In this document: positions 1 through 64,000 of the stretch, piece by piece
How positions within the stretch are numbered: position 1 is the stretch's first letter
How the letters are laid out: the number at the start of each line of letters is the position of its first letter
Assembly: GCA_021234155.1 (NCBI GenBank)
Contig: JAJEKV010000044.1
Coordinates: 9,954,777 to 10,018,776 of the forward strand
From: Isoetes taiwanensis
Lineage: Eukaryota > Streptophyta > Lycopodiopsida > Isoetales > Isoetaceae
DNA: 64,000 bases
Direction of reading: 5' to 3'
Notes under the pieces: generated by a model
The model's input: the letters and a program-made list of their open reading frames with translations, nothing else
What the model was told of the DNA's origin: nothing
Databases searched by the model: none
Translations under genes and position numbers: made by a program

Positions 1-1107
1 TTGTATTATCAAATGCATTAATGGTGTCCTTTTAGCGTGAGGAGCACGCCAACATTTTGAATTTGAAACTGCATTAGGTTTCCAAAGAAACTCAAACTAC
101 ATTAGGTTTCCAAAGAAACTACATTACGTTTCCCTTGATACTACATTTAGTTTCTCGTAAAGTGTGTAGTTTTAATTTGGATAGGAAACTCTATAAGGTT
201 TCCATTTTGTAAAATAAAATGGAGTCGTCTAGGCACGTGTGTAAGATCTTGTGGCACATATGCAAGATTGTATGACAACATGCATTAAATGGTGTCCTCT
301 TAGCGTAAGGAGCACGGTAACATTTTGAATTTGAAGGGGAACCTTGTGAACACACATTTGTCTTATAAACACTTGAACTTGTTTGTTTTCTCCATCTTCA
401 TTCAGAGCTCCTTGAGCATCCTTTGTTCATGCAAGTTACAACTTATTATCAATCGCATGATAGAGCTAGAGTTCAACTTGCAAATACATTCTATTAACCA
501 TATATACACTCTTAAGCTATTGTAAATCCACACAAAGTAGAGTGTACAATTTCTTTTTATTTCAATATTAAGCAACAAGCTCGAGTCTTAGTTTTACCCT
601 AATATTAAGCAACGTTTAAATCTAAGGTAAGGTTTTTTAAATCAAAGTCTATTAAAATAATAAGTTGAAGTTTTAATACAAAATCTTAAGGGGGTTGGGA
701 TTCATGTACCCAGTATCCAACTGAAATAGGGCAGAGCATTCTTGAACTGAAATAGGGCAGAGCATCGAGGACTTTATCTACGGCCGATTGGGTAAAGCTC
801 TCCAGCTGCCATGACCATGGCATTGTATGCAAGCTATAAGCTTCTGATCTTCTTCCGGCATCCAAGGCCCCTTCTTTAAACCCTCTTTTTCGCAGCAAGG
901 AGCTCTGCCCATGATTTTTCAGGTTTTTGATGCGTCAAGAGTATAAGATGAGCTTGGCAAAGCTCAGAAATGGTAACTTTAATTGCCGGAGCTACGTAAG
1001 CTTGAATTGAGCTTAAAAGAAAAGCATAAAATCCTAAAGAAAATTTAGTGAACACAAAATTTAGTGCAGAATATGTAGCATAATAATAGGGGGTTTTCTT
1101 TGTGTTT
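1..1107. repeat. Repeat-rich stretch without a recognisable gene
   Basis: A segment of about 66 bp at the very start recurs at about 268-333 with a few changes, a direct repeat 267 bp apart. Between the copies the short motif 'cattaggtttccaaag' and relatives recur several times at 70-210. At 719-764 a 25-bp unit containing 'gaaatagggcagagcat' is present twice. A minus-strand frame of 70 codons (686-898) has coding-like composition, but I recognise no family and would not call it a gene. Nothing else is supported here. Confidence 0.5.
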
Positions 1108-1114
1108 TTGTATG

Positions 1115-1147
<33 letters not shown>

Positions 1148-2940
1148 AGTGAATGGGGTTTTTTTCATTAATTATAGAAAAAGGTACAATAATGTGAGTG
1201 AGCCATAGAGTTGGCTACTCAAAATTAAACATGCAAACAAAATTAACATAAATAAATGTTGTGCTATATCCATAGCAGAAAAGTATGTAATTTTAAGGTA
1301 GCAATCAGCCTTGTGAAAGGCTGAGAACCTGTAGTGCTGCAACTGAGTTGAACCAAAAGGAAATTGAAAATTGAGCATCTCTCAAGTAGATGTAAGGCAG
1401 CATTCTGAAGTCAAAAACCTGTAAATCCTGTTAATGCTCTTGCAGTACTGATGTAGTTGAATATCCAGAGTGAAGGATATGTAGATATAGGTAGATATAG
1501 GTAAGGCCATAGGAGCAAGGTGATGGGAGTACAGTTCAGAGGTTGGGAATTGAAGAGGGAATTGCTTGGAAATGATATGAGTTAAGGTAGTCAAGGTTGG
1601 TCTGGAAGTTTGGTTGCAGAATTAGAGTGTTTCCATTTCTCCAATTTAGCTCTTGAATCAACCTGTCATCATTGGTTGAAGACATCAATATGATTAGGGT
1701 GCCATATGCATCTGCCAAGCATCTTGATGATAGTAGCATTCCCTGTAGTACTCAAATTGTTGGTATGTCATCCTTCTGTTGTTGCTTTCCAGAAACCACC
1801 ACAATTGCACCATTAGGTAGGTACTTCTGCAGAATTCTATAGCCCAATCAATTTCATGATCTGGGATATCAAGTATATCAGTATTTGTAATGCCCCTGAC
1901 TAGGCCTGTCCACAAGCCATCATCTGTGTACTGGATGTCATGAACTAATCTCTGTCCTGGGAAAAGTCCATATTCAGCTGGCTCAACAGACGTGCTAATA
2001 TCTCTGCTAAGGCTCATCATATAATCTAGCAGAAAGACATTCAATGTCAGTAAGAGTAGCATTACAATTTAGTTTAAACAGATGATGAGAGCCTATGAAG
2101 TTACCAATACCATGCCATTTATTATCCAGTATATAGACATGTTTTTGCATCCATAATGACATCTGTTTCTATGCTTCCATACATTCCATAAAGCAATAAA
2201 ACATAGAGAGTTTATAAAAGCATCATCATTCATCATAAAATCCAACAAAGTAGCAGGGCATTGAATGTTGAAAGTATTTTCAAACCATAACCAGAATGAA
2301 GTAAGGTTGACACACCCAAAGATGTGCTCAAGAGTTTCCACGTTACCACAGCCAAGGGGGCAATTTGAGTTTATAGGATTAGTAATTTGGTTTGAGTGCC
2401 TAGAGATCATTTCCAGGTTTGGCACACTTTTGTTAGCAATAAGCCAAGCAAAGTATGAGATTTTTGGGGGCAGATAAGAATGCTAAATGTTTTTGAAAAG
2501 CCTAGTTTCAGTGTCATCCGATAAGCCCCAGTACAATTTTGCCTTCGAAGGCATATGAGGCTTATTTAAGCACTTGTAAACCTTTGAGACACTGTAATTG
2601 GGTTTCCCTAGAAGAGTCCAATCATTAATAATGGGATTATCAATAGGATTGACAGTACTGACCTTCTGCATTATATATTTGAAGAGAATCTTGTCAGAAG
2701 AACTACCTTTGATCTTGTGCTTCAAATTAGTCTAGGAAATCCATCTAGTTTGATCCCAGAGATCACCAAGAGTAAGAATATTATAATCTTTCCATTTCTT
2801 GTAGAGCTTATTGTGCCTGATAGCTAGAGGAGTAGAACTATCTCTTGAAAGATTAGAATTCCAAAAAATGCTTGTGTTGGGGTGACTTTGCTCCAGGCTA
2901 GAATGCTCAAAAGTCAAATGAACCTTTTCACTAAGGTTTT
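1108..2940 (-). mobile_element. 5'-truncated LINE (non-LTR retrotransposon) 3' part, decayed
   Basis: Read on the minus strand, the element ends in a long poly(A), seen as a T-run at about 1117-1146 on the plus strand. Upstream of it (2093-2725 and nearby frames) is the reverse-transcriptase-associated zinc-binding domain found near the C-terminus of plant LINE ORF2. The visible core has a Cys-x3-Cys pair followed by His and Cys (CPLGCGNVETLEHIFGC) and then FW/W-rich residues ending in ALWNVWKHRN. This domain follows reverse transcriptase and precedes RNase H in plant L1-like elements. The RT catalytic region itself is missing, so the insertion is 5'-truncated, as LINEs usually are. Several in-frame stops and frame changes show it is dead. 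I could not define a target-site duplication with certainty. An RNase H domain may lie in 1400-2060 but I cannot see its acidic residues clearly. Confidence 0.75.
2093..2725 (-). pseudogene. LINE ORF2 fragment: RT zinc-binding (zf-RVT) domain
   Basis: Two adjacent minus-strand frames (2483-2725, then 2093-2480 after a frame change) together give the plant-LINE zinc-binding region. First comes 'KVYKCLNKPHMPSKAKLYWG', a variant of the usual VY..L..........W segment. It is followed by a segment read from overlapping frames, SYFAWLIANKSVPN, and then the Cys/His core CPLGC...HIFGC. The family sits downstream of reverse transcriptase in L1-type ORF2 and is thought to help bind template RNA. The open frame breaks near 2480 and again near 2090. 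It has no start codon of its own and is an internal piece of a dead element. Confidence 0.7.
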
Positions 2941-3006
2941 CCTATGATTTCGTGATGTATTCAAATGGATGTACTAATGCGTACATCTAGAGTGCACCAT
3001 TTCTGA

Positions 3007-3206
3007 GCCATTGATTTTAGCCTTTTTTTTTTCAATGGTCAACAACCAATGGCTCACAACAAAAGCCCTTTTTTTGTGCGTGTGGTGCATAATGGGCACA
3101 TGAAGGGCCATTGATTTTAGCCTTTTTTCCAATGGTCAACAACCAATGGCTCACAACAAAAGCCCTCTTTTTGTGTGTGTGGTGCATAATGGGCACATGA
3201 AGGGCT
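3007..3206. repeat. Two-copy tandem repeat, 100-bp unit
   Basis: The 100-bp unit beginning 'gccattgattttagcc' is present at 3007-3106 and again at 3107-3206, differing mainly in the length of T-runs and at a few bases. Each unit contains 'caatggtcaacaaccaatgg', an imperfect palindrome. Confidence 0.85.
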
Positions 3207-4007
3207 TGAAGGGCGCATGTAGTGCAGTTTCCCCACCGGCAACACATTTCTTATCATAACTTTTGATCCAGAGCTCTGTTTGAGATGATTTTTATTGCTG
3301 GAAAGCTCTCTCCGAGGTCTTTTTGATAGTGTATGATATGGATATATTTGGTTAAGTTATCTATTCTAAAACAACAATTTTTCGGCAGGGTTTGGTAGGC
3401 TTTCACATCCTACCAGCTGATTAATACAGGATTGCGCTATTGGATATTGTTTTATGGCTCATTCCGAATGAAGCTTGCAAAAAATTACCATGCATTTTTA
3501 GATTTTGAGGCAGTTATTAAGCAAATTCCAAGGCTTCTAGATCCTTGTGCTAACAAGCAGAAAAGTTTCCCACTTTGGTTTCTCACCACAAGAATCCATG
3601 GAGGCCAAAGGCTGCTGTTAAATTCCAGTTGAAAAATGTTTGTGTATGGGTGTTGCAAACTTTATGACTTTCAGAATAATGGGATCAATCTGCTCTATCT
3701 TTATGGTAACTTTTACTTATGTTCTATTTGTTTTATTGTGATCAAATTCAAAAGCTACAGGTGATGAAAGCCTCAAATGAATTCTAGTTTTTTTTCTGAT
3801 TTGAATTCTAAAATTTTTGTCACACGGGGGGGACGTTCCTAAGGCTCCGAAGGGGCCAATTTTTTTTTTTTTGCAACAGAAACCATTAACATCCAACATA
3901 TAAAAATTAAATCCCCCAACACATAACAACCAACACATAACAACCATTGACATTAACAACTAACAGATAACTACCATTGACGTTAATTAACACAACCATT
4001 GGGTCCA
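3207..4007. other. Unrecognised AT-rich stretch
   Basis: No gene recognised. From about 3890 to 4005 the sequence is a degenerate array of short motifs like 'acaaccattgacattaaca'. A 66-codon plus-strand frame at 3432-3632 matches no family I know. Confidence 0.4.
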
Positions 4008-4352
4008 ACACATTTAAATTAAAATCCCCCTTAAACCCCTTTGGTTTGGGTGCATATTCACAAGGGGGGTGACGTAGAGCAGCGAGAGCCCTCATAATTG
4101 TATTTTGCACGTACGAAATCAACACCATATAGTATTCCGCTTGAAATCTTATAGTATTTTGCGAATCTTGTTATACAGTATAACAAATTTTGTACTTGCA
4201 TACCCCACAAATGAGGAACTTTACGTACGGCATAGATTAAGGAATAAGGGGTGAATATGCCTATCCAACAGCTCTCGTTGCCTGGAGTCACCCCCGTGTG
4301 AATATGCACCCAAACCAAAGGGGGTTTAAGGGGGATTTTAATTTAAATGTGT
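4008..4352. mobile_element. MITE / foldback element with about 62-bp terminal inverted repeats
   Basis: The left end starts 'acacatttaaattaaaatc', and the right end (4290-4352) is its reverse complement with only a few mismatches, through 'ggtttgggtgcatattcac' to 'ggtgac'. The pairing extends weakly inward (agcgagagc with gctctcgt). Total length is 345 bp and no transposase is present, so it is non-autonomous. I could not find a convincing target-site duplication, so the superfamily is not assigned. Confidence 0.75.
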
Positions 4353-4999
4353 CTCAGAATATTTTGGCAGTGCAAAATAGAACAATGAAATGAAAACAAC
4401 AGATTGTGAGATGAGAATAGAACAGCGAAATGAAGACCGACACAGGCACAGGTATTTGGAGTTACAAAAAAATCAAATCTACGGGATAATCAACAAGACA
4501 AATGCAGCAATCTACATACCAAGATCAAGGCAACAGCGGCATGCGCTCAAAATCTTGCCTCAAATCCTTGCCGGATGAATTTTTTTTGGAAAATTTGGAT
4601 TGTGAAAAGTGGTGTACTAAATGGAAGCGAATGTTTGTACATACATTAGATTCTATTCTGCTGCAAATATGGAAGCATGCTGAAATCATTGCAACAAAAG
4701 TTCAAAGAAAAAGACAGGACAGAAAGGCTATTTTTAAGTTTGAAGAGAAACTGAATATAGTTTTAGGGAAACTGAATATAGTTTCCACTGAAGCTTTATA
4801 TAGTTTCCAGCCATATTGAAACTATATTAAGTTTCTCTTATTGGGGGATAACCCCAATTGGGCGTAGATAACGTCCTCGTATCTTTATGTGTCATAATGA
4901 ACTACATTTACAAGGAAAGTAAGCAATACATCTTTTGATATTTTACATTAATATGTCGAGCATATTGAATCCCACAAAAGGGTACCAAACACTAGGTCA
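4353..4999. other. Unrecognised stretch
   Basis: No recognisable gene. A 105-codon plus-strand frame (4502-4819) overlaps short repeats of 'gaaactgaatatagtt' around 4745-4830. These resemble the 'aggtttcc' motifs at the start of the window. I see no other structure. Confidence 0.35.
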
Positions 5000-5790
5000 G
5001 TCTTATATTCAAGGCCCATATAAATTTATAGCTCTACTGTAATGGGCCCATGGTAGATCGCTTCCAAGATTCGATCTTGAATGATGCACGTAGGGCATTT
5101 CCAGACACGCATAAATGGGTAGAAGCGACTGTCTAGACGATTTTGCCCAGTTGGTTAAGGGCATGTCGGTTCTAACGTTCCTAACCGACATGCCCTTAAC
5201 CAATTGGGCAAAATGGTCTAGAACGCCGCTTTACCCATTTATGCCGCTTGTCTCGAACGCCCTTGTGCACATTCAAGGATCGAATACTCGAGCTATCTAC
5301 AATGGGCCCGTTACAATACTATAACGTTCCTAACCGACATGCCCTTAACCAACTGGACAAAACCGTCTAGACGTTTATGAGTAGTCACTTCTATCCATTT
5401 ATGCCAGTGTCTTGGGAATGCCCCACGGGCACATTCAAGGATCGAATACTCGAGTTGTCTACCATGGGCTCGTTACAGTCTCTCCCACTAGAACTATGCT
5501 CGTCTTCGAGCATCCAAGGCTATACCATGTCTATGTCATACCATGTCACAATGATTAACAAGTCTTTGCAAATTACCCATGCTTATAGGCACCCATGGAT
5601 ACTCGAACTCGATACCTACTCTGACACCAACTGTAATGTTCCTAACCGACATGCCCTTAACCAACTGGGCAAAACCGTCTAGACGTTTATGAGTAGTCGC
5701 TTCTACCCATTTATGTCGGTGTCTCGAGAACGCCCCACAGGCATATTCAAGGATCGAATACTCGAGCGGTACCATGGGCCCGTTACATCT
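5000..5790 (-). repeat. Cluster of tRNA-related SINE-like repeats, one inverted
   Basis: Four units of roughly 145-170 bp share 'cctaaccgacatgccctt', 'gtctagac', 'cccatttatg', 'attcaaggatcgaatactcg' and 'atgggcccgttac'. Three are direct (about 5174-5317, 5323-5477, 5635-5787) and one is inverted (about 5000-5172). The inverted unit meets its neighbour head to head and makes a near-perfect palindrome at 5141-5213. On the minus strand the unit near 5570-5690 reads like a tRNA head: 'ttgcccagttggttaaggg' fits a Pol III A box and 'gagttcgagtatcc' about 50 nt later fits a B box. This suggests a tRNA-derived SINE family. No 3' tail or target-site duplication was identified, so the SINE call is inference. 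Confidence 0.5.
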
Positions 5791-6149
5791 ACTTATGCAT
5801 GAAAACGCCCGACACACATTTACTATCCTTAACTATTAAATGCAAACAAAGATAAAAGACTTAACCAAGATAAAATATGTCTGAGATTACAATGCCATAG
5901 TGGGTGGACACGACAAGCTTTTCGACAGAAACATCAAATTTGTATGTCATCCAATGGTTAAGGTAGCTATGAACATTTCAAAAAAACCCCCCACCAACAC
6001 ACACCCACTACAAAAAAAAAAAAACCTATCCTCGCCTCAACCTTGGCTCCTCGCCTCAACCTTGGCCTACTTACTACTAGTTTCTTAATGCTCTGCTCAT
6101 CGTAATTCATAAATTGGATACTCGTGCTGGTTTCTTAATGCTATGCCTA
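5791..6149. other. Unrecognised stretch with a 51-bp tandem repeat
   Basis: No gene. 'gtttcttaatgctctgctc' at 6079 is repeated in altered form at 6130 (period about 51 bp), just before homology to the CER1 upstream region begins. Confidence 0.4.
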
Positions 6150-6470
6150 TCATGATTCATAAAATGAATGTTCGAGGTGGCTATGAGCAATAATCCACAA
6201 GGCTACTAAGATGAGTGAATTATTCCGTATCATGATGAGTGAGAGAAAGGAGTTGATCCCTGAAATGAGGGGCAAGAAGATTGTCCTAATTTGAGGCGTA
6301 CAATACAAACTGGAGGAACTAAATTGACTTCATGTTAATAACAAATGCATCTATCTTGTAGATATACGTATACATACAGGTACATTTGGAATGAGCTTTT
6401 AATTTCTGGGGTAGGAGAACAATCTATTTAAGGAGATAAATGAAGTTCTGTTATAAATGTTAAACAACCG
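6150..6470 (+). promoter_or_regulatory. Orphan third copy of the distal CER1 5' flank (unit 0 remnant)
   Basis: This stretch matches 35,525-36,094 of unit 1 and 63,463-64,000 of unit 2, including 'gtgaattattccgta', 'aaatgaggggcaa' and 'gagcttttaatttctgggg'. It begins exactly where the Helitron 3' end sits in units 1 and 2 and stops at 'gttaaacaaccg', 145 bp short of where the CER1 start codon would lie. Most of the 300-bp segment that holds a hAT-type MITE in units 1 and 2 is missing, leaving only 'gcatctatcttg'. The proximal promoter (ACGTGGC and the TATA-like box) is lost. Integrase sequence follows immediately. Confidence 0.8.
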
Positions 6471-6487
6471 CCACCACTGACACCGCC

Positions 6488-7345
6488 TTGGATACAAGAC
6501 TGTTATTTGCTAAAGAGTTTTTTCGACTCCACGGAATGCCGCGCCAAATTATTTCAAATCGCGACCCCAAGTTTGTAAGTGCGTTTTGGACAGATTTCTT
6601 TGGCACTATCCAAACCAAGCTCGCCATGAGCACCGCATACCACCCCCAGACGGATGGTCAAACTGAACGCACCAATCGCATTATTAAAGATATTCTACAT
6701 AACTATGTCTGGAATAGGCAATCACAATGGCCGATTATATCCATTTGGTGGAGTTTACCTATAACAGTTCTAAACAGGAGTCTTCTCGAATGTCTCCTTT
6801 TATGATTACTATGGCTATCAATGCCTAACTCCAGACATGTGGCATAACCTGTGTCAAAGGCCGAAGTCTCCTAGAAATTGCTCACAAATATGCAACTTTT
6901 AGTTGAGGAAGTCCGTGGATATTTGTTAGCAGCCAGAAGCAGGCAAAAGAGTATTGCGGATAAGCATCGCACCCCTTGCCACTTCCAAGTCAGAGATTCT
7001 GTGTGGTTAAAAATCAAGGTGAAGCAAGCAAAGCTCAAGGTTGAAAATTGCAAGAAACTGGCACCCCGCCGTTTGAGATCACTCAGAGGGTAGGACCCCA
7101 GGCCTACAAACTCAATCTCCTCGCTCATCTCACATAAGGTTTTTCATGTGAGCCTTCTGAAAAAGCATACCCCTGACTCAGAAGAAATATTAGACACACC
7201 CACATTTCTTAAAATGATGGATGAGCAATTGGAAATAGTGCCAGAGGCTCTTCTCGATCGTGCATACAAGTAGACTAGAAGGACTCAAATACTCTAGTAC
7301 TTGTTTAAAATGGAGACACTTACCCACTGAAGATGCTATATGGGT
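6488..7345 (+). pseudogene. Ty3/gypsy (chromovirus) integrase C-terminal fragment with chromodomain
   Basis: The frame from 6488 carries the second half of a retroviral-type integrase core. FFRLHGMPRQIISNRDPKF supplies the second catalytic Asp, and STAYHPQTDGQTERTNRI supplies the catalytic Glu with its usual PQTDGQTE context. After a frame break near 6800 the C-terminal integrase region continues (ADKHRTPCHFQVRDSVWLK, then KVFHVSLLKKH). It is followed by a chromodomain-like end (YLFKWRHLPTEDAIWV, about 7,290-7,345). In-frame stops, including a TAG at 7271, and several frameshifts show it is inactive. The first catalytic Asp, RNase H and reverse transcriptase are absent. The 5' edge is the junction with the CER1 promoter remnant at 6470/6471, so the insertion or rearrangement cut both. 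Confidence 0.85.
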
Positions 7346-7677
7346 GTTAAAGGGGTGCAAAATCGGTCATGCGTAGCAGAAATCATCGTCTGGATGCCGC
7401 TTACAAGTGCTTAAAAGCGGCGTGTTTTAAACACGACGTACGTGATTGATCAATTGACATGTAGGGTGCGCGCCCGTCAAATGACAGGCTGAGAGAATCA
7501 TGAGCTTGAATGGTGCCGGAAACATGAATGCATGTAGCCCGCCATATTCGTGGATGGCGGGCTTACCCATCTTGAATTCAAGCAAAATGGAGGGACTAAT
7601 TGTTTCCAAGAATTGCCTGAACCGAAATTCAACAATTTGCCCTCACCAATTTTGCAATACACAGAAATCCGGGATAG
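7346..7677. other. Spacer upstream of the DDE-like gene
   Basis: It contains 'cgcttacaagtgctta' near 7399. This is a weak inverted match to 'taagcacgtaagc' near 9731 on the far side of the DDE-like gene, a possible trace of terminal repeats. A 73-codon frame at 7500-7721 ends in a splice-like 'acacag' and could be a leader exon, unproven. Confidence 0.3.
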
Positions 7678-9670
7678 ATGAAACCCAATTCCCCTCCCCA
7701 TTCACTTTACAAAGCCATTGATGCAGCAAGGAAGAGAGATCAGAGGCAAAGATTGTATGCAAAGAAGGTAGCAATGAAGAAGAATTCCCCTTCTAAAGAT
7801 TCGCCTTCAAAGAAGAATAAGAAATTGAGACTGAGTGACCGCAGAATAAGAGAAATTTCAGGAAAATTTTTTGAAGTATTCAACCAAATTGGTACAAATG
7901 TTGATGACAATGACAAAGGTCGTATCCTTGACAGTCTTATTTGGAGGGCAAGGGATTTACCAATTGCTTCTATAAAGAAATCTAAGCAGGTTACTATGGC
8001 CGAGCAAATGGTGAAGAATTTGAAGGAAACAATGCAAGAACATAAGTATGAGAGGAATCATGACATGCTTCGTGCAAGGAAGTGCACCCTGATAATGACA
8101 GCAGCAGTTACAAATGGTGTCAAGCCATTGAACTAAACAGAAGTGGCCAGATTGCTCAGCATCCCCAGAAAAACAATTTCAAATGCTTTTCAAAAAAGGG
8201 TGCAAGCTAACAAAGGGGAAGGACCTTGGTCAATGTTCAGGAGAAGGAAGCGGATGGATAGCATGTTAGATTACAATAGAATACAAGAGTTTCTCCATAC
8301 AAGAAAGACATGAGGAGGTATGTATCAGAGACCGAAATAAAGATGGAACATCCAATTCACCTTCTTGAAGTCAGCCAAGTAAGTATTCATCCTATATTGT
8401 AGGGTTCATTATATGTAGCATTTATTTGGCATTCACACGATTTTCCTGCAGTTGCAATTCTATCTCAGGTTTAGAGAGGAGAATCCTCATATCAAAATTG
8501 CATTGATATAGACATGACAAAAGTGTTGATATTCCTGTTCCTGTGCAGACAGAAGAAGACTGTCCAAAGAAGAAAAAAAAGAACAGAAGATTGGAGCAGA
8601 TCAGGAATAGACTCAACAATGGTAGGAAGATCATAAAAGATGACTTTTACATTTCTGATGATAAAGTGCATGACTCATTATTTGTGGAACACTGCCTACA
8701 AAAGCATGCTGCATGGCTTAAGGAACAGGAAATAGAGTATGAGAAGCATTGGGTTTGGAGTGATGGCTGCTCATCACAATTCAAGTCAAGAAAACCTTTT
8801 TTTTCTTAGGTGTACTACACAATGAATGACAAGGAAATAGTGTGGAACTACTTTGCCACCGCTCATGGTAAAGGTGAACATGATGGCAGTCTTTGTTATC
8901 AAAAAAAGGTGCTAAGTAAGGAACAACTCAAACCCAATGGTGTGCAATCGAGGCATGCTAAAGATATTGTACAATTTCGGTGTACATATTTCAAATGATC
9001 TACCGCTTGATGAAACAGATGAGATCAAAAAGATATTTTTGGGAAATTGAACTTCTTTGTTGTGGCAAACATGCAAGAATATGAAATTGAAACACTTAAA
9101 GGCACAAAGAAGATTCAGTGTAATCGTGACCACGGCCAGGAGTAGACCAAACAGGCTTGCTCATAGATGCAATCGTGTTTACGCTTGTTTTGCATGGATC
9201 AATTGGGACTCCTCGTGATCAATACATGTAGATTTGGAAAGTGGGAGGTAACTGACTTAAAACCAGGAGTTGAGAAGAAAAAAGAGACTCTTGAACAAGC
9301 CAATGAATGGATCAGTAATTTGGTAGAGGTAGGTGACAATTTTGCAGTGAATGCTGAGGTAGACAATTCAGAGGGTGTGGACTTCTACATCCTCAAGTGC
9401 ACATAACGCAAATGCACACTTGAAGATTCATACAAAGATGGATGGGGGCAAAAATTTGGAGTGCATGAGGTTATCTTAAGTGGACTGTATTATCAATTCT
9501 TGGGTAATTTCAAGTATATGTTGCTCACTAAACAACCCGAAGCCTCCGCGCATAGCCACGTGGTAAGATATCCTAAAATTGATATGGACAAAATAGAAGG
9601 CACAGATATGTACAAAATTTCACAGGAGACCCATGAAAAAATTATGGCTAGTCTCCCAATAACATTGTAA
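7678..9670 (+). pseudogene. Decayed transposase-like gene of an unassigned DDE-type family
   Basis: Coding pieces line up on one strand. First is a basic N-terminal region (7678-8133) ending in an in-frame TAA. The same frame continues with a helix-turn-helix-like segment, EVARLLSIPRKTISNAFQKR. After a one-base frame change near 8,280-8,310 comes EIKMEHPIHLLEVSQ, then an intron at 8379-8548 (gtaagt...tgtgcag) that keeps frame. The next exon (8549-8995) has HWVWSDGCSSQFKS, an in-frame TAG at about 8806, then VWNYFATAHGKGEHDG. Later pieces (9167-9406, 9461-9670) carry a Cys/Trp-containing tail. The conserved D in SDG..QFK and D in GKG..DG look like catalytic carboxylates of a DDE nuclease. I know this motif pair only from uncharacterised eukaryotic proteins and cannot assign a named superfamily. 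Multiple stops and frameshifts indicate a dead copy. Confidence 0.55.
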
Positions 9671-9767
9671 TTCTTTGACACTTAACCAAATTGATGTAAT
9701 TCTTTGCAAGTGATTTGTTGTTCCAGCACCTAAGCACGTAAGCACACATTTGTATATATATTAATAA

Positions 9768-12700
9768 CTAGAAAAAGTGCCCAGCGTTGCTGGGCTTTTT
9801 TTTAAGCATAATTCAAAAGATAATATGAATATGCATGGAAAGTACTGCTTAGTGCCTATTCGTAGACCTTCAGTCTATCCCAACAAGAGTAGAAATATAT
9901 CAAAGATGATATATGGTTGTTTAAAGTGTATCAAAACTATTTAGGATGACATTGTGAATGAACAAGCTGCATTGCAAATAGAGAATTTTAGAAGTCCACG
10001 CCTCAATATACTTTATGAAAGATAGTTTACACGATTAGCACAATCAATCAACATGCAAATAATATATTGTAATAGCCCTAACGTAAAAATAAAAACCCAA
10101 TGTTGATCTCAAAAGAATTGCTTTGCAAGTAGATGCCATACCTACAGGCAAAGCATTGACTTCCAAAAAAAAAAAGTGTTTAAGAATCCTGATTGTAGAT
10201 GCCATATATTACAAATGAATTACATTTCTCTATGAAGGGAGTTAAGCTTGTGAATGCTTTTGAAACCAATATGTTCTTGATTTTGATTCTAATGATCTAG
10301 CTTAAATCCATGACTATGGAGCTCATATAGTAATCTACAAGAAGTCTAAAAATGAATATACTTTGCAGGTAAGGGGGTCACTTTGAAGCTATATATGGCT
10401 AATGCTATGAAGAAATGTTGTATTTGCATGTGCTTGCACTTACAATTGGATTAGAGTTTAGAAGATACAATCATAAGAGTGCATTGTTCTTTTGTCCAAC
10501 ATTAAAAATATACAATGCATCAGATTATTATCTTATCTTAGAAAGAAAAGCAATGGCTTCAAAGAAAGTTATAATTGTCAAAAATAGACCGTCTGTGGTG
10601 CAAGTTATCCTGAATATAAACTTGTGAAGTATAGACGGTGCAGTAAATGATGAAAAATTTCCAACATTATTATAGTAAATATATTCTTCAAATGCATCTA
10701 CACCAGCACTGGCTTGCTGGAATATATCTGCAACTGAAACCCAGAAGATAGTGCAAAATTTCTTTGGTTTATTGCAAAAATTTTGCAGCCTATGCACAAA
10801 TTGTCAATCTTTGCATTGCATATTAGGTTATCATAGCAGATGGTTAGAAGTATACTTGCTTTACAAATTCGTTCCACACCTTGGCTATGGATCTGTCTAA
10901 AGTGCAGGAAATCCTTACCTACATGCTCCTGATTTGAATTTGCCAAAATATTGACATTGATCATGTTATAGGTCTAGGTTTTGAACAAGTACTTGAAGAA
11001 TGCCAAGAATAATACAAGATTTTGAAGAACGTCAGCCTACTTTTCCCCTTATCCCAGATAGAAAGAAGCAATAAGATCAAGTACGTGTAACAAATCTCAG
11101 GACCTGCAAGAAAAAAAGGCAAAAAAAAAGGTATTGTATTCCATAAACTCCCTTAGTAATAGAGTGATGAAGTGAGATATGCAAAATATATGACAAACAA
11201 AAGAATGAGCTGCAGAAATATATGAGAAATAGAAGATTGAGCTGCCATTCAGCATGATTAAAACATTAAATGAAATGGATGTAGATTACAACTCTAAAAA
11301 GGTTCCTATATTTCAACATAGACAGCATATAATCTTAGCTACAATTTAATTGCACCAACAGAAGAAAAAAGGCAATCATGTTTTAAGTCCATACCTTCAC
11401 AATAAAAGTCCCTGATGAAAGTTTAGTAGTAAGCAATTCCCTCAATCTTCGAATGGCTTTCACCTTATTCGCTAAAATATCAAGCAATTGCAAAAGCTCA
11501 TCAATTTTCAACGAAAATTTACAAGTTAGCCATAGCACAGGATGCAGCCCCTTCTAATATTCACTCTTGGTAGTCTTCGCAATGAAAGTGCAACAATTGT
11601 GCTCTGATAAGCCTATCGTAAGAAAATTTCCATGGCAAACATGAAAATCTTCAATTATGCACCTAGGTGCCTGGAAATCTAGAGTCTGATGCTTTATACA
11701 ATGCCCTTCCAATTGTGCATCAGCATAAATATTCAAGATAAGGACAATATTTTGCAAGGTGTAATTAATCAGATAAAGCTTGAAAAAGTCAAAGGCTGTA
11801 GCACTACAGGAGATATAGCAGAGCAGGCGCATCCACAAAAAAAGGGGCAATGGTTCCAGGATATGCTCAACCTGGTGATGTAAGGATGTGCAATGATATT
11901 TAGAAACATGCAAAATTTTGTAATTGTGGTGGATGACATAACATATAGGTCGATCCCTACAGTATTTAGCTATGGGATGGCAGATGAGAGCACTTTTGTT
12001 TGAAACTCTAAGATAATGGCATAACGTTGGGTATCAATCATGTTACTGCCAGAGTAGCTCTTTGCCATACGGGAATTTAAATGAAGCAGAAGATATAAGG
12101 ATGCGACTCCTCTACAACCGCATGTCTATCTATCTGACATGACAAGTTCACTTTCCTGCCAGTACATATACTGCAATGTGAACATTCTTCCATGGCTATT
12201 CGTGCAAGGCAATCTTCAAAATCCTACATATGTGCTGCAATTGTTGCACTCCATAATCCAATATTCTTAGCTATGAAGTAATCAATTCTACTCTCCGCTT
12301 CTTCAAAACATACAATACATACCCAGATATGTCAATTAGCATATAAAGGCCACAAAGGCACACAGCCAAGGCTCAGCAAGATAATCTTGTTTGCTAAAAT
12401 AGCTTCTACTGCAGCCAGTCTTTATGACATCCTTCCTCGTAAGGCAGCATCTGTCAATTGCCTTACTTAAGTGAACAGCTGCTAAAACAATCAATTTTAA
12501 GTAGATTCACACATATAAGTTTCATCAGACACAAACTCATCTCTGTGGGTTCTTTTTCCAAAGTTTTGCATTGCCTTGACCTCAAGAATAGGCCTGCATA
12601 AACACAATGCAGAAGATGATGCTATCAGCAGATGTAATCACTTTTCATGAATGTAATCCACAAGAAAAATTCCAGATGCCTTAAAGAACATTTATGCGAT

Positions 12701-13755
12701 TGAATAGGATTGAACAGAGAAGAAAAACCTGAGCAAATATACAGAAGTTAAACTCATGCCTAATGAAACCTAGGGCTCTCTCATAGTTGCACTCTCATAG
12801 TTGCAAGGCCACATCAATATGAAAACTTATCTGTTCTCCAACTTGTCTACATCAGAGATAATATTCAGCATTTAGGACTTACCCTGTTATCCAGAAGCCA
12901 GATTATGTCTTCAAATGTTTATCAATCCTTGCAAATGATGGGCTACTTAATTCCTGCAGATGTTTGCACACAATTATGACGAGCATTGGTTGCCAAACAA
13001 ACTATAATGTATATAATGATCCATCTCATACCACTTTTGCCTGCTATGCTCTAGAGCACTTATATATTTCCAAATCTAGATGCCCAGGAAACCTGGCAGA
13101 CTTTGTTAATGAACGCTCAACAGGAGTATGACAATTTGTGAAGATGCAAACCAGCCACAATGAAAATGTATATCAGAAGGGGCACAATCGCGATGCACAA
13201 TCCACAACGTATTCAGGAATTCCGGAAGAACCCACATGCCCTGCCTCTGCGAAATGCCAATATCTTTTAAACCGAAACATGGTAAAAGATCAATTTAGTA
13301 TCAGGACCTTCGAAGATCTAGCAAAACTGCGCCGATTTAAATCTTAGAGGGTATACGAAGGAGTTAGCATACTGGAAACGAATAATCTCGCCGTGTTTGA
13401 GAGGTCTGCCGTTGTTAAGCAGGCAATCGTCAAAAGAAATTCGTCGGAATGCGTTTGGATTTACAAGAGGGGCCGAGGCAAACCATGGCGGAAGAAGATA
13501 CCGAATGCGATCAACAGAACGCACATGCACATCAATGTCAGAGAAGAAATGAAATTAGGGGAAGGCGCAACTTTTCCAACGGCTTTTAATCTAACGGATT
13601 ATAATAAAAATTATAGAATATAACGAAATTAACGGCCAAGATTAACAATAAGAATAGTCATGATCTGACGGTCTAAAATGAAAGTTGTGGGAAAAGAAAT
13701 TGACGGCCTAGATGCTCTGCACACACTACATTTTGCTTTTATTATTATATATAGA
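9768..13755 (-). mobile_element. Helitron, complete ends, about 3,988 bp, non-autonomous
   Basis: On the minus strand the 5' end is A|TCTATATATAATAATAAAAG (13,755 downward), a terminus style typical of plant Helitrons. The 3' end is CTAG|T at 9768-9771. Seven bases before the CTAG lies a perfect hairpin, GCCCAGC-AAC-GCTGGGC (plus-strand 9779-9795). Insertion between A and T fits the rolling-circle mechanism, which leaves no target duplication. No Rep/helicase domain is visible inside, so the copy depends on another element. The interior (9800-13,300) is AT-rich with many intron-like stretches. Near its 5' end a minus-strand frame (13,318-13,530) is coding-like and may be a captured exon, but I do not recognise it. 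Confidence 0.8.
13318..13530 (-). pseudogene. Coding-like fragment inside the Helitron, possible captured exon
   Basis: The minus-strand frame ends ...HGEIIRFQYANSFVYPLRFK...C-stop and has codon use and residue composition more like real protein than its surroundings (VDRIRYLLPPWF, then RRISFDDCLLNNGRPLKHGE). Helitrons often carry gene fragments, so a captured exon is plausible. I do not recognise the family. It could also be chance. Confidence 0.3.
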
Positions 13756-14065
13756 TAGTGAGGATGCACAAGAGTGGTGTGCATGGACACGTACTTCGAA
13801 ATGAAGATTGAATTCTTGTTTAAGAATGTACATTTGTGACATTGGAATAACATTCAATTATTTATTTTGGTACCATCACTATCCCAATATTCTTGGCAAA
13901 AATATAGTGTCAAGGCATTTCCTCGATGTGACATGTGTCAATTCCAATGGTCATACGAAATATTTAAGCCTGGTTACGAATTAATTGTTTTGGCGCGTGT
14001 GAGGTTTTTCGTACACTGACGCGCCTAAGCATAGGATTTAAGCATTAGGCCCCTAATCATAGGAT
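13756..14065. other. Spacer between Helitron and MITE
   Basis: No gene. Two similar phrases, 'cataggatttaagcattagg' and 'catgtcataggatttaag'-like variants, occur at about 14,030-14,070 just before the MITE. Confidence 0.4.
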
Positions 14066-14385
14066 TTAAGGGTAAAAGCATGTTAGGGTGTACCACTTTT
14101 GGAACCTGCAAAAGTACATACACTAGGTGGGTACTTTCTCATTTTTATTTTCATTAAAACTAGTACAAATATCCAAAATAAAAGTCAAGGACGCATTAAT
14201 ATTCAAAGTTAAGATAAAGATAATGCTACCGGAGACCAAAATATATATAAAAGTTCTAGAATGTACCTTTTATTGGGATATTACACAGGTACCCAGTACC
14301 CAGTCCTGGGTACCTTTTTAGGTACTTTTTTGGTCACTAAATAATACTTTTTAAGGGACACCCTAACATGCTTTTACCCTTAAGC
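14066..14385. mobile_element. MITE with 26-bp perfect terminal inverted repeats abutting the duplication border
   Basis: The left end 'ttaagggtaaaagcatgtta' (continuing ggtgt) is matched perfectly over 26 bp by the reverse complement at 14,359-14,384. Both sides carry TTAA, which may be the target site, with a TIR starting GGGTAAAAGC. A TA target with a slightly longer TIR fits equally well, so piggyBac-like and Tc1/mariner-like assignments stay open. Internal sequence is non-coding. Its right end lies within 3 bp of the first base shared by duplication units 1 and 2. Confidence 0.75.
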
Positions 14386-14470
14386 TCTTCTTACGCCCTC
14401 ACGCTTCCGCCTTAAGCCGGCTTCTTGCCCAAATCCTCTTCTTAGACCCATTCCGTCTATTTCCTTTGCA

Positions 14471-14943
14471 ATGGCCTCTGCATGCAGCGGAAATAAAGCA
14501 CCCGAGTATGTGCTTAAACAGGTGCCTGAGGATGCGGACGTCGCTCCGCAATACAGGAGCGCGTATTTCTTTGAGCCGGTACAGGAGCGCGTATTTCTTT
14601 GAGCCGGTTCAACCAGAAGAAGCAACAGACACTGAGGACCGTGAGGAAGAAGAATGTATTCTTTTGTTTTGCATTTTTTTTTGTTTTGTTTTTCTTTTGT
14701 TTTAACTAAATGCTTTTTTTGTTTACAGAAGTGGAGAATTCTGAAGAGGAAGAGGAGGAGAATTCTGAGGAAGAGGAGGATGAAGAGGAAGAGGAAGAGG
14801 AAGAGGCAGAGGAAGAAGAAGAAGAGGAAAAACAACTCATTTTTGAGAGCTGCTACGAAGACCGCCCGACCAAAAGGCAAAGGAGGCGGGAATTGGAGGA
14901 GAACGTGTGGAGTGAGCCCGAGTCTGAACCCGAAAGCCCCTGA
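14471..14943 (+). pseudogene. Short acidic protein gene, unit 1 copy, frame broken
   Basis: The reading begins MASACSGNKAPEYVLKQVPE and continues to SAYFFEPV, where a 28-bp tandem duplication (14,552-14,579 and 14,580-14,607) shifts the frame. The next frame gives QPEEATDTEDREEE. A T-rich, intron-like stretch with 'gtattcttttg' and 'ttgtttacag' follows (about 14,656-14,729). The second exon is a run of Glu interrupted by ENSEEE, then FESCYEDRPTKRQRRRELEE with a basic, nuclear-localisation-like cluster, and stops at 14,943. I do not recognise the protein. Its acidic tract suggests a nuclear or chromatin-associated role, as inference only. The unit 2 copy at 41,346 is also broken, at different places. 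Confidence 0.45.
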
Positions 14944-15036
14944 AAACCCCTGAAAGCACCCAAAAGCCCCATAAAAGCCCCCTCAAAACACCCAAAGCCC
15001 CCCGAAAGCCCCGAAAACCCCTGAAAGCCCCCGAAA
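14938..15036. repeat. C-rich minisatellite (aaagcccc)n
   Basis: Degenerate repeats of 'aaagcccc' and 'gaaagcccc' follow the acidic gene. If the upstream frame ran through, they would encode Pro/Lys/Ser repeats. The unit 2 counterpart is at about 41,805-41,905. Confidence 0.75.
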
Positions 15037-15039
15037 ACA

Positions 15040-15893
15040 CTGGCCTTATGGCCTTTTTTGTAAAATATTTTGTTTATATAAAAAGTTTTTTTGTCTCTAG
15101 CACTTTGTTCTTTGTTTTTCATTTTTTTTCTCTATCAAATGTTCTTTTTGTCTATCAAATATATGAAGTTTTTTGTCTCATCTACTTTGTTCTTTGATTA
15201 TCTCACTTACTTTGTTGTCATCTACTTTTTTCTTTGTTGTGTCTCACATTTTGTTTTTTCCATTATGTAAAGAATGAATTCATTTGATGTTCTTACTTCT
15301 ATTATCCATGCAGGTGACAAAACATTGAATTCTTGTACAGTCCATTCAAATTCTGCTTGAATGTAACAGTGCTCTAGCTCAAAAACTAAGCACTTTAATT
15401 AGTTTCAGCAGTGCTTGTGAGTAAGCACTGGAACACACGAGCACTTATGCAATAAACAGCTAGCTTTAAACAGTTCTATAGCATAACAGTAAGCACTGCA
15501 CCTTAACTACACCTTAACTGCACCTTAACTGCATGACAGTAAGCACTTGATGACATTAACACTTCTGCTAGCGTTAAGCAACTACATACTTAGTAACTGT
15601 CACTACATAACAGTAAGCAGTATCTTAGCAACTGTCACCCCTTGCAACTACACAACTACATAGTAACTGTCACAACTACATACTTAGTAACTGTCACCCC
15701 TTGCAGTCAGCATTCAACTAGATATAAACAATATAGCAAAAACTTATAGACAAGTCTGCATTGAACTATATAAACAATATAGCAAAAACATTCTTAAATT
15801 AATATAAGATAAAGATGGTACATGAAAAGTGTAGGATTCCTTGGCCTAAATAAATGACAATCAGGCCAATAATCATAAATGTCTCAGGCTTAA
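15040..15893. repeat. T-rich stretch then degenerate short-repeat array
   Basis: From 15,060 to 15,260 the motif 'tttgtctatcaaa/tctcatctactttgttctt' recurs. From 15,350 to 15,720 the phrases 'taagcact', 'actacatacttagtaactgt' and 'caccccttgca' recur in irregular tandem. The array has a different copy number in unit 2 (42,230-42,545), so it is length-variable. No gene seen. Confidence 0.6.
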
Positions 15894-18588
15894 TCACAGT
15901 AATGGAGGATGACAATGTTCATCACCATAAACCTTCTCCAATTCCTCATTCACAAGGGTGCACAACTGCAATTGTTTTCCAGAAAGTCTTTCCAAGCATA
16001 GCTTCATAATCTTTCTATCTGTCATAGGCCAGGGCTTGCAATTGTGTGTGTTCTTCACCAAGAACTTCATTTTTTCCTCGATCTTGGCCTCGCGGTATTC
16101 CTTCTATCTTTGGGGTGAGTATTGTTAGCACTTCATCACATACATCCATCTTGAATGCGGTGTACTAGTAAGTTTTTCGTGGTACGCTAAGGTAAGACTT
16201 GTATAATGAATCATCAAGAAACAAAGTCTTACCTTTGAATCTTGGGTATGACTCATATATTTTCCCAAGTGGCTTCATCATGACTGGACAGCCAGATTTG
16301 TTAGGGTGGTGAAAACTGGTCTTCACACATTTTTCCTGTCCCCATACAAATAGAAATCTGGTCCCTCAAACCGGACATAGTACTTGCAAGACATCTTCCA
16401 CATTAGAGAGTTGCATTGATGACCATATACCAACACAACACTTCTGTAACAAAGTCTTCAAGAAGAACGTTGCTTTTAGTCTGAATATCACTTTCTTTCT
16501 GCTAGTGTATGTCATTGTCAATCCTGATTCCAAGCGTATGTGTTCATTTGCACCAAAAGTTTTTACCAACACACCATTTAAATTCAAGACAATGAGTTTA
16601 TCTTTTTCTTTGCCAAATCAATATTTAATGCGTTGGAACATCCCGAATACCTACACAACAGGGAATTACTACATGAATAAATAGATGAAGGTGAAAATGA
16701 AAAATGGGTTGAATGTGGAAACTTTTCACGTATCAACAAAGCAGGATTCTCGACCTAATGTAATCAACTGGTAATCCCATGTGAATACAACAAAATAAAA
16801 TCAATAATATTCAATGTTTTAAGCAACACTAAGTTGTGGCCTTGGCCGACACTTCCCCTAATCGACTTTCGAGGTTTTGTAAGGGTATCAATCACTTGTT
16901 GAAGATCGGCTCACCCGAAACTTGAGGGGCCCGATTCCGCATTTTCTTGAGAATACACTTTGATAGGTGTGGTGTCATGATTGAGATTGCTTCACGCATC
17001 TTTCCGCGATCTTTGCTTCTTGTTCTCTTTCTTGTAGCTTTGAACAACTTCTTTGCTATCCTTCAGCTTACCCCTCTTTGTTCTTCTGCCCTTTCCTTTT
17101 GGCAAAAATTCACCCAAGTTGCCCTCATCCAATGGAATTGCTCCCTCAACTTCCTTAAGTGCTTCAATGTGTACACTCAGTGCATTTGTTTTTCCACAAC
17201 CGGTGCCGTGTGTTTACCGGTCTTTGTGTTTGTGTTCTGACTTCTTCTATAGCTTCTTGGATGACTTCTTGGACTGGTGGTGGTGGTTATTTGTTGCATT
17301 CAAATCAGTCACAATTGATTTGTACTCTATAGGACTTGCGGGTGTTGTGCATCTTCAAAGGAAACCATTGTCCTTCTTTGAACCCTGTAGGGTGAGACCT
17401 CAATTGCAGGACGGATTAACACATACTTTTTTGGTGTACTATTTGAAGCACCTGCAAGATGGCCAAAACCTAGCTCGTCAAATACACCCTCTGGCACCTT
17501 TCTAGGGCAACCATGAATACATTGTCCTCCTCTCAACAATGAACAACATGTTATATGATACTCATGTTGGCAATTCAGTGCTAAACTTAACCTGTGAGCT
17601 TTAGTGAATTCCAGACCACATGCTGAGCATGTATAAAATGGACCTTGCACTAACAACTTATCTCGTATAATAGTAGAGATGCTAAATGTTGCAGGAGTAT
17701 CCATTTTCAGCTTCCACAAATTGTTTATGTAGAAATGCGAGGATCGCATTTCTTCTTCGAGAACTTGTAACTCCTCCTCAAGTTTGATTTTACATTTTAC
17801 CGCTCATTAAACGGATGTAGGGTTCATTGCTTTTTGTACCTTGTTCCGTGCCAAGTTTCCATCCGGACCGATCACGCTCCAAATCTTTAATTTCTGCCTC
17901 CAACTCGCAGTTTGGATTAAGCTTGAACTCCTCCTGTTTTGTAGCCAAATCATTTGTGGCCTGTCCTAAACTGTTCTCAACCTCTTCCAACATCATTTTC
18001 TGTACTTCAGAGGCCTTCTCATTGCCTTTCAACTCACTTCCTATTGCTTCCAGATTCTTTGTGATATGTAAAATTGCTTTTCCAATCTCCTGTACTGCAT
18101 TCTCTAAGGTTTTTATGTTTTCATCACATGCAATGATCTCATTTGATCCAGCTGCCACCTTTGGCTTTGCCTTCATTTCAGTTTTCCTAACATGTGCTAC
18201 AACATCTGCCTCTGTTTTTACTTGTCTATTGTTGTAGTATCTTTGGCATTGCACAGCAAATGCAGCCCAGTTTACTTTGTGTTCCTCAGGTACTATTGAT
18301 CTAGTGCAATTTTCAAACGCAAAAGCAAGGGCCAGTTGCTTTCTTACTTCTTTATTGTGACAATTCTTGTAGGTTTTTCGGCAGGGTGTTTCCAACTTCT
18401 CTTGAAGATGCTCCTTTGCACAGTCCCATTTTATCTTTTCCTTGTTCAACTTCTTTGTCCAAACAGATTCCCAATCTCGATCCGTGACATTATTTTCCAA
18501 CCAAGTTTCTTCCTCGTGGGGCTTCACCCCCGAATTGCACAGACCTCGATCTTTGTGAAAATCATCAGGTGCTCCATGCCTCCATCAT
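15894..18588 (-). pseudogene. FCP1/NLI phosphatase-like gene with coiled coil and RING-like finger, unit 1 copy
   Basis: Read from 18,588 downward. The N-terminal part begins MMEAW in the unit 2 copy and here runs open for 245 codons (17,790-18,527). It is charged and heptad-rich, so coiled coil is likely. Next (17,327-17,749) comes a Cys/His cluster, CSACGLEF...LNCQHEYHITCC...CIHGC, spaced like a divergent RING finger. A linker with basic residues follows, then an intron near 16,640-16,850. The FCP1-homology (HAD) domain follows at about 16,160-16,640, with the catalytic-motif position reading LNGVLV and the later LDDSLYKSYL. The HAD nucleophile motif is normally DxDx(T/V). Here the first Asp is in doubt in this copy (in unit 2 it reads DLNGVLV), and the second Asp is replaced by Asn, so activity is doubtful. 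Frameshifts break this copy in several places, mostly at CAG/CTG sites. The gene converges on the acidic gene. Confidence 0.6.
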
Positions 18589-18659
18589 CAGCAGTCAAAC
18601 ACCGATCCGAGTTTTCGCCGAGGGAAAAGGAGGGAGAAGGGTGTGGCGAACCGACGTCA

Positions 18660-19419
18660 TGAAGTTTCAAAGACACAAAAGTGCTTAAACGCTTCACCAA
18701 AAGTTGTACCCCACTAGCGATTTTACACCCAAAGGCAGATCTGGATAAGAATTACCAGGACTTTATGCGGGAATGCCAGGGGCGCACCATCAACGATGCT
18801 ATCAATCTCAACACCATCGGTAAGCAATGAAGGCTTGACCCGATAGGGTCATGCGAGGAACTAATTAGGATAGATACATCTTAAATTTGGGTGGGTATAT
18901 TAAATCATAGAACTTGATCAACCCAATGATAATAGGAACATAGCCATTCCTTATGCCGCTGATGATATGCGGGGACTTAGGCATGGTAGGATAATCTTCT
19001 TTTCTTATTTGTTTCAAAAAAGGGGTTGGTTTCTTCAAGCACATTCTTTACTTACTAAATAATATACTGATGTACTATAATTTTGCAAGCCAGTAGCGTG
19101 TACCAGAGGCTTGCAGTTTTCTATCACGGCATCGAGGGGCCATCTCTGTTTTACATATGTTGTTTTGTCTACGTCCTGTTTTGTTATCACTGGGTCCCCT
19201 ATAGACCTAGTTGTAATTCCCTGTTTTGTTATCATGTTAATGTTCTTGAATTGACTACGGTCCTAAACTTACCTGATCTATGATCTTCGTGTAAATTGCA
19301 TTACCTTATGCAATTAGGAATGAATATAGTATCTTTTGACTTAATTAATCATTTCTTTTTTACATACAGCAACTTAGTAACTCTAATGCTGAGGACAACA
19401 TTATTCTAAGGGGGTAGAA
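18660..19419 (+). mobile_element. Residual internal sequence of the gypsy-type LTR element, ending in a polypurine tract
   Basis: The last coding-like residues (NSNAEDNIILRG-stop) directly before 'ctaagggggtagaa' match the usual end of a gypsy polyprotein followed by the polypurine tract and the LTR. Further upstream a plus-strand segment reads KVLKRFTKSC...DKNYQDFMRECQGRTIND. It is coding-like and followed by 'cggtaagc', but I cannot assign it. No reverse transcriptase or integrase remains. Confidence 0.5.
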
Positions 19420-21723
19420 TGTGACATTCCATGTAATTATACGGTATACGTATAACTACCCTGACACATCACCAGTGTATTGTGACCATTGGGGACTAAC
19501 CTAAAAGGGTTTATTGCAATTAACCTAACCTAATTAGACTAAGTAATGGTATTAACTAGTAAAATAGGCTAGTTAGAGAGTGCCACTTGGCCTAATTCGA
19601 TTGGCCAGAGGCAGCTTGCCATTTTTGGAGGGCAAATTGAGCTCCCAGCCCAATTCTGCCCCAAATTCGAGTTTGGAAGGAGTTGAGGAAGGAAGGAGCT
19701 GCCACAACCTGAAACCTGACCTGTTCTATGGATGTTCTTCGCGATACGGGCTCTAGCCCGAATAGTGGTTAGTTTAGCCTAGTTTGTGTTCTGCTAACCT
19801 TTGTATGAGTAGATGAATGATTAAAATCTATTCTATAATCTATTGGAGAAGGATGATAGATGCTTTGAAGATGATTGCTCTCTCTTCCTGTTCCTCCCGT
19901 GTTGTATGGGATTAAAAGGGGTAGAAACCTAAAAGCTATATAGATTTAGTGATGCTCCTAGCTAGAACCCTTTAAATCCCAGTAAATGTGGCATGTGCAC
20001 AAGAGCCCACCTGCATACTATGAAGTGATTCAGCACCAAATAACGAGTACGATGGTGAATCAACGGTGGGGTCTTGCCTAGCGTGGCTGCAGGACTCCTA
20101 CAGTGTGCTAGGCTTATAGCCGGTCACTGAGAGGGCTGGGCATGGGTCTGACACTCTTTGGGTCGCAAGAGACGTGCCTATATGGACACCCTGGACTCGA
20201 ACGGGCAGGTGAGTCGGCCTTTAGATTTAGGGGAGTAAGTCGAGTACGAATGCGGGGGTCACTGATGTGGCACATGTTCTTTAGCACACCCAGGGATCTA
20301 TCGTGCTCGGGGTGGGGACGCCTCTCTGACCTGCCTCATCGGACTGGGGGGATGTAACCTGGAGCAGTCTCATAGGGTGATTCCAGGATTGCGTCTCCGG
20401 AGGGCTACAATCATGCCATAGCATATTTCAGCCTATCTGCAAAGCATGCACATGACGGGCGGATGGAGTAGACTACCCTGGCCATTGTTCTATGCCAGCC
20501 AATTCCATTGTCATGATTCCGCCTGTCATTATTCGAAGGCCTTGACCGTCCGTTGACCCCTTGAGTCTGAGCCCGGGGTAGAGCCTAAATTGATGCATTG
20601 CTTATATTGTGTTGTTGATGAGATATTATCCTTATTGTTGATGGATGGACCACCCTTCGAGGTGGTATGTTATTTGATATATTGTGTGTTAGGTGCTAAC
20701 TTGTATTTACTGTTACAGTTTTTTTGAAAGCCGTGAGACCGCCTGGGAGCGGTAGTTAGGATTTTTGCTTAGGAGGTGCCACTAGATGGCATGGGAACGT
20801 CTGGGAACGTTCCAAAAGGTTAGAAACTGCCTAGGTGCAATCTTGGTTAATTTTTAAATGGCAATTCTTTCGTACAGAAAGTGAACATTTAATTAAAATG
20901 TTAAAATGGCTTTTAAAAGGCTAAAACCATTGAATGGAGAGGTCTGCGTGGTGGAACCTCATTGGTTGTAGCTATTCTAAGGGGATTCGTCCCTCTGTTA
21001 TTGCGAACAGCAGCGAGGCTGCGGATGGATTTGTCTAAAAGGTTTCAGATCTGCAGAAAAAGGATGCGATTTCAAGGCTGGAAAAGGCCCAAAGCCTTTT
21101 CAGAGTCTAATCTTAGCCTTGCCATCGGTATATAAAGGATGGGAGCCACTTTGAGATGGAGGTTCTTTGTTCTTGGAGCAAACCATTTGTGTTCTTGCCA
21201 AGACTATACGACTTGATACTCCATATTCTGCTGTTATAGACTATTTCGGATTAGTCATAGATCAATCCAGGTCTTTCTAGGTATCTCAAAGCTTAGTGTT
21301 TGGTTTTGGAGTATCCCTTTGTTAGTGTGTCGGTGCTCTTCTTGAGCAATACTGCAGTAGCAGTATCGGTTCTTTTGATAAGAACTATTGAAGCTGAGCT
21401 TCAAGTTAATCCTAGGGATTAATTGTCGGCTGTGCGTGGGGACTTCTGGGAACTCAAAGCTAAGGGGAACTCAGGGGAGTTCAAGGTAGCACAAACGATC
21501 CCTCTTTCTTTTTGTAGACTGCAACATTTACGCTTTCGCGATTCAGGACTCCCATAGAAGGCGTGGGACGAATGACACCTCTGTGTCCTTCACCCATGCA
21601 TTTGACCATCCCAGGTGGCCCGGGTAGACGGAGGGCCTTTTCTACAGTGATGTAGTCACCATGGAAGGGGGATTTCACGTATTTATACGATGGGAGCATC
21701 GTCTAGAGTAGGGGAGCGTCACA
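19420..21723 (+). mobile_element. Long terminal repeat, about 2.3 kb (3' LTR of a gypsy-type element), unit 1
   Basis: It starts TGTGACATTCC right after a polypurine tract and ends GGAGCGTCACA, so the termini are TG...CA within an imperfect inverted repeat. A TATA box (tatataaag, near 21,129) stands about 590 bp before the 3' end, which would place the transcript start and the R-U5 part there. No primer-binding site follows, as expected for a 3' LTR. The partner 5' LTR is absent from the unit. The unit 2 counterpart is 46,258-48,552. A 17-bp insertion near 19,905 distinguishes the two. Confidence 0.8.
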
Positions 21724-23600
21724 AAGAGCTATTCAGGAACGTGTTTGCAATGGAGATCTGCAACAATATAAGCAAGCAACTCCTAAACTAATCCTAAATA
21801 ACTTGGAATTTAAAAGATCAAGAAAGCATAATCTCTGATGCTACAATCTGTTCGTGTCATTGTGTGCCAAGAATAGAGAACCGCATTATAGACCTTAATG
21901 TCCCCAGTCATAATAGGTGAATTAATGTGTTTGCAAATTGAACACATTGGTTGCATCTTTATTGGCCCCTCCCACCATCGTATCTTTAAACAAACTACAA
22001 AATCCTCCCCATAAATGAAATGAAGCCATTGTCTTTATTGTACAAAAGACTTCCCAAGCTGTTGACTTAAAGCAAAGATTTTAAAAAAGTCAAGATCACT
22101 CATTTTTGACATTTTTTAAGCATCATTGTGTTCCATTTATTGTAGATATTGATTTGTTGACTTAAAGCAAAGATTTTCAAAAAATCAAGATCAATCATTT
22201 TTGACATTTTTTTTAAGCATCATTGTGTTGCACACCATTTATTGTAGATAATGTTTTGCAGTCAATGACTAGAACAAAAATTTGGCACAGTTGTAACTAT
22301 TGTGTAATAAATAGAAACTTCAACTATTGTTTAAACAATTTGTTGTATGGATCTCATTATTTATTCCTAAGCAAACGAACTAACATGTCAAACATTTACT
22401 AGAGTTTAGCATTAGTAATCATAAAGTACTTGACAACCAACCTCTTCCACAGCCAATCTCATCCCCATATTGAACAAAACACTTTACTACCATGAAAGAC
22501 AAGTTTGGCTATAGCATGCCAAATTCATAATGCAGGTGAGCACAAAGCATAGATATTAATGTGTCGGCCATGTTGTAGCCACTGGAATTTGCATTCATGT
22601 GATAGTATATTTTGACACACGCCCCTACATTTAGTCACACAAATGCATTACATTGTCGCATTGGACATCAATTGACCACATGTTTACTATTGCTCGACAT
22701 CTACCACAATATTTCTTGACTCCAATCATACACAACTTTGATCCCATTGTGTACATCATGACTAGATTAGTTTTTCAACCCCATTGCCCAACCTAAAAAA
22801 AAAAAAAAAAAAAAAAGAAAGGGAAAAAAATAAAATAAAAAGCAAGAAGCACACCAGAAGGCTTTAGCAAGGTAAGACTTGTTAGATTTTTATTTAGGCT
22901 TTGGTGGCGATTGGTGGCTAAGCATTTTCTAGTTGTGAAATTTTGCTTCTTTAGGGCGAAATCACACTATAGGACAGGCACCCTATCACACTTAGGATGC
23001 TAAAATACAGTCCGCAGGCACCCTGAGTATTTTAGACTAATGACATTGCCTACAAAAGCTTCTGTAGGCATCACATCACCAACTATATCCCCGTAATCAA
23101 GCTTCTTCCCTGATTGCATTCCTGAATCCAGCATGAATTTTCACTATTCACCTTTTTGGGCAATGATTGTTCTATTTTTTGGTAGTTTGTTGGTCCAATG
23201 GTCATCAATTCGGATTCAAACACTTTTTTATTGATTAAATTGGAGCTTCTGACGATTATAAAAAAATTACGTCGCTTTCAAAATCTAATGAGATTTGGCA
23301 TCGAAGATCATCGATGCTTCATGAAAAATTATCAATGGCGATGACTTTGTGCCATTCTGTTTTAGATCCTGATACAAAATCATTGGTGTTCTTGCTGCTT
23401 CCTGACAGATGACATGTAAGTCTTTATAAAATATTTTGACATGATAATGTGACATCGACTAATGATAGAACCATTTATGGGCTCAACACCCGCCTAAACA
23501 TGCCACATATTTATTTAGACTCTGCCATAGTGTGATTCCAACCTTAGTTGTGAAATTTTGCTTCTTCTTTGGCTGTGATTTCGCATTATTTATTGATGGG
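21724..23600. other. Unrecognised stretch after the LTR
   Basis: No gene recognised. A phrase with 'ttgacttaaagcaaagattt' and 'caagatca' is repeated (about 22,063-22,135 and 22,155-22,240). A purine-rich A-run at about 22,797-22,850 differs in length between units. Confidence 0.45.
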
Positions 23601-23609
23601 TTGTTATTA

Positions 23610-24419
23610 GGGAAAATTCTAAAACTACCCCTATATCTTAATATAATTATCAAATTACCCCTGTATTTACAAAAACTATCAAAATGCCCTTCTTTTTGTA
23701 GCAACGACTATTCTCTTCACGCAGAAGAACATCGCCCCAAAACCAATTCTGTTCTTTCGGAAAAGCATGGTCTTGAATCCATTATCTAAAGAAGATTAAA
23801 GAGAGATTTGAAACGGAAGGAGTTTGTCGGAGAAAACCCTCTTCTCTGAGTGATTATTCTATCTGCATGTTTTATTTTGAAACAACAGTTGCCGCAGTGA
23901 GAAAAAGTGAGAATAAGAGATAAAATGGGTGGATCCACAAAGGATACTTCATCTGCTGCGTACCTTTTTGACCAGAATTAAACATGACTAACTTGTAACG
24001 AGGATTCAAACAATTATCTTCTACATTTTGTTAAATTTGAATTGGCAAAACCTACACTTACAGGGTATGAAATGGGCCAGAAGAAGGCTCAATAAAAAAC
24101 CTTTTCGGCCGTAGAGGAGAATGAGCTCAGAAGAGCGGGCTTTAGTATGTCTTTATTTTTCACAAGTTTCTGTACTTATGGAACTGCCGATTTTGCTTAC
24201 ACACTTGGACCGATTTGGATCTATCTCCAAGGAAGTTAAAAATATCGTATTCCAGAGTTCACAGTAAAAACTCCTGATACAGTTATGAAGATTGAGATTG
24301 TTTTCTAGAGTCAAAATACAGGGAGTCATGTCCAATACAGGGACATTTTAACAAATTCCAAAAATACAAGGGCAAATAACAATTTCGAACAAAACGAAGG
24401 GCATTTTTAGAAATTTTCC
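23610..24419. mobile_element. MULE-type non-autonomous element with 9-bp target duplication, unit 1
   Basis: The element is bounded by the exact 9-bp direct repeat TTGTTATTA (23,601-23,609 and 24,420-24,428). Its ends are imperfect inverted repeats: GGGAAAATTCTAAAACTACC on the left, and the reverse complement of GGAAAATTTCTAAAAATGCCC-like sequence on the right. A 9-bp duplication is the hallmark of Mutator-like transposition. The 810-bp interior encodes no transposase. Sub-terminal repeats of 'tatcaaaatgccc' type lie inside both ends. Confidence 0.75.
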
Positions 24420-24428
24420 TTGTTATTA

Positions 24429-25331
24429 TTGGATAATTAATCAGTTTATTTTATTCTCCCATGCCATTCAAGTGCTTTAAACCAAGCTTGAGGCACCAAC
24501 TATATAAAAAAATCGATAAAATTTAATTTGAAGACATAATAGATTTAGTCAAGCCCAACTGGCACTTGATCATATATAAAGATAAGATAGTATTTTAACG
24601 TCACGCTACTAGGCAGCATCCAACTGGACATAAGAAGGGTAAGAGCTTTATTTGTACTTTATGGCAAGCATGAAGGCTGCAAAATTTACAGCTAACAAAA
24701 TGTTATGTAAAGCTTCTTACTTAATATGTTCTGTTCTATTTCCCTCTATCCCAAGAAAAAGCGTTATTATGCATGCATAGATGTATTGTCTTTAAACACA
24801 TTCTAACATGCATAGCCAATTAAAGAATAAGAACTGCATTTGCTCTCTAGATACTGGTGGCAACAAGGTTCTGTCGTTAGAGGCAAACATATATGCAAAA
24901 ATGTATTGCTGCAAATTGCACGATTTTGCATTCACGTAGAACGATTTATGGAGCCACATGAGAGGACAACTCGCTTAGAATGTTAGCAACCAGCTTAAAA
25001 TGGCAAATTGTCAAAGTGGTGGCACGAGAGTTTTTTGTGCATTTCTTACCTGGGTATGTTGCATTCATGAGGCTGCCTGCTTCTAATTTGGCTAATAATG
25101 CCTCTGCTTTCACTTTCGATTCATGAATTGTTGCATTTGTATTGATCGATGACTCTGCTGCATCAATAATGAAACTTTTTGTTGTAACTTATGATGCAAT
25201 GACAGTATCAGATTTGAGCAGATCCTACAGATTTTGAAGAAGATCAAGATCCAGATCACAGATTATGAAACCACCCAAAAGGAGCATAAATCCGGAAACC
25301 TTGTAATCCATGTTTAATCTTCCGACAAATC
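24429..25331. other. Unrecognised stretch with short-repeat pieces
   Basis: No gene recognised. Compared with unit 2 it lacks about 1.1 kb that is present at 51,450-52,720 and has a 51-bp segment near 24,578 that unit 2 lacks. Confidence 0.5.
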
Positions 25332-25343
25332 ATGCGCCTGACC

Positions 25344-25577
25344 ATGGGCTTTAAAAGGAAGGATCATGGCATGGCCTCTAGAATGTCCTACAATTCTATC
25401 AACGTAAAAAAAAAAGATTGGAACAACGGGACGAACTTGAAGGAAATAGTGCGAAACAATGGAGTGGGAAGGAACTTTGTTCTTTTTCTTCACGCCTTCA
25501 GCCAAAAACACGGCAAAGGGATCGAAAAGGAAAAAAAGAGATGGTTTGAGGAACAGATGCCAGAGCAGCCGTTCTAA
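25344..25577 (+). pseudogene. Coding-like fragment, unit 1 copy, unknown protein
   Basis: The frame starts MGFKRKDHGMASRMS and later contains KHGKGIEKEKKRWFEEQM. The unit 2 version (53,279 onward) reads on through IKKKRLEQRDELEGNSAKQW, and the two copies swap frames at small indels. The composition is basic and helical, which suggests a short nucleic-acid-binding or coiled protein, as inference only. No family recognised. Confidence 0.35.
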
Positions 25578-27060
25578 TGGACCGCCATGATTCTGAGACC
25601 TGGGGAGAATCATGGCAGCATCTCTGTGCCACGCTCAAAAAAAAAAAACGGATTTTTCTTGCCATGGCCAAATCAGGTGCCCTAAAACAGTATAAAATCA
25701 GAAACGAATCAAGAAAACCTACAAGAAGACGAGAAGACTGCCGATCTTGGAGAAAAGCACTGACCCAAATCACTGAAAACCCGATCTTGGAGAAAAGCAC
25801 TGACCCAAAATTGGAGCTTACTAACGGTAACAAAAGCCGAAAGGCAGGGCCGAAGCAGAGCAGTTGTGTAGGAGAAACAAGGCAAGAAAAATGCGAAGGA
25901 TCAGAGAAGAAATAAGATGAAGGATTGATTGATCGTGCTTGGAAGAGGAAAAATACACGGGATTGATGAGCAAGGGACCGCTTCTCTTCCCATCTCCGTG
26001 CCCATTTTTGACCGAATTTTTAATTTCCCTGGCCTTAGATTTGTAAGTCTAGAGATCTGATGGTGCAAAATAAACCACATCAGATTTTGATGATATGGAA
26101 ATTACACGTGGATAGGCTAGAATTTGAGGAAAGACTGTAAGCCCGGTAAGGCTGGTGTGCTAAAAAAATAACATAAAATAAAATAAAATAAAATAAAATC
26201 CAAAAAAGTAATGCACAAGATGGCCACCCAAATCTCGCTACACATCCCACACACATATAAAATAGTTTACACATGCCCGACATCCATACACATCCCACAC
26301 ACATATAAAATACACAAGGCCCCAAAATTGAATCAGTATGATTTTTTTCTAATGATTTCCTAATGAAAATAAACTCTTAAAATCGATATTGATTTGTGGG
26401 CCAAAAAGTTTACAAACCATGTCTAGTTATACAGTATAGCTCATCAGTACAGTCTCGAGATATGATAAACAAACGATGTTTTTATTAAGGTAGTGAAACA
26501 TGACAATTATAGTTGACTTCTATAACAATCTAAAATATATGATATGTTCTAGTAGTTAATTCGTCAAGTTAAGTAGAATAGTATCTGATCAGGTCTATCT
26601 TCCTTAGTTTATTGATTTGGTAATTTTAAGTGCATAATGTGTATCTTCCGTTGTTTATTGACGTGGTAATTTGAAGTGCATATATTATAGCGATTTAAAG
26701 TGAACCAGAATCCAAGCTTCAAATGTTATGGAACAAACCAAAAGCTCAACAACAAGAAACAAAAAACATAATGCAAGATCCGAAAAATCGAGTACTTATT
26801 TTGAAGAGCTTGTCCAGACTGGTTTCAAAGTCTGCAAGGACCTAGCATCAAGCTTGCCATCCTCTGAGCATAGATGAAAAATGCCATTTACAGTTTTCCA
26901 AAAAAAAAAAAAAAAAGCCACAATACACTAGAGTAAGATGTTTAGACAAACAAACCTCTTTTCTAGATTGCCAATGTATCTGTAAGGTTGTCAAGCTCTT
27001 ATTCTTGACCATCTGCAATATAAAATAGGCTAAGAGATCAGATAGATTTTAATACGCACA
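25578..27060. other. Unrecognised stretch
   Basis: No gene recognised. A (aaaat)n microsatellite at about 26,166-26,200 is longer than in unit 2. Two copies of 'cacatcccacacacatataa' occur at about 26,242 and 26,290. An A-run lies at about 26,898-26,915. Confidence 0.45.
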
Positions 27061-27799
27061 AGAAAACTCGAAGCAGCACCTCAACTAGATTCTAGCTTCT
27101 TCCCAATCCACTGATAAAGCTGCAAGGACTCTGAGGCTTAGCATGCCAGAAGTAAAAGATCAAGAGAAATCTTAAAGAGCAGTTTGATATCATACCAGAT
27201 AGTGGTTTAGGCTATTGAAATCACAGGCGCCACAACATCGAGATCCAAGAGTAGGAAGAACACCACCGCATTGGAAAAATAGAGATAGATAGAGAGAAAA
27301 AAAATGTTTGAATGCATCCAGGCAGATCCCAAGGGCGCCATACATCCAGATGGCAGGATGAGCTCCACCGCAAAGAGAAAAAAACGTTGAAGTATTAGGT
27401 TTCCAGATATCCTTTTGGGCGTTGAAGAAGGAAAAAAGAAGGTTTCGGTGAAAATTCTTTCCCCGCAAAAAACAAGAAAACTCGAAGCAGCACCTCAATT
27501 AGATTCTAGCTTCTTCCCAATCCACTGATAAACCTGCAAGGACTCTGAGGCTTAGCATGCCAGAAGTAAAAGATCAAGAGAAACCTTAAAGAGCAGTTTG
27601 ATATCATACCAGATAGTGAATTAGGCTATTGAAATCACAGGCGCCACAGCATCCAGGCAAGATCCAAGAGTAGGAAGAACACCACCGCATTGGAAAAATA
27701 GAGATAGATAGAGAAAAAAAAATGTTTGAATGCATCCAGGCAGATCCCAAGGGCGCCATACATCCAGACGGCAGGATGAGCTCCACCGCAAAGAGAAAA
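27061..27799. repeat. Direct duplication with 414-bp period, unit 1
   Basis: A segment of about 320 bp (27,061-27,380) recurs at 27,475-27,799, starting 'agaaaactcgaagcagcacc'. The two are separated by a linker with 'aggtttccagatatcc', which is itself repeated near 32,970. The same arrangement exists in unit 2 (55,003-55,725), so it predates the large duplication. Open minus-strand frames here are unrecognised. Confidence 0.8.
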
Positions 27800-30700
27800 C
27801 AAGGTGCTGCGCACGGAGGGTTGCCCTCCATGGCCGGAGGGTGAAGTGGCTTGGGAACAGTTTGACAACCACAGTACCACCCTATCATTCCCTGCCCTCT
27901 TGTTACTCCAAGAGTACACATTAGATGAAGAAGGGGCGTTTGTTGTCTCCATTGTGCGCATTAATTTGTCAAAATATTATGTGATGAGACATGCCTGTAT
28001 CAATTTTCTCTTGGTCTGGCCCACATTCTATGTAGTCAAGTACATAACTACATAACCAGTAAATAACTACATAGCCAATATAAAAGAAATATCGTTTTTT
28101 AAATTTTGTCCAACATATATCCATCATATGCCCAACATTTATATATTCTTAACACTTTCCCATCATTTTTTTGCATATGTTGGCTAATATTTGTAGAACA
28201 TTTTCTTTGACATTATATTTTTTACAACAAGTAATTGCCCAATATTTAATGCGTAACACTTATTAATATTTCGAGAACTATTTTTCAACATTGCGAACCA
28301 GGATTGCATAACATATATGCAAGTAACATTTGTCAATGTTTGCTAAGTATTTGCCATGATCTACCCATGCATTGAGGAGGGGTAGAAAACGGCAGAATGC
28401 TATTTCTTAGATTGGGTTTTCATAATCCTCCAAACGCATTGGACTTGCAAGCTTTTACCCATGTTTACGTATGTAGGTTTCACCAAAGGAACCAAAGGAA
28501 CAACTAGAAGATGTGCCATGATATTGTAAATATGATTGTTATTGATAGGCCATGAAACTATTAAAATTGTTAGCTAATCTATTATTATTGCCATTCAGTC
28601 AATGGTAAGGAAGTTGAGAACCATCAACAAATTGCATCAAATGTTTTAATAATGCAATCCTCCACTAGCAGGGGTGCACAAGGCGCGGTTGTATGTTATA
28701 TATCTGGTACGGGTACATATATTATATATACTACAAGTCTTTGTACTATAAGAGGGTGCACAAAGTCAAATGTATGTACGTTGGGGCATATAGACTTCCC
28801 AATCCTGTGAAGGAAAGTTTACCAACATTCCATTAAGACTATTAGATATTCTAAGATATTCTAAGTTTTCTAGGAATCTATTAAGATTCTCCAAGGTATT
28901 GCAGTACACCTTAAGATTATATAAAGATTCACTACAAAGCACACCAATCTGAAAGTTATACCTGGATTCCCTTAAAATTCCCCCAAAAAACAATGATGTC
29001 CTCATTTCAAGTTCTTGACGAAGATAAGGGTTGTGACCTTTTTACTACCAACAATCAAAGGAGCATACGGTCAAAAAAGTTAGTGGCAATATTGCCACCA
29101 AATTCTTGAATTATTGGGTACGTTGTACACTTATTATAGATCCTTCTCCTCGTTTTCGAAAAAATTGGGCTTCTAATTAAAATGATTCAAAATAAAATAG
29201 TCCTGACACGAGTTAACATTCACAATTAAGTAAGTTGTAAGTGTAATGCATATACTTCCTACAGGCTATTCAAAAAATGAACTTGTAAATGCCAGATTCT
29301 AATATTGAATTAAATCTTGGCAATATGCTTCTAAAAAGAGGATATTTTGATTTGTCAATACCATAATCATACTGCTCATATGTGATTCTCGGCGATGGAA
29401 AAGAGAAGAACAAAGTTAGCCTAATCAAAGCAGTTGTATAAATCACACGAAGACCAACGCAGACACATTTGGATGTTTTGAAGCATATTCAAAGCATATG
29501 CACCGTATGAATGATGAGTTTACTTACAACATGAGGTTTGATGGTTTAGTTTCGCTGGTTTGAATATAATGCAGGCAAACATATAATGTAGAGAAGGTGA
29601 CATTGAAATTGTTGTGGATTTCCTGGGCTTCGGAAGCAGAGATCATGCCAGGTACGACATTCCCATCCATGTTTTGTATTGGTTGATGACATGCAAGATT
29701 CTAAGCTCGAATATTTCTTGTTGCATCCAGCTCCAAACATCTAATTTAGAGGAGACATTGAATTCTACTTATCTGAGCCAATGGCACCCTAGATGCTGGA
29801 AGTAGATGACATCCTCACCAAGATCTCTATAATGGTGGCATTGTTTTCACTAACAGACGATCTTTCATTCACATGTATTCTCTGATTACATTTAAGGTTA
29901 TGATTGAAGAAAGGAAAGCAATAAATTGCTTAGTGTGCTCTCAAGTCCAAACATATAATTTAGAGCAGACGTTGAATATGACTATTGTCGCTACCTATAG
30001 GAACTAAAGAGGCTGCAAAGATAAACAAATGCCTTAAATGTGTGATATCATTGAGTAATAACTAATTGAATGCAAAAGCAACCCATATTAATTTCCCTGG
30101 ACTCTGGTAAAGGGTCAAGCTCACAAAACACTTAGCATATTTTGATGATGCAAAGGGGCACTTGGTGTGTTATTGCGACCATGTTCTCTGGTCTAATTTT
30201 AGTGCATGGCAATCTAGGGGGGAACTTATGCTACAATAGGTCTGAAGTGCAAAGATTGAGTGGGGGCTCCAACGTAAACTTCTCCATAATGTAGTCATTT
30301 TGTTATAAACCATAAACATGTCTCAGTTGCTATAACAAAACAACGAGGTTAATTAGATAGTTTCTAGTCATACGCTAAGTTCAACTTTTGCTAACTGCAA
30401 CCCAGGACAACCAATTCTTGAATGATAAGAATTTCTTGTGGTTCTACCAATGACCTTCCTTTCAACATCCTAACAATGCAAAACCTCAAGTTGAATGCAA
30501 TCGAGATGATTGAAAATGTACCCATAGGTTGTTATCCTGTTTATTACAGGAGACATTGAACGTGACTTATTTGGGTAAAAGCACACGGCAACTATTGTGA
30601 ATAGATGCCAATATCTTAGCAACGAGTGTTTTGTTTCAAAGTGATTGGGTTATCATTGTCGTGTGAAAAAAATACCCCTTGCCTTTAAAAAAATGTTGAT
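27800..30700. other. Unrecognised stretch, almost identical between units
   Basis: No recognisable gene. The sequence from about 28,030 to 30,850 is nearly identical to 55,950-58,790, apart from small indels such as a 13-bp loss near 29,015. It contains many 'aacat/cccaaca' motifs at 28,100-28,330. I see no protein family. Confidence 0.5.
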
Positions 30701-31050
30701 TTAGTTAACATCTTCGGGGTTCCAAGGTTGTCAAGTTTCCAGTACCATCTATAATAGTTGAGATGATTCCATATATGTAATATGTCTCAAGGTCTACGTA
30801 TGCAACGTACTATAATCCTACTGACGTGGCACAAATATGGCTTATTGCTAAAATTCCCAACATCCGCCCTTAAGCCATATTTTCATAAAGCTGCAATTTA
30901 CTGATCCTCCTAATGATGGAAGTAGAAGCTTCAAGCATTCACTAAACCAGTGGTTCTTTGCACCACATTTGGAGCAAAGGCGATGAGGACAATCTTTAAG
31001 TCAGTGGCCTGCCCAATAAACCCCCTTGAGCAGAGAATCTTTTTTTTGAG
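30700..31050 (-). mobile_element. Copia-like LTR start plus gag zinc-knuckle fragment, unit 1
   Basis: On the minus strand a CCHC zinc knuckle (CSKCGAKNHWFSEC, 30,935-30,976; spacing CX2CX4HX4C) is preceded by a degraded first knuckle ending GH-stop-LKDC. About 70 bp later comes a polypurine tract (aagggcgga), followed at 30,862 by TGTTGGGAATTTTAGC, a typical LTR start. Gag next to the polypurine tract, without protease, integrase or reverse transcriptase, suggests a gag-only element or one with a deleted pol. The far end of the LTR could not be fixed. Confidence 0.55.
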
Positions 31051-33230
31051 CTCGGATATAGCGGCGGCATTGGAGTTTATCTTCTAACACATATAAGCCC
31101 GGCACTTACAAAAATAAGCTCGAGAGAAACCGGCTTATTATGAGGTCATATTATGCCGAGAATTTGGGCGATTCTAGAGAATTGAAGTACATCAATATTT
31201 GTCAAGAAAGAGGGTGGCATTTGTTGCCATGCATTCAAGCTTCTTTGATTGTGGTGAAAGCTGGCCTTCATATACTTGTAAAGCCTTATTATTGTCTTGA
31301 CTCCTAGAGCCTGAATGCAAGTTAATCCCCATACCTTAAAAACCTAGATGTGTTACGCGATGACAAACGCTAATGCGGGCACAAGAAGAATGAACCATTC
31401 GCATACCAACATCAAGTGGATCGTGTGTCTCGATTATCTATCTCAAATTTTACTTACGGCGAGGCTAATGTAAGGGCACCACGTTCTATTGCCGCTGCGC
31501 CTCATAATGCAAAAGCGAGAATTCTCTAAAAAAGGAAGTTCACACTAAAAAGCGAGAAAAAATGGATCAATGAGCATGATCAAACATTTGCAATTTGCCG
31601 ATACCTTTGCGGCTTGTTCATGTTCAAGACTCCTTTGTCATGGAGTCGATAAACATTTGGAAGCAATATTGAAAGAACAATCAGTCAAAATAAATGAGCA
31701 TTCCAATTATTTCTAGCTAACCAGAATGGAATAGGAAACCATTTTAATATTAGTGTGTGATGTACACCTAGGGACAAATATGTCCCCTAGAAAATATTAG
31801 TATGATACTAAACTACTTAGTGAAAAAGAATCTAATATTGTCCTTTGCCTCAGCCTTTGCTTCAAAGGCATTGTTGTGCTTACCAATCATCCATCATGTG
31901 CTTACCAATCATCCATCCGAGCCTGCGCTTCAACATATGATAATGCTGCACAAGACCTAATCACACTTTTTGTAAATCGTAGAGAGAGAATATCTGCATC
32001 TGGTGACATTTCTTGAAGCAATACAATCAAATAAGAATATAAGAGTTTGCACACATCTAGAACATGATGTTTAAACAGAACTCTGACATAGACAACGTTT
32101 ATGATATGTTGCCCACATCCAATTTCTATTTAATCAGTATATTGGCAACAAAAGTGAATGTTACAGAACTGGAAAGGAATTCTTAACTACATTTTGGGGA
32201 CCAGTACAAAGGAAAAAACAAAGAAGGTGATAAAGAAGTCATTAAGAATGCAAAGGGTAGGCAACACCAATTACACAACAGATATGTCGCAGTTCAGCTT
32301 TTCGAATCTAATAGCATGCCTCCAGAACACATGTATTGTGTATCATTTAGGATGGACTTCTATGAAGCAAATGAAGTTGCCATCTAAAAAAGACAATGGA
32401 AACTTAGAAAATCAACTGAATCAAACTGAAATGCAGACATGAGCTCAAAGTTGGCTCTTGCATGAACACACATGAACAACATGCTGAAGAACATGAAGAA
32501 CCTGATGCCTTTTCGAGCAGAAACATTGAGGATGGAGGTCTGAGTTATGGCAGAGCGACCATGGTTTCATATATCGGCAGTCCTAATCTTGGGTGTTAGC
32601 ATCTAAATTCGTCGTCCAATCTTCGTAGCACTTTTTCCGGCCCAACCTCCTCGTGACATCTGAAGATTGCTTCCATTTTGCAACACCGTCGAGCTCATCA
32701 GTCCAAAACAAAGCAAATCATGAAAGGCAGAGTAATAACTGCCATGCTCTTGGAAGCCGGAGGAAAATGCTTGAAAGAAGAAGAAGGGTCAAGCAGCCGG
32801 CGGCATATACGCTACTGAAGGAATGGAAATTTGGATGGCCAGAGAGTTTACTGAAGACAACCGGTTTGGAGCGGTCACTAGCATATGCTAGGCATATGCC
32901 GGTATATACCTGGATATGCCCACGAACCCACATAAACGAGGGTTTGCCCCCCTACGGGCAACCCAAAAACGTTGAAGTATTAGGTTTCGGATATCCTTTT
33001 GAAGTTGAAGAAGGAAAAAAGAAGGTTTAGGTGAAAATTCTTTCCCTCCAAAAAAATGTAATCTTAAAACGCATGCAATGGAATTTTCATAATTTACAAA
33101 AATGAGACCATCAAATTTTAGCCCTTTCGGGGGTGTTTTATTTTATACCTTCATGAGGCCCAGATTACTTAAGAATACTTGCTTTTTTGCATCTAGGTAA
33201 TTTTTGGGTGCTTTTTTTTGGCGGCCTTCA
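31051..33230. other. Unrecognised stretch with coding-like pieces
   Basis: Upstream gag sequence of the copia-like element may lie in 31,050-31,600 but is too degraded to call. At about 32,530-32,680 (minus strand) the unit 2 copy gives MEAIFIMLPEEVAEKVLRRL, while this copy is interrupted. At 32,970-33,050 the 'aggtttcggatatcc' segment seen at 27.4 kb recurs. No family recognised. Confidence 0.35.
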
Positions 33231-33760
33231 AGGCTGCGTAAGCCAGCGAGTTATGCTTTCTTGCCCCCTTTCCTAATGCGAGCGAACAGGGCGAAGGTCA
33301 TAGCCCTACTAAAAACCTAGCCGGCCATAGCCTTGCCATAGCCCTACAAAAACCCCGTCATAGCCTTTGCCGATACAAAGCGAAGGCCATAGACTCCGCA
33401 GAAGACATAGGCGAAGGCCATAGCTTCGGATGAAGATGGGCTTTGGTGTAAGGCTATGGTGTTTTTGCATCCGGAGACTCTGCGAAGGCTTTGCATTGGA
33501 GGCTTTGCACAAAGCTATGGTTCTGCTGAAGGCTCTCGCACAAGGCTTTGCAAACCGATTTGGGAGGCCATCAATCAAATTTGCATGAGTAATCGCTATC
33601 AAGCGCCTATAATTTACGTTTTTATATTGCGTTTCTTATCTTTTGAAGTGTCTGGGCACGATGAAGGCCATACGTCGGGGAATCTTAAGCACTTGAAGGT
33701 TTATGGAAGGAACCTAGTGGCGTCGTTCATGACTATCTCAGCCCGAGGTTCCTTCAAGGA
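33231..33760. repeat. Region of inverted 'ggccatagc/gctatgg' motifs, unit 1
   Basis: The motifs 'gaaggccatag', 'catagccttgcc' and 'aaggctatgg' / 'gaggctttgcac' recur many times on both strands over about 350 bp. A foldback follows around 'ggaaccta' / 'gaggttcc' (33,710-33,765). Unit 2 equivalent: 61,145-61,705. It may be a degenerate foldback element. Confidence 0.45.
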
Positions 33761-35520
33761 ATGAAGGTTCTCCCATACAAAGCATAAGCTCTTGTTGAAA
33801 TTGTTGTCCAATGTCATCAACAATAATGAAAATGGGCTCACTTTTTGTGCAACTCACGTGCTTGGTTGTCACATATAGTTCTCGAACATCATGATGTCCG
33901 AACATGGTATAACAATTGAAGTCACACATTTCTATGGGGACCAATTTCATAACTTTCAAAGATGCTCTATCTTAAAAGCCGCGATTCGCATTGCGACATT
34001 GTTAAAAAGAGTTTTCTAAGTGAAAGCTTAATCGAGCTGTTTGTATGAGACAAAAATTGGAATAGTGGTACTTTGTCCTCTATTCATATTGGTGTTTATC
34101 TAGGAAGCACTAGCATTTAAATGAAATTATTGGCTCGACTATTTGTGCATCTCTGTAGAAATGACCTGCACACAAATTTGCTTCAAAATGTGGCTTTGAT
34201 ATTGTGCTTCCATTGGGAGGCTATTTATATCGGGCTACGTTTGCTATGGTGTCTATTATTAAGTCAATAACATTGCACACTAAATTTATGCTTTACGAAT
34301 CAAGTTGGATTAATATACTTTAGTAAAACATGCTAAACCTTTTGCTAGACAATTTTTCTTAAGCAACTTTGAAAAATGCGTTTGCTTTGGTATGTAGCCC
34401 TTATACATTGTACCTTAAAAAACATCTACTCTATTTGAGTATTGCATGGCATTGTAACATTGTCTAGAAAACGCATACATTGCACCTTTAGAAGTACATC
34501 TTTGTTTGAGTACCGCATTGCATTCTGGCGTTGACTGCACAATGTAAGTATCTTGTGTGGTTTTCCCTTTCACAAAAGCACCCTATGTCTATAGGGTGCT
34601 TTAGATGCCATCAATTTTCTTCAAACTTTATATGGTGTTTCATCAAACACCAGATATGCATGGTTCACAGAACATTCCCTTTTCTATATGCTATAGTATA
34701 AATCATTAGCTCTTGGGTATAAATCATTACAATGTCTAACTTCTATTTCGTTTATAGTGTCCAGTGCCTAAGGCACTCTTATAGAGTTGCTATACATGTG
34801 CCTTTCTATATATGACAATTATATCATGCTAAAATATATATGAAATATGTGATTATCTAATTTGATTGCATCCAAATGTTAAGTTATTAGATCACCTTCA
34901 TGATTTTCTTGAGGAAGTCCCTTTTTTTTAATTCATTAGATTTAAGTGTTTCTATTAATTGGATTGTATACATCTTAGCAACCTAATGGTAAGTGTGCAA
35001 TTATACACTTGATCCGATCCAAAAGCATGACGTGAAAATACTATTTATCTATTTCTATTGGTTGAAAACAAGGAAGAAAGTAGTTCATGAAATACATTAT
35101 GCAACCAGTAAGCAAGTCCATGCATAAATTTGTGAATGTATTTAAGAACCATGTTTCGAAATTAAGTACAGTAGAATTACTAGTTAATATTATACCTTAT
35201 GCTCAAAGTCTATAGTTAATTTAAAATTGGCATAAGCTTGTAATAGAACCATCATCGTAAACTAACATAGGTAATAAACTATTTTTAAGAAGCAAAGTAA
35301 ACAACTTATGCCAAAAACCATCACACGCCACAAAATCAAACACGATATTTGAACTAACTAGGAGAGCATTAAACTAGGAGAACTATATAGTTTACACATG
35401 CCCGACATCCATTTCATCCCATCGCATCCCATCCCATCCTGCCCCATTCCTTGCATCAACCCATTCTTTGAACTATTGCGTCTACCCATTTCATGTCTTA
35501 GCATTGCTGGGCACGCGTTT
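33761..35520. other. Unrecognised AT-rich stretch ending in a Helitron 3' terminus
   Basis: No gene. Three hairpins occur close together: 34,575-34,602 (12-bp perfect stem, aaagcaccctat), about 34,634-34,654 (ggtgttt/aaacacc) and near 34,763 (agtgcc/ggcact). A 'catcc'-rich tract lies at 35,410-35,450. Confidence 0.5.
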
Positions 35521-35524
35521 CTAG
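35496..35524 (+). mobile_element. Helitron 3' terminus, unit 1 (hairpin damaged)
   Basis: 'gctgggcacgcgtttCTAG' followed by T resembles the hairpin plus CTAG end of the Helitrons at 9,768 and 40,606, in plus orientation. Part of the hairpin is deleted compared with unit 2 (63,430-63,462). Unit 0 at 6,150 lacks it and resembles the site before insertion. The 5' end was not located. Confidence 0.55.
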
Positions 35525-35686
35525 TCGTGATTCAGCAATAATCCACAAGGCTACGAGAATGAGTGAATTATTCCGTACCATGACCAGGGAGAGGGAGCAT
35601 TTGACCCCTTAAATGAGGGGCAACAAGATTATCCTAATTTGAAGTGTACTTTACAAACTTGAGGAGTTAAATTGACTTCAATCTAT

Positions 35687-35896
35687 CTTGGTTCGGGAAA
35701 CTTTTTAAGCACAATCGGCGCATTTCTTGTTGGATCTAACCCAACCTACTAGGTACATACTCCGCACTCCATTCCTACTAGAAATAACAAGAAAATTGCT
35801 ATTTTTAGCATGAATTTTTCTTGCTATTTCTAATAACACTGTGAATTTTCAACGATATTTCCCGAACCAAGTTTCATCGGCATTTCTTGAACCAAG
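35687..35896. mobile_element. hAT-type MITE, 210 bp, unit 1
   Basis: The ends are CTTGGTTC... and ...GAACCAAG, with an internal near-palindrome around 'agaaataacaagaaaattgc'. In unit 2 the identical-length element is flanked by the 8-bp direct repeat GCATCTAT, the duplication size of hAT transposons. Here the left duplication is shortened to 'atctat' by a small deletion, while the right copy (35,897-35,904) is intact. Confidence 0.75.
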
Positions 35897-36094
35897 GCAT
35901 CTATGAAATGCAACCATTTTGCATATAGAAGGTGCATGATATGAACAAATACATAGTAATTCAGTACTTATACATACAGGTAGATATACGTATACATACA
36001 GGTACATTTTGGAATGAGCTTTTAATTTCTGGGGTAGGAGAACAATCTATTTAAGGAGATAAATAAAGTTCGTGTTATAAATGTTAAACAACCG

Positions 36095-36238
36095 ATTGTG
36101 GAGCGAAATGTGACTGGATGACGTGGCGGGATATAATTGGGACATTGATTGCTGACCGGGTGGAGGCCGCCGAAAGGCCCGCCAATTAAGTTATCTATAA
36201 GAAACAGAAGGCCGAGAGCATTTTTCCGACGGCCAGCT
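36095..36238 (+). promoter_or_regulatory. Proximal promoter and 5' leader of the CER1-like gene
   Basis: ACGTGGC at 36,121-36,127 is a canonical ABA-response (ABRE/G-box-type) core. A TATA-like 'atataat' lies at 36,131-36,137, about 100 bp before the start codon. CER1 genes in other plants are drought- and ABA-inducible, so an ABRE here fits, but its function is inference. Homology with the unit 0 remnant stops at 36,094, just upstream of these elements. Confidence 0.45.
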
Positions 36239-39200
36239 ATGGCAACGAAGCCCGGGATTCTTACCGACTTTCCATGGCAGCGCCTCGGCAGCTTCAAGGT
36301 CTCCAATTCCTTTCATCTTATTTCTTCCAATCTTCTTAGCGAAATCTACGTTTCTTTTCATTCTCTTTGATCCAAATCTTGAAGATTTTGATGCCTAAAT
36401 CTGTTCTTTAGCATTTCTTTTCTTCCTGTTTGATCTATACTGCCCTGTTCAGATTCTTTACTTGCTGTTTGATTACAGAAAACGAAAAATGCTTTGCATC
36501 GGGTTTTCAGCATTTTGTTTTTGCTGTTTGAGCTCCGCATTGCCGTTTTCAGCATTTTGATCTTTTCTTTTTTGTGTGCAGTATGCTCTTTATGTTCCGT
36601 TCATAGTGAAAGCAATTCATACGAATTTCTTTGGCGGATACGAGCTGGATAATTGGAGCCTCCATATTGTGCTTGTTTCGGCATTACGGTACCTCCATGG
36701 CCAGATTTGGATGTCTGTCACACGCCTTAGAGGAGTGGTCGATAAGCATCAGATTCAGCTTAAAGGAATGAAGTTTGATCAGCTGGACAGAGAAAGCAAC
36801 TGGTACACATTATTTTGCCAAAGCTGATCCACTGTTTCGCCATTACTCTGCCATTATTCGTCTTGGCATTACTCTGTTATTACTCCATTTGGATAAAAAT
36901 GTCTAACACTACGTTCTCTCTTTTTGCTTCATTTCATTACAGGGAAGATTATATCCTATTGGATTGTCTAATACTCTGCGGATTCCACGAGTGCACAAAT
37001 TACTTTAATCACTTTCCTGCCTGGAACTGGGCCGGTTTTGTGTTTGCATTTTTCTACCATATAGGCCCGACAGAGTTCATATATTATTGGTTTCATCGGC
37101 TGCTGCATCACCATTATTTATACACCAGATATCATTCTCATCATCACTCCTCTTTTCTAACAGAAGCTGTGACAGGTGATGGGCTGTTAGTTGGTGTAAA
37201 AGTTGTCAAGTTGGGCTGTTATTTACACCCTTTGTTCAAATTGCAGGAAATGTCCATCCATTTGCTGAGCATATTGCCTACGCCTTGCTTTTTGGATCGC
37301 TCTACATCTGTGCAAGTCTTCTAGGAATTTTTTCAATTGGGCTCCTCTACGTTTACACCGTTGTATTCGACTTTCTGAATTGCATTGGACACTGCAACTG
37401 GGAATTCATGCCAGAATGGATGTTCAGAGCTTTTCCACCTTTGAAATATTTGCTATATACCCCGTCGTAAGGCTCGACAATTTCGGCAGCAAAGGGACAT
37501 TCCCCTTTCGTGCTATATTTTGCACCTTTTTTTGCAGCGAAAGAATATTCTTTCTTTAGTATATAGTTTATACATTAACACTTCTTACTTTTTGAAGTTT
37601 CCATTACATTCTTTCTTTTAAGTATGTAGTTTATACAGTAACACTGCTTGACATTTTGCAGTTTCCATTCCCTGCATCATACTCAGGTGCACACCAATTT
37701 TTGCCTTTATGTGCCAATATACGATTATCTATACTCAACAGTGGACAAGAACAGCGATTCCCTGTATCTAACAGCTCGTAAAGGTGCTGGTTGGAAACTT
37801 AAATTGATTATCCTTTCCAGTAATAAACATTTTTTTCGTTCATAAAACCTGTGTTTCTATGCAAAACAGGCAGACCAGATGAAACAGACTGTGTATATTT
37901 GACTCACGGATCGGATGTGCTCTCAATATTCCACTTCCCGTTCGGCATTCCTCATTTTGCTTCAACTCCGTATGAACCCAAATGGTATATATGGCTTTTG
38001 CTGCCTATTGCTCTTCCAATCATGTTTATTCTATGGATTCTGCGCCAACCCTTCAAAGTCGATAAGCATAAGCTGGATAACCTTCGAATCGAAACATGGG
38101 CAGTTCCTAGATTTAACTTTCAGGTAGATTTTTGCAAATCAAACTGAATATTTAGCTTTGTTCCTAAAATAATTTGGTCCCAATTTTTCTGTGAGCCTGC
38201 AGTACAATCCTGGCATCCGAAAGGCCCGCAATAAACACAATAATTGAGAAATCCATCCTGGCTGCAGAAGAAAAAGGAGCCAAAGTCATCAGTCTTGGGA
38301 TGCACAACAAGGTATTAAAAGTTCAATATGACTTCGATGTAGAAGTTTTGGACTGTTAGGCTATTCATTGGTTGGCTTGGCACTCAGACTTGCTGGTTTT
38401 GATTCCTACAGGATACGTTATTGAATACGAGCGGTGCTATCTTTGTCAAAAGCTTAGACAATTTAAAAATTCGTATTACAGATGGATCGGCTTTGAATAC
38501 TGCAATAGTTGTCAACAGGATCACCGCCAAGGGCTCAAAAATATTTGTAACAGGGTTGGAAGAAAAAACTAGCAGAATTATTGCCGTTTATCTATGCAGA
38601 AAAGGATTCCACGTGCTGGTATTACAATTTGCGAATTCTCGTTCGTGTTAATCGATGGAGTTTTTAAATTGGTGCAGTCTATTCATGTGACAGGTAAAAG
38701 ACCCATCTGCAGTACTATACGCTGAACTGAAAAAGGCCTGCGACGTTGGAAATTTGACCAGAATTTATCACGTTCAGGAGGCCGCAGACTGCACGGTCGC
38801 TATTTGTATATTTTTAGCATGCAAGTTATGAATTCCAATCTGATATTTGTTTCACGTAAAAACAGGACTGGATCATTGATAGAGAGATGGGAACCATGGA
38901 TCAGAAATTTGCATCAAAGGGCACACATTTTCATCCCATATCATCCGACAGTGTACAACACGCGAGAAAAGACTGCGTGTACGAGCCTCTTCCTGCAATG
39001 GAGGTTCCTTCTAATTTCGAGGGCTTTCTAGCTTGCGAGGTAACCAAAAATTTCCTTCTAAATCAGCACATTAATTTTTAATTTCAGCTCATGTCCAACT
39101 CAGACTAGAACCGATTTCGGTTCTAGCTACTGTGATACTGCAACAGTTTAAACCCTGCCTGATATCCTCTCATGTCTAATTCTTTGGACGTGGACTAAGA

Positions 39201-39514
39201 TTATTGCTGAAAACCAAATGCTTATATCTTATTAGAAAACCTGGACTAAGATTACAGATGAAAAAACTGGGAAACCCAACAAATATAAGAAACTATATTT
39301 TGAGTTAAAATCTGCTGTAATGTGATGCAGGGAAAAATGCCACGCAAAGTAGTACACGCATCTCATGCTGCAGGTATAATACATGCATTAGAGAACTGGC
39401 GCCATCACGAAGTGGGCACTTCCATAGATATAGATCGTGTAGATCTGGTTTGGGAGGCTGCCAAAAAAGCATGGTTTTGCACCATTTACATCTCAGCATT
39501 TGAAAGAAACATAA
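36239..39514 (+). CDS. CER1-like: CER1-like very-long-chain aldehyde decarbonylase (alkane-forming wax enzyme), 11 exons
   Basis: Exons: 36239-36298, 36582-36802, 36943-37175, 37247-37466, 37662-37783, 37870-38123, 38203-38311, 38412-38618, 38694-38795, 38866-39039, 39331-39514, all with GT-AG introns. The product is about 627 residues, like Arabidopsis CER1 (625). It begins [20 protein letters not shown]. The fatty-acid-hydroxylase-type histidine boxes are complete: HRLLH (145-149), HSHHH (158-162) and HSLHH (247-251), with GHCNWE at about 219-224. They bind the di-iron centre in the ER membrane. The WAX2 C-terminal domain follows (VRITDG-like segment, then [20 protein letters not shown]). 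With CER3 and cytochrome b5, CER1 makes cuticular alkanes. Exon 7 has one extra base near 38,224-38,227 (109 bp where phase needs 108). Exon 11 has one extra A in a six-A run near 39,466. Either these are sequence errors or the gene is a very young pseudogene. All other splice phases fit. Confidence 0.9.
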
Positions 39515-39600
39515 AAACTTGTTTGTCTTTTATATATGAAGAAGAGAGTTTCCTGGTAGAGGCGCCTACCTTCTCTTCTATGTAAGTTCAGTGCCGCTTT

Positions 39601-39606
39601 AATAAA
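39601..39606 (+). terminator. Polyadenylation signal candidate of the CER1-like gene
   Basis: AATAAA lies 87 bp after the predicted stop codon, a usual position for a plant near-upstream element. Confidence 0.45.
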
Positions 39607-40605
39607 GGGCCGACCTGCCGTCTTTAACCTTATCAGAAAGCTTGTTTTCAAACAATTATGAATGGAGCTTCTCTTGCAACATTTCTTGTCACATTTTGGT
39701 AATTTGGAAGTGCTGCTCCATTGTGATTTTACAAAAATACTGCCTATGTACGTCATGTTAGTAACAAGATAATGTTACATCATGGTTATCATTTAAAGCA
39801 CATCATGTTACTACCAAAACAATGCCCAAAGGTCAACATCGACTGGTTGGAAGTTGAAGGCCTGGCATCCTTCACGACTCTTGACAAGGGCATCCTTCAA
39901 AAGAGCATTTTCATTGGAATATGCTCCGTCCATAGTTAAGAATTTGCAGATTGAGAATTCCGGCTGGTGTGTTCTCTATTTTTCTCTACACCCACACTCT
40001 CTCTTTTCTTCGATAGATTGACACCATTAGGGTAGCTTCGCACCCACCGTTAAGTTATGTTATGTTCGTACTAAGATTAAGTTAATTTTTTGTTATGTTA
40101 TGTTCGCACTAAGATTAAGTTTAACATAACATAAGACTTTAACATAACGAAAACTAATTAAATCCTTTCGCACCAAAACAAGTTAGGTTAGCTTTTTTTA
40201 ACTTAGGGGCAAAAATAAAGGGGGTCGGTACATGTCTCAGTTAAGTTAGTGCTAATTTAAGGCTAATGGCAATTCTTTCGCATATATGCCTGCTAAGTTA
40301 GTCTAACTTAATGCTATAAGTTAGTGCTAATTTAAGGCTAATGGCAATTCTTTCGCATATATGCCTGCTAAGTTAGTCTAACTTAATGCTAACGACTACA
40401 AATTTGAATATGCCTTCATTAAGTTACCTTTTTTAAACTTATTACGGGTGATGTGTATATGTTGCAATTTGTTAGGACAAGCAGTTGGTGAATAGGTTTT
40501 TATAACTTGTAAAGCATATGATATATGTTGCAATTTGTTAGGATACAACCGTTGATGAATAGAGGTAGGTCTACACCTACCAATGTTATATTATCTTAAC
40601 ATATA
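39607..40605. repeat. Repeat-rich spacer after CER1
   Basis: No gene. At 40,050-40,210 'gttatgttatgttcg' and 'aacataacataag' form inverted and direct repeats. At 40,243-40,391 a 75-bp unit beginning 'aagttagtgctaatttaagg' is present twice in tandem. At 40,462 and 40,522 'atatgttgcaatttgttagg' is repeated. Confidence 0.65.
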
Positions 40606-40634
40606 CTAGAAACGTGTGCCCGGCGATGCCGGGC
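40606..40634 (-). mobile_element. Helitron 3' terminus (minus strand)
   Basis: Plus-strand ACTAG at 40,605-40,609 followed by a perfect hairpin, GCCCGGC-GAT-GCCGGGC (40,618-40,634), mirrors the 3' end of the complete Helitron at 9,768. The element would extend to higher coordinates, but no matching 5' TC end is seen before the unit 2 border at 41,308. It may be truncated by the duplication. Confidence 0.65.
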
Positions 40635-41307
40635 ATTAATCATGGACGTGTGAAGGCATTTATGTGCATCTCATGTCGTGAATGTGCACACACATGATAG
40701 TGTAATAGTTATGTGGGGATTCAAAAAGATGGGTGCTTACTTGATCCAATATATGATCAGAAAACATCATATTTTTGTTGCAAGATAGAGACCATTTGTG
40801 AATAAAAGATTAGGTTTAAAATTAAGTCAAATACCATGTAAGGGCAGATTGTTGTTGGAAAGGTGGTAGTTGTTGGGAAATAATTGATCAATAATTGATC
40901 AATGTGTTTAGTTTTCAACTATATAGGAGTATATGTTACTATTGTTGCCTACATTTGTTGATTGAGTTCCTTATAGAAATTGTTTGAACTTTAAAATGCT
41001 TATGGTCTGAAGTTTGGAGTCACTCCGTTGACTCAAGTTGTACTCTAGTTGTCTCAACGACTTGTCGAGGATCTATAAAAGTACACCTATATCAACTTTG
41101 AATCTTAGGATCTATAAAAGTACACCTATATCAACTTTGAATCTTAAAGGCATGAGTTGCTGAACATTGATTATAAGAACTTTATCATGATCCAATCAAT
41201 CAATACATGACCAACATTTCAACATTCCCATAAAATATAACTTTTTTCATGTGCAAGAAATTCACTCAACTAATTTTTACAATGGAGCATGGCCAATAAA
41301 GGAGTGA
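40635..41307. other. Unrecognised spacer before unit 2
   Basis: No gene. A 39-bp tandem duplication starting 'aggatctataaaagtacacc' occupies 41,068-41,145. This spacer has no counterpart left of the unit 1 border (13.8-14.07 kb). Confidence 0.55.
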
Positions 41308-41345
41308 ACCCTCTTCTTACGCCCATTCCGTCTATTTCCTTTGCA

Positions 41346-41830
41346 ATGGCCTCTGCATGCAGCGGAAATAAAGCACCCGAGAGTATGTGCTTAAGCAGGT
41401 GCTTGAGGATGCGGACGTCCTTCCCAATACAGAGCGCGTATTTCTCTCGAGCGGTGCAGAGGGAGCGTATTTTTTTTGAGCCGGTTCAACGTAAGAAGCA
41501 ACATAATCGAGGACCGTGGAGGAAGAAGATTGTATTCTTTTGTTTTGCATTTTTTTTTTTTTGTTTTGTTTTTCTTTTGTTTTAACTAAATGCTTTTTTT
41601 GTTTACAGAAGTCGAGCAGGAAGTGGAGTAGGAAGTGGAGAATTCTGAAGAGGAAGAGGAGGAGAATTCGAGGAAGAGGAGGAGGAAGAGGAAGAGGAAG
41701 AGGAAGAAGAGGAAAAACAACTCATTTTTGAGAGCTGCATTTAAGACCGCCTCGGGCCCAAAAGGCAAAAGGAGGCGGAATTGGAGGAGAACGTGTGGAG
41801 GAGTCCGAAGCCCCCGAAGCCCCTAAAAGC
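41346..41830 (+). pseudogene. Short acidic protein gene, unit 2 copy, frame broken
   Basis: It starts MASACSGNKAPE like the unit 1 copy, then shifts frame at 'cccgagagtatg' (two bases longer than 'cccgagtatg' in unit 1). The T-rich intron-like stretch ends in 'ttgtttacag' at about 41,609. Just after it 'gtggag(ta)gaa' is duplicated ('gcaggaagtggagtaggaag'). The Glu-rich exon is shorter than in unit 1, and the basic tail and following C-rich minisatellite (41,805-41,905) are retained. Protein function is unknown. Confidence 0.4.
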
Positions 41831-41905
41831 ACCCAAAAGCCCCATAAAAGCCCCCCAAAACACCCAAAGCCCCCAAAGCCCCAAAAACCCCCGAAAGCCC
41901 AGAAA

Positions 41906-42710
41906 ACACTTGACCTTATGGCCTTTTTGTAAAATATTTTGTTTATATAAAAAGTTTTTTTGTCTCTAGCACTTTGTTCTTTGTTTTTCATTTTTTTTCT
42001 CTATCAAATGTTCTTTTTGTCTATCAAATATATGAAGTTTTTTGTCTCATCTACTTTGTTCTTTGATTATCTCACTTACTTTGTTGTCATCTACTTTTTT
42101 CTTTGTTGTGTCTCACATTTTGTTTTTTCCATTATGTAAAGAATGAATTCATTTGATGTTCTTACTTCTATTATCCATGCAGGTGACAAAACATTGAATT
42201 CTTGTACAGTCCATTCAAATTCTGCTTGAATGTAACAGTGCTCTAGCTCAAAAACTAAGCACTTTAATTAGTTTCAGCAGTGCTTGTGAGTAAGCACTGG
42301 AACACACGAGCACTTATGCAATAAACAGCTAGCTTTAAATAGTTATATAGCATAACAGTAAGCACTGCACCTTAACTGCATGACAGTAAGCACTTGATGA
42401 CATTAACACAAGCAACTACATACTTAGTAACTGTCACTGCATAACAGTAAGCAGTATCTTAATAACTGTCACCCCTTGCAACTACACAACTACATACTTA
42501 GTAACTGTCACAACTACATACTTAGTAACTGTCACCCCTTGCAGTCAGCATTCAACTAGATATAAACAATATAGCAAAAACTTATAGACAAGTCTGCATT
42601 GAACTATATAAACAATATAGCAAAAACATTCTTAAATTAATATAAGATAAAGATGGTACATGAAAAGTGTAGGATTCCTTGGCCTAAATAAATGACAATC
42701 AGGCCAATAA
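41906..42710. repeat. T-rich stretch and degenerate short-repeat array, unit 2
   Basis: Counterpart of 15,040-15,893. The 'actacatacttagtaactgt' array (42,415-42,545) has fewer units than in unit 1. No gene. Confidence 0.55.
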
Positions 42711-45415
42711 TCATAAATGTCTCAGGCTTAAATCGAATGGAGGATGACAATGTTCATCACCATAAACCTTCTCCAATTCCTCATTCACAAGGGTGCACAA
42801 CTGCAATTGTTTTCCAGAAAGTCTTTCCAAGCATAGCTTCATAATCTTTCTATCTGTCATAGGCCAGGGCTTGCAATTGTGTGTGTTCTTCACCAGTAAC
42901 TTCATTTTTTCCTCAGTCTTGGCCTACAATATTCCTTCTATCTTTGGGGTGAGTACTGTTAGCACTTCATCACAGACATCCATCTTGAATGCAGGTACTA
43001 GCAGAAGTTTCCAGGGGCTGCTAAGGTAAGACTTGTATAATGAATCATCGAGAAGCAAAGTCTTACCTTTGAATCTTGGGTATGATTCATATATTTTCCC
43101 AAGTGGCTTCATCATGATTGGACAGCCAGATTTGTTAGGGTGGTGAAAACTGTTCACACATTTTTTCTGTCCCCATACAAATAGAAATCCGTCCCTCAAA
43201 TCTGGACATAGTACTTGCAGCACATCTTCCATATTAGAGAGTTGCATTGATGACCATATACCAACACAACACTTCTGTAATAAAGTCTTCAAGAAGAACA
43301 CTGCGTTTAGTCTGAATATCACTTTCTTTCTGCTAGTGTATGTCATTGTCAATCCTGATTCCAAGCGTATGTGTTCATTTGCACCAAAAGTTTTTACCAA
43401 CACACCATTTAAATCCAAGCCAATGAGTTTATCTTTTGCTGCCAAATCAATATTTAGTACGTTGGAACATCCTGAATACCTACACAACAGGAATTACTAC
43501 ATGAATAAATAGATGAAGGTGAAAATGAAAAATGGGTTGAATGTGGAAACCTTTACGTATCAGCAATGAGGATTCTCGACCCTAACAGAATCAAGCGGGT
43601 AATCCCTACAAATGAATACAACAAAGAAAATCAATAATATTCAATGTTTTAAGCAACACTAAGTTGTGGCCTTGGCGACACTTCCCTACACCGACTTTCT
43701 AGGTTTTGTAAGGGCATCAATCACTTGTTGAAGATCAGGCTCACCTGAAACTTGAGGGCCCGATTCTACATTTTCTTCAGAATATACTTTGATAGGTGTG
43801 GTGTCATGATTGAGACTGCTTCCTGTATCTTTCACGGTCTTTGCTTCTTGTTCTCTTTCTTGTAACTGAACAACTTCTTTGCTATCCTCCGACTTACCCC
43901 TCTTTGTTCTTCTGCCCTTTCCTTTTGGCAAAAATTCACCCAAGTTGCCCTCATCCAATGGAATTACTCCCTCAACTTCCTTAAGTGCTTCAATGTGTAC
44001 ACTTTCGGGCTGTTGTTTTTCCCTGGCGGTGCTATGTTTTTTAGTCTTTGTGTTCTGACTTCTTCTATAGCTTCTTGGGCGACTTCTTGGGTGGTGGTGG
44101 TGGTTACTGTTTGTTGCATTCAAATCAGTCACAATTGATTGTACTCCTATAGGACTTTGCAGGTGTTGTGCATCTTCAAAGGAAACCATTGTCCTTCTTT
44201 GAACCCTGTAGGGTGAGACCTCAATTGCAGGACGGATTAACACATCCTTTTTGGTGTACTATTTGAAGCACACGCAAGATGGCCAAAACCTAGCTCGTCA
44301 AATACACCCTCTCGGCACCTTTCTAGGGCAACCATGAATACATTGTCCTCCTCTCAACAATGAACAACATGCTATATGATACTCAAGTTGGCAATTGATT
44401 GCTAAACTTAACTTTGTAAGCTTTAGTGAATTCGGACCACATCTTGAACATGTATAAAATGGATCTTGCACTAACAACTTATCTCGTATAATAGTAGAGA
44501 TGCTAAATGTTGCGGGAGTATCCATTTTTCAGCTTCCCACAAATTGTTTATGTAGAAATGCAGAAGGACTTTGTTCTTCTTGAGAACTTTTAACTCCTCC
44601 TCAAGTTTGATTTTACATTTTACCTGCTCATTAGCGGATGTAGGGTTCATTGCTTTTGTACCTTGTTCTGTGCCAAGTTTCCATCTGGACAGTCTGCTCC
44701 AAATCTTTAATTTTCTGCCTCCAACTCACGGTTTGGATTAAGCATGAACTCCTCTGCTTTTGTAGCCAAATCATTTGTGGCTTTGTCCTAAACTGTTCTC
44801 GACCTCTTCCAACATCATTTTACGTACTTGAGAGGCCTTCTCATTGCCTTTCAACTCACTTCCCCTTTTGCTTCCGGATTCTTTGTGATATGTAAAATTG
44901 CTTTTCCAATCTCACATCTTTTGCATTCTCTAAGGTTTTTATGTTTTTCATCACATAAGCGATCTCATTTGATCCGTTTGCCACCTTTGGCTTTGCCTTC
45001 ATTTCAGTTTTCTAACATGTGCTACAACATATCGCCTCTGTTTTTACTTGTCTATTGTTGTAGTATCTTTGGCATTACCACGACAAATGCAGTCCGATTT
45101 ACTTTGTGTTCCTCGGGTGCAACTATTGATCTAGTGCAATTTTCAAATGCAAAAGCAAAAAGGGCCGGTTGCTTTCTTACTTCTTTATTGTGACAATTCT
45201 TGTAGATTTTTCGGTTTGTTTCCAACTTCTCTTGAAGATGCTCCTTTGCAGTGCCATTTTATCTTTCCCTTGTTCAACTTCTTTGTCCAAAGCGATTCCC
45301 AATCTCGATCCGTGACATTATTTTCCAACCAAGTTTCTTCCTCGTGGGGCTTCAACCCCGAATTACCTGAACCTCGATCTTTGTGAAAATCATCCGTGCT
45401 CCATGCCTCCATCAT
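42711..45415 (-). pseudogene. FCP1/NLI phosphatase-like gene with RING-like finger, unit 2 copy
   Basis: The start is MMEAWSTDDFHKDRGSG at 45,415. The N-terminal coiled-coil part is broken here (intact in unit 1). The RING-like Cys/His region is at 44,298-44,525 (CSRCG, then CQLEYHIACC, then CIHGC). A 185-codon linker rich in Lys, Glu, Ser and His is open at 43,686-44,243. An intron lies at about 43,480-43,691. The HAD/FCP1 domain is open at 42,924-43,483, with DLNGVLVKTF at the catalytic position, WSSMQLSN in the middle and LLLDDSLYKSYL near the end. A TAG at about 42,927 sits where consensus with unit 1 suggests a CTGCAG site, and the same frame then continues to HPPFDLSLRHL-stop at 42,711. 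Members dephosphorylate proteins such as the Pol II tail, but the Asp-to-Asn change makes catalysis doubtful. Combining the two copies suggests a gene that was recently intact. Confidence 0.65.
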
Positions 45416-45479
45416 CAGCGGTCAAACAACGGTCGAGTTTTTCCCGCCGGGAAAAGGAGGGAGAAGGGTGTGACGAACT

Positions 45480-46257
45480 TCGAAACGTCCATGAAGTTTC
45501 AGCGCTTAAAGTGCTTAAGCGCTTCACCAAAAGTTGTACCCCACTAAGCGATTTTACACCCAAAGGCGGATGCGGATAAAATTACGGGACTTTATGCGGG
45601 AATGCGAGGGGCACACCATCAACGATGCTATCAATCTCAACACCCGGTAAGCAATGAAGGCTTGACCCGATAGGGGTCATGCGAGCCCCAGTCGGATAGA
45701 TGCATCTTATTTGGGTTGGGCATATTAAATCATAGAAACCTTGATCAACCCGGCAATAATAGGAACATAGCCATTCCTTATGCAGCGATGATATGCGGGA
45801 CTTAGGCATGGTAGGATAACCTTCTTTTCTTATTTGTTTCAAAAAGGGGAGGGGGGGGGAGGTGGTTTCTTCAACCACATTCTTTACTTACTAAATAATA
45901 TCTTGATGTACTATAATTTTGCAAGCCCGATGGCGTGTACGGAGGCTTTGCGTTTTTCTATCACGGCATCGAGGGGCCATCTCTGTTTTACATATGTTGT
46001 TTTGTCTACGTCCTGTTTTGTTATCACTGGGTCCCCTATAGACCTAGTTGTAATTTCCTGTTTTGTTATCATGTTAATGTTCTTGAATTGACTACGGTCC
46101 TAAACTTACCTGATCTATGATCGTCGTGTAAATTGCATTACCTTATGCAATTAGGAATGAATATAGTATCTTTTGACTTAATTAATCATTTCTTTTTTAC
46201 ATACATCAACTTAGTAACTCTAATGCTGAGGACAACATTATTCTAAAGGGGGTAGAA
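45480..46257 (+). mobile_element. Residual internal sequence of the gypsy-type element, unit 2
   Basis: Counterpart of 18,660-19,419, ending in the polypurine tract 'ctaaagggggtagaa' before the LTR. A G-run at 45,847-45,859 differs in length from unit 1. No retroviral enzyme domain remains. Confidence 0.5.
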
Positions 46258-48552
46258 TGTGACATTCCATGTATTTATATGGTATACGTATAACTACCTG
46301 ACACATCACCAGTGTATTGGGACCATTGGGGACTAACCTAAAAGGGTTTATTGCAATTAACCTAACCTAATTAGACTAAGTAATGGTATTAACTAGTAAA
46401 ATAGGCTAGTTAGAGAGTGCCACTTGGCCTAATTCGATTGGCCAGAGGCAGCTTGCCATTTTTGGAGGGCAAATTGAGCTCCCAGCCCAATTCTGCCCCA
46501 AATTCGAGTTTGGAAAGAGTTGAGGAAGGAAGGAGCTGCCACAACCTGAAACCTGACCTGTTCTATGGATGTTCTTCGCGATACGGGCTCGAGCCCGAAT
46601 AGTGGTTAGTTTAGCCTAGTTTGTGTTCTGCTAACCTTTGTATGAGTAGATGAATGATTAAAATCTATTCTATAATCTATTGGAGAAGGATGATAGATGC
46701 TTTGAAGATGATTGCTCTCTCTTCTTGTTCCTCCCGTGTAGGGGTAGAAACCTAAAAGCTATATAGATTTAGTGATGCTCCTAGCTAGAACCCTTTAAAT
46801 CCCAGTAAATGTGGCATGTGCACAAGAGCCCACCTAGCTGTGGATACTATGAAGTGATTCAACACCAAATAACGAGTATGATGGTGAATCAGCAGTGGGA
46901 TCTTGCCTAGCGTGGCTGCAGGACTCCTACAGTGTGCTAGGCTTATAGCCGGTCCTTTTGAGAGGGCTGAGCATGGAGCGACACACTCTTTGGGTAAAAG
47001 AGGCGTGCCTATATGGACACCACGGACTCGAGCAGGCGGGGGAGTCGGCCTTTAGATTTAGGAAAGTAAGTCGAGGTCACAGAATGGGGGTCAGCGATGT
47101 GGCACGTGTTCTTTAGCACACCAGGATCTATCATGCTCCGGGGTGGGGGCGCCTCTACACTGCCCTCCCGGTGGGGGATGTAACAGGGAGGCGGTCTCAT
47201 AGGGTGATTCCAGGATTGTGTCTCCGGAGGGCTACAATCATGCCATAGCATATTTCAGCCTATCTGCAAAGCATGCACATGACGGGCGGATGGAGTAGAC
47301 TACCCTAGCCATTGTTCTATGCCAGCCAATTCCATTGTCATGATTCCGCCTGTCATTATTTGAAGGCCTTGACCGTCCATTGACCCCTTGAGCCTGAGCC
47401 CGGGGTAGAGCCTAAATTGATGCATTGCTTATATTGTGTTGTTTATGAGATATTATCCTTATTGTTGATGGATGGACCACCCTTCGAGGTGGTATGTTAT
47501 TTGATATATTGTGTGCTAGGTGCTAACTTGTATTTACTGTTACAGTTTTTTTGAAAGCCGTGAGACCGCCTGGGAGCGGTAGTTAGGATTTTTGCTTAGG
47601 AGGTGCCACTAGATGGCATGGGAACGTCTGGGAACGTTCCAAAAGGTTAGAAACTGTCTAGGTGCAATCTTGGTTAATTTTTAAATGGCAATTCTTTCGT
47701 ACAGAAAGTGAACATTTAATTAAAATGTTAAAATGGCTTTTAAAAGGCTAAAACCATTGAATGGAGAGGTCTGCGTGGTGGAACCTCATTGGTTGTATCT
47801 ATTCTAGGGGGATTCGTCCCTCTGTTATTGCGAACAGCAGCGAGGCTGCGGATGGATCTGTCTAAAAGGTTTCAGATCTGCAGAAAAAGGATGCGATTTC
47901 AAGGTTGGAAAAGGCCCAAAGCCTTTTCATAGTCTAATCTTAGCCTTGCCATCGGTATATAAAGGATGGGAGCCGCTTTGAAATGGAGGTTCTTTGTTCT
48001 TGGAGCAAACCATTTGTGTTCTTGGCAAGACTATACGACTTGATCCTCCATATTCTGCTGTTATAGACTATTTCGGATTAGTCATAGATCAATCCAGGTC
48101 TTTCTAGGTATCTCAAAGCTTAGTGTTTGCTTTTGGAGATTATCCCTTTGTTAGTGTGTCGGTGCTCTTCTTGAGCAATACTGCAGTAGCAGTATCGGTT
48201 CTTTTGATAAGAACTATTGAAGCTGAGCTTCAAGTTAATCCTGGGGATTAGTTGTCGGCTGTGCGTGGGGAGTTCTGGGAACTCAAAGCTAAGGGGAACT
48301 CAGGGGAGTTCAAGGTAGCACAAACGATCCCTCTTTCTTTTTGTAGACTGCAACATTTACGCTTTCGCGATTCAGGACTCCCATAGAAGGCGTGGGACGA
48401 ATAACACCTCTGTGTCCTTCACCCATGCATTTGACCATCCCAGGTGGCCCGGGTAGACGGAGGGCCTTTTCTACGGTGATGTAGTCACCATGGAAGGGGG
48501 ATTTCACGTATTTGTACTATGGGAGCATCGTCTAGAGTAGGGGAGCGTCACA
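46258..48552 (+). mobile_element. Long terminal repeat, about 2.3 kb, unit 2
   Basis: It has the same TGTGACATTCC start and GGGAGCGTCACA end as 19,420-21,723, with a TATA box (tatataaag) at about 47,957. It is near-identical to the unit 1 LTR except for a damaged patch at about 46,960-47,190, which is full of small indels. Confidence 0.8.
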
Positions 48553-50431
48553 AAGAGCTATTTAGGAACGTGTTTGCAATGGAGATCTGCAACAATATAA
48601 GCAAGCAACTCCTAAACTAACCCTAAATAACTTGGAATTTAAAAGATCAAGAAAGCATAATCTCTGATGCCACAATCTATTCGTGTCATTGTGTGTCAAG
48701 AATAGAGAACCGCATTATAGACCTTAATGTCCCCAGTCATAATAGGTGAATTAATGTGTTTGCAAATTGAACACATTGGTTGCATCTTTATTGGCCCCTC
48801 CCACCATCGTATCTTTAAACAAACTACAAAATCCTCCCCATAAATGAAATGAAGCCGTTGTCTTTATTGTACAAAAGACTTCCCAAGCTGTTGACTTAAA
48901 GCAAAGATTTTCAAAAAATCAAGATCACTCATTTTTTACATTTTTTAAGCATCATTGTGTTCCATTTATTGTAGATATTGATTTGTTGACTTAAAGCAAA
49001 GATTTTCAAAAAATCAAGATCAATCATTTTTGACATTTTCTTTAAGCATCATTGTGTTGCACACCATTTATTGTAGATAATGTTTTGCAGTCAATGACTA
49101 GAACAAAAATTTGGCACAATTGTAACTATTGTGTAATAAATAGAAACTTCAACTATTGTTTAAACAATTTGTTGTATGGATCTCATTATTTATCCCTAAG
49201 CAAACGAACTAACATGTCAAACATTTACTAGAGTTTAGCATTAGTAATCATAAAGTACTTGACAACCAACCTCTTCCATAGCCAATCTCATCCCCATATT
49301 GAACAAAACACTTTACTACCATGAAAGACAAGTTTGGCTATAGCATGCTAAATTCATAATGCAGGTGAGCACAAAGCATAGATATTAATGTGTCGGCCAT
49401 GTTGTAGCCACTGGAATTTGCATTCATGTGATAGTATATTTTGACACACGCCCCTACATTTAGTCACACAAATGCATTACATTGTCGCATTGGACATCAA
49501 TTGACCACATGTTTACTATTGCTCGACATCTACCACAATATTTCTTGACTACAATCATACACAACTTTGATCCCATTGTGTACATCATGACTAGATTATT
49601 TTTCAACCCCATTGCCCAACACCCCCAAAAAAAAAAAAGGGAAAGGGAAAAAATAAAATAAAAAGCAAAGAAGCACACGAGGAAGGCTTTAGCAAGGTAA
49701 GAATTGTTAGATTTTTATTTAGGCTTTGGTGGCGATTGGTGGCTAAGCATTTTCTAGTTGTGAAATTTTGCTTCTTTAGGGCGAAATCACACTATAGGAC
49801 CGAGCACCCTATCACACTTAGGATGCTAAAATACGGTCCTTGAGGGCACCACCGAGTATTTTAGACTAATGACATTACCTACAAAAAGCTTACGTAGGCA
49901 TCACATCACCAACTATATCCCCGTAATCAAGCTTCTTCCCTGATTGCATTCCTGAATCCAGCATGAATTTTCACTATTCACCTTTTTGGGCAATGATTGT
50001 TCTATTTTTTGGTAGTTTGTTGGTCCAATGGTCATCAATTCGGATTCAAACACTTTGTTATTGATTAAATTGGAGCTTCTGACGATTATAAAAATTAAAT
50101 TAAACTTTCAAAATCTAATGAGATTTGGCATCGAAGATCATCGATGCTTCATGAAAAATTATCAATGGCGATGACTTTGTGCCATTTTGTTTTTAGATCG
50201 ATACAAAATCATTGGCGCGTTCATTTGCTTCTGACCAGGATGACATGTAAGTCTTTATAAAATATTTTGACATGATAGTGCGACGTCGACTAATGATAGA
50301 ACCATTTATGGGCTCAACACCCGCCTAAACATGAGACATATTTATTTAGACTCTGCCATAGTGTGATTCCAACCTTAGTTGTGAAATTTTGCTTCTTCTT
50401 TGGCTGTGATTTCGCATTATTTATTGATGGG
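48553..50431. other. Unrecognised stretch after the LTR, unit 2
   Basis: Counterpart of 21,724-23,600 with the same internal repeat of 'ttgacttaaagcaaagattt'. The A/G-rich tract at 49,622-49,660 and the following 600 bp differ from unit 1 in many small places. No gene. Confidence 0.45.
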
Positions 50432-50440
50432 TTGTTATTA

Positions 50441-51254
50441 GGGAAAATTCTAAAACTACCCCTATATCTTAATATAATTATCAAATTACCCCTGTATTTA
50501 CAAAAACTATCAAAATGCCCTTCTTTTTGTAGCAACGACTATTCTCTTCACGCAGAAGAACATCGCCCCAAAACCAATTCTGTTCTTTCGGCAAAGCATG
50601 GTCTTGAATCCATTATCTAAAGAAGATTAAAGAGAGATTTGAAACGGAAGGAGTTTGTCAGAGAAAACCCTCTTCTCTGAGTGATTATTCTATCTGCATG
50701 TTTTATTTTGAAACAATGATTGCCTTGATGAGAAAAAAAGTGAGAATAAGAGATAAAATGGGTGGATCCACAAAAGGATACTTCATCTGCTTTGCGTGCC
50801 TTTTTGACGAGAATTAAACATGACTAACTTATAGCGAGGATTCAAACAATTATCTTCTACATTTTGTTAAATTTGAATTGGCAAAACCTACACTTACAGG
50901 GGTATGAAATGGGCGGAAGAAGCCCAATAAAAAAACCACCGGTAGTAAGAGGAGAATGAGCTCGGAAAAGCGGGCTTTAGTATGTCTTTATTTTTCACAA
51001 GTTTACGTACTTATGGGCTGCCGATTTTGCTTACACACTTGGACCGATTTGGATCTATCTCCAAGGAAGTTAAAAATATCCTATTCGAGTTCCACAGTTC
51101 ACGGTAAAACTCGTCTGATTATGAAGATTGAGATTGTTTTCTAGAGTCAAAATCTGAGAGTCATGTCAATACGGGGACATTTTAACAAATTCAAAAATAC
51201 AAAGGGCATTATAACAATTTCGAACAAAACGAAGGGCATTTTTAGAATTTTTCC
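50441..51254. mobile_element. MULE-type non-autonomous element with 9-bp target duplication, unit 2
   Basis: TTGTTATTA flanks both sides (50,432-50,440 and 51,255-51,263). The ends GGGAAAATTCTAAAAC and the reverse complement of GGAAAAATTCTAAAAATGCCC pair slightly better than in unit 1. Length 814 bp. No coding capacity. Confidence 0.75.
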
Positions 51255-51263
51255 TTGTTATTA

Positions 51264-53278
51264 TTGGATAATTAATCAGTTTATTTTATTCTCCCATGCC
51301 ATTCAAGTGCTTTAAACCAAGCTTGAAGCACCAACTATATAAAAAAATTGATAAAAATTAATTTGAAGACATAATAGATTTAGTCAAGCCCAACTGGCAC
51401 TTGATCATATATAAAAGAAGGGTAAGAGCTTTATTTGTACTTTATGGCAAGCATGAAGGCTGCAAAATTTACAGCTAACAAAATGTTATGTAAAGCTTCT
51501 TACTTAATCTGTTCTGTTTTCCTCTATTCCAAGAAAAAACGTTATTATGCATGCATAGATGAATTGTCTTTAAACACATCCTAACATGCATAGCCAGTTA
51601 AAGAATAAGAACCGCATTTGCTCTCTAGATATATTACAACTCGGATATAAACACCAATGTACATCGTGCCTTATCTTACAGAAACTTGCCGAAGCATCCA
51701 CATTAAAGAGAAATCCTCTTCACATGATCAAGGACCCTGTTGATTGCATGTCATGATGGAAAGCTTGTTGAGCACCTGCATGGTGCTTCCCAGTGGCATA
51801 GCTTATAGGAACAAAATGAGGTTACCTACCATATCTAATAACATATTATGGAACCTGTCAATGACATGTTTTGATGATGCCAAAGTGACCATTTTTGTGC
51901 AAGAACTGTTAATATTATGACAACAAAGATTTTACCTTTGCAATGTGTGTGATCTTCTTGCATGGGTTTGTCGATCAACAAATTTGGAGAATAAGCTAGA
52001 GCAGAGTTCCTATTGTTGAGCTGTACATGGACTATGCAAAAAATATGGACATTGATTCTACTATCAAGTTGCCTTTATTGGATAAGGCAATGTCATTACA
52101 GAAAGAGCCCGACATGCCATCCTAGCAGGAGGATGATGATGGAACTCATGCTTGGAATGAACTGTTATGATCACTACATATCTAGAAAAGCGCCCAGGAT
52201 CCAAAATATCCAGATCATGTTCTTGACAGTTTTATACCCAATCTGTTGGATTTACAAAAGGAGTCGTACATAGAGGTAAAACGAACCTTGTTGGAAACAT
52301 ATATGCAAAAATGTATTGCTACAAGTTGCACGATTTTGCATTCATGTAGAGCGATTTGTTGCACACAATTTCATATACACGCATGCCAAGTCCATCACAA
52401 TCTAATGAAGGGTTTTCATGATAAACACATGTACTTGCAGTTAGTTTCAACATATTTGTCTCAAAAAGCTCAATGTTTCATAAGATTCATTCAATGCCAC
52501 GGGCTCGATGTCAAAGCTTCCATTTATGGAAAGCATGAAGGCGCAAAATTTCTGACTAACAAAATGTTATGTAAAGCTTCTTACTTAATGTTTACGTTCT
52601 ATTTTCCTCTATCCCAAGAAAAAGCGTTATTATGCATGCATAGATGAATTGTCTTTAAACACATTCTAACATGCATAGCCAGTTAAAGAATAAGAACCGC
52701 ATTTGCTCTCTAGATGTTTGTGGCAACAAGGTTTAGTTAGAGGCAAACATATCTCAAAAATGTATTCTTTGCAAGTTAGTTGCGATTTTGCATTCACGTA
52801 GAACGATTTATGGAGCCACATGAGAAGACAACTAGCTTGTTCTTGAGGAGTTGAAGCATTGAAATTGGATCTGGATTAGACCAAACAAAAAGAATCTAAG
52901 TTACAAGATTGAAGTTAGAATGTTGCTTAACCCGCTTAAAATGGCAAATTGTCAAAGTGGTGATGCGAGAGTTTTTGTGCATTTCTTACACGGGTATGTT
53001 GCATTCATGAATTTTTTGCTTCTAATTTGGCGATAATGCCTCTGCTTTCACTTCGATTCATGAACTATTTGCATTTGTATTGATCGATGACTCTCTTTGC
53101 ATCAATGGTGAAACTTTTGTTGTAACTTATGATGCAATGACGATATCAGTTGGCGAGATCCTCTGATTTTGAAGAAGATCAAGATCCGGATCCACAGTTA
53201 TGAAACCACCCAAAAGGAGCATAAATCCGGAAACCTTATAATCCATGTTTAATCTTCAGGACAAATCATGCGCTGACC
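51264..53278. repeat. Segment present only in unit 2, with about 1.09-kb direct duplication
   Basis: A block of about 175 bp ('aaaatgttatgtaaagcttc' through 'catttgctctctagat') occurs at about 51,450-51,630 and again at 52,540-52,715. Between them is about 0.9 kb that unit 1 lacks. It includes a coding-like frame near 52,010-52,130 (YAKNMDIDSTIKLPLLDKAM) that I cannot assign. Unit 1 keeps a single block, as expected after recombination between the direct repeats. A further insertion of about 80 bp relative to unit 1 lies at about 52,825-52,920. Confidence 0.65.
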
Positions 53279-53665
53279 ATGGGCTTTAAAAGGAAGGATC
53301 ATGGCGCGGCCTCTAGAATGTCTACAATTCTATCAGCGATAAAAAAAAAAAGATTGGAACAACGGGATGAACTTGAAGGAAATAGTGCAAAACAATGGAG
53401 TGGGAAGGAACTTTGTTCTTTTTCTTCACGCCTTGACCAAAAACACGGCGAAGGGATCGAAAAGGAAAAAAAAAAAAGGCAAAATAGCGAAGGGATCGAA
53501 AAGGAAAAAAAGAGATGGTTTGAGGAGCGGATGCGGGCGGCCGTTCTAATGGACCGCCATGATTACGAGACACAGGGAGAATGTAATGGGCAGCATCTAC
53601 GTAATGCATCCTTTGCCATGCTAAAAAAGCAGTTTTTTCTTGCCATGGCCAAAAAAGTGCCCTAA
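53279..53665 (+). pseudogene. Coding-like fragment, unit 2 copy, unknown protein
   Basis: The open frame starts MGFKRKDHGAASRMSTILSA and is Lys/Glu-rich. GIEKEKK occurs twice because of a duplication of about 33 bp that is absent from unit 1. It ends near FFLAMAKKVP. The longer frame and conserved start suggest this was an exon of a real gene. No family recognised. Confidence 0.35.
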
Positions 53666-55002
53666 AAGCGATATAAAATCGAGAAAGCGAATCAAGAAAA
53701 CCTACAAAGAAGGCGAGAATTTGCCCGATCTTGGAAAAGCAGCGACCCAAATCCGCGGAGAAAATTGGAGCTTACTAACGGTAACAAAAGCCCGAAGGCG
53801 GGGGGGAAGAAGCGGTTGTGTAGGAGAAACAAAGGCAAGAAAAATGCGAAGGATCAGAGACTAGAAGAAATAAGATGAAGGATTGATTGATCGTGCTTGG
53901 AAGAGGAAAAATACACGGGATTGATGAGCAAGGGACCGCTTCTCTTCCCATCTTTGTGCCCATTTTTGACCGAATTTTTAATTTCCACGGCCTTAGATTT
54001 GTAAGTCTAGAGATCGATGGTGCAAAATAAACCCATCGGATTTTGATGATATGGAAATTACGTGGATAGGCTAGAATTTGAGGAAAAAGCTGTAAGCTTA
54101 GGTAAGGATGGTGTGCTAGAAAAATAACATAAAATAAAATAAAATAAAATCCAAAAAGTAATGCACAAGATGGCCACCCAAATCTACACATCCCACACAC
54201 ATATAAAATAGTTTACACATGCGGAACATCCATACATCCCACACACATATAAAATACACAAGGCCCCCAAAATTGAATCAGTATGATTTTTTTCTAATGA
54301 TTTCCTAATGAAAATCAACTCTTAAAATCGATATTGATTTGTGGGCCAAAAAGTTTACAAACCATGTCTAGTTATACAGTATAGCTCATCAGTACAGTCT
54401 CGAGATATGATAAACAAACGTGTTTTTATTAAGGTAGTGAAACATGACAATTATAGTTGACTTCTATAACAATCTAAAATATATGATATGTTATAGTAGT
54501 TAATTCGTCAAGTTAAGTAGAATAGTATCTGATCAGGTCTATCTTCCTTAGTTTATTGATTTGGTAATTTTAAGTGCATAATGTGTATCTTCTGTTGTTT
54601 ATTGACGTGGTAATTTGAAGTGCATATATTATAGCGATTTAAAGTGAACGAGAATCAAGCTTCAAATGTTATGGAACAAACCAAAAGCTCAACAACAAGA
54701 AACAAAAACATAATGCAAGATCAGAAAAACCAGTACTTATTTTTGAAGAGCTTGTCGAATTTGGTTTCAAAGTACGCAAGGACCTAACATCAAGCTTGCC
54801 AACCTCGAGCATAGATGAAAGCGCCATTTCTGGTTTTCAAAAAAAAAAAAAAAAAAAAAGCCACAATACACTAGAGTAAGATGTTTAGACAAACAAACCT
54901 CTTTTCTAGATTGCCAAGGTATCTGTAAGGTTGTCAAGCTCTTATTCTTGAGCATCTGCAATACAAAATAGGCTAAGAGATCATATAGATTTTAATCGCA
55001 CA
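53666..55002. other. Unrecognised stretch, unit 2
   Basis: Counterpart of 25,578-27,060. The (aaaat)n run at 54,128-54,151 is shorter than in unit 1 and the A-run at 54,839-54,859 is longer. No gene. Confidence 0.45.
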
Positions 55003-55725
55003 AGAAAACTTCGAAGCATCACCTCAACTAGATTCTAGCTTCTTCCCAATCCAGCGATAAACTGCAAGGACTCGAGGCTTAGCATGCGGAAGTAAAAGAT
55101 CAAGAGAAACCTTAAAGAAGCGTTTGATATCATACCGGATAGTGGTTTTAGGCTATTGAAATCCAGCGCCACAACATCGGATCAAAGTAGGAAGAACACC
55201 GCATTGGAAAAATAGAGATAGATAGAGAAAAAAAATGTTTGAATGCATCAGGCCGGATCCCAAGGGCGCCATACATCCGGATGGCGGGATGAGCTCCATA
55301 AAGAGAAAAAAAACGTTGAGGTATTAGGTTTCCGGATATCCTTTTGGGCGTTGAAGAAGGAAAAAAGAAGGTTTCGGTGAAAATTCTTTCCCATAAAAAA
55401 CAAGAAAACTTCGAGCGACACCTCAATTAGATTCTAGCTTCTTCCCAATCCAGCGATAAACACCAAGGACTCACGGGAGGCTTAGCATGCGAGTAAAAGA
55501 TCAAGAGAAACCTTAAAAAGCGGTTTGATATCATACGGATAGCGGATTAGGCTATTGAAATCACGAGGCGCCACATCATCCGGGCAAGATCAAGAGTAGG
55601 AAGAACACCACCGCATTGGAAAAATAGAGATAGATAGAGACAAAAAATGTTTGAATGCATCGGCGGATCCCAAAGCCATACATCCGTCTGACGGGATGAG
55701 CTCCAAGTAACCGTAAAGAAAACAA
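55003..55725. repeat. Direct duplication with 400-bp period, unit 2
   Basis: Counterpart of 27,061-27,799. The two blocks start at 55,003 and 55,403. This patch is heavily altered relative to unit 1, mostly at CAG/CTG positions. Confidence 0.75.
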
Positions 55726-58700
55726 GGTCTTTGCCGACGGGAGGTTGCCCTCCATGGCCGGAGGGTGAAGTGGCTTAGGAGCAGGTTTGACAACCCACGG
55801 TACCACCCTATCATTCCACGCCCTCTTGTTACTCCAATAGTACACATTAGATGAAGAAGGGGCGTTTGTTGTCTCCATTGTGCACATTAATCTGTCAAAA
55901 TATTATGTGATGAGATGCCTGTATCAATTTTCTCTTGGTGCAGCCCACATTCTATGTAGTCAAGTACATAACTACATAACGATGAAATAACTACATAGCC
56001 AATATAAAAGAAATATCATTTTTAAAATTTTGTCCAACATATATCCATCATATGCCCAACATTTATATATTCTTAACACTTTCCCATCATTTTATTGCAT
56101 ATGTTGGCTAATATTTGTAGAACATATTCTTTGACATTATATTTTTTACAACAAATAATTGCCCAATATTTAATGCGTAACACTTATTAATATTTCGAGA
56201 ACTATTTTTCAACATTGCGAACCAGGATTGGATAACATATATGCAAGTAACATTTGTCAATGTTTGCTAAGTATTTGCCATGATCTACCCATGCATTGAG
56301 GAGGGGTAGAAAACGGCAGAATGCTATTTCTTAGATTGGGTTTTCATAATCCTCCAAACGCATTGGACTTGCAAGCCTTTACCCATATTTACGTATGTAG
56401 GTTTCACCAAAGGAACCAAAGGAACAACTAGAAGATGTGCCATGATATTGTAAATATGATTGTTATTGATAGGCCATGAAACTATTAAAATTGTTAGCTA
56501 ATCTATTATTATTGCCATTCAGTCAATGGTAAGGAAGTTGAGAACCATCAACAAATTGCATCAAATGTTTTAATAATGCAATCCTCCACTAGAGGGGGTG
56601 CCGGTAGCGGTTGTATGTTATATATAGAATGCTTGGTACATATATTATATATACTACAAGTCTTTGTACTATAAGAGGGTGCACAAAGTCAAATGTATGT
56701 ACGTTGGGGCATATAGACTTCCCAATCCTGTGAAGGAAAGTTTACCAACATTCCATTAAGACTATTAGATATTCTAAGATATTCTAAGTTTTCTAGGAAT
56801 CTATTAAGATTCTCCAAGGTATTGCAGTACACCTTAAGATTATATAAAGATTCACTACAAAGCACACCAATCTGAAAGTTATACCTGGATTCCCTTAAAA
56901 TTCCCCCAAAAAACAATGATGTCCTCATTTCAAGTTCTTGACAATGCAGAACTTGAAGATAAGGGTTGTGACCTTTTTACTACCAACAATCAAAGGAGCA
57001 TACGGTCAAAAAAGTTATTGGCAATATTGCCACCAAATTCTCGAATTATTGGGTACGTTGTACACTTATTAGAGATCCTTCTCCTCGTTTTCGAAAAAAT
57101 TGGGCTTCTAATTAAAATGATTCAAAATAAAATAGTCCCGACACGAGTTAACATTCACAATTAAGTAAGTTGTAAGTGTAATGCACATACTTCCTACAGG
57201 CTATTCAAAAAATGAACTTGTAAATACCAGATTCTAATATTGAATTAAATCTTGGCAATATGCTTCTAAAAAGAGGATATTTTGATTTGTCAATGCCATA
57301 ATCATACTGCTCATATGTGATTCTCGGCGATGGAAAAGAGAAGAACAAAGTTAGCCTAATCAAAGCAGTTGTATAAATCACACGAAGACCAACGCATACA
57401 CATTTGGATGTTTTAAAGCATATTCAAAGCATATGCACCGTATGAATGATGAGTTTACTTACAACATGAGGTTTGATGGTTTAGTTTCGCTGGTTTGAAT
57501 ATAATGCAGGGTCAAACATATAATGTAGAGAAGGTGACATTGAAATTGTTGTGGATTTCCTGGGCTTCGGAAGCAGAGATCATGCCAGGTAAGACATTCC
57601 CATCTGTGTTTTGTATTGGTTGATGACATGCAAGATTCTAAGCTCGAATATTTCTTGTTGCATCCAGCTCCAAAGATATAATTTAGAGGAGACATTGAAT
57701 TCTACTTATCTGAGCCAATGGCACCCTAGATGCTGGAAGTAGAACACATCTTCACCAAGATCTCTATAATAGTGGCATTGTTTTCACTAACAGACGATCT
57801 TTCATTCACACGTATTCTCTGATTACATTTAAGGTTAGGATTCAAGAAAGGAAGCAATAAATTGCTTAGTGTGCTCTCAAGTCCAAACATATAATTTAGA
57901 GCAGACGTTGAATATGACTATTGTCGCTACCTATAGGAACTAAAGAGGCTGCAAAGATAAACAAATGCCTTAAATGTGTGATATCATTGAGTAATAACTA
58001 ATTGAATGCAAAAGCAACCCATATTAATTTCCCTGGACTCTGGTAAAGGGTCAAGCTCACAAAACACTTAGCATATTTTGATGATGCAAAGGGGCACTTG
58101 GTGTGTTATTGCGACCATGTTCTCTGGTCTAATTTTAGTGCATGGCAATCTAGGGGGGAACTTATGCTACAATAGGTCTGAAGTGCAAAGATTGAGTGGG
58201 GGCTCCAACGTAAACTTCTCCATAATGTAGTCATTTTGTTATAAACCATAAACATGTCTCAGTTGCTATAACAAAACAACGAGGTTAATTAGATAGTTTC
58301 TAGTCATACGCTAAGTTCAACTTTTGCTAACTGCAACCCAGGACAACCAATTCTTGAATGATAAGAATTTCTTGTGGTTCTACCAATGACCTTCCTTTCA
58401 ACATCCTAACAATGCAAAACCTCAAGTTGAGTGCAATCGAGATGATTGAAAATGTACCCATAGGTTGTTATCCTGTTTATTAAAGGAGACATTGAACGTG
58501 ACTTATTTGGGCTAAAAGCACACGGCAACTATTGTGAATAGATGCCAATATCTTAGCAACGAGTGTTTTGTTTCAAAGTGATTGGGTTATCATTGTCGTG
58601 AGAAAAAAATACCCCTTGCCTTTAAAAAAATGTTGATTTAGTTAACATCTTCGGGGTTCCAAGGTTGTCAAGTTTCCAGTACCATCTATAATAGTTGAGA

Positions 58701-58740
58701 TGATTCCATATATGTAATATGTCTCAAGGTCTACGTATGC
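55726..58740. other. Unrecognised stretch, unit 2, clean match to unit 1
   Basis: Counterpart of 27,800-30,830 and nearly identical from about 55,950 on. No gene recognised. Confidence 0.5.
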
Positions 58741-58990
58741 AACGTCTAGATGCTATAATCCTACTGACGTGGCACAAATATGGCTTATTGCTAAAATTCC
58801 CAACATCCGCCCTTAAGCCATATTTTCATAAAGCTGCAATTCTTTAACGTAATATCCTCCTAATGATGGAAGTAGAAGCTTGAGCATTCACTAAACGATG
58901 GTTCTTTGCACCACATTTGGAGCAAAGGCGATGAGGACAATCTTTAAGTGGTGGCACGCCCAATAAACCCCCTTGAGCAGAATCTTTTTT
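58700..58990 (-). mobile_element. Copia-like LTR start plus gag zinc-knuckle fragment, unit 2
   Basis: The LTR start TGTTGGGAATTTTAGC reads downward from 58,805, preceded on the minus strand by the polypurine tract and by a CCHC knuckle at about 58,880-58,920. That knuckle is disturbed here by a change at the 'ccagtgg' to 'cgatgg' site. No pol domains. Confidence 0.5.
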
Positions 58991-61640
58991 GAGCTCCGGA
59001 TATAGCGGCGACATTGGAGTTTATCTTCTAACACATATAAGCCCGGCACTTACAAAAATAAGCTCCGATTAAAGAGCGGCTTATTATGAGGTCATATTAT
59101 GCACGAATTTGGGCGGATTCTAGAGAATTGAAGTACATCAATCAAGCTGTCAAGAAAGAGGGTGGCATTTGTTGCCATGCATTCAAGCATTCTTGATTGT
59201 GGTGGCCCAGCCTTCATATACTTGTAAAAGCCTTATTGTTGTCTTGACTCCTAGAAGCTGAATGCAAGTTAATCCCCATACCTTAAAAACCTAGATGTAT
59301 TCGCATGACAAGCTAATAGCGGGCACAAGAAGAATGAACCATTAGCATACCAACATCAAGTGGATCGTGTGTCTCGGATTATCTATCTCAAATTTTTACG
59401 GCGAGGCTAATGTAAGGGCACCACGTTCTATCGCTGCGCCTCATAATCTGCAAAAAGCGAGAATTCTCTAAAAGGAAGTTCACACTAAAAAGCGAGGAGG
59501 AAAAATGGATCAATGAGCATGATCATTTGTTGCAATTTGATGATACCTTGCCCGGCTTGTTCATGTTCGCGACTCCTTTGTCATGGAGTCGATAAATGGT
59601 GGAAGCAATATTGAAAGAACAATCGGTCAAAATAAATGAGCATTCCAATTATTTCGGATAACGAGAATGGAGCGAAACCATTTTAATATTAGTGTGTGAT
59701 GTACACCTAGGGACAAATATGTCCCCTAGAAAATATTAGTATGATACTAAACTACTTATTGAAAAAGAATCTAATATTGTCCTTTGCCTCGACCTTTGCT
59801 TCAAAGGCATTGTTGTGCTTACCAATCATCCATCACTGTGCTTACCCAGGTCATCCATCCGAACTGCGCTTCAACATATGATAATCTTTGCACAAGACCT
59901 AATCACACTTTTGTAAATCGAGAGAGAATATATGCATCCCGGTGACATTTCACGAAGCAATACAATCAAATAAGAATATAAGAGTTTGCACACATCGAAC
60001 ATGATGTTTTTAAGCGGAACTTCGACATAAACAACGTTTATGATATGTTGCCCACATCAATTTCTATTTAATCAATTATATTGGCAACAAAAAGTGAATA
60101 TTTGAAATTTTCAAACTGGAAAGGAATTCTTAACTACATTTTGGGGACCAGTACAAAGGAAAAAACAAAGAAGGTGATAAAGAAGTCATTAAGAATGCAA
60201 AGGGTAGGCAACACCAATTACACAAGCGGATATGTCATGATTCGACTTTTTGAATCTAATAGCATGCCTCGAACACATGTATTGTGTATCATTTAGGATG
60301 GACTTCTATGAAGCAAATGAAGTTGCCATCTAAAAAGACAATGGAAACTTAGAAAATCAAGCTGAATCAAGCGAAATGGAGACATGAGCTCAAAGTTGGC
60401 TCTTGCATGAACACACATGAACAACGAGAACATGATGCCTTTTTCGGCGAGAAACATTGAGGATGGAGGTGCGAGGTTATGGCGGCGACCGAGGGGCTTC
60501 ATATATGTGATCCCTAATCTTGGGTGTTGGCATCTAAATTCGTCGTCCAATCTTCGTAGCACTTTCTCAGCAACCTCCTCCGGCAGCATGATGAAGATTG
60601 CTTCCATTTTGCAACACCGTCGAGCTCATCAGTCCAAAACAAAGCAAATCATGAAAGGCAGAGTAATAACTGCCATGCTCTTGGAAGCCGGAGGAAAATG
60701 CTTGAAAGAAGAAGAAGGGTCGAGCAGCGCCATAGCCACGCCTGCGAAGGAATGGAAATTTGGATGGCCAGAGTTTTTCTGATGGCCGGTTTGGAACGAT
60801 CACCCGACATATGCTAGGCATATCTTGGAGCATATCTGGATATGCCCACGAACCCACATAAACGAGGGTTTGCCCCCCTAGGGGCAACCCAAAAACGTTG
60901 AAGTATTAGGTTTCCAGATATCCTTTTGGGCGTTGAAGAAGGAAAAAAGAAGGTTTTGGTGAAAATTCTTTCCCTCCAAAAAAAAATGTAATCTTAAATA
61001 CGCATGCAATGGAATTTTCATAATTTACAAAAATGAGACCATCAAATTTTAGCCCTTTCAGGGTGTTTTTATTTTATACCTTCATGAGGCCCAAATTACT
61101 TAAGAATACTTGCTTTTTTGCATCTAGGTAATTTTTGGGTGCTTTTTTTTGGCGGCCTTCAAGCTGCGTCGCCAACAGAGTTATGCTTTCTTGCCCCCTT
61201 TCCTAATGCCAAAGCCGGAACACAGACGAAGGTCATAGCCCTACTAAAAACCTAGCCGGCCATAGCCTTGCCATAGCCCCACAAAAAACCCGTCATAGCC
61301 TTGCCGATACAAACGAAGGCCATAGACTCACAGAAAACATAGACGAAGGCCATAGCTTCAGATGAAGATGGGCTTTGGTGTAAGGCTATGGTGTTTTTGC
61401 ATCGGAGACTCTGCAGAAGGCTTTGCATTGGAGGCTTTGCACAAAGCTATGGTTCCTGCTTTGAAGGCTCTGCACAAGGCTTTGCAACCGATTTGGGAGG
61501 CCTTCAATCAAATTTGCATGAGTAATCTGCTATCAACTGCCTATAATTTCTGTTTTATGTTGCGTTTCTTATCTTTTCAGGTAATCTGGGCCTGATGAAG
61601 GCCACGTCAGGGAATCTTCGCACTTGAAGGTTTATGGAAG
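58991..61640. other. Unrecognised stretch with coding-like pieces, unit 2
   Basis: Counterpart of 31,050-33,700. At 60,607 downward (minus strand) a frame begins MEAIFIMLPEEVAEKVLRRL and stays open for 104 codons. It may be a first exon, family unknown. At 61,145-61,640 the inverted 'ggccatagc' motifs recur. Confidence 0.4.
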
Positions 61641-63429
61641 GAACCTAGTGGCACTGTCGCTCGCGGCTATCGCCGCCAGGTTCCTTCCAGGAACCTTCAA
61701 ATGATGAAGGTTCTCCCATACAAAGCATAAGCTCTTGTTGAAATTGTTGTCCAATGTCATCAACAATAATGAAAATGGGCTCACTTTTTGTGCAACTCAC
61801 GTGCTTGGTTGTCACATATAGTTCTCGAACATCATGATGTCCGAACATGGTATAACAATTGAAGTCACACATTTCTATGGGGACCAATTTCATAACTTTC
61901 AAAGATGCTCTATCTTAAAAGCCGCGATTCGCATTGCGACATTGTTAAAAAGAGTTTTCTAAGTGAAAGCTTAATCGAGTTGTTTGTATGAGACAAAAAA
62001 TGGAATAGTGGTACTTTGTCCTCTATTCATATTGGTGTTTATCTAGGAAGCACTAGCATTTAAATGAAATTATTGGCTCGACTATTTGTGCATCTCTGTA
62101 GAAATGACCTGCACACAAATTTGCTTCAAAATGTGGCTTTGATATTGTGCTTCCATTGGGAGGCTATTTATATCAGGCTACGTTTGCTATGGTGTCTATT
62201 ATTAAGGTCAATAACATTGCACACTAAATTTATGCTTTACGAATCAAGTTGGATTAATATACTTTAGTAAAACATGCTAAACCTTTTGCTAGACAATTTT
62301 TCTTAAGCAACTTTGAAAAATGCGCTTGCTTTGGTATGTAGCCCTTATACATTGTACCTTAAAAAACATCTACTCTATTTGAGTATTGCATGGCATTGTA
62401 ACATTGTCTAGAAAACGCATACATTGCACCTTTAGAAGTACATCTTTGTTTGAGTACCGCATTGCATTCTGGCGTTGACTGGACAATGTAAGTATCGTGT
62501 GTGGTTTTCCCTTTCACAAAAGCACCCTATGTCTATAGGGTGCTTTAGATGCCATCAATTTTCTTCAAACTTTATATGGTGTTTCATCAAACACCAGATA
62601 TGCATGGTTCACAGAACATTCCCTTTTCTATGCTATAGTATAAATCATTAGCTCTTGGGTATAAATCATTGCAATGTCTAACTTCTATTTCGTTTATAGT
62701 GTCCAGTGCCTAAGGCACTCTTATAAAGTTGCTATACATGTGCCTTTCTATATATGACAAATATATCATGCTAAAATATATATGAAATATGTGATTATCT
62801 AATTTGATTGCATCCAAATGTCACCTTCATGATTTTCTTGAGGAAGTCCTTTTTTTTTAATTCATTAGATTTAAGTGTTTCTATTAATTGGATTGTATAC
62901 ATCTTAGCAAACTAATGGTAAGTGTGCAATTATACACTTGATCCGATCCAAAAGCATGACGTGAAAATACTATTTATCTATTTCTATTGGTTGAAAACAA
63001 GGAAGAAAGTAGTTCATGAAATACATTATGCAACCAGTAAGCAAGTCCATGCATAAATTTGTGAATGTATTTAAGAACCATGTTTCGAAATTAAGTACAG
63101 TAGAATTACTAGTTAATATTATACCTTATGCTCAAAGTCAATAGTTAATTTAAAATTGGCATAAGCTTGTAATAGAACCATCATCGTAAACTAACATAAT
63201 AAACTATTTTTAAGAAGCAAAGTAAACAACTTATGCCAAAAACCATCACACGCCACAAAATCAAACACGATTTTTGAACTAACTAGGAGAGCATTAAACT
63301 AGGAGAACTATATAGTTTACACATGCCCGACATCCATTTCATCCCATCGCATCCCATCCCATCCTGCCCCATTCCTTGCATCAACCCATTCTTTGAACTA
63401 TTGCGTCTACCCATTTCATGTCTTATGAC
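61641..63429. other. Unrecognised AT-rich stretch, unit 2
   Basis: Counterpart of 33,700-35,500 with the same hairpin 'aaagcaccctat' at about 62,517-62,544. A 12-bp stretch is lost near 62,820. A foldback lies at about 61,640-61,705 around 'ggttccttccaggaacc'. No gene. Confidence 0.5.
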
Positions 63430-63432
63430 TAA

Positions 63433-63462
63433 TGCCGGGCATTGCCGGGCACGCGTTTCTAG
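63433..63462 (+). mobile_element. Helitron 3' terminus, unit 2
   Basis: 'gccgggcattgccgggcacg' followed by 'cgtttCTAG' and T. The left arm of the hairpin carries one substitution (GCCGGGC for GCCCGGC). It is more complete than the unit 1 copy, and flanking homology with unit 0 starts at the very next base. Confidence 0.65.
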
Positions 63463-63666
63463 TCGTGATTCATAAAATAAATGTTCGAGGTGGCTATCAG
63501 CAATAATCCACAAGGCTACGAGAATGAGTGAATTATTCCGTACCATGACGAGGGAGAGGGAGCATTTGACCCCTTAAATGAGGGGCAACAAGATTATCCT
63601 AATTTGAACTGTACTTTACAAACTTGAGGAGTTAAATTGACTTCATGTAATAACAAATGCATCTAT

Positions 63667-63876
63667 CTTGGTTCCGGAAATTTTTTAAGCACAATCGGCA
63701 CATTTCTTGTTGGATCTAACCCAACCTACTAGGTACATACTCCGCACTCCATTCCTACTAGAAATAACAAGAAAATTGCTATTTTTAGCAGGATTTTTTC
63801 TTGCTATTTCTAATAACACTGTGAATTTTCAACGATATTTCCCAAACCAAGTTTCATCGGCATTTCTTGAACCAAG
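63667..63876. mobile_element. hAT-type MITE, 210 bp, unit 2
   Basis: Flanked by GCATCTAT on both sides (63,659-63,666 and 63,877-63,884), an 8-bp target duplication. Ends are CTTGGTTCC and GAACCAAG, with an internal palindrome around 'cttgctatttct'. No coding capacity. Confidence 0.8.
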
Positions 63877-64000
63877 GCATCTATGAAATGCAACCATTTT
63901 GCATATAGAAGGTGCATGATATGAACAAATACATAGTAATTCAGTACTTATACAACAGGTAGATATACGTATACATACAGGTAGATATACGTATACATAC

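What the first reader, a model, noticed from the sequence alone, without database searches (positions are those of the whole stretch)
41308..61700. Unit differences concentrate on CAG/CTG: likely CHG-methylation base-calling errors
Comparing units by eye, the differing sites are mostly CAG or CTG. Examples: 'acctggg' (25,049) against 'acacggg' (52,989); 'tttctgtac' (24,168) against 'tttacgtac' (51,002); 'gtctgcaag' (26,830) against 'gtacgcaag'; 'cctgccc' (31,013) against 'cacgccc'; 'catctggtg' (31,998) against 'catcccggtg'; 'ttcagctt' (32,295) against 'ttcgactt'. True CHG deamination would give TAG/TTG, not these mixed changes and indels. Plant CHG cytosines are heavily methylated in repeats, and raw nanopore calls are known to err at modified bases. 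Clean patches (28.0-30.8, 33.8-35.5 kb) would be those that short-read polishing could reach.
Basis: partly seen in the sequence, partly recalled or inferred. Interest (0 to 1): 0.75.

Follow-up and report, generated by a model that had tools for sequence, protein, structure and literature searches.

The report
Methylation-triggered sequencing errors scramble CAG/CTG
Long stretches of this plant genome assembly carry false letters at most places where the true DNA reads CAG or CTG, most likely because the nanopore base-caller did not recognise plant-type methylated cytosines, so many apparent differences between repeats there are sequencing errors and not mutations.

Summary
The window carries two direct copies (U1 14.4-36.0 kb; U2 41.3-64.0 kb). 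In 'dirty' patches 168 of 225 CAG/CTG of U1 are altered in U2, against 2157 of 8702 3-mers overall. Isolated point differences are about equally dense in clean and dirty patches (100 per 10,757 columns; 105 per 9,007), while complex multi-base changes rise from 9 to 208. Typical changes are CTG->ACG/GCG and CCAG->CGG/CGAG. Third copies elsewhere mostly keep CAG/CTG. A pair with 11% ordinary divergence shows no CAG/CTG excess. Outcomes are strand-asymmetric. Of 15 repeat copies, six lost 11-15 of 15 sites, seven at most 4, one 7; one was the reference. I conclude these are base-calling errors left unpolished, most likely triggered by CHG methylation. Corrections: U1 is also scrambled (about 16.0-17.3 and 32.6-33.8 kb), and so are some loci on other contigs. 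CHG methylation was not measured; the evidence for it is indirect and mixed.

The parts
14432..36007 (+). Unit 1 (U1), first copy of the direct duplication; mostly the better-read copy
   Evidence: self-BLAST, 92.2-92.5% to U2; patch profile
41307..63986 (+). Unit 2 (U2), second copy, continuing beyond the window into L017
43830..45960 (+). Dirty patch, CWG scrambled mainly in U2 (U1 about 17.0-19.15 kb); at U1 17-18 kb both copies are damaged (10 losses in U2, 5 in U1)
49670..51250 (+). U2 dirty patch (U1 22.84-24.42 kb); CTG->ACG etc.
52915..55930 (+). U2 dirty patch (U1 24.98-28.0 kb); over U1 24.98-26.19 kb 27 of 32 CWG that U2 lacks are kept in a third copy
58840..60510 (+). U2 dirty patch (U1 30.9-32.6 kb); U1 31-32 kb is mixed (5 losses in U2, 4 in U1)
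16000..17300 (+). Dirty patch in which U1 is largely the scrambled copy (NIF-like reading frame broken here, intact in U2)
32600..33800 (+). Dirty patch in which U1 is largely the scrambled copy
28000..30800 (+). Clean patch of U1 (U2 about 55.92-58.8 kb): 0.2-2.8% mismatches per 500 bases
34000..36000 (+). Clean patch of U1 (U2 about 61.94-63.98 kb): 0.4-1.8% mismatches per 500 bases
27058..27805 (+). Two copies (A1, A2) of a 330-base repeat, CWG mostly intact
55000..55705 (+). Their U2 counterparts (B1, B2): 14/15 and 15/15 CWG altered relative to L025, at the same sites, products partly different
42924..43493 (-). NIF-like phosphatase reading frame (PF03031), intact in U2, with a frame change and stops in U1 (16.1-16.66 kb)

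Best explanation
The excess differences are not in the DNA. Native Isoetes DNA was read on R9.4.1 pores with Guppy 3.1, a model that had not learnt plant CHG methylation. A 5-methylcytosine in CAG or CTG shifts the current, and the caller writes a nearby, often CG-containing, string instead (CTG->ACG or GCG, CCAG->CGG or CGAG, CAG->CGG/CGA). This is systematic per strand, so read-only consensus (miniasm, racon) keeps it. Illumina polishing (pilon) repairs it only where short reads are placed; in near-identical copies one copy tends to end up repaired and the other not, patch by patch. Shown: CWG-specific, strand-asymmetric, recurrent, non-mutational substitutions in patches here and at some loci on other contigs, and a published pipeline able to produce them. 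Inferred: that the genome is I. taiwanensis v1, that the modification is CHG 5mC, and that read placement decides which patches were repaired.
For: CWG altered 168/225 vs 2157/8702 3-mers; 155/202 vs 1620/8012 in U2-damaged stretches. Isolated SNV density similar in clean and dirty patches (100/10,757; 105/9,007 columns) while complex events go from 9 to 208. CTG->ACG 12 but CAG->CGT 1; the outcome tables of the two strands differ more than in any of 5000 permutations. Another locus, L005, shows the opposite strand pattern (CAG->CGC 4, CGT 1, CTG->ACG/GCG 0); Fisher p 3e-4 against U2. Third copies keep CWG that U2 lacks: 27 of 32; 6 of 9 (both copies); 10 of 14 (at least 3 of 4 copies); 1 of 3. 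U1 vs third copy L010 at 89% identity: CWG 12/80 vs other 0.16; U2 vs the same locus, longer alignment: 68/122 vs 0.17 (sites of both sequences counted). Of 14 copies compared with L025, six lost 11-15 of 15 CWG, seven at most 4 of 12-15, L032 7 of 15. Genome 1,658,258,908 bases in 1110 contigs against 1658.30 Mb, 204 scaffolds + 909 contigs (1113) for I. taiwanensis made with R9.4.1, Guppy 3.1, miniasm, racon, pilon, LR_Gapcloser (PMC8566536, passages). Dcm precedent: with stock ONT models about 70% of consensus errors in Dcm motifs, almost gone with models trained on methylated DNA (PMC6591954, passages). [quoted passage not shown]
Against: No reads, current traces or methylation calls were available. 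159 of 300 complex blocks show no net CWG change, so other error types are present too. CG-containing 3-mers are also altered often (148 of 340 in the U2-damaged stretches, summed), so the effect is not purely CHG. Isolated SNVs are not wholly neutral: 34 of 105 in dirty patches are CpG-type against 15 of 100 in clean ones, and where third copies exist 32 of 49 isolated SNVs side with U1, 13 with U2, 4 with neither, so either some are errors too or the third copies are nearer to U1. The mutational footprint of CHG methylation (CWG C>T above CHH) was significant in one of five pairs in the clean comparison (11/528 vs 34/5059, p 0.0025); L020/L021, L003/L004, L018 and the CER1 pair were not, and L003/L004 went the other way. 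CWG depletion is not seen in U1 24-28 kb (o/e 0.97) or L020 (0.93), only in other stretches. L013/L015 carry many complex differences outside CWG. Some non-CWG columns also unite scrambled copies.
Confidence: 0.85

Rival explanations
1. Generic nanopore error: CAG/CTG k-mers are poorly called by this model whether or not the cytosine is methylated; methylation is irrelevant.
For: Only the sequence motif was tested; methylation state was not measured. U1 24-28 kb, opposite scrambled sites, shows no long-term CWG depletion (o/e 0.97). Single-base indels also rise in dirty patches (54 against 9), 28 of the 54 in homopolymers.
Against: In K. pneumoniae about 70% of consensus errors of stock ONT callers fell in methylated Dcm motifs and nearly vanished with models trained on methylated DNA (PMC6591954, passages), so CWG as such does not seem to be the difficulty. 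The motif hit here is CHG-type (CAG and CTG; CAA, CTA and CAT are below average). Three clean repeat patches are CWG-depleted (o/e 0.34-0.76) against 1.23 in the gene region.
Confidence: 0.1
2. True sequence divergence, patchily erased by gene conversion between the two copies, so that dirty patches are old and clean patches recently converted.
For: Divergence is strongly patchy, as conversion would give.
Against: Isolated SNVs are about equally dense in both patch classes and complex events differ. A pair of 11% ordinary divergence shows no CWG excess. Strand asymmetry and recurrence at the same sites in unlinked copies are not expected from mutation.
Confidence: 0.03
3. A real CHG-directed mutator (deamination or RIP-like) acted on U2 and some other copies.
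For: CpG- and CHG-deamination-type changes exist: CTG->TTG/CTA with CAG->CAA/TAG 21, and CTG->CCG with CAG->CGG 31, of 167 scored outcomes.
Against: Together these are 52 of 167; frequent others (ACG, GCG, GAG, GG, CTTTG) are not single deaminations, and 71 of 106 complex blocks that lose CWG in U2 gain CG.
Confidence: 0.01
4. The two units are one locus or two haplotypes laid end to end by the assembler, so that the same DNA appears twice at different polishing quality. (Not exclusive of the best explanation.)
For: Point divergence in clean patches is only about 1%; the paper reports a haplotig-purging step.
Against: U2 has about 1.1 kb that U1 lacks; the spacer and CER1-like gene also recur downstream at 97%. 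None of this excludes haplotypes. This rival concerns the duplication and would not change the base-calling conclusion.
Confidence: 0.15

Closest known systems
Dcm (CCWGG) 5mC-induced nanopore consensus errors (Wick et al. 2019, PMC6591954; passages read)
   Same: Systematic consensus errors at a symmetric 5mC motif that the model was not trained on.
   Different: The motif here is CAG/CTG in general, not CCWGG (8 of 202 sites); it is in a plant, and errors sit in patches, presumably those left by short-read polishing.
Strand-specific nanopore miscalls at telomere repeats (PMC9414165; passages read)
   Same: Strand-specific replacement of one string by another with a similar current profile.
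   Different: There the proposed cause is similarity of current profiles between repeats; here the sites are dispersed CWG and methylation is the likely cause.
Low accuracy of native plant DNA with stock base-callers (Ferguson et al. 2022, PMC9749173, passages; PMC7501810, passages)
   Same: Plant methylation is named there as a likely reason for lower base-calling accuracy.
   Different: In the passages read no motif-level error grammar or assembled example is given; the term search found no 'CHG' in the held main text of PMC9749173.

Membership tests
5mC-induced nanopore base-calling errors | Errors concentrate at one methylation motif | tested here: met
   155/202 CWG vs 1620/8012 3-mers; CG-containing 3-mers are also raised, 148/340
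5mC-induced nanopore base-calling errors | Outcome depends on the strand read | tested here: met
   CTG->ACG 12 vs CAG->CGT 1, permutation p 2e-4; reversed pattern in L005 (Fisher). The strand of the reads themselves was not seen
5mC-induced nanopore base-calling errors | Same context gives the error recurrently at unlinked loci | tested here: met
   six of 15 copies held (B1, B2, L028, L024a, L024b, L033), on four contigs
5mC-induced nanopore base-calling errors | Sample sequenced as native DNA on nanopores with a model not trained on the motif | tested here: inconclusive
   assembly statistics fit I. taiwanensis v1 (1110 contigs held, 1113 published); Guppy training data as stated in PMC7501810. 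The match is by size and contig count, not by accession
5mC-induced nanopore base-calling errors | The affected sites are methylated | tested here: inconclusive
   only indirect and mixed: CWG o/e 0.34-0.76 in three clean repeat patches vs 1.23 in the gene but 0.97 in U1 24-28 kb; CWG C>T 11/528 vs CHH 34/5059 in one of five pairs, the others not significant
5mC-induced nanopore base-calling errors | Errors vanish with amplified DNA or a retrained model | not testable with these tools
   no raw signal held
Dcm (CCWGG) errors in the strict sense | Errors confined to CCAGG/CCTGG | tested here: not met
   147 of 194 CWG outside CCWGG altered; CCWGG 8 of 8
CHG deamination or RIP-type mutation | Single C>T / G>A products | tested here: not met
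   21 of 167 scored outcomes

The most novel reading that the evidence does not exclude
The unpolished patches are an archived, strand-resolved record of CHG methylation. In the six scrambled repeat copies 11-15 of 15 CWG sites are altered, which would mean near-complete maintenance of CHG methylation in Isoetes repeats, and other nanopore draft assemblies of plants could be read the same way without raw signal.
Probability: 0.4. Interest if true: 0.55.

Novelty: new member of a known kind. Interest (0 to 1): 0.42.

Why it matters
What appears to be a published lycophyte assembly contains patches in which repeat copies look 5-12% diverged while isolated point differences are near 1%. Ages of duplications and transposons, gene intactness, CpG content and CAG/CTG counts taken from such patches would be wrong. 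The error grammar (CTG->ACG, CCAG->CGG) offers a simple screen for other plant assemblies made from native nanopore reads with stock base-callers of that time.

Tried and rejected
Considered and rejected: gene conversion, CHG deamination, and Dcm methylation (see rivals and membership test). I also considered that clean patches are simply high-copy elements; one clean stretch (29.0-29.8 kb) showed six further places at 93-98% covering 500 bases or more, among 40 scored of 226 candidates, so this was not supported by that one stretch and not pursued; dirty stretches were not compared in the same way.

Led nowhere: protein searches with two U2 reading frames found no homologue at E 0.001. Rfam found nothing at gathering scores. 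A plasmid search with 28,000-30,800 found nothing. The paper search 'nanopore', 'CHG methylation', 'basecalling errors', 'plant' gave 0 papers. Searches (15 of 15 listed; 15 of 257; 10 of 62; 8 of 8; 12 of 28) listed no title about CWG scrambling of this assembly; I saw only listings and starts of abstracts there, except the papers cited. Of 18 papers, 10 were listed and none had Isoetes methylation in its title. PMC12506013 and PMC8514461 were looked at in passages and added nothing on CWG errors.

Dropped before counts: outcome tables hold only blocks explained by replacing exactly one CWG (167 in U1/U2). Blocks spanning more than 15 columns and U1 positions outside 14,560-36,000 were left out of block counts (613 of 641 kept). 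Columns with event rates between 0.045 and 0.07 belong to neither class. In one search only alignments of 400 or more columns at 80-99.5% identity were kept, and window-window pairs over 5,000 columns were left out. In one search sites in gap columns were not counted; one search recounts pairwise over all CWG of the reference and supersedes it (L028 is 11/15, not 9/9). One search had taken only the plus-strand hits (7 copies). Overlapping places of the same DNA (L031 with L033; L027 with L029) were counted once. The 15 copies are those in the fetched loci; one search scored 40 of 947 candidates, so other copies may exist. The U2-side 'clean' total is inflated by the stretch absent from U1.
Full report
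What is there. The window holds two direct copies: U1 14,432-36,007 and U2 41,307-63,986, 92% identical by BLAST. The duplication continues past the window: L017 matches 35,299-40,605 at 97%. Identity is patchy. Per 500 bases of U1, mismatches range from 0.2-3% (20.5-22.5, 28.0-30.8, 34-36 kb) to 5-12% (for example 16-19, 25-26, 27-28, 32.5-33 kb).

The observation. In dirty patches 168 of 225 CAG/CTG of U1 are altered in U2, against 2157 of 8702 3-mers of all kinds; among the lowest classes are ATA, AAA, ATG, TAA and CAA at 12-15%. In clean patches the figures are 23 of 157 against 521 of 9590. Restricting to four stretches where U2 is mainly the damaged copy, CWG is altered at 155 of 202 sites against 1620 of 8012 overall; CG-containing 3-mers are next (148 of 340, summed from the table), and CAA/TTG 51 of 401.

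It is not ordinary divergence. Isolated single-base differences are about equally dense in clean and dirty patches (100 in 10,757 and 105 in 9,007 columns), though more of the dirty ones are CpG-type (34 of 105 against 15 of 100). What dirty patches add is complex events (208 against 9) and single-base indels (54 against 9). Of 300 complex blocks 106 lose CWG in U2 and 71 of these gain a CG; 35 lose CWG in U1 and 18 of these gain CG; 159 show no net CWG change. A natural control exists: U1 and a third copy on contig C1043 (L010) differ by 11%, yet CWG is altered at 12 of 80 sites against 16% for other 3-mers. U2 against the same locus gives 68 of 122 against 17% (sites of both sequences are counted, and the U2 alignment is longer because it includes the stretch that U1 lacks).

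Which copy is right. For CWG of U1 that U2 lacks, third copies keep CWG in 27 of 32 sites (one third copy, 24.98-26.19 kb), in 6 of 9 (both of two copies, 22.86-23.62 kb), in 10 of 14 (at least three of four copies, 23.61-24.42 kb) and in 1 of 3 (one of two copies, 24.42-24.85 kb; the other two sites fall in a stretch that U2 and both third copies lack). For CWG of U2 that U1 lacks, third copies mostly do not support U2 (0 of 1; 1 of 5 with at least three of four copies; 0 of 7), except 2 of 2 sites at 24.42-24.85 kb. Isolated single-base differences in these stretches side with U1 in 32 of 49 cases, with U2 in 13, with neither in 4, so some simple differences may be errors too, or the third copies are nearer to U1. 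The direction flips by patch: U1 is the damaged copy in the 16-kb and 33-kb bins (9 losses in U1 against 1 in U2 in each); U2 is in most other dirty bins, with the 17-kb and 31-kb bins mixed (10:5 and 5:4). In the first of these the NIF-like reading frame is intact in U2 (42,924-43,493, PF03031) and has a frame change and stops in U1.

Strand and recurrence. Among 167 CWG changes that can be written as the replacement of one CWG, CTG->ACG occurs 12 times but its mirror CAG->CGT once; CTG->GCG 5 against CAG->CGC 0; CAG->GAG 9 against CTG->CTC 0; CAG->CGG 22 against CTG->CCG 9. The difference between the two outcome tables was not reached in 5000 permutations (p 2e-4). At another locus (L006 to L005) the mirror pattern appears: CAG->CGC 4, CGT 1, and no CTG->ACG/GCG; U2 15:1 against L005 0:5 gives Fisher p 3e-4. 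That is what reads of one strand would give and not what mutation of double-stranded DNA gives. In a 330-base repeat with 15 copies held, relative to L025, six copies (B1, B2, L028, L024a, L024b, L033) lost 11-15 of 15 CWG; seven (A1, A2, L026, L029, L027b, L030, L033b) lost at most 4 of 12-15; L032, the most diverged copy, lost 7 of 15 with 38% of other 3-mers changed. Scrambled copies have 15-36% of other 3-mers changed, the seven intact ones 9-24%. The adjacent copies L033 and L033b fall in different classes. In a six-copy comparison (A1, A2, B1, B2, L025, L028) five columns at CWG and one elsewhere unite B1, B2 and L028, whereas ordinary base columns unite L025 with L028 (4) and A2 with B2 (2, plus 3 gap columns). 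Other columns unite B2 with L028 (3 elsewhere, 2 at CWG), B1 with B2 (5 gap columns elsewhere, 2 columns at CWG), and A1 with B1 and B2 (1).

Source. The window lies in a genome of 1,658,258,908 bases in 1110 contigs. The published Isoetes taiwanensis v1 assembly has 1658.30 Mb in 204 scaffolds plus 909 contigs, 1113 in all (PMC8566536, passages read); I infer identity from these figures and from the CER1-like plant gene at 36.8-39.6 kb. It was made from R9.4.1 reads called by Guppy 3.1 flip-flop, assembled with miniasm, polished with racon and pilon, scaffolded with Bionano and gap-filled with LR_Gapcloser. Wick et al. found that with stock ONT models about 70% of consensus errors lay in Dcm motifs and that training on methylated DNA nearly removed them (PMC6591954, passages). 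[quoted passage not shown]

Mechanism. Most likely a methylated CHG cytosine shifts the pore current; the model, which knows 5mC mainly in CpG (my inference), writes a CG-containing string; this is systematic, so racon keeps it; pilon repairs it where Illumina reads are placed. That short reads of both copies pile onto whichever copy was the better draft would explain why patches are repaired in one copy and not the other; this step is inference. Dcm is excluded as the motif: 8 of the 202 CWG are CCWGG, and 147 of the other 194 are altered. Indirect signs of CHG methylation are mixed. CWG observed/expected is 0.34-0.76 in three clean repeat patches, 0.72 in L018 and 1.23 in the gene region, but 0.97 in U1 24-28 kb and 0.93 in L020. 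In clean U1/U2 patches C>T at CWG is 11/528 against 34/5059 at CHH (p 0.0025). The other four pairs were not significant and one (L003/L004) went the other way. CMT homologues are reported in lycophytes (PMC5410703, passages).

Extent. Some loci on other contigs are affected: L005/L006 CWG 49/113 against 7% for other 3-mers; L013/L015 40/76 against 15%, though with many non-CWG errors. Others show little: L020/L021 44/488 against 5%; L003/L004 14/186 against 6%; the L018 inverted repeat 13/131 against 3%; the CER1 stretch 24/308 against 4%.

Verdict. Observation confirmed. Interpretation supported for base-calling error (about 0.95) and probable for CHG methylation as trigger (about 0.85). As biology the excess differences are not real; as an artefact this is the plant CHG counterpart of a known kind.

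Noticed in passing
window 36779-39585 and L017: A CER1-like gene lies in the spacer between the units (CER1-like_C at 39,304-39,585 above Pfam's cut-off; weaker FA_hydroxylase and CER1-like_C exon matches below it); the stretch 35,299-40,605 recurs downstream at 97% with CWG altered at 24/308.
   Followed up: partly
window 51255-52840 against 24420-24980: U2 carries about 1.1 kb that U1 lacks, and L010 (in part also L014), both on C1043, match it; the pieces at both ends of it in U2 and L010 resemble the single U1 stretch 24,658-24,976, as after a deletion between direct repeats in U1.
   Followed up: partly
window 5026-5324: A fold-back element of about 300 bases whose arms are 80% alike; some arm differences swap CAG/CTG for CG strings, so the non-duplicated part of the window may be damaged too.
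   Followed up: partly
window 27796-28000: A stretch of about 205 bases with 30 listed places at 97-99% identity across the genome, from 40 scored of 947 candidates.
   Followed up: no
window 1000-2000 and 42000-43000: Stretches almost free of CpG (observed/expected 0.03 and 0.07) but with normal CAG/CTG.
   Followed up: no
L018 498-3439 and 8511-5569: Inverted repeat with 2.9-kb arms 98.4% alike, roughly 10 to 18 kb downstream of the window end.
   Followed up: no
L020 / L021: A 9.1-kb stretch of C1018 present twice about 120 kb apart at 96.4%, with little CWG damage.
   Followed up: no
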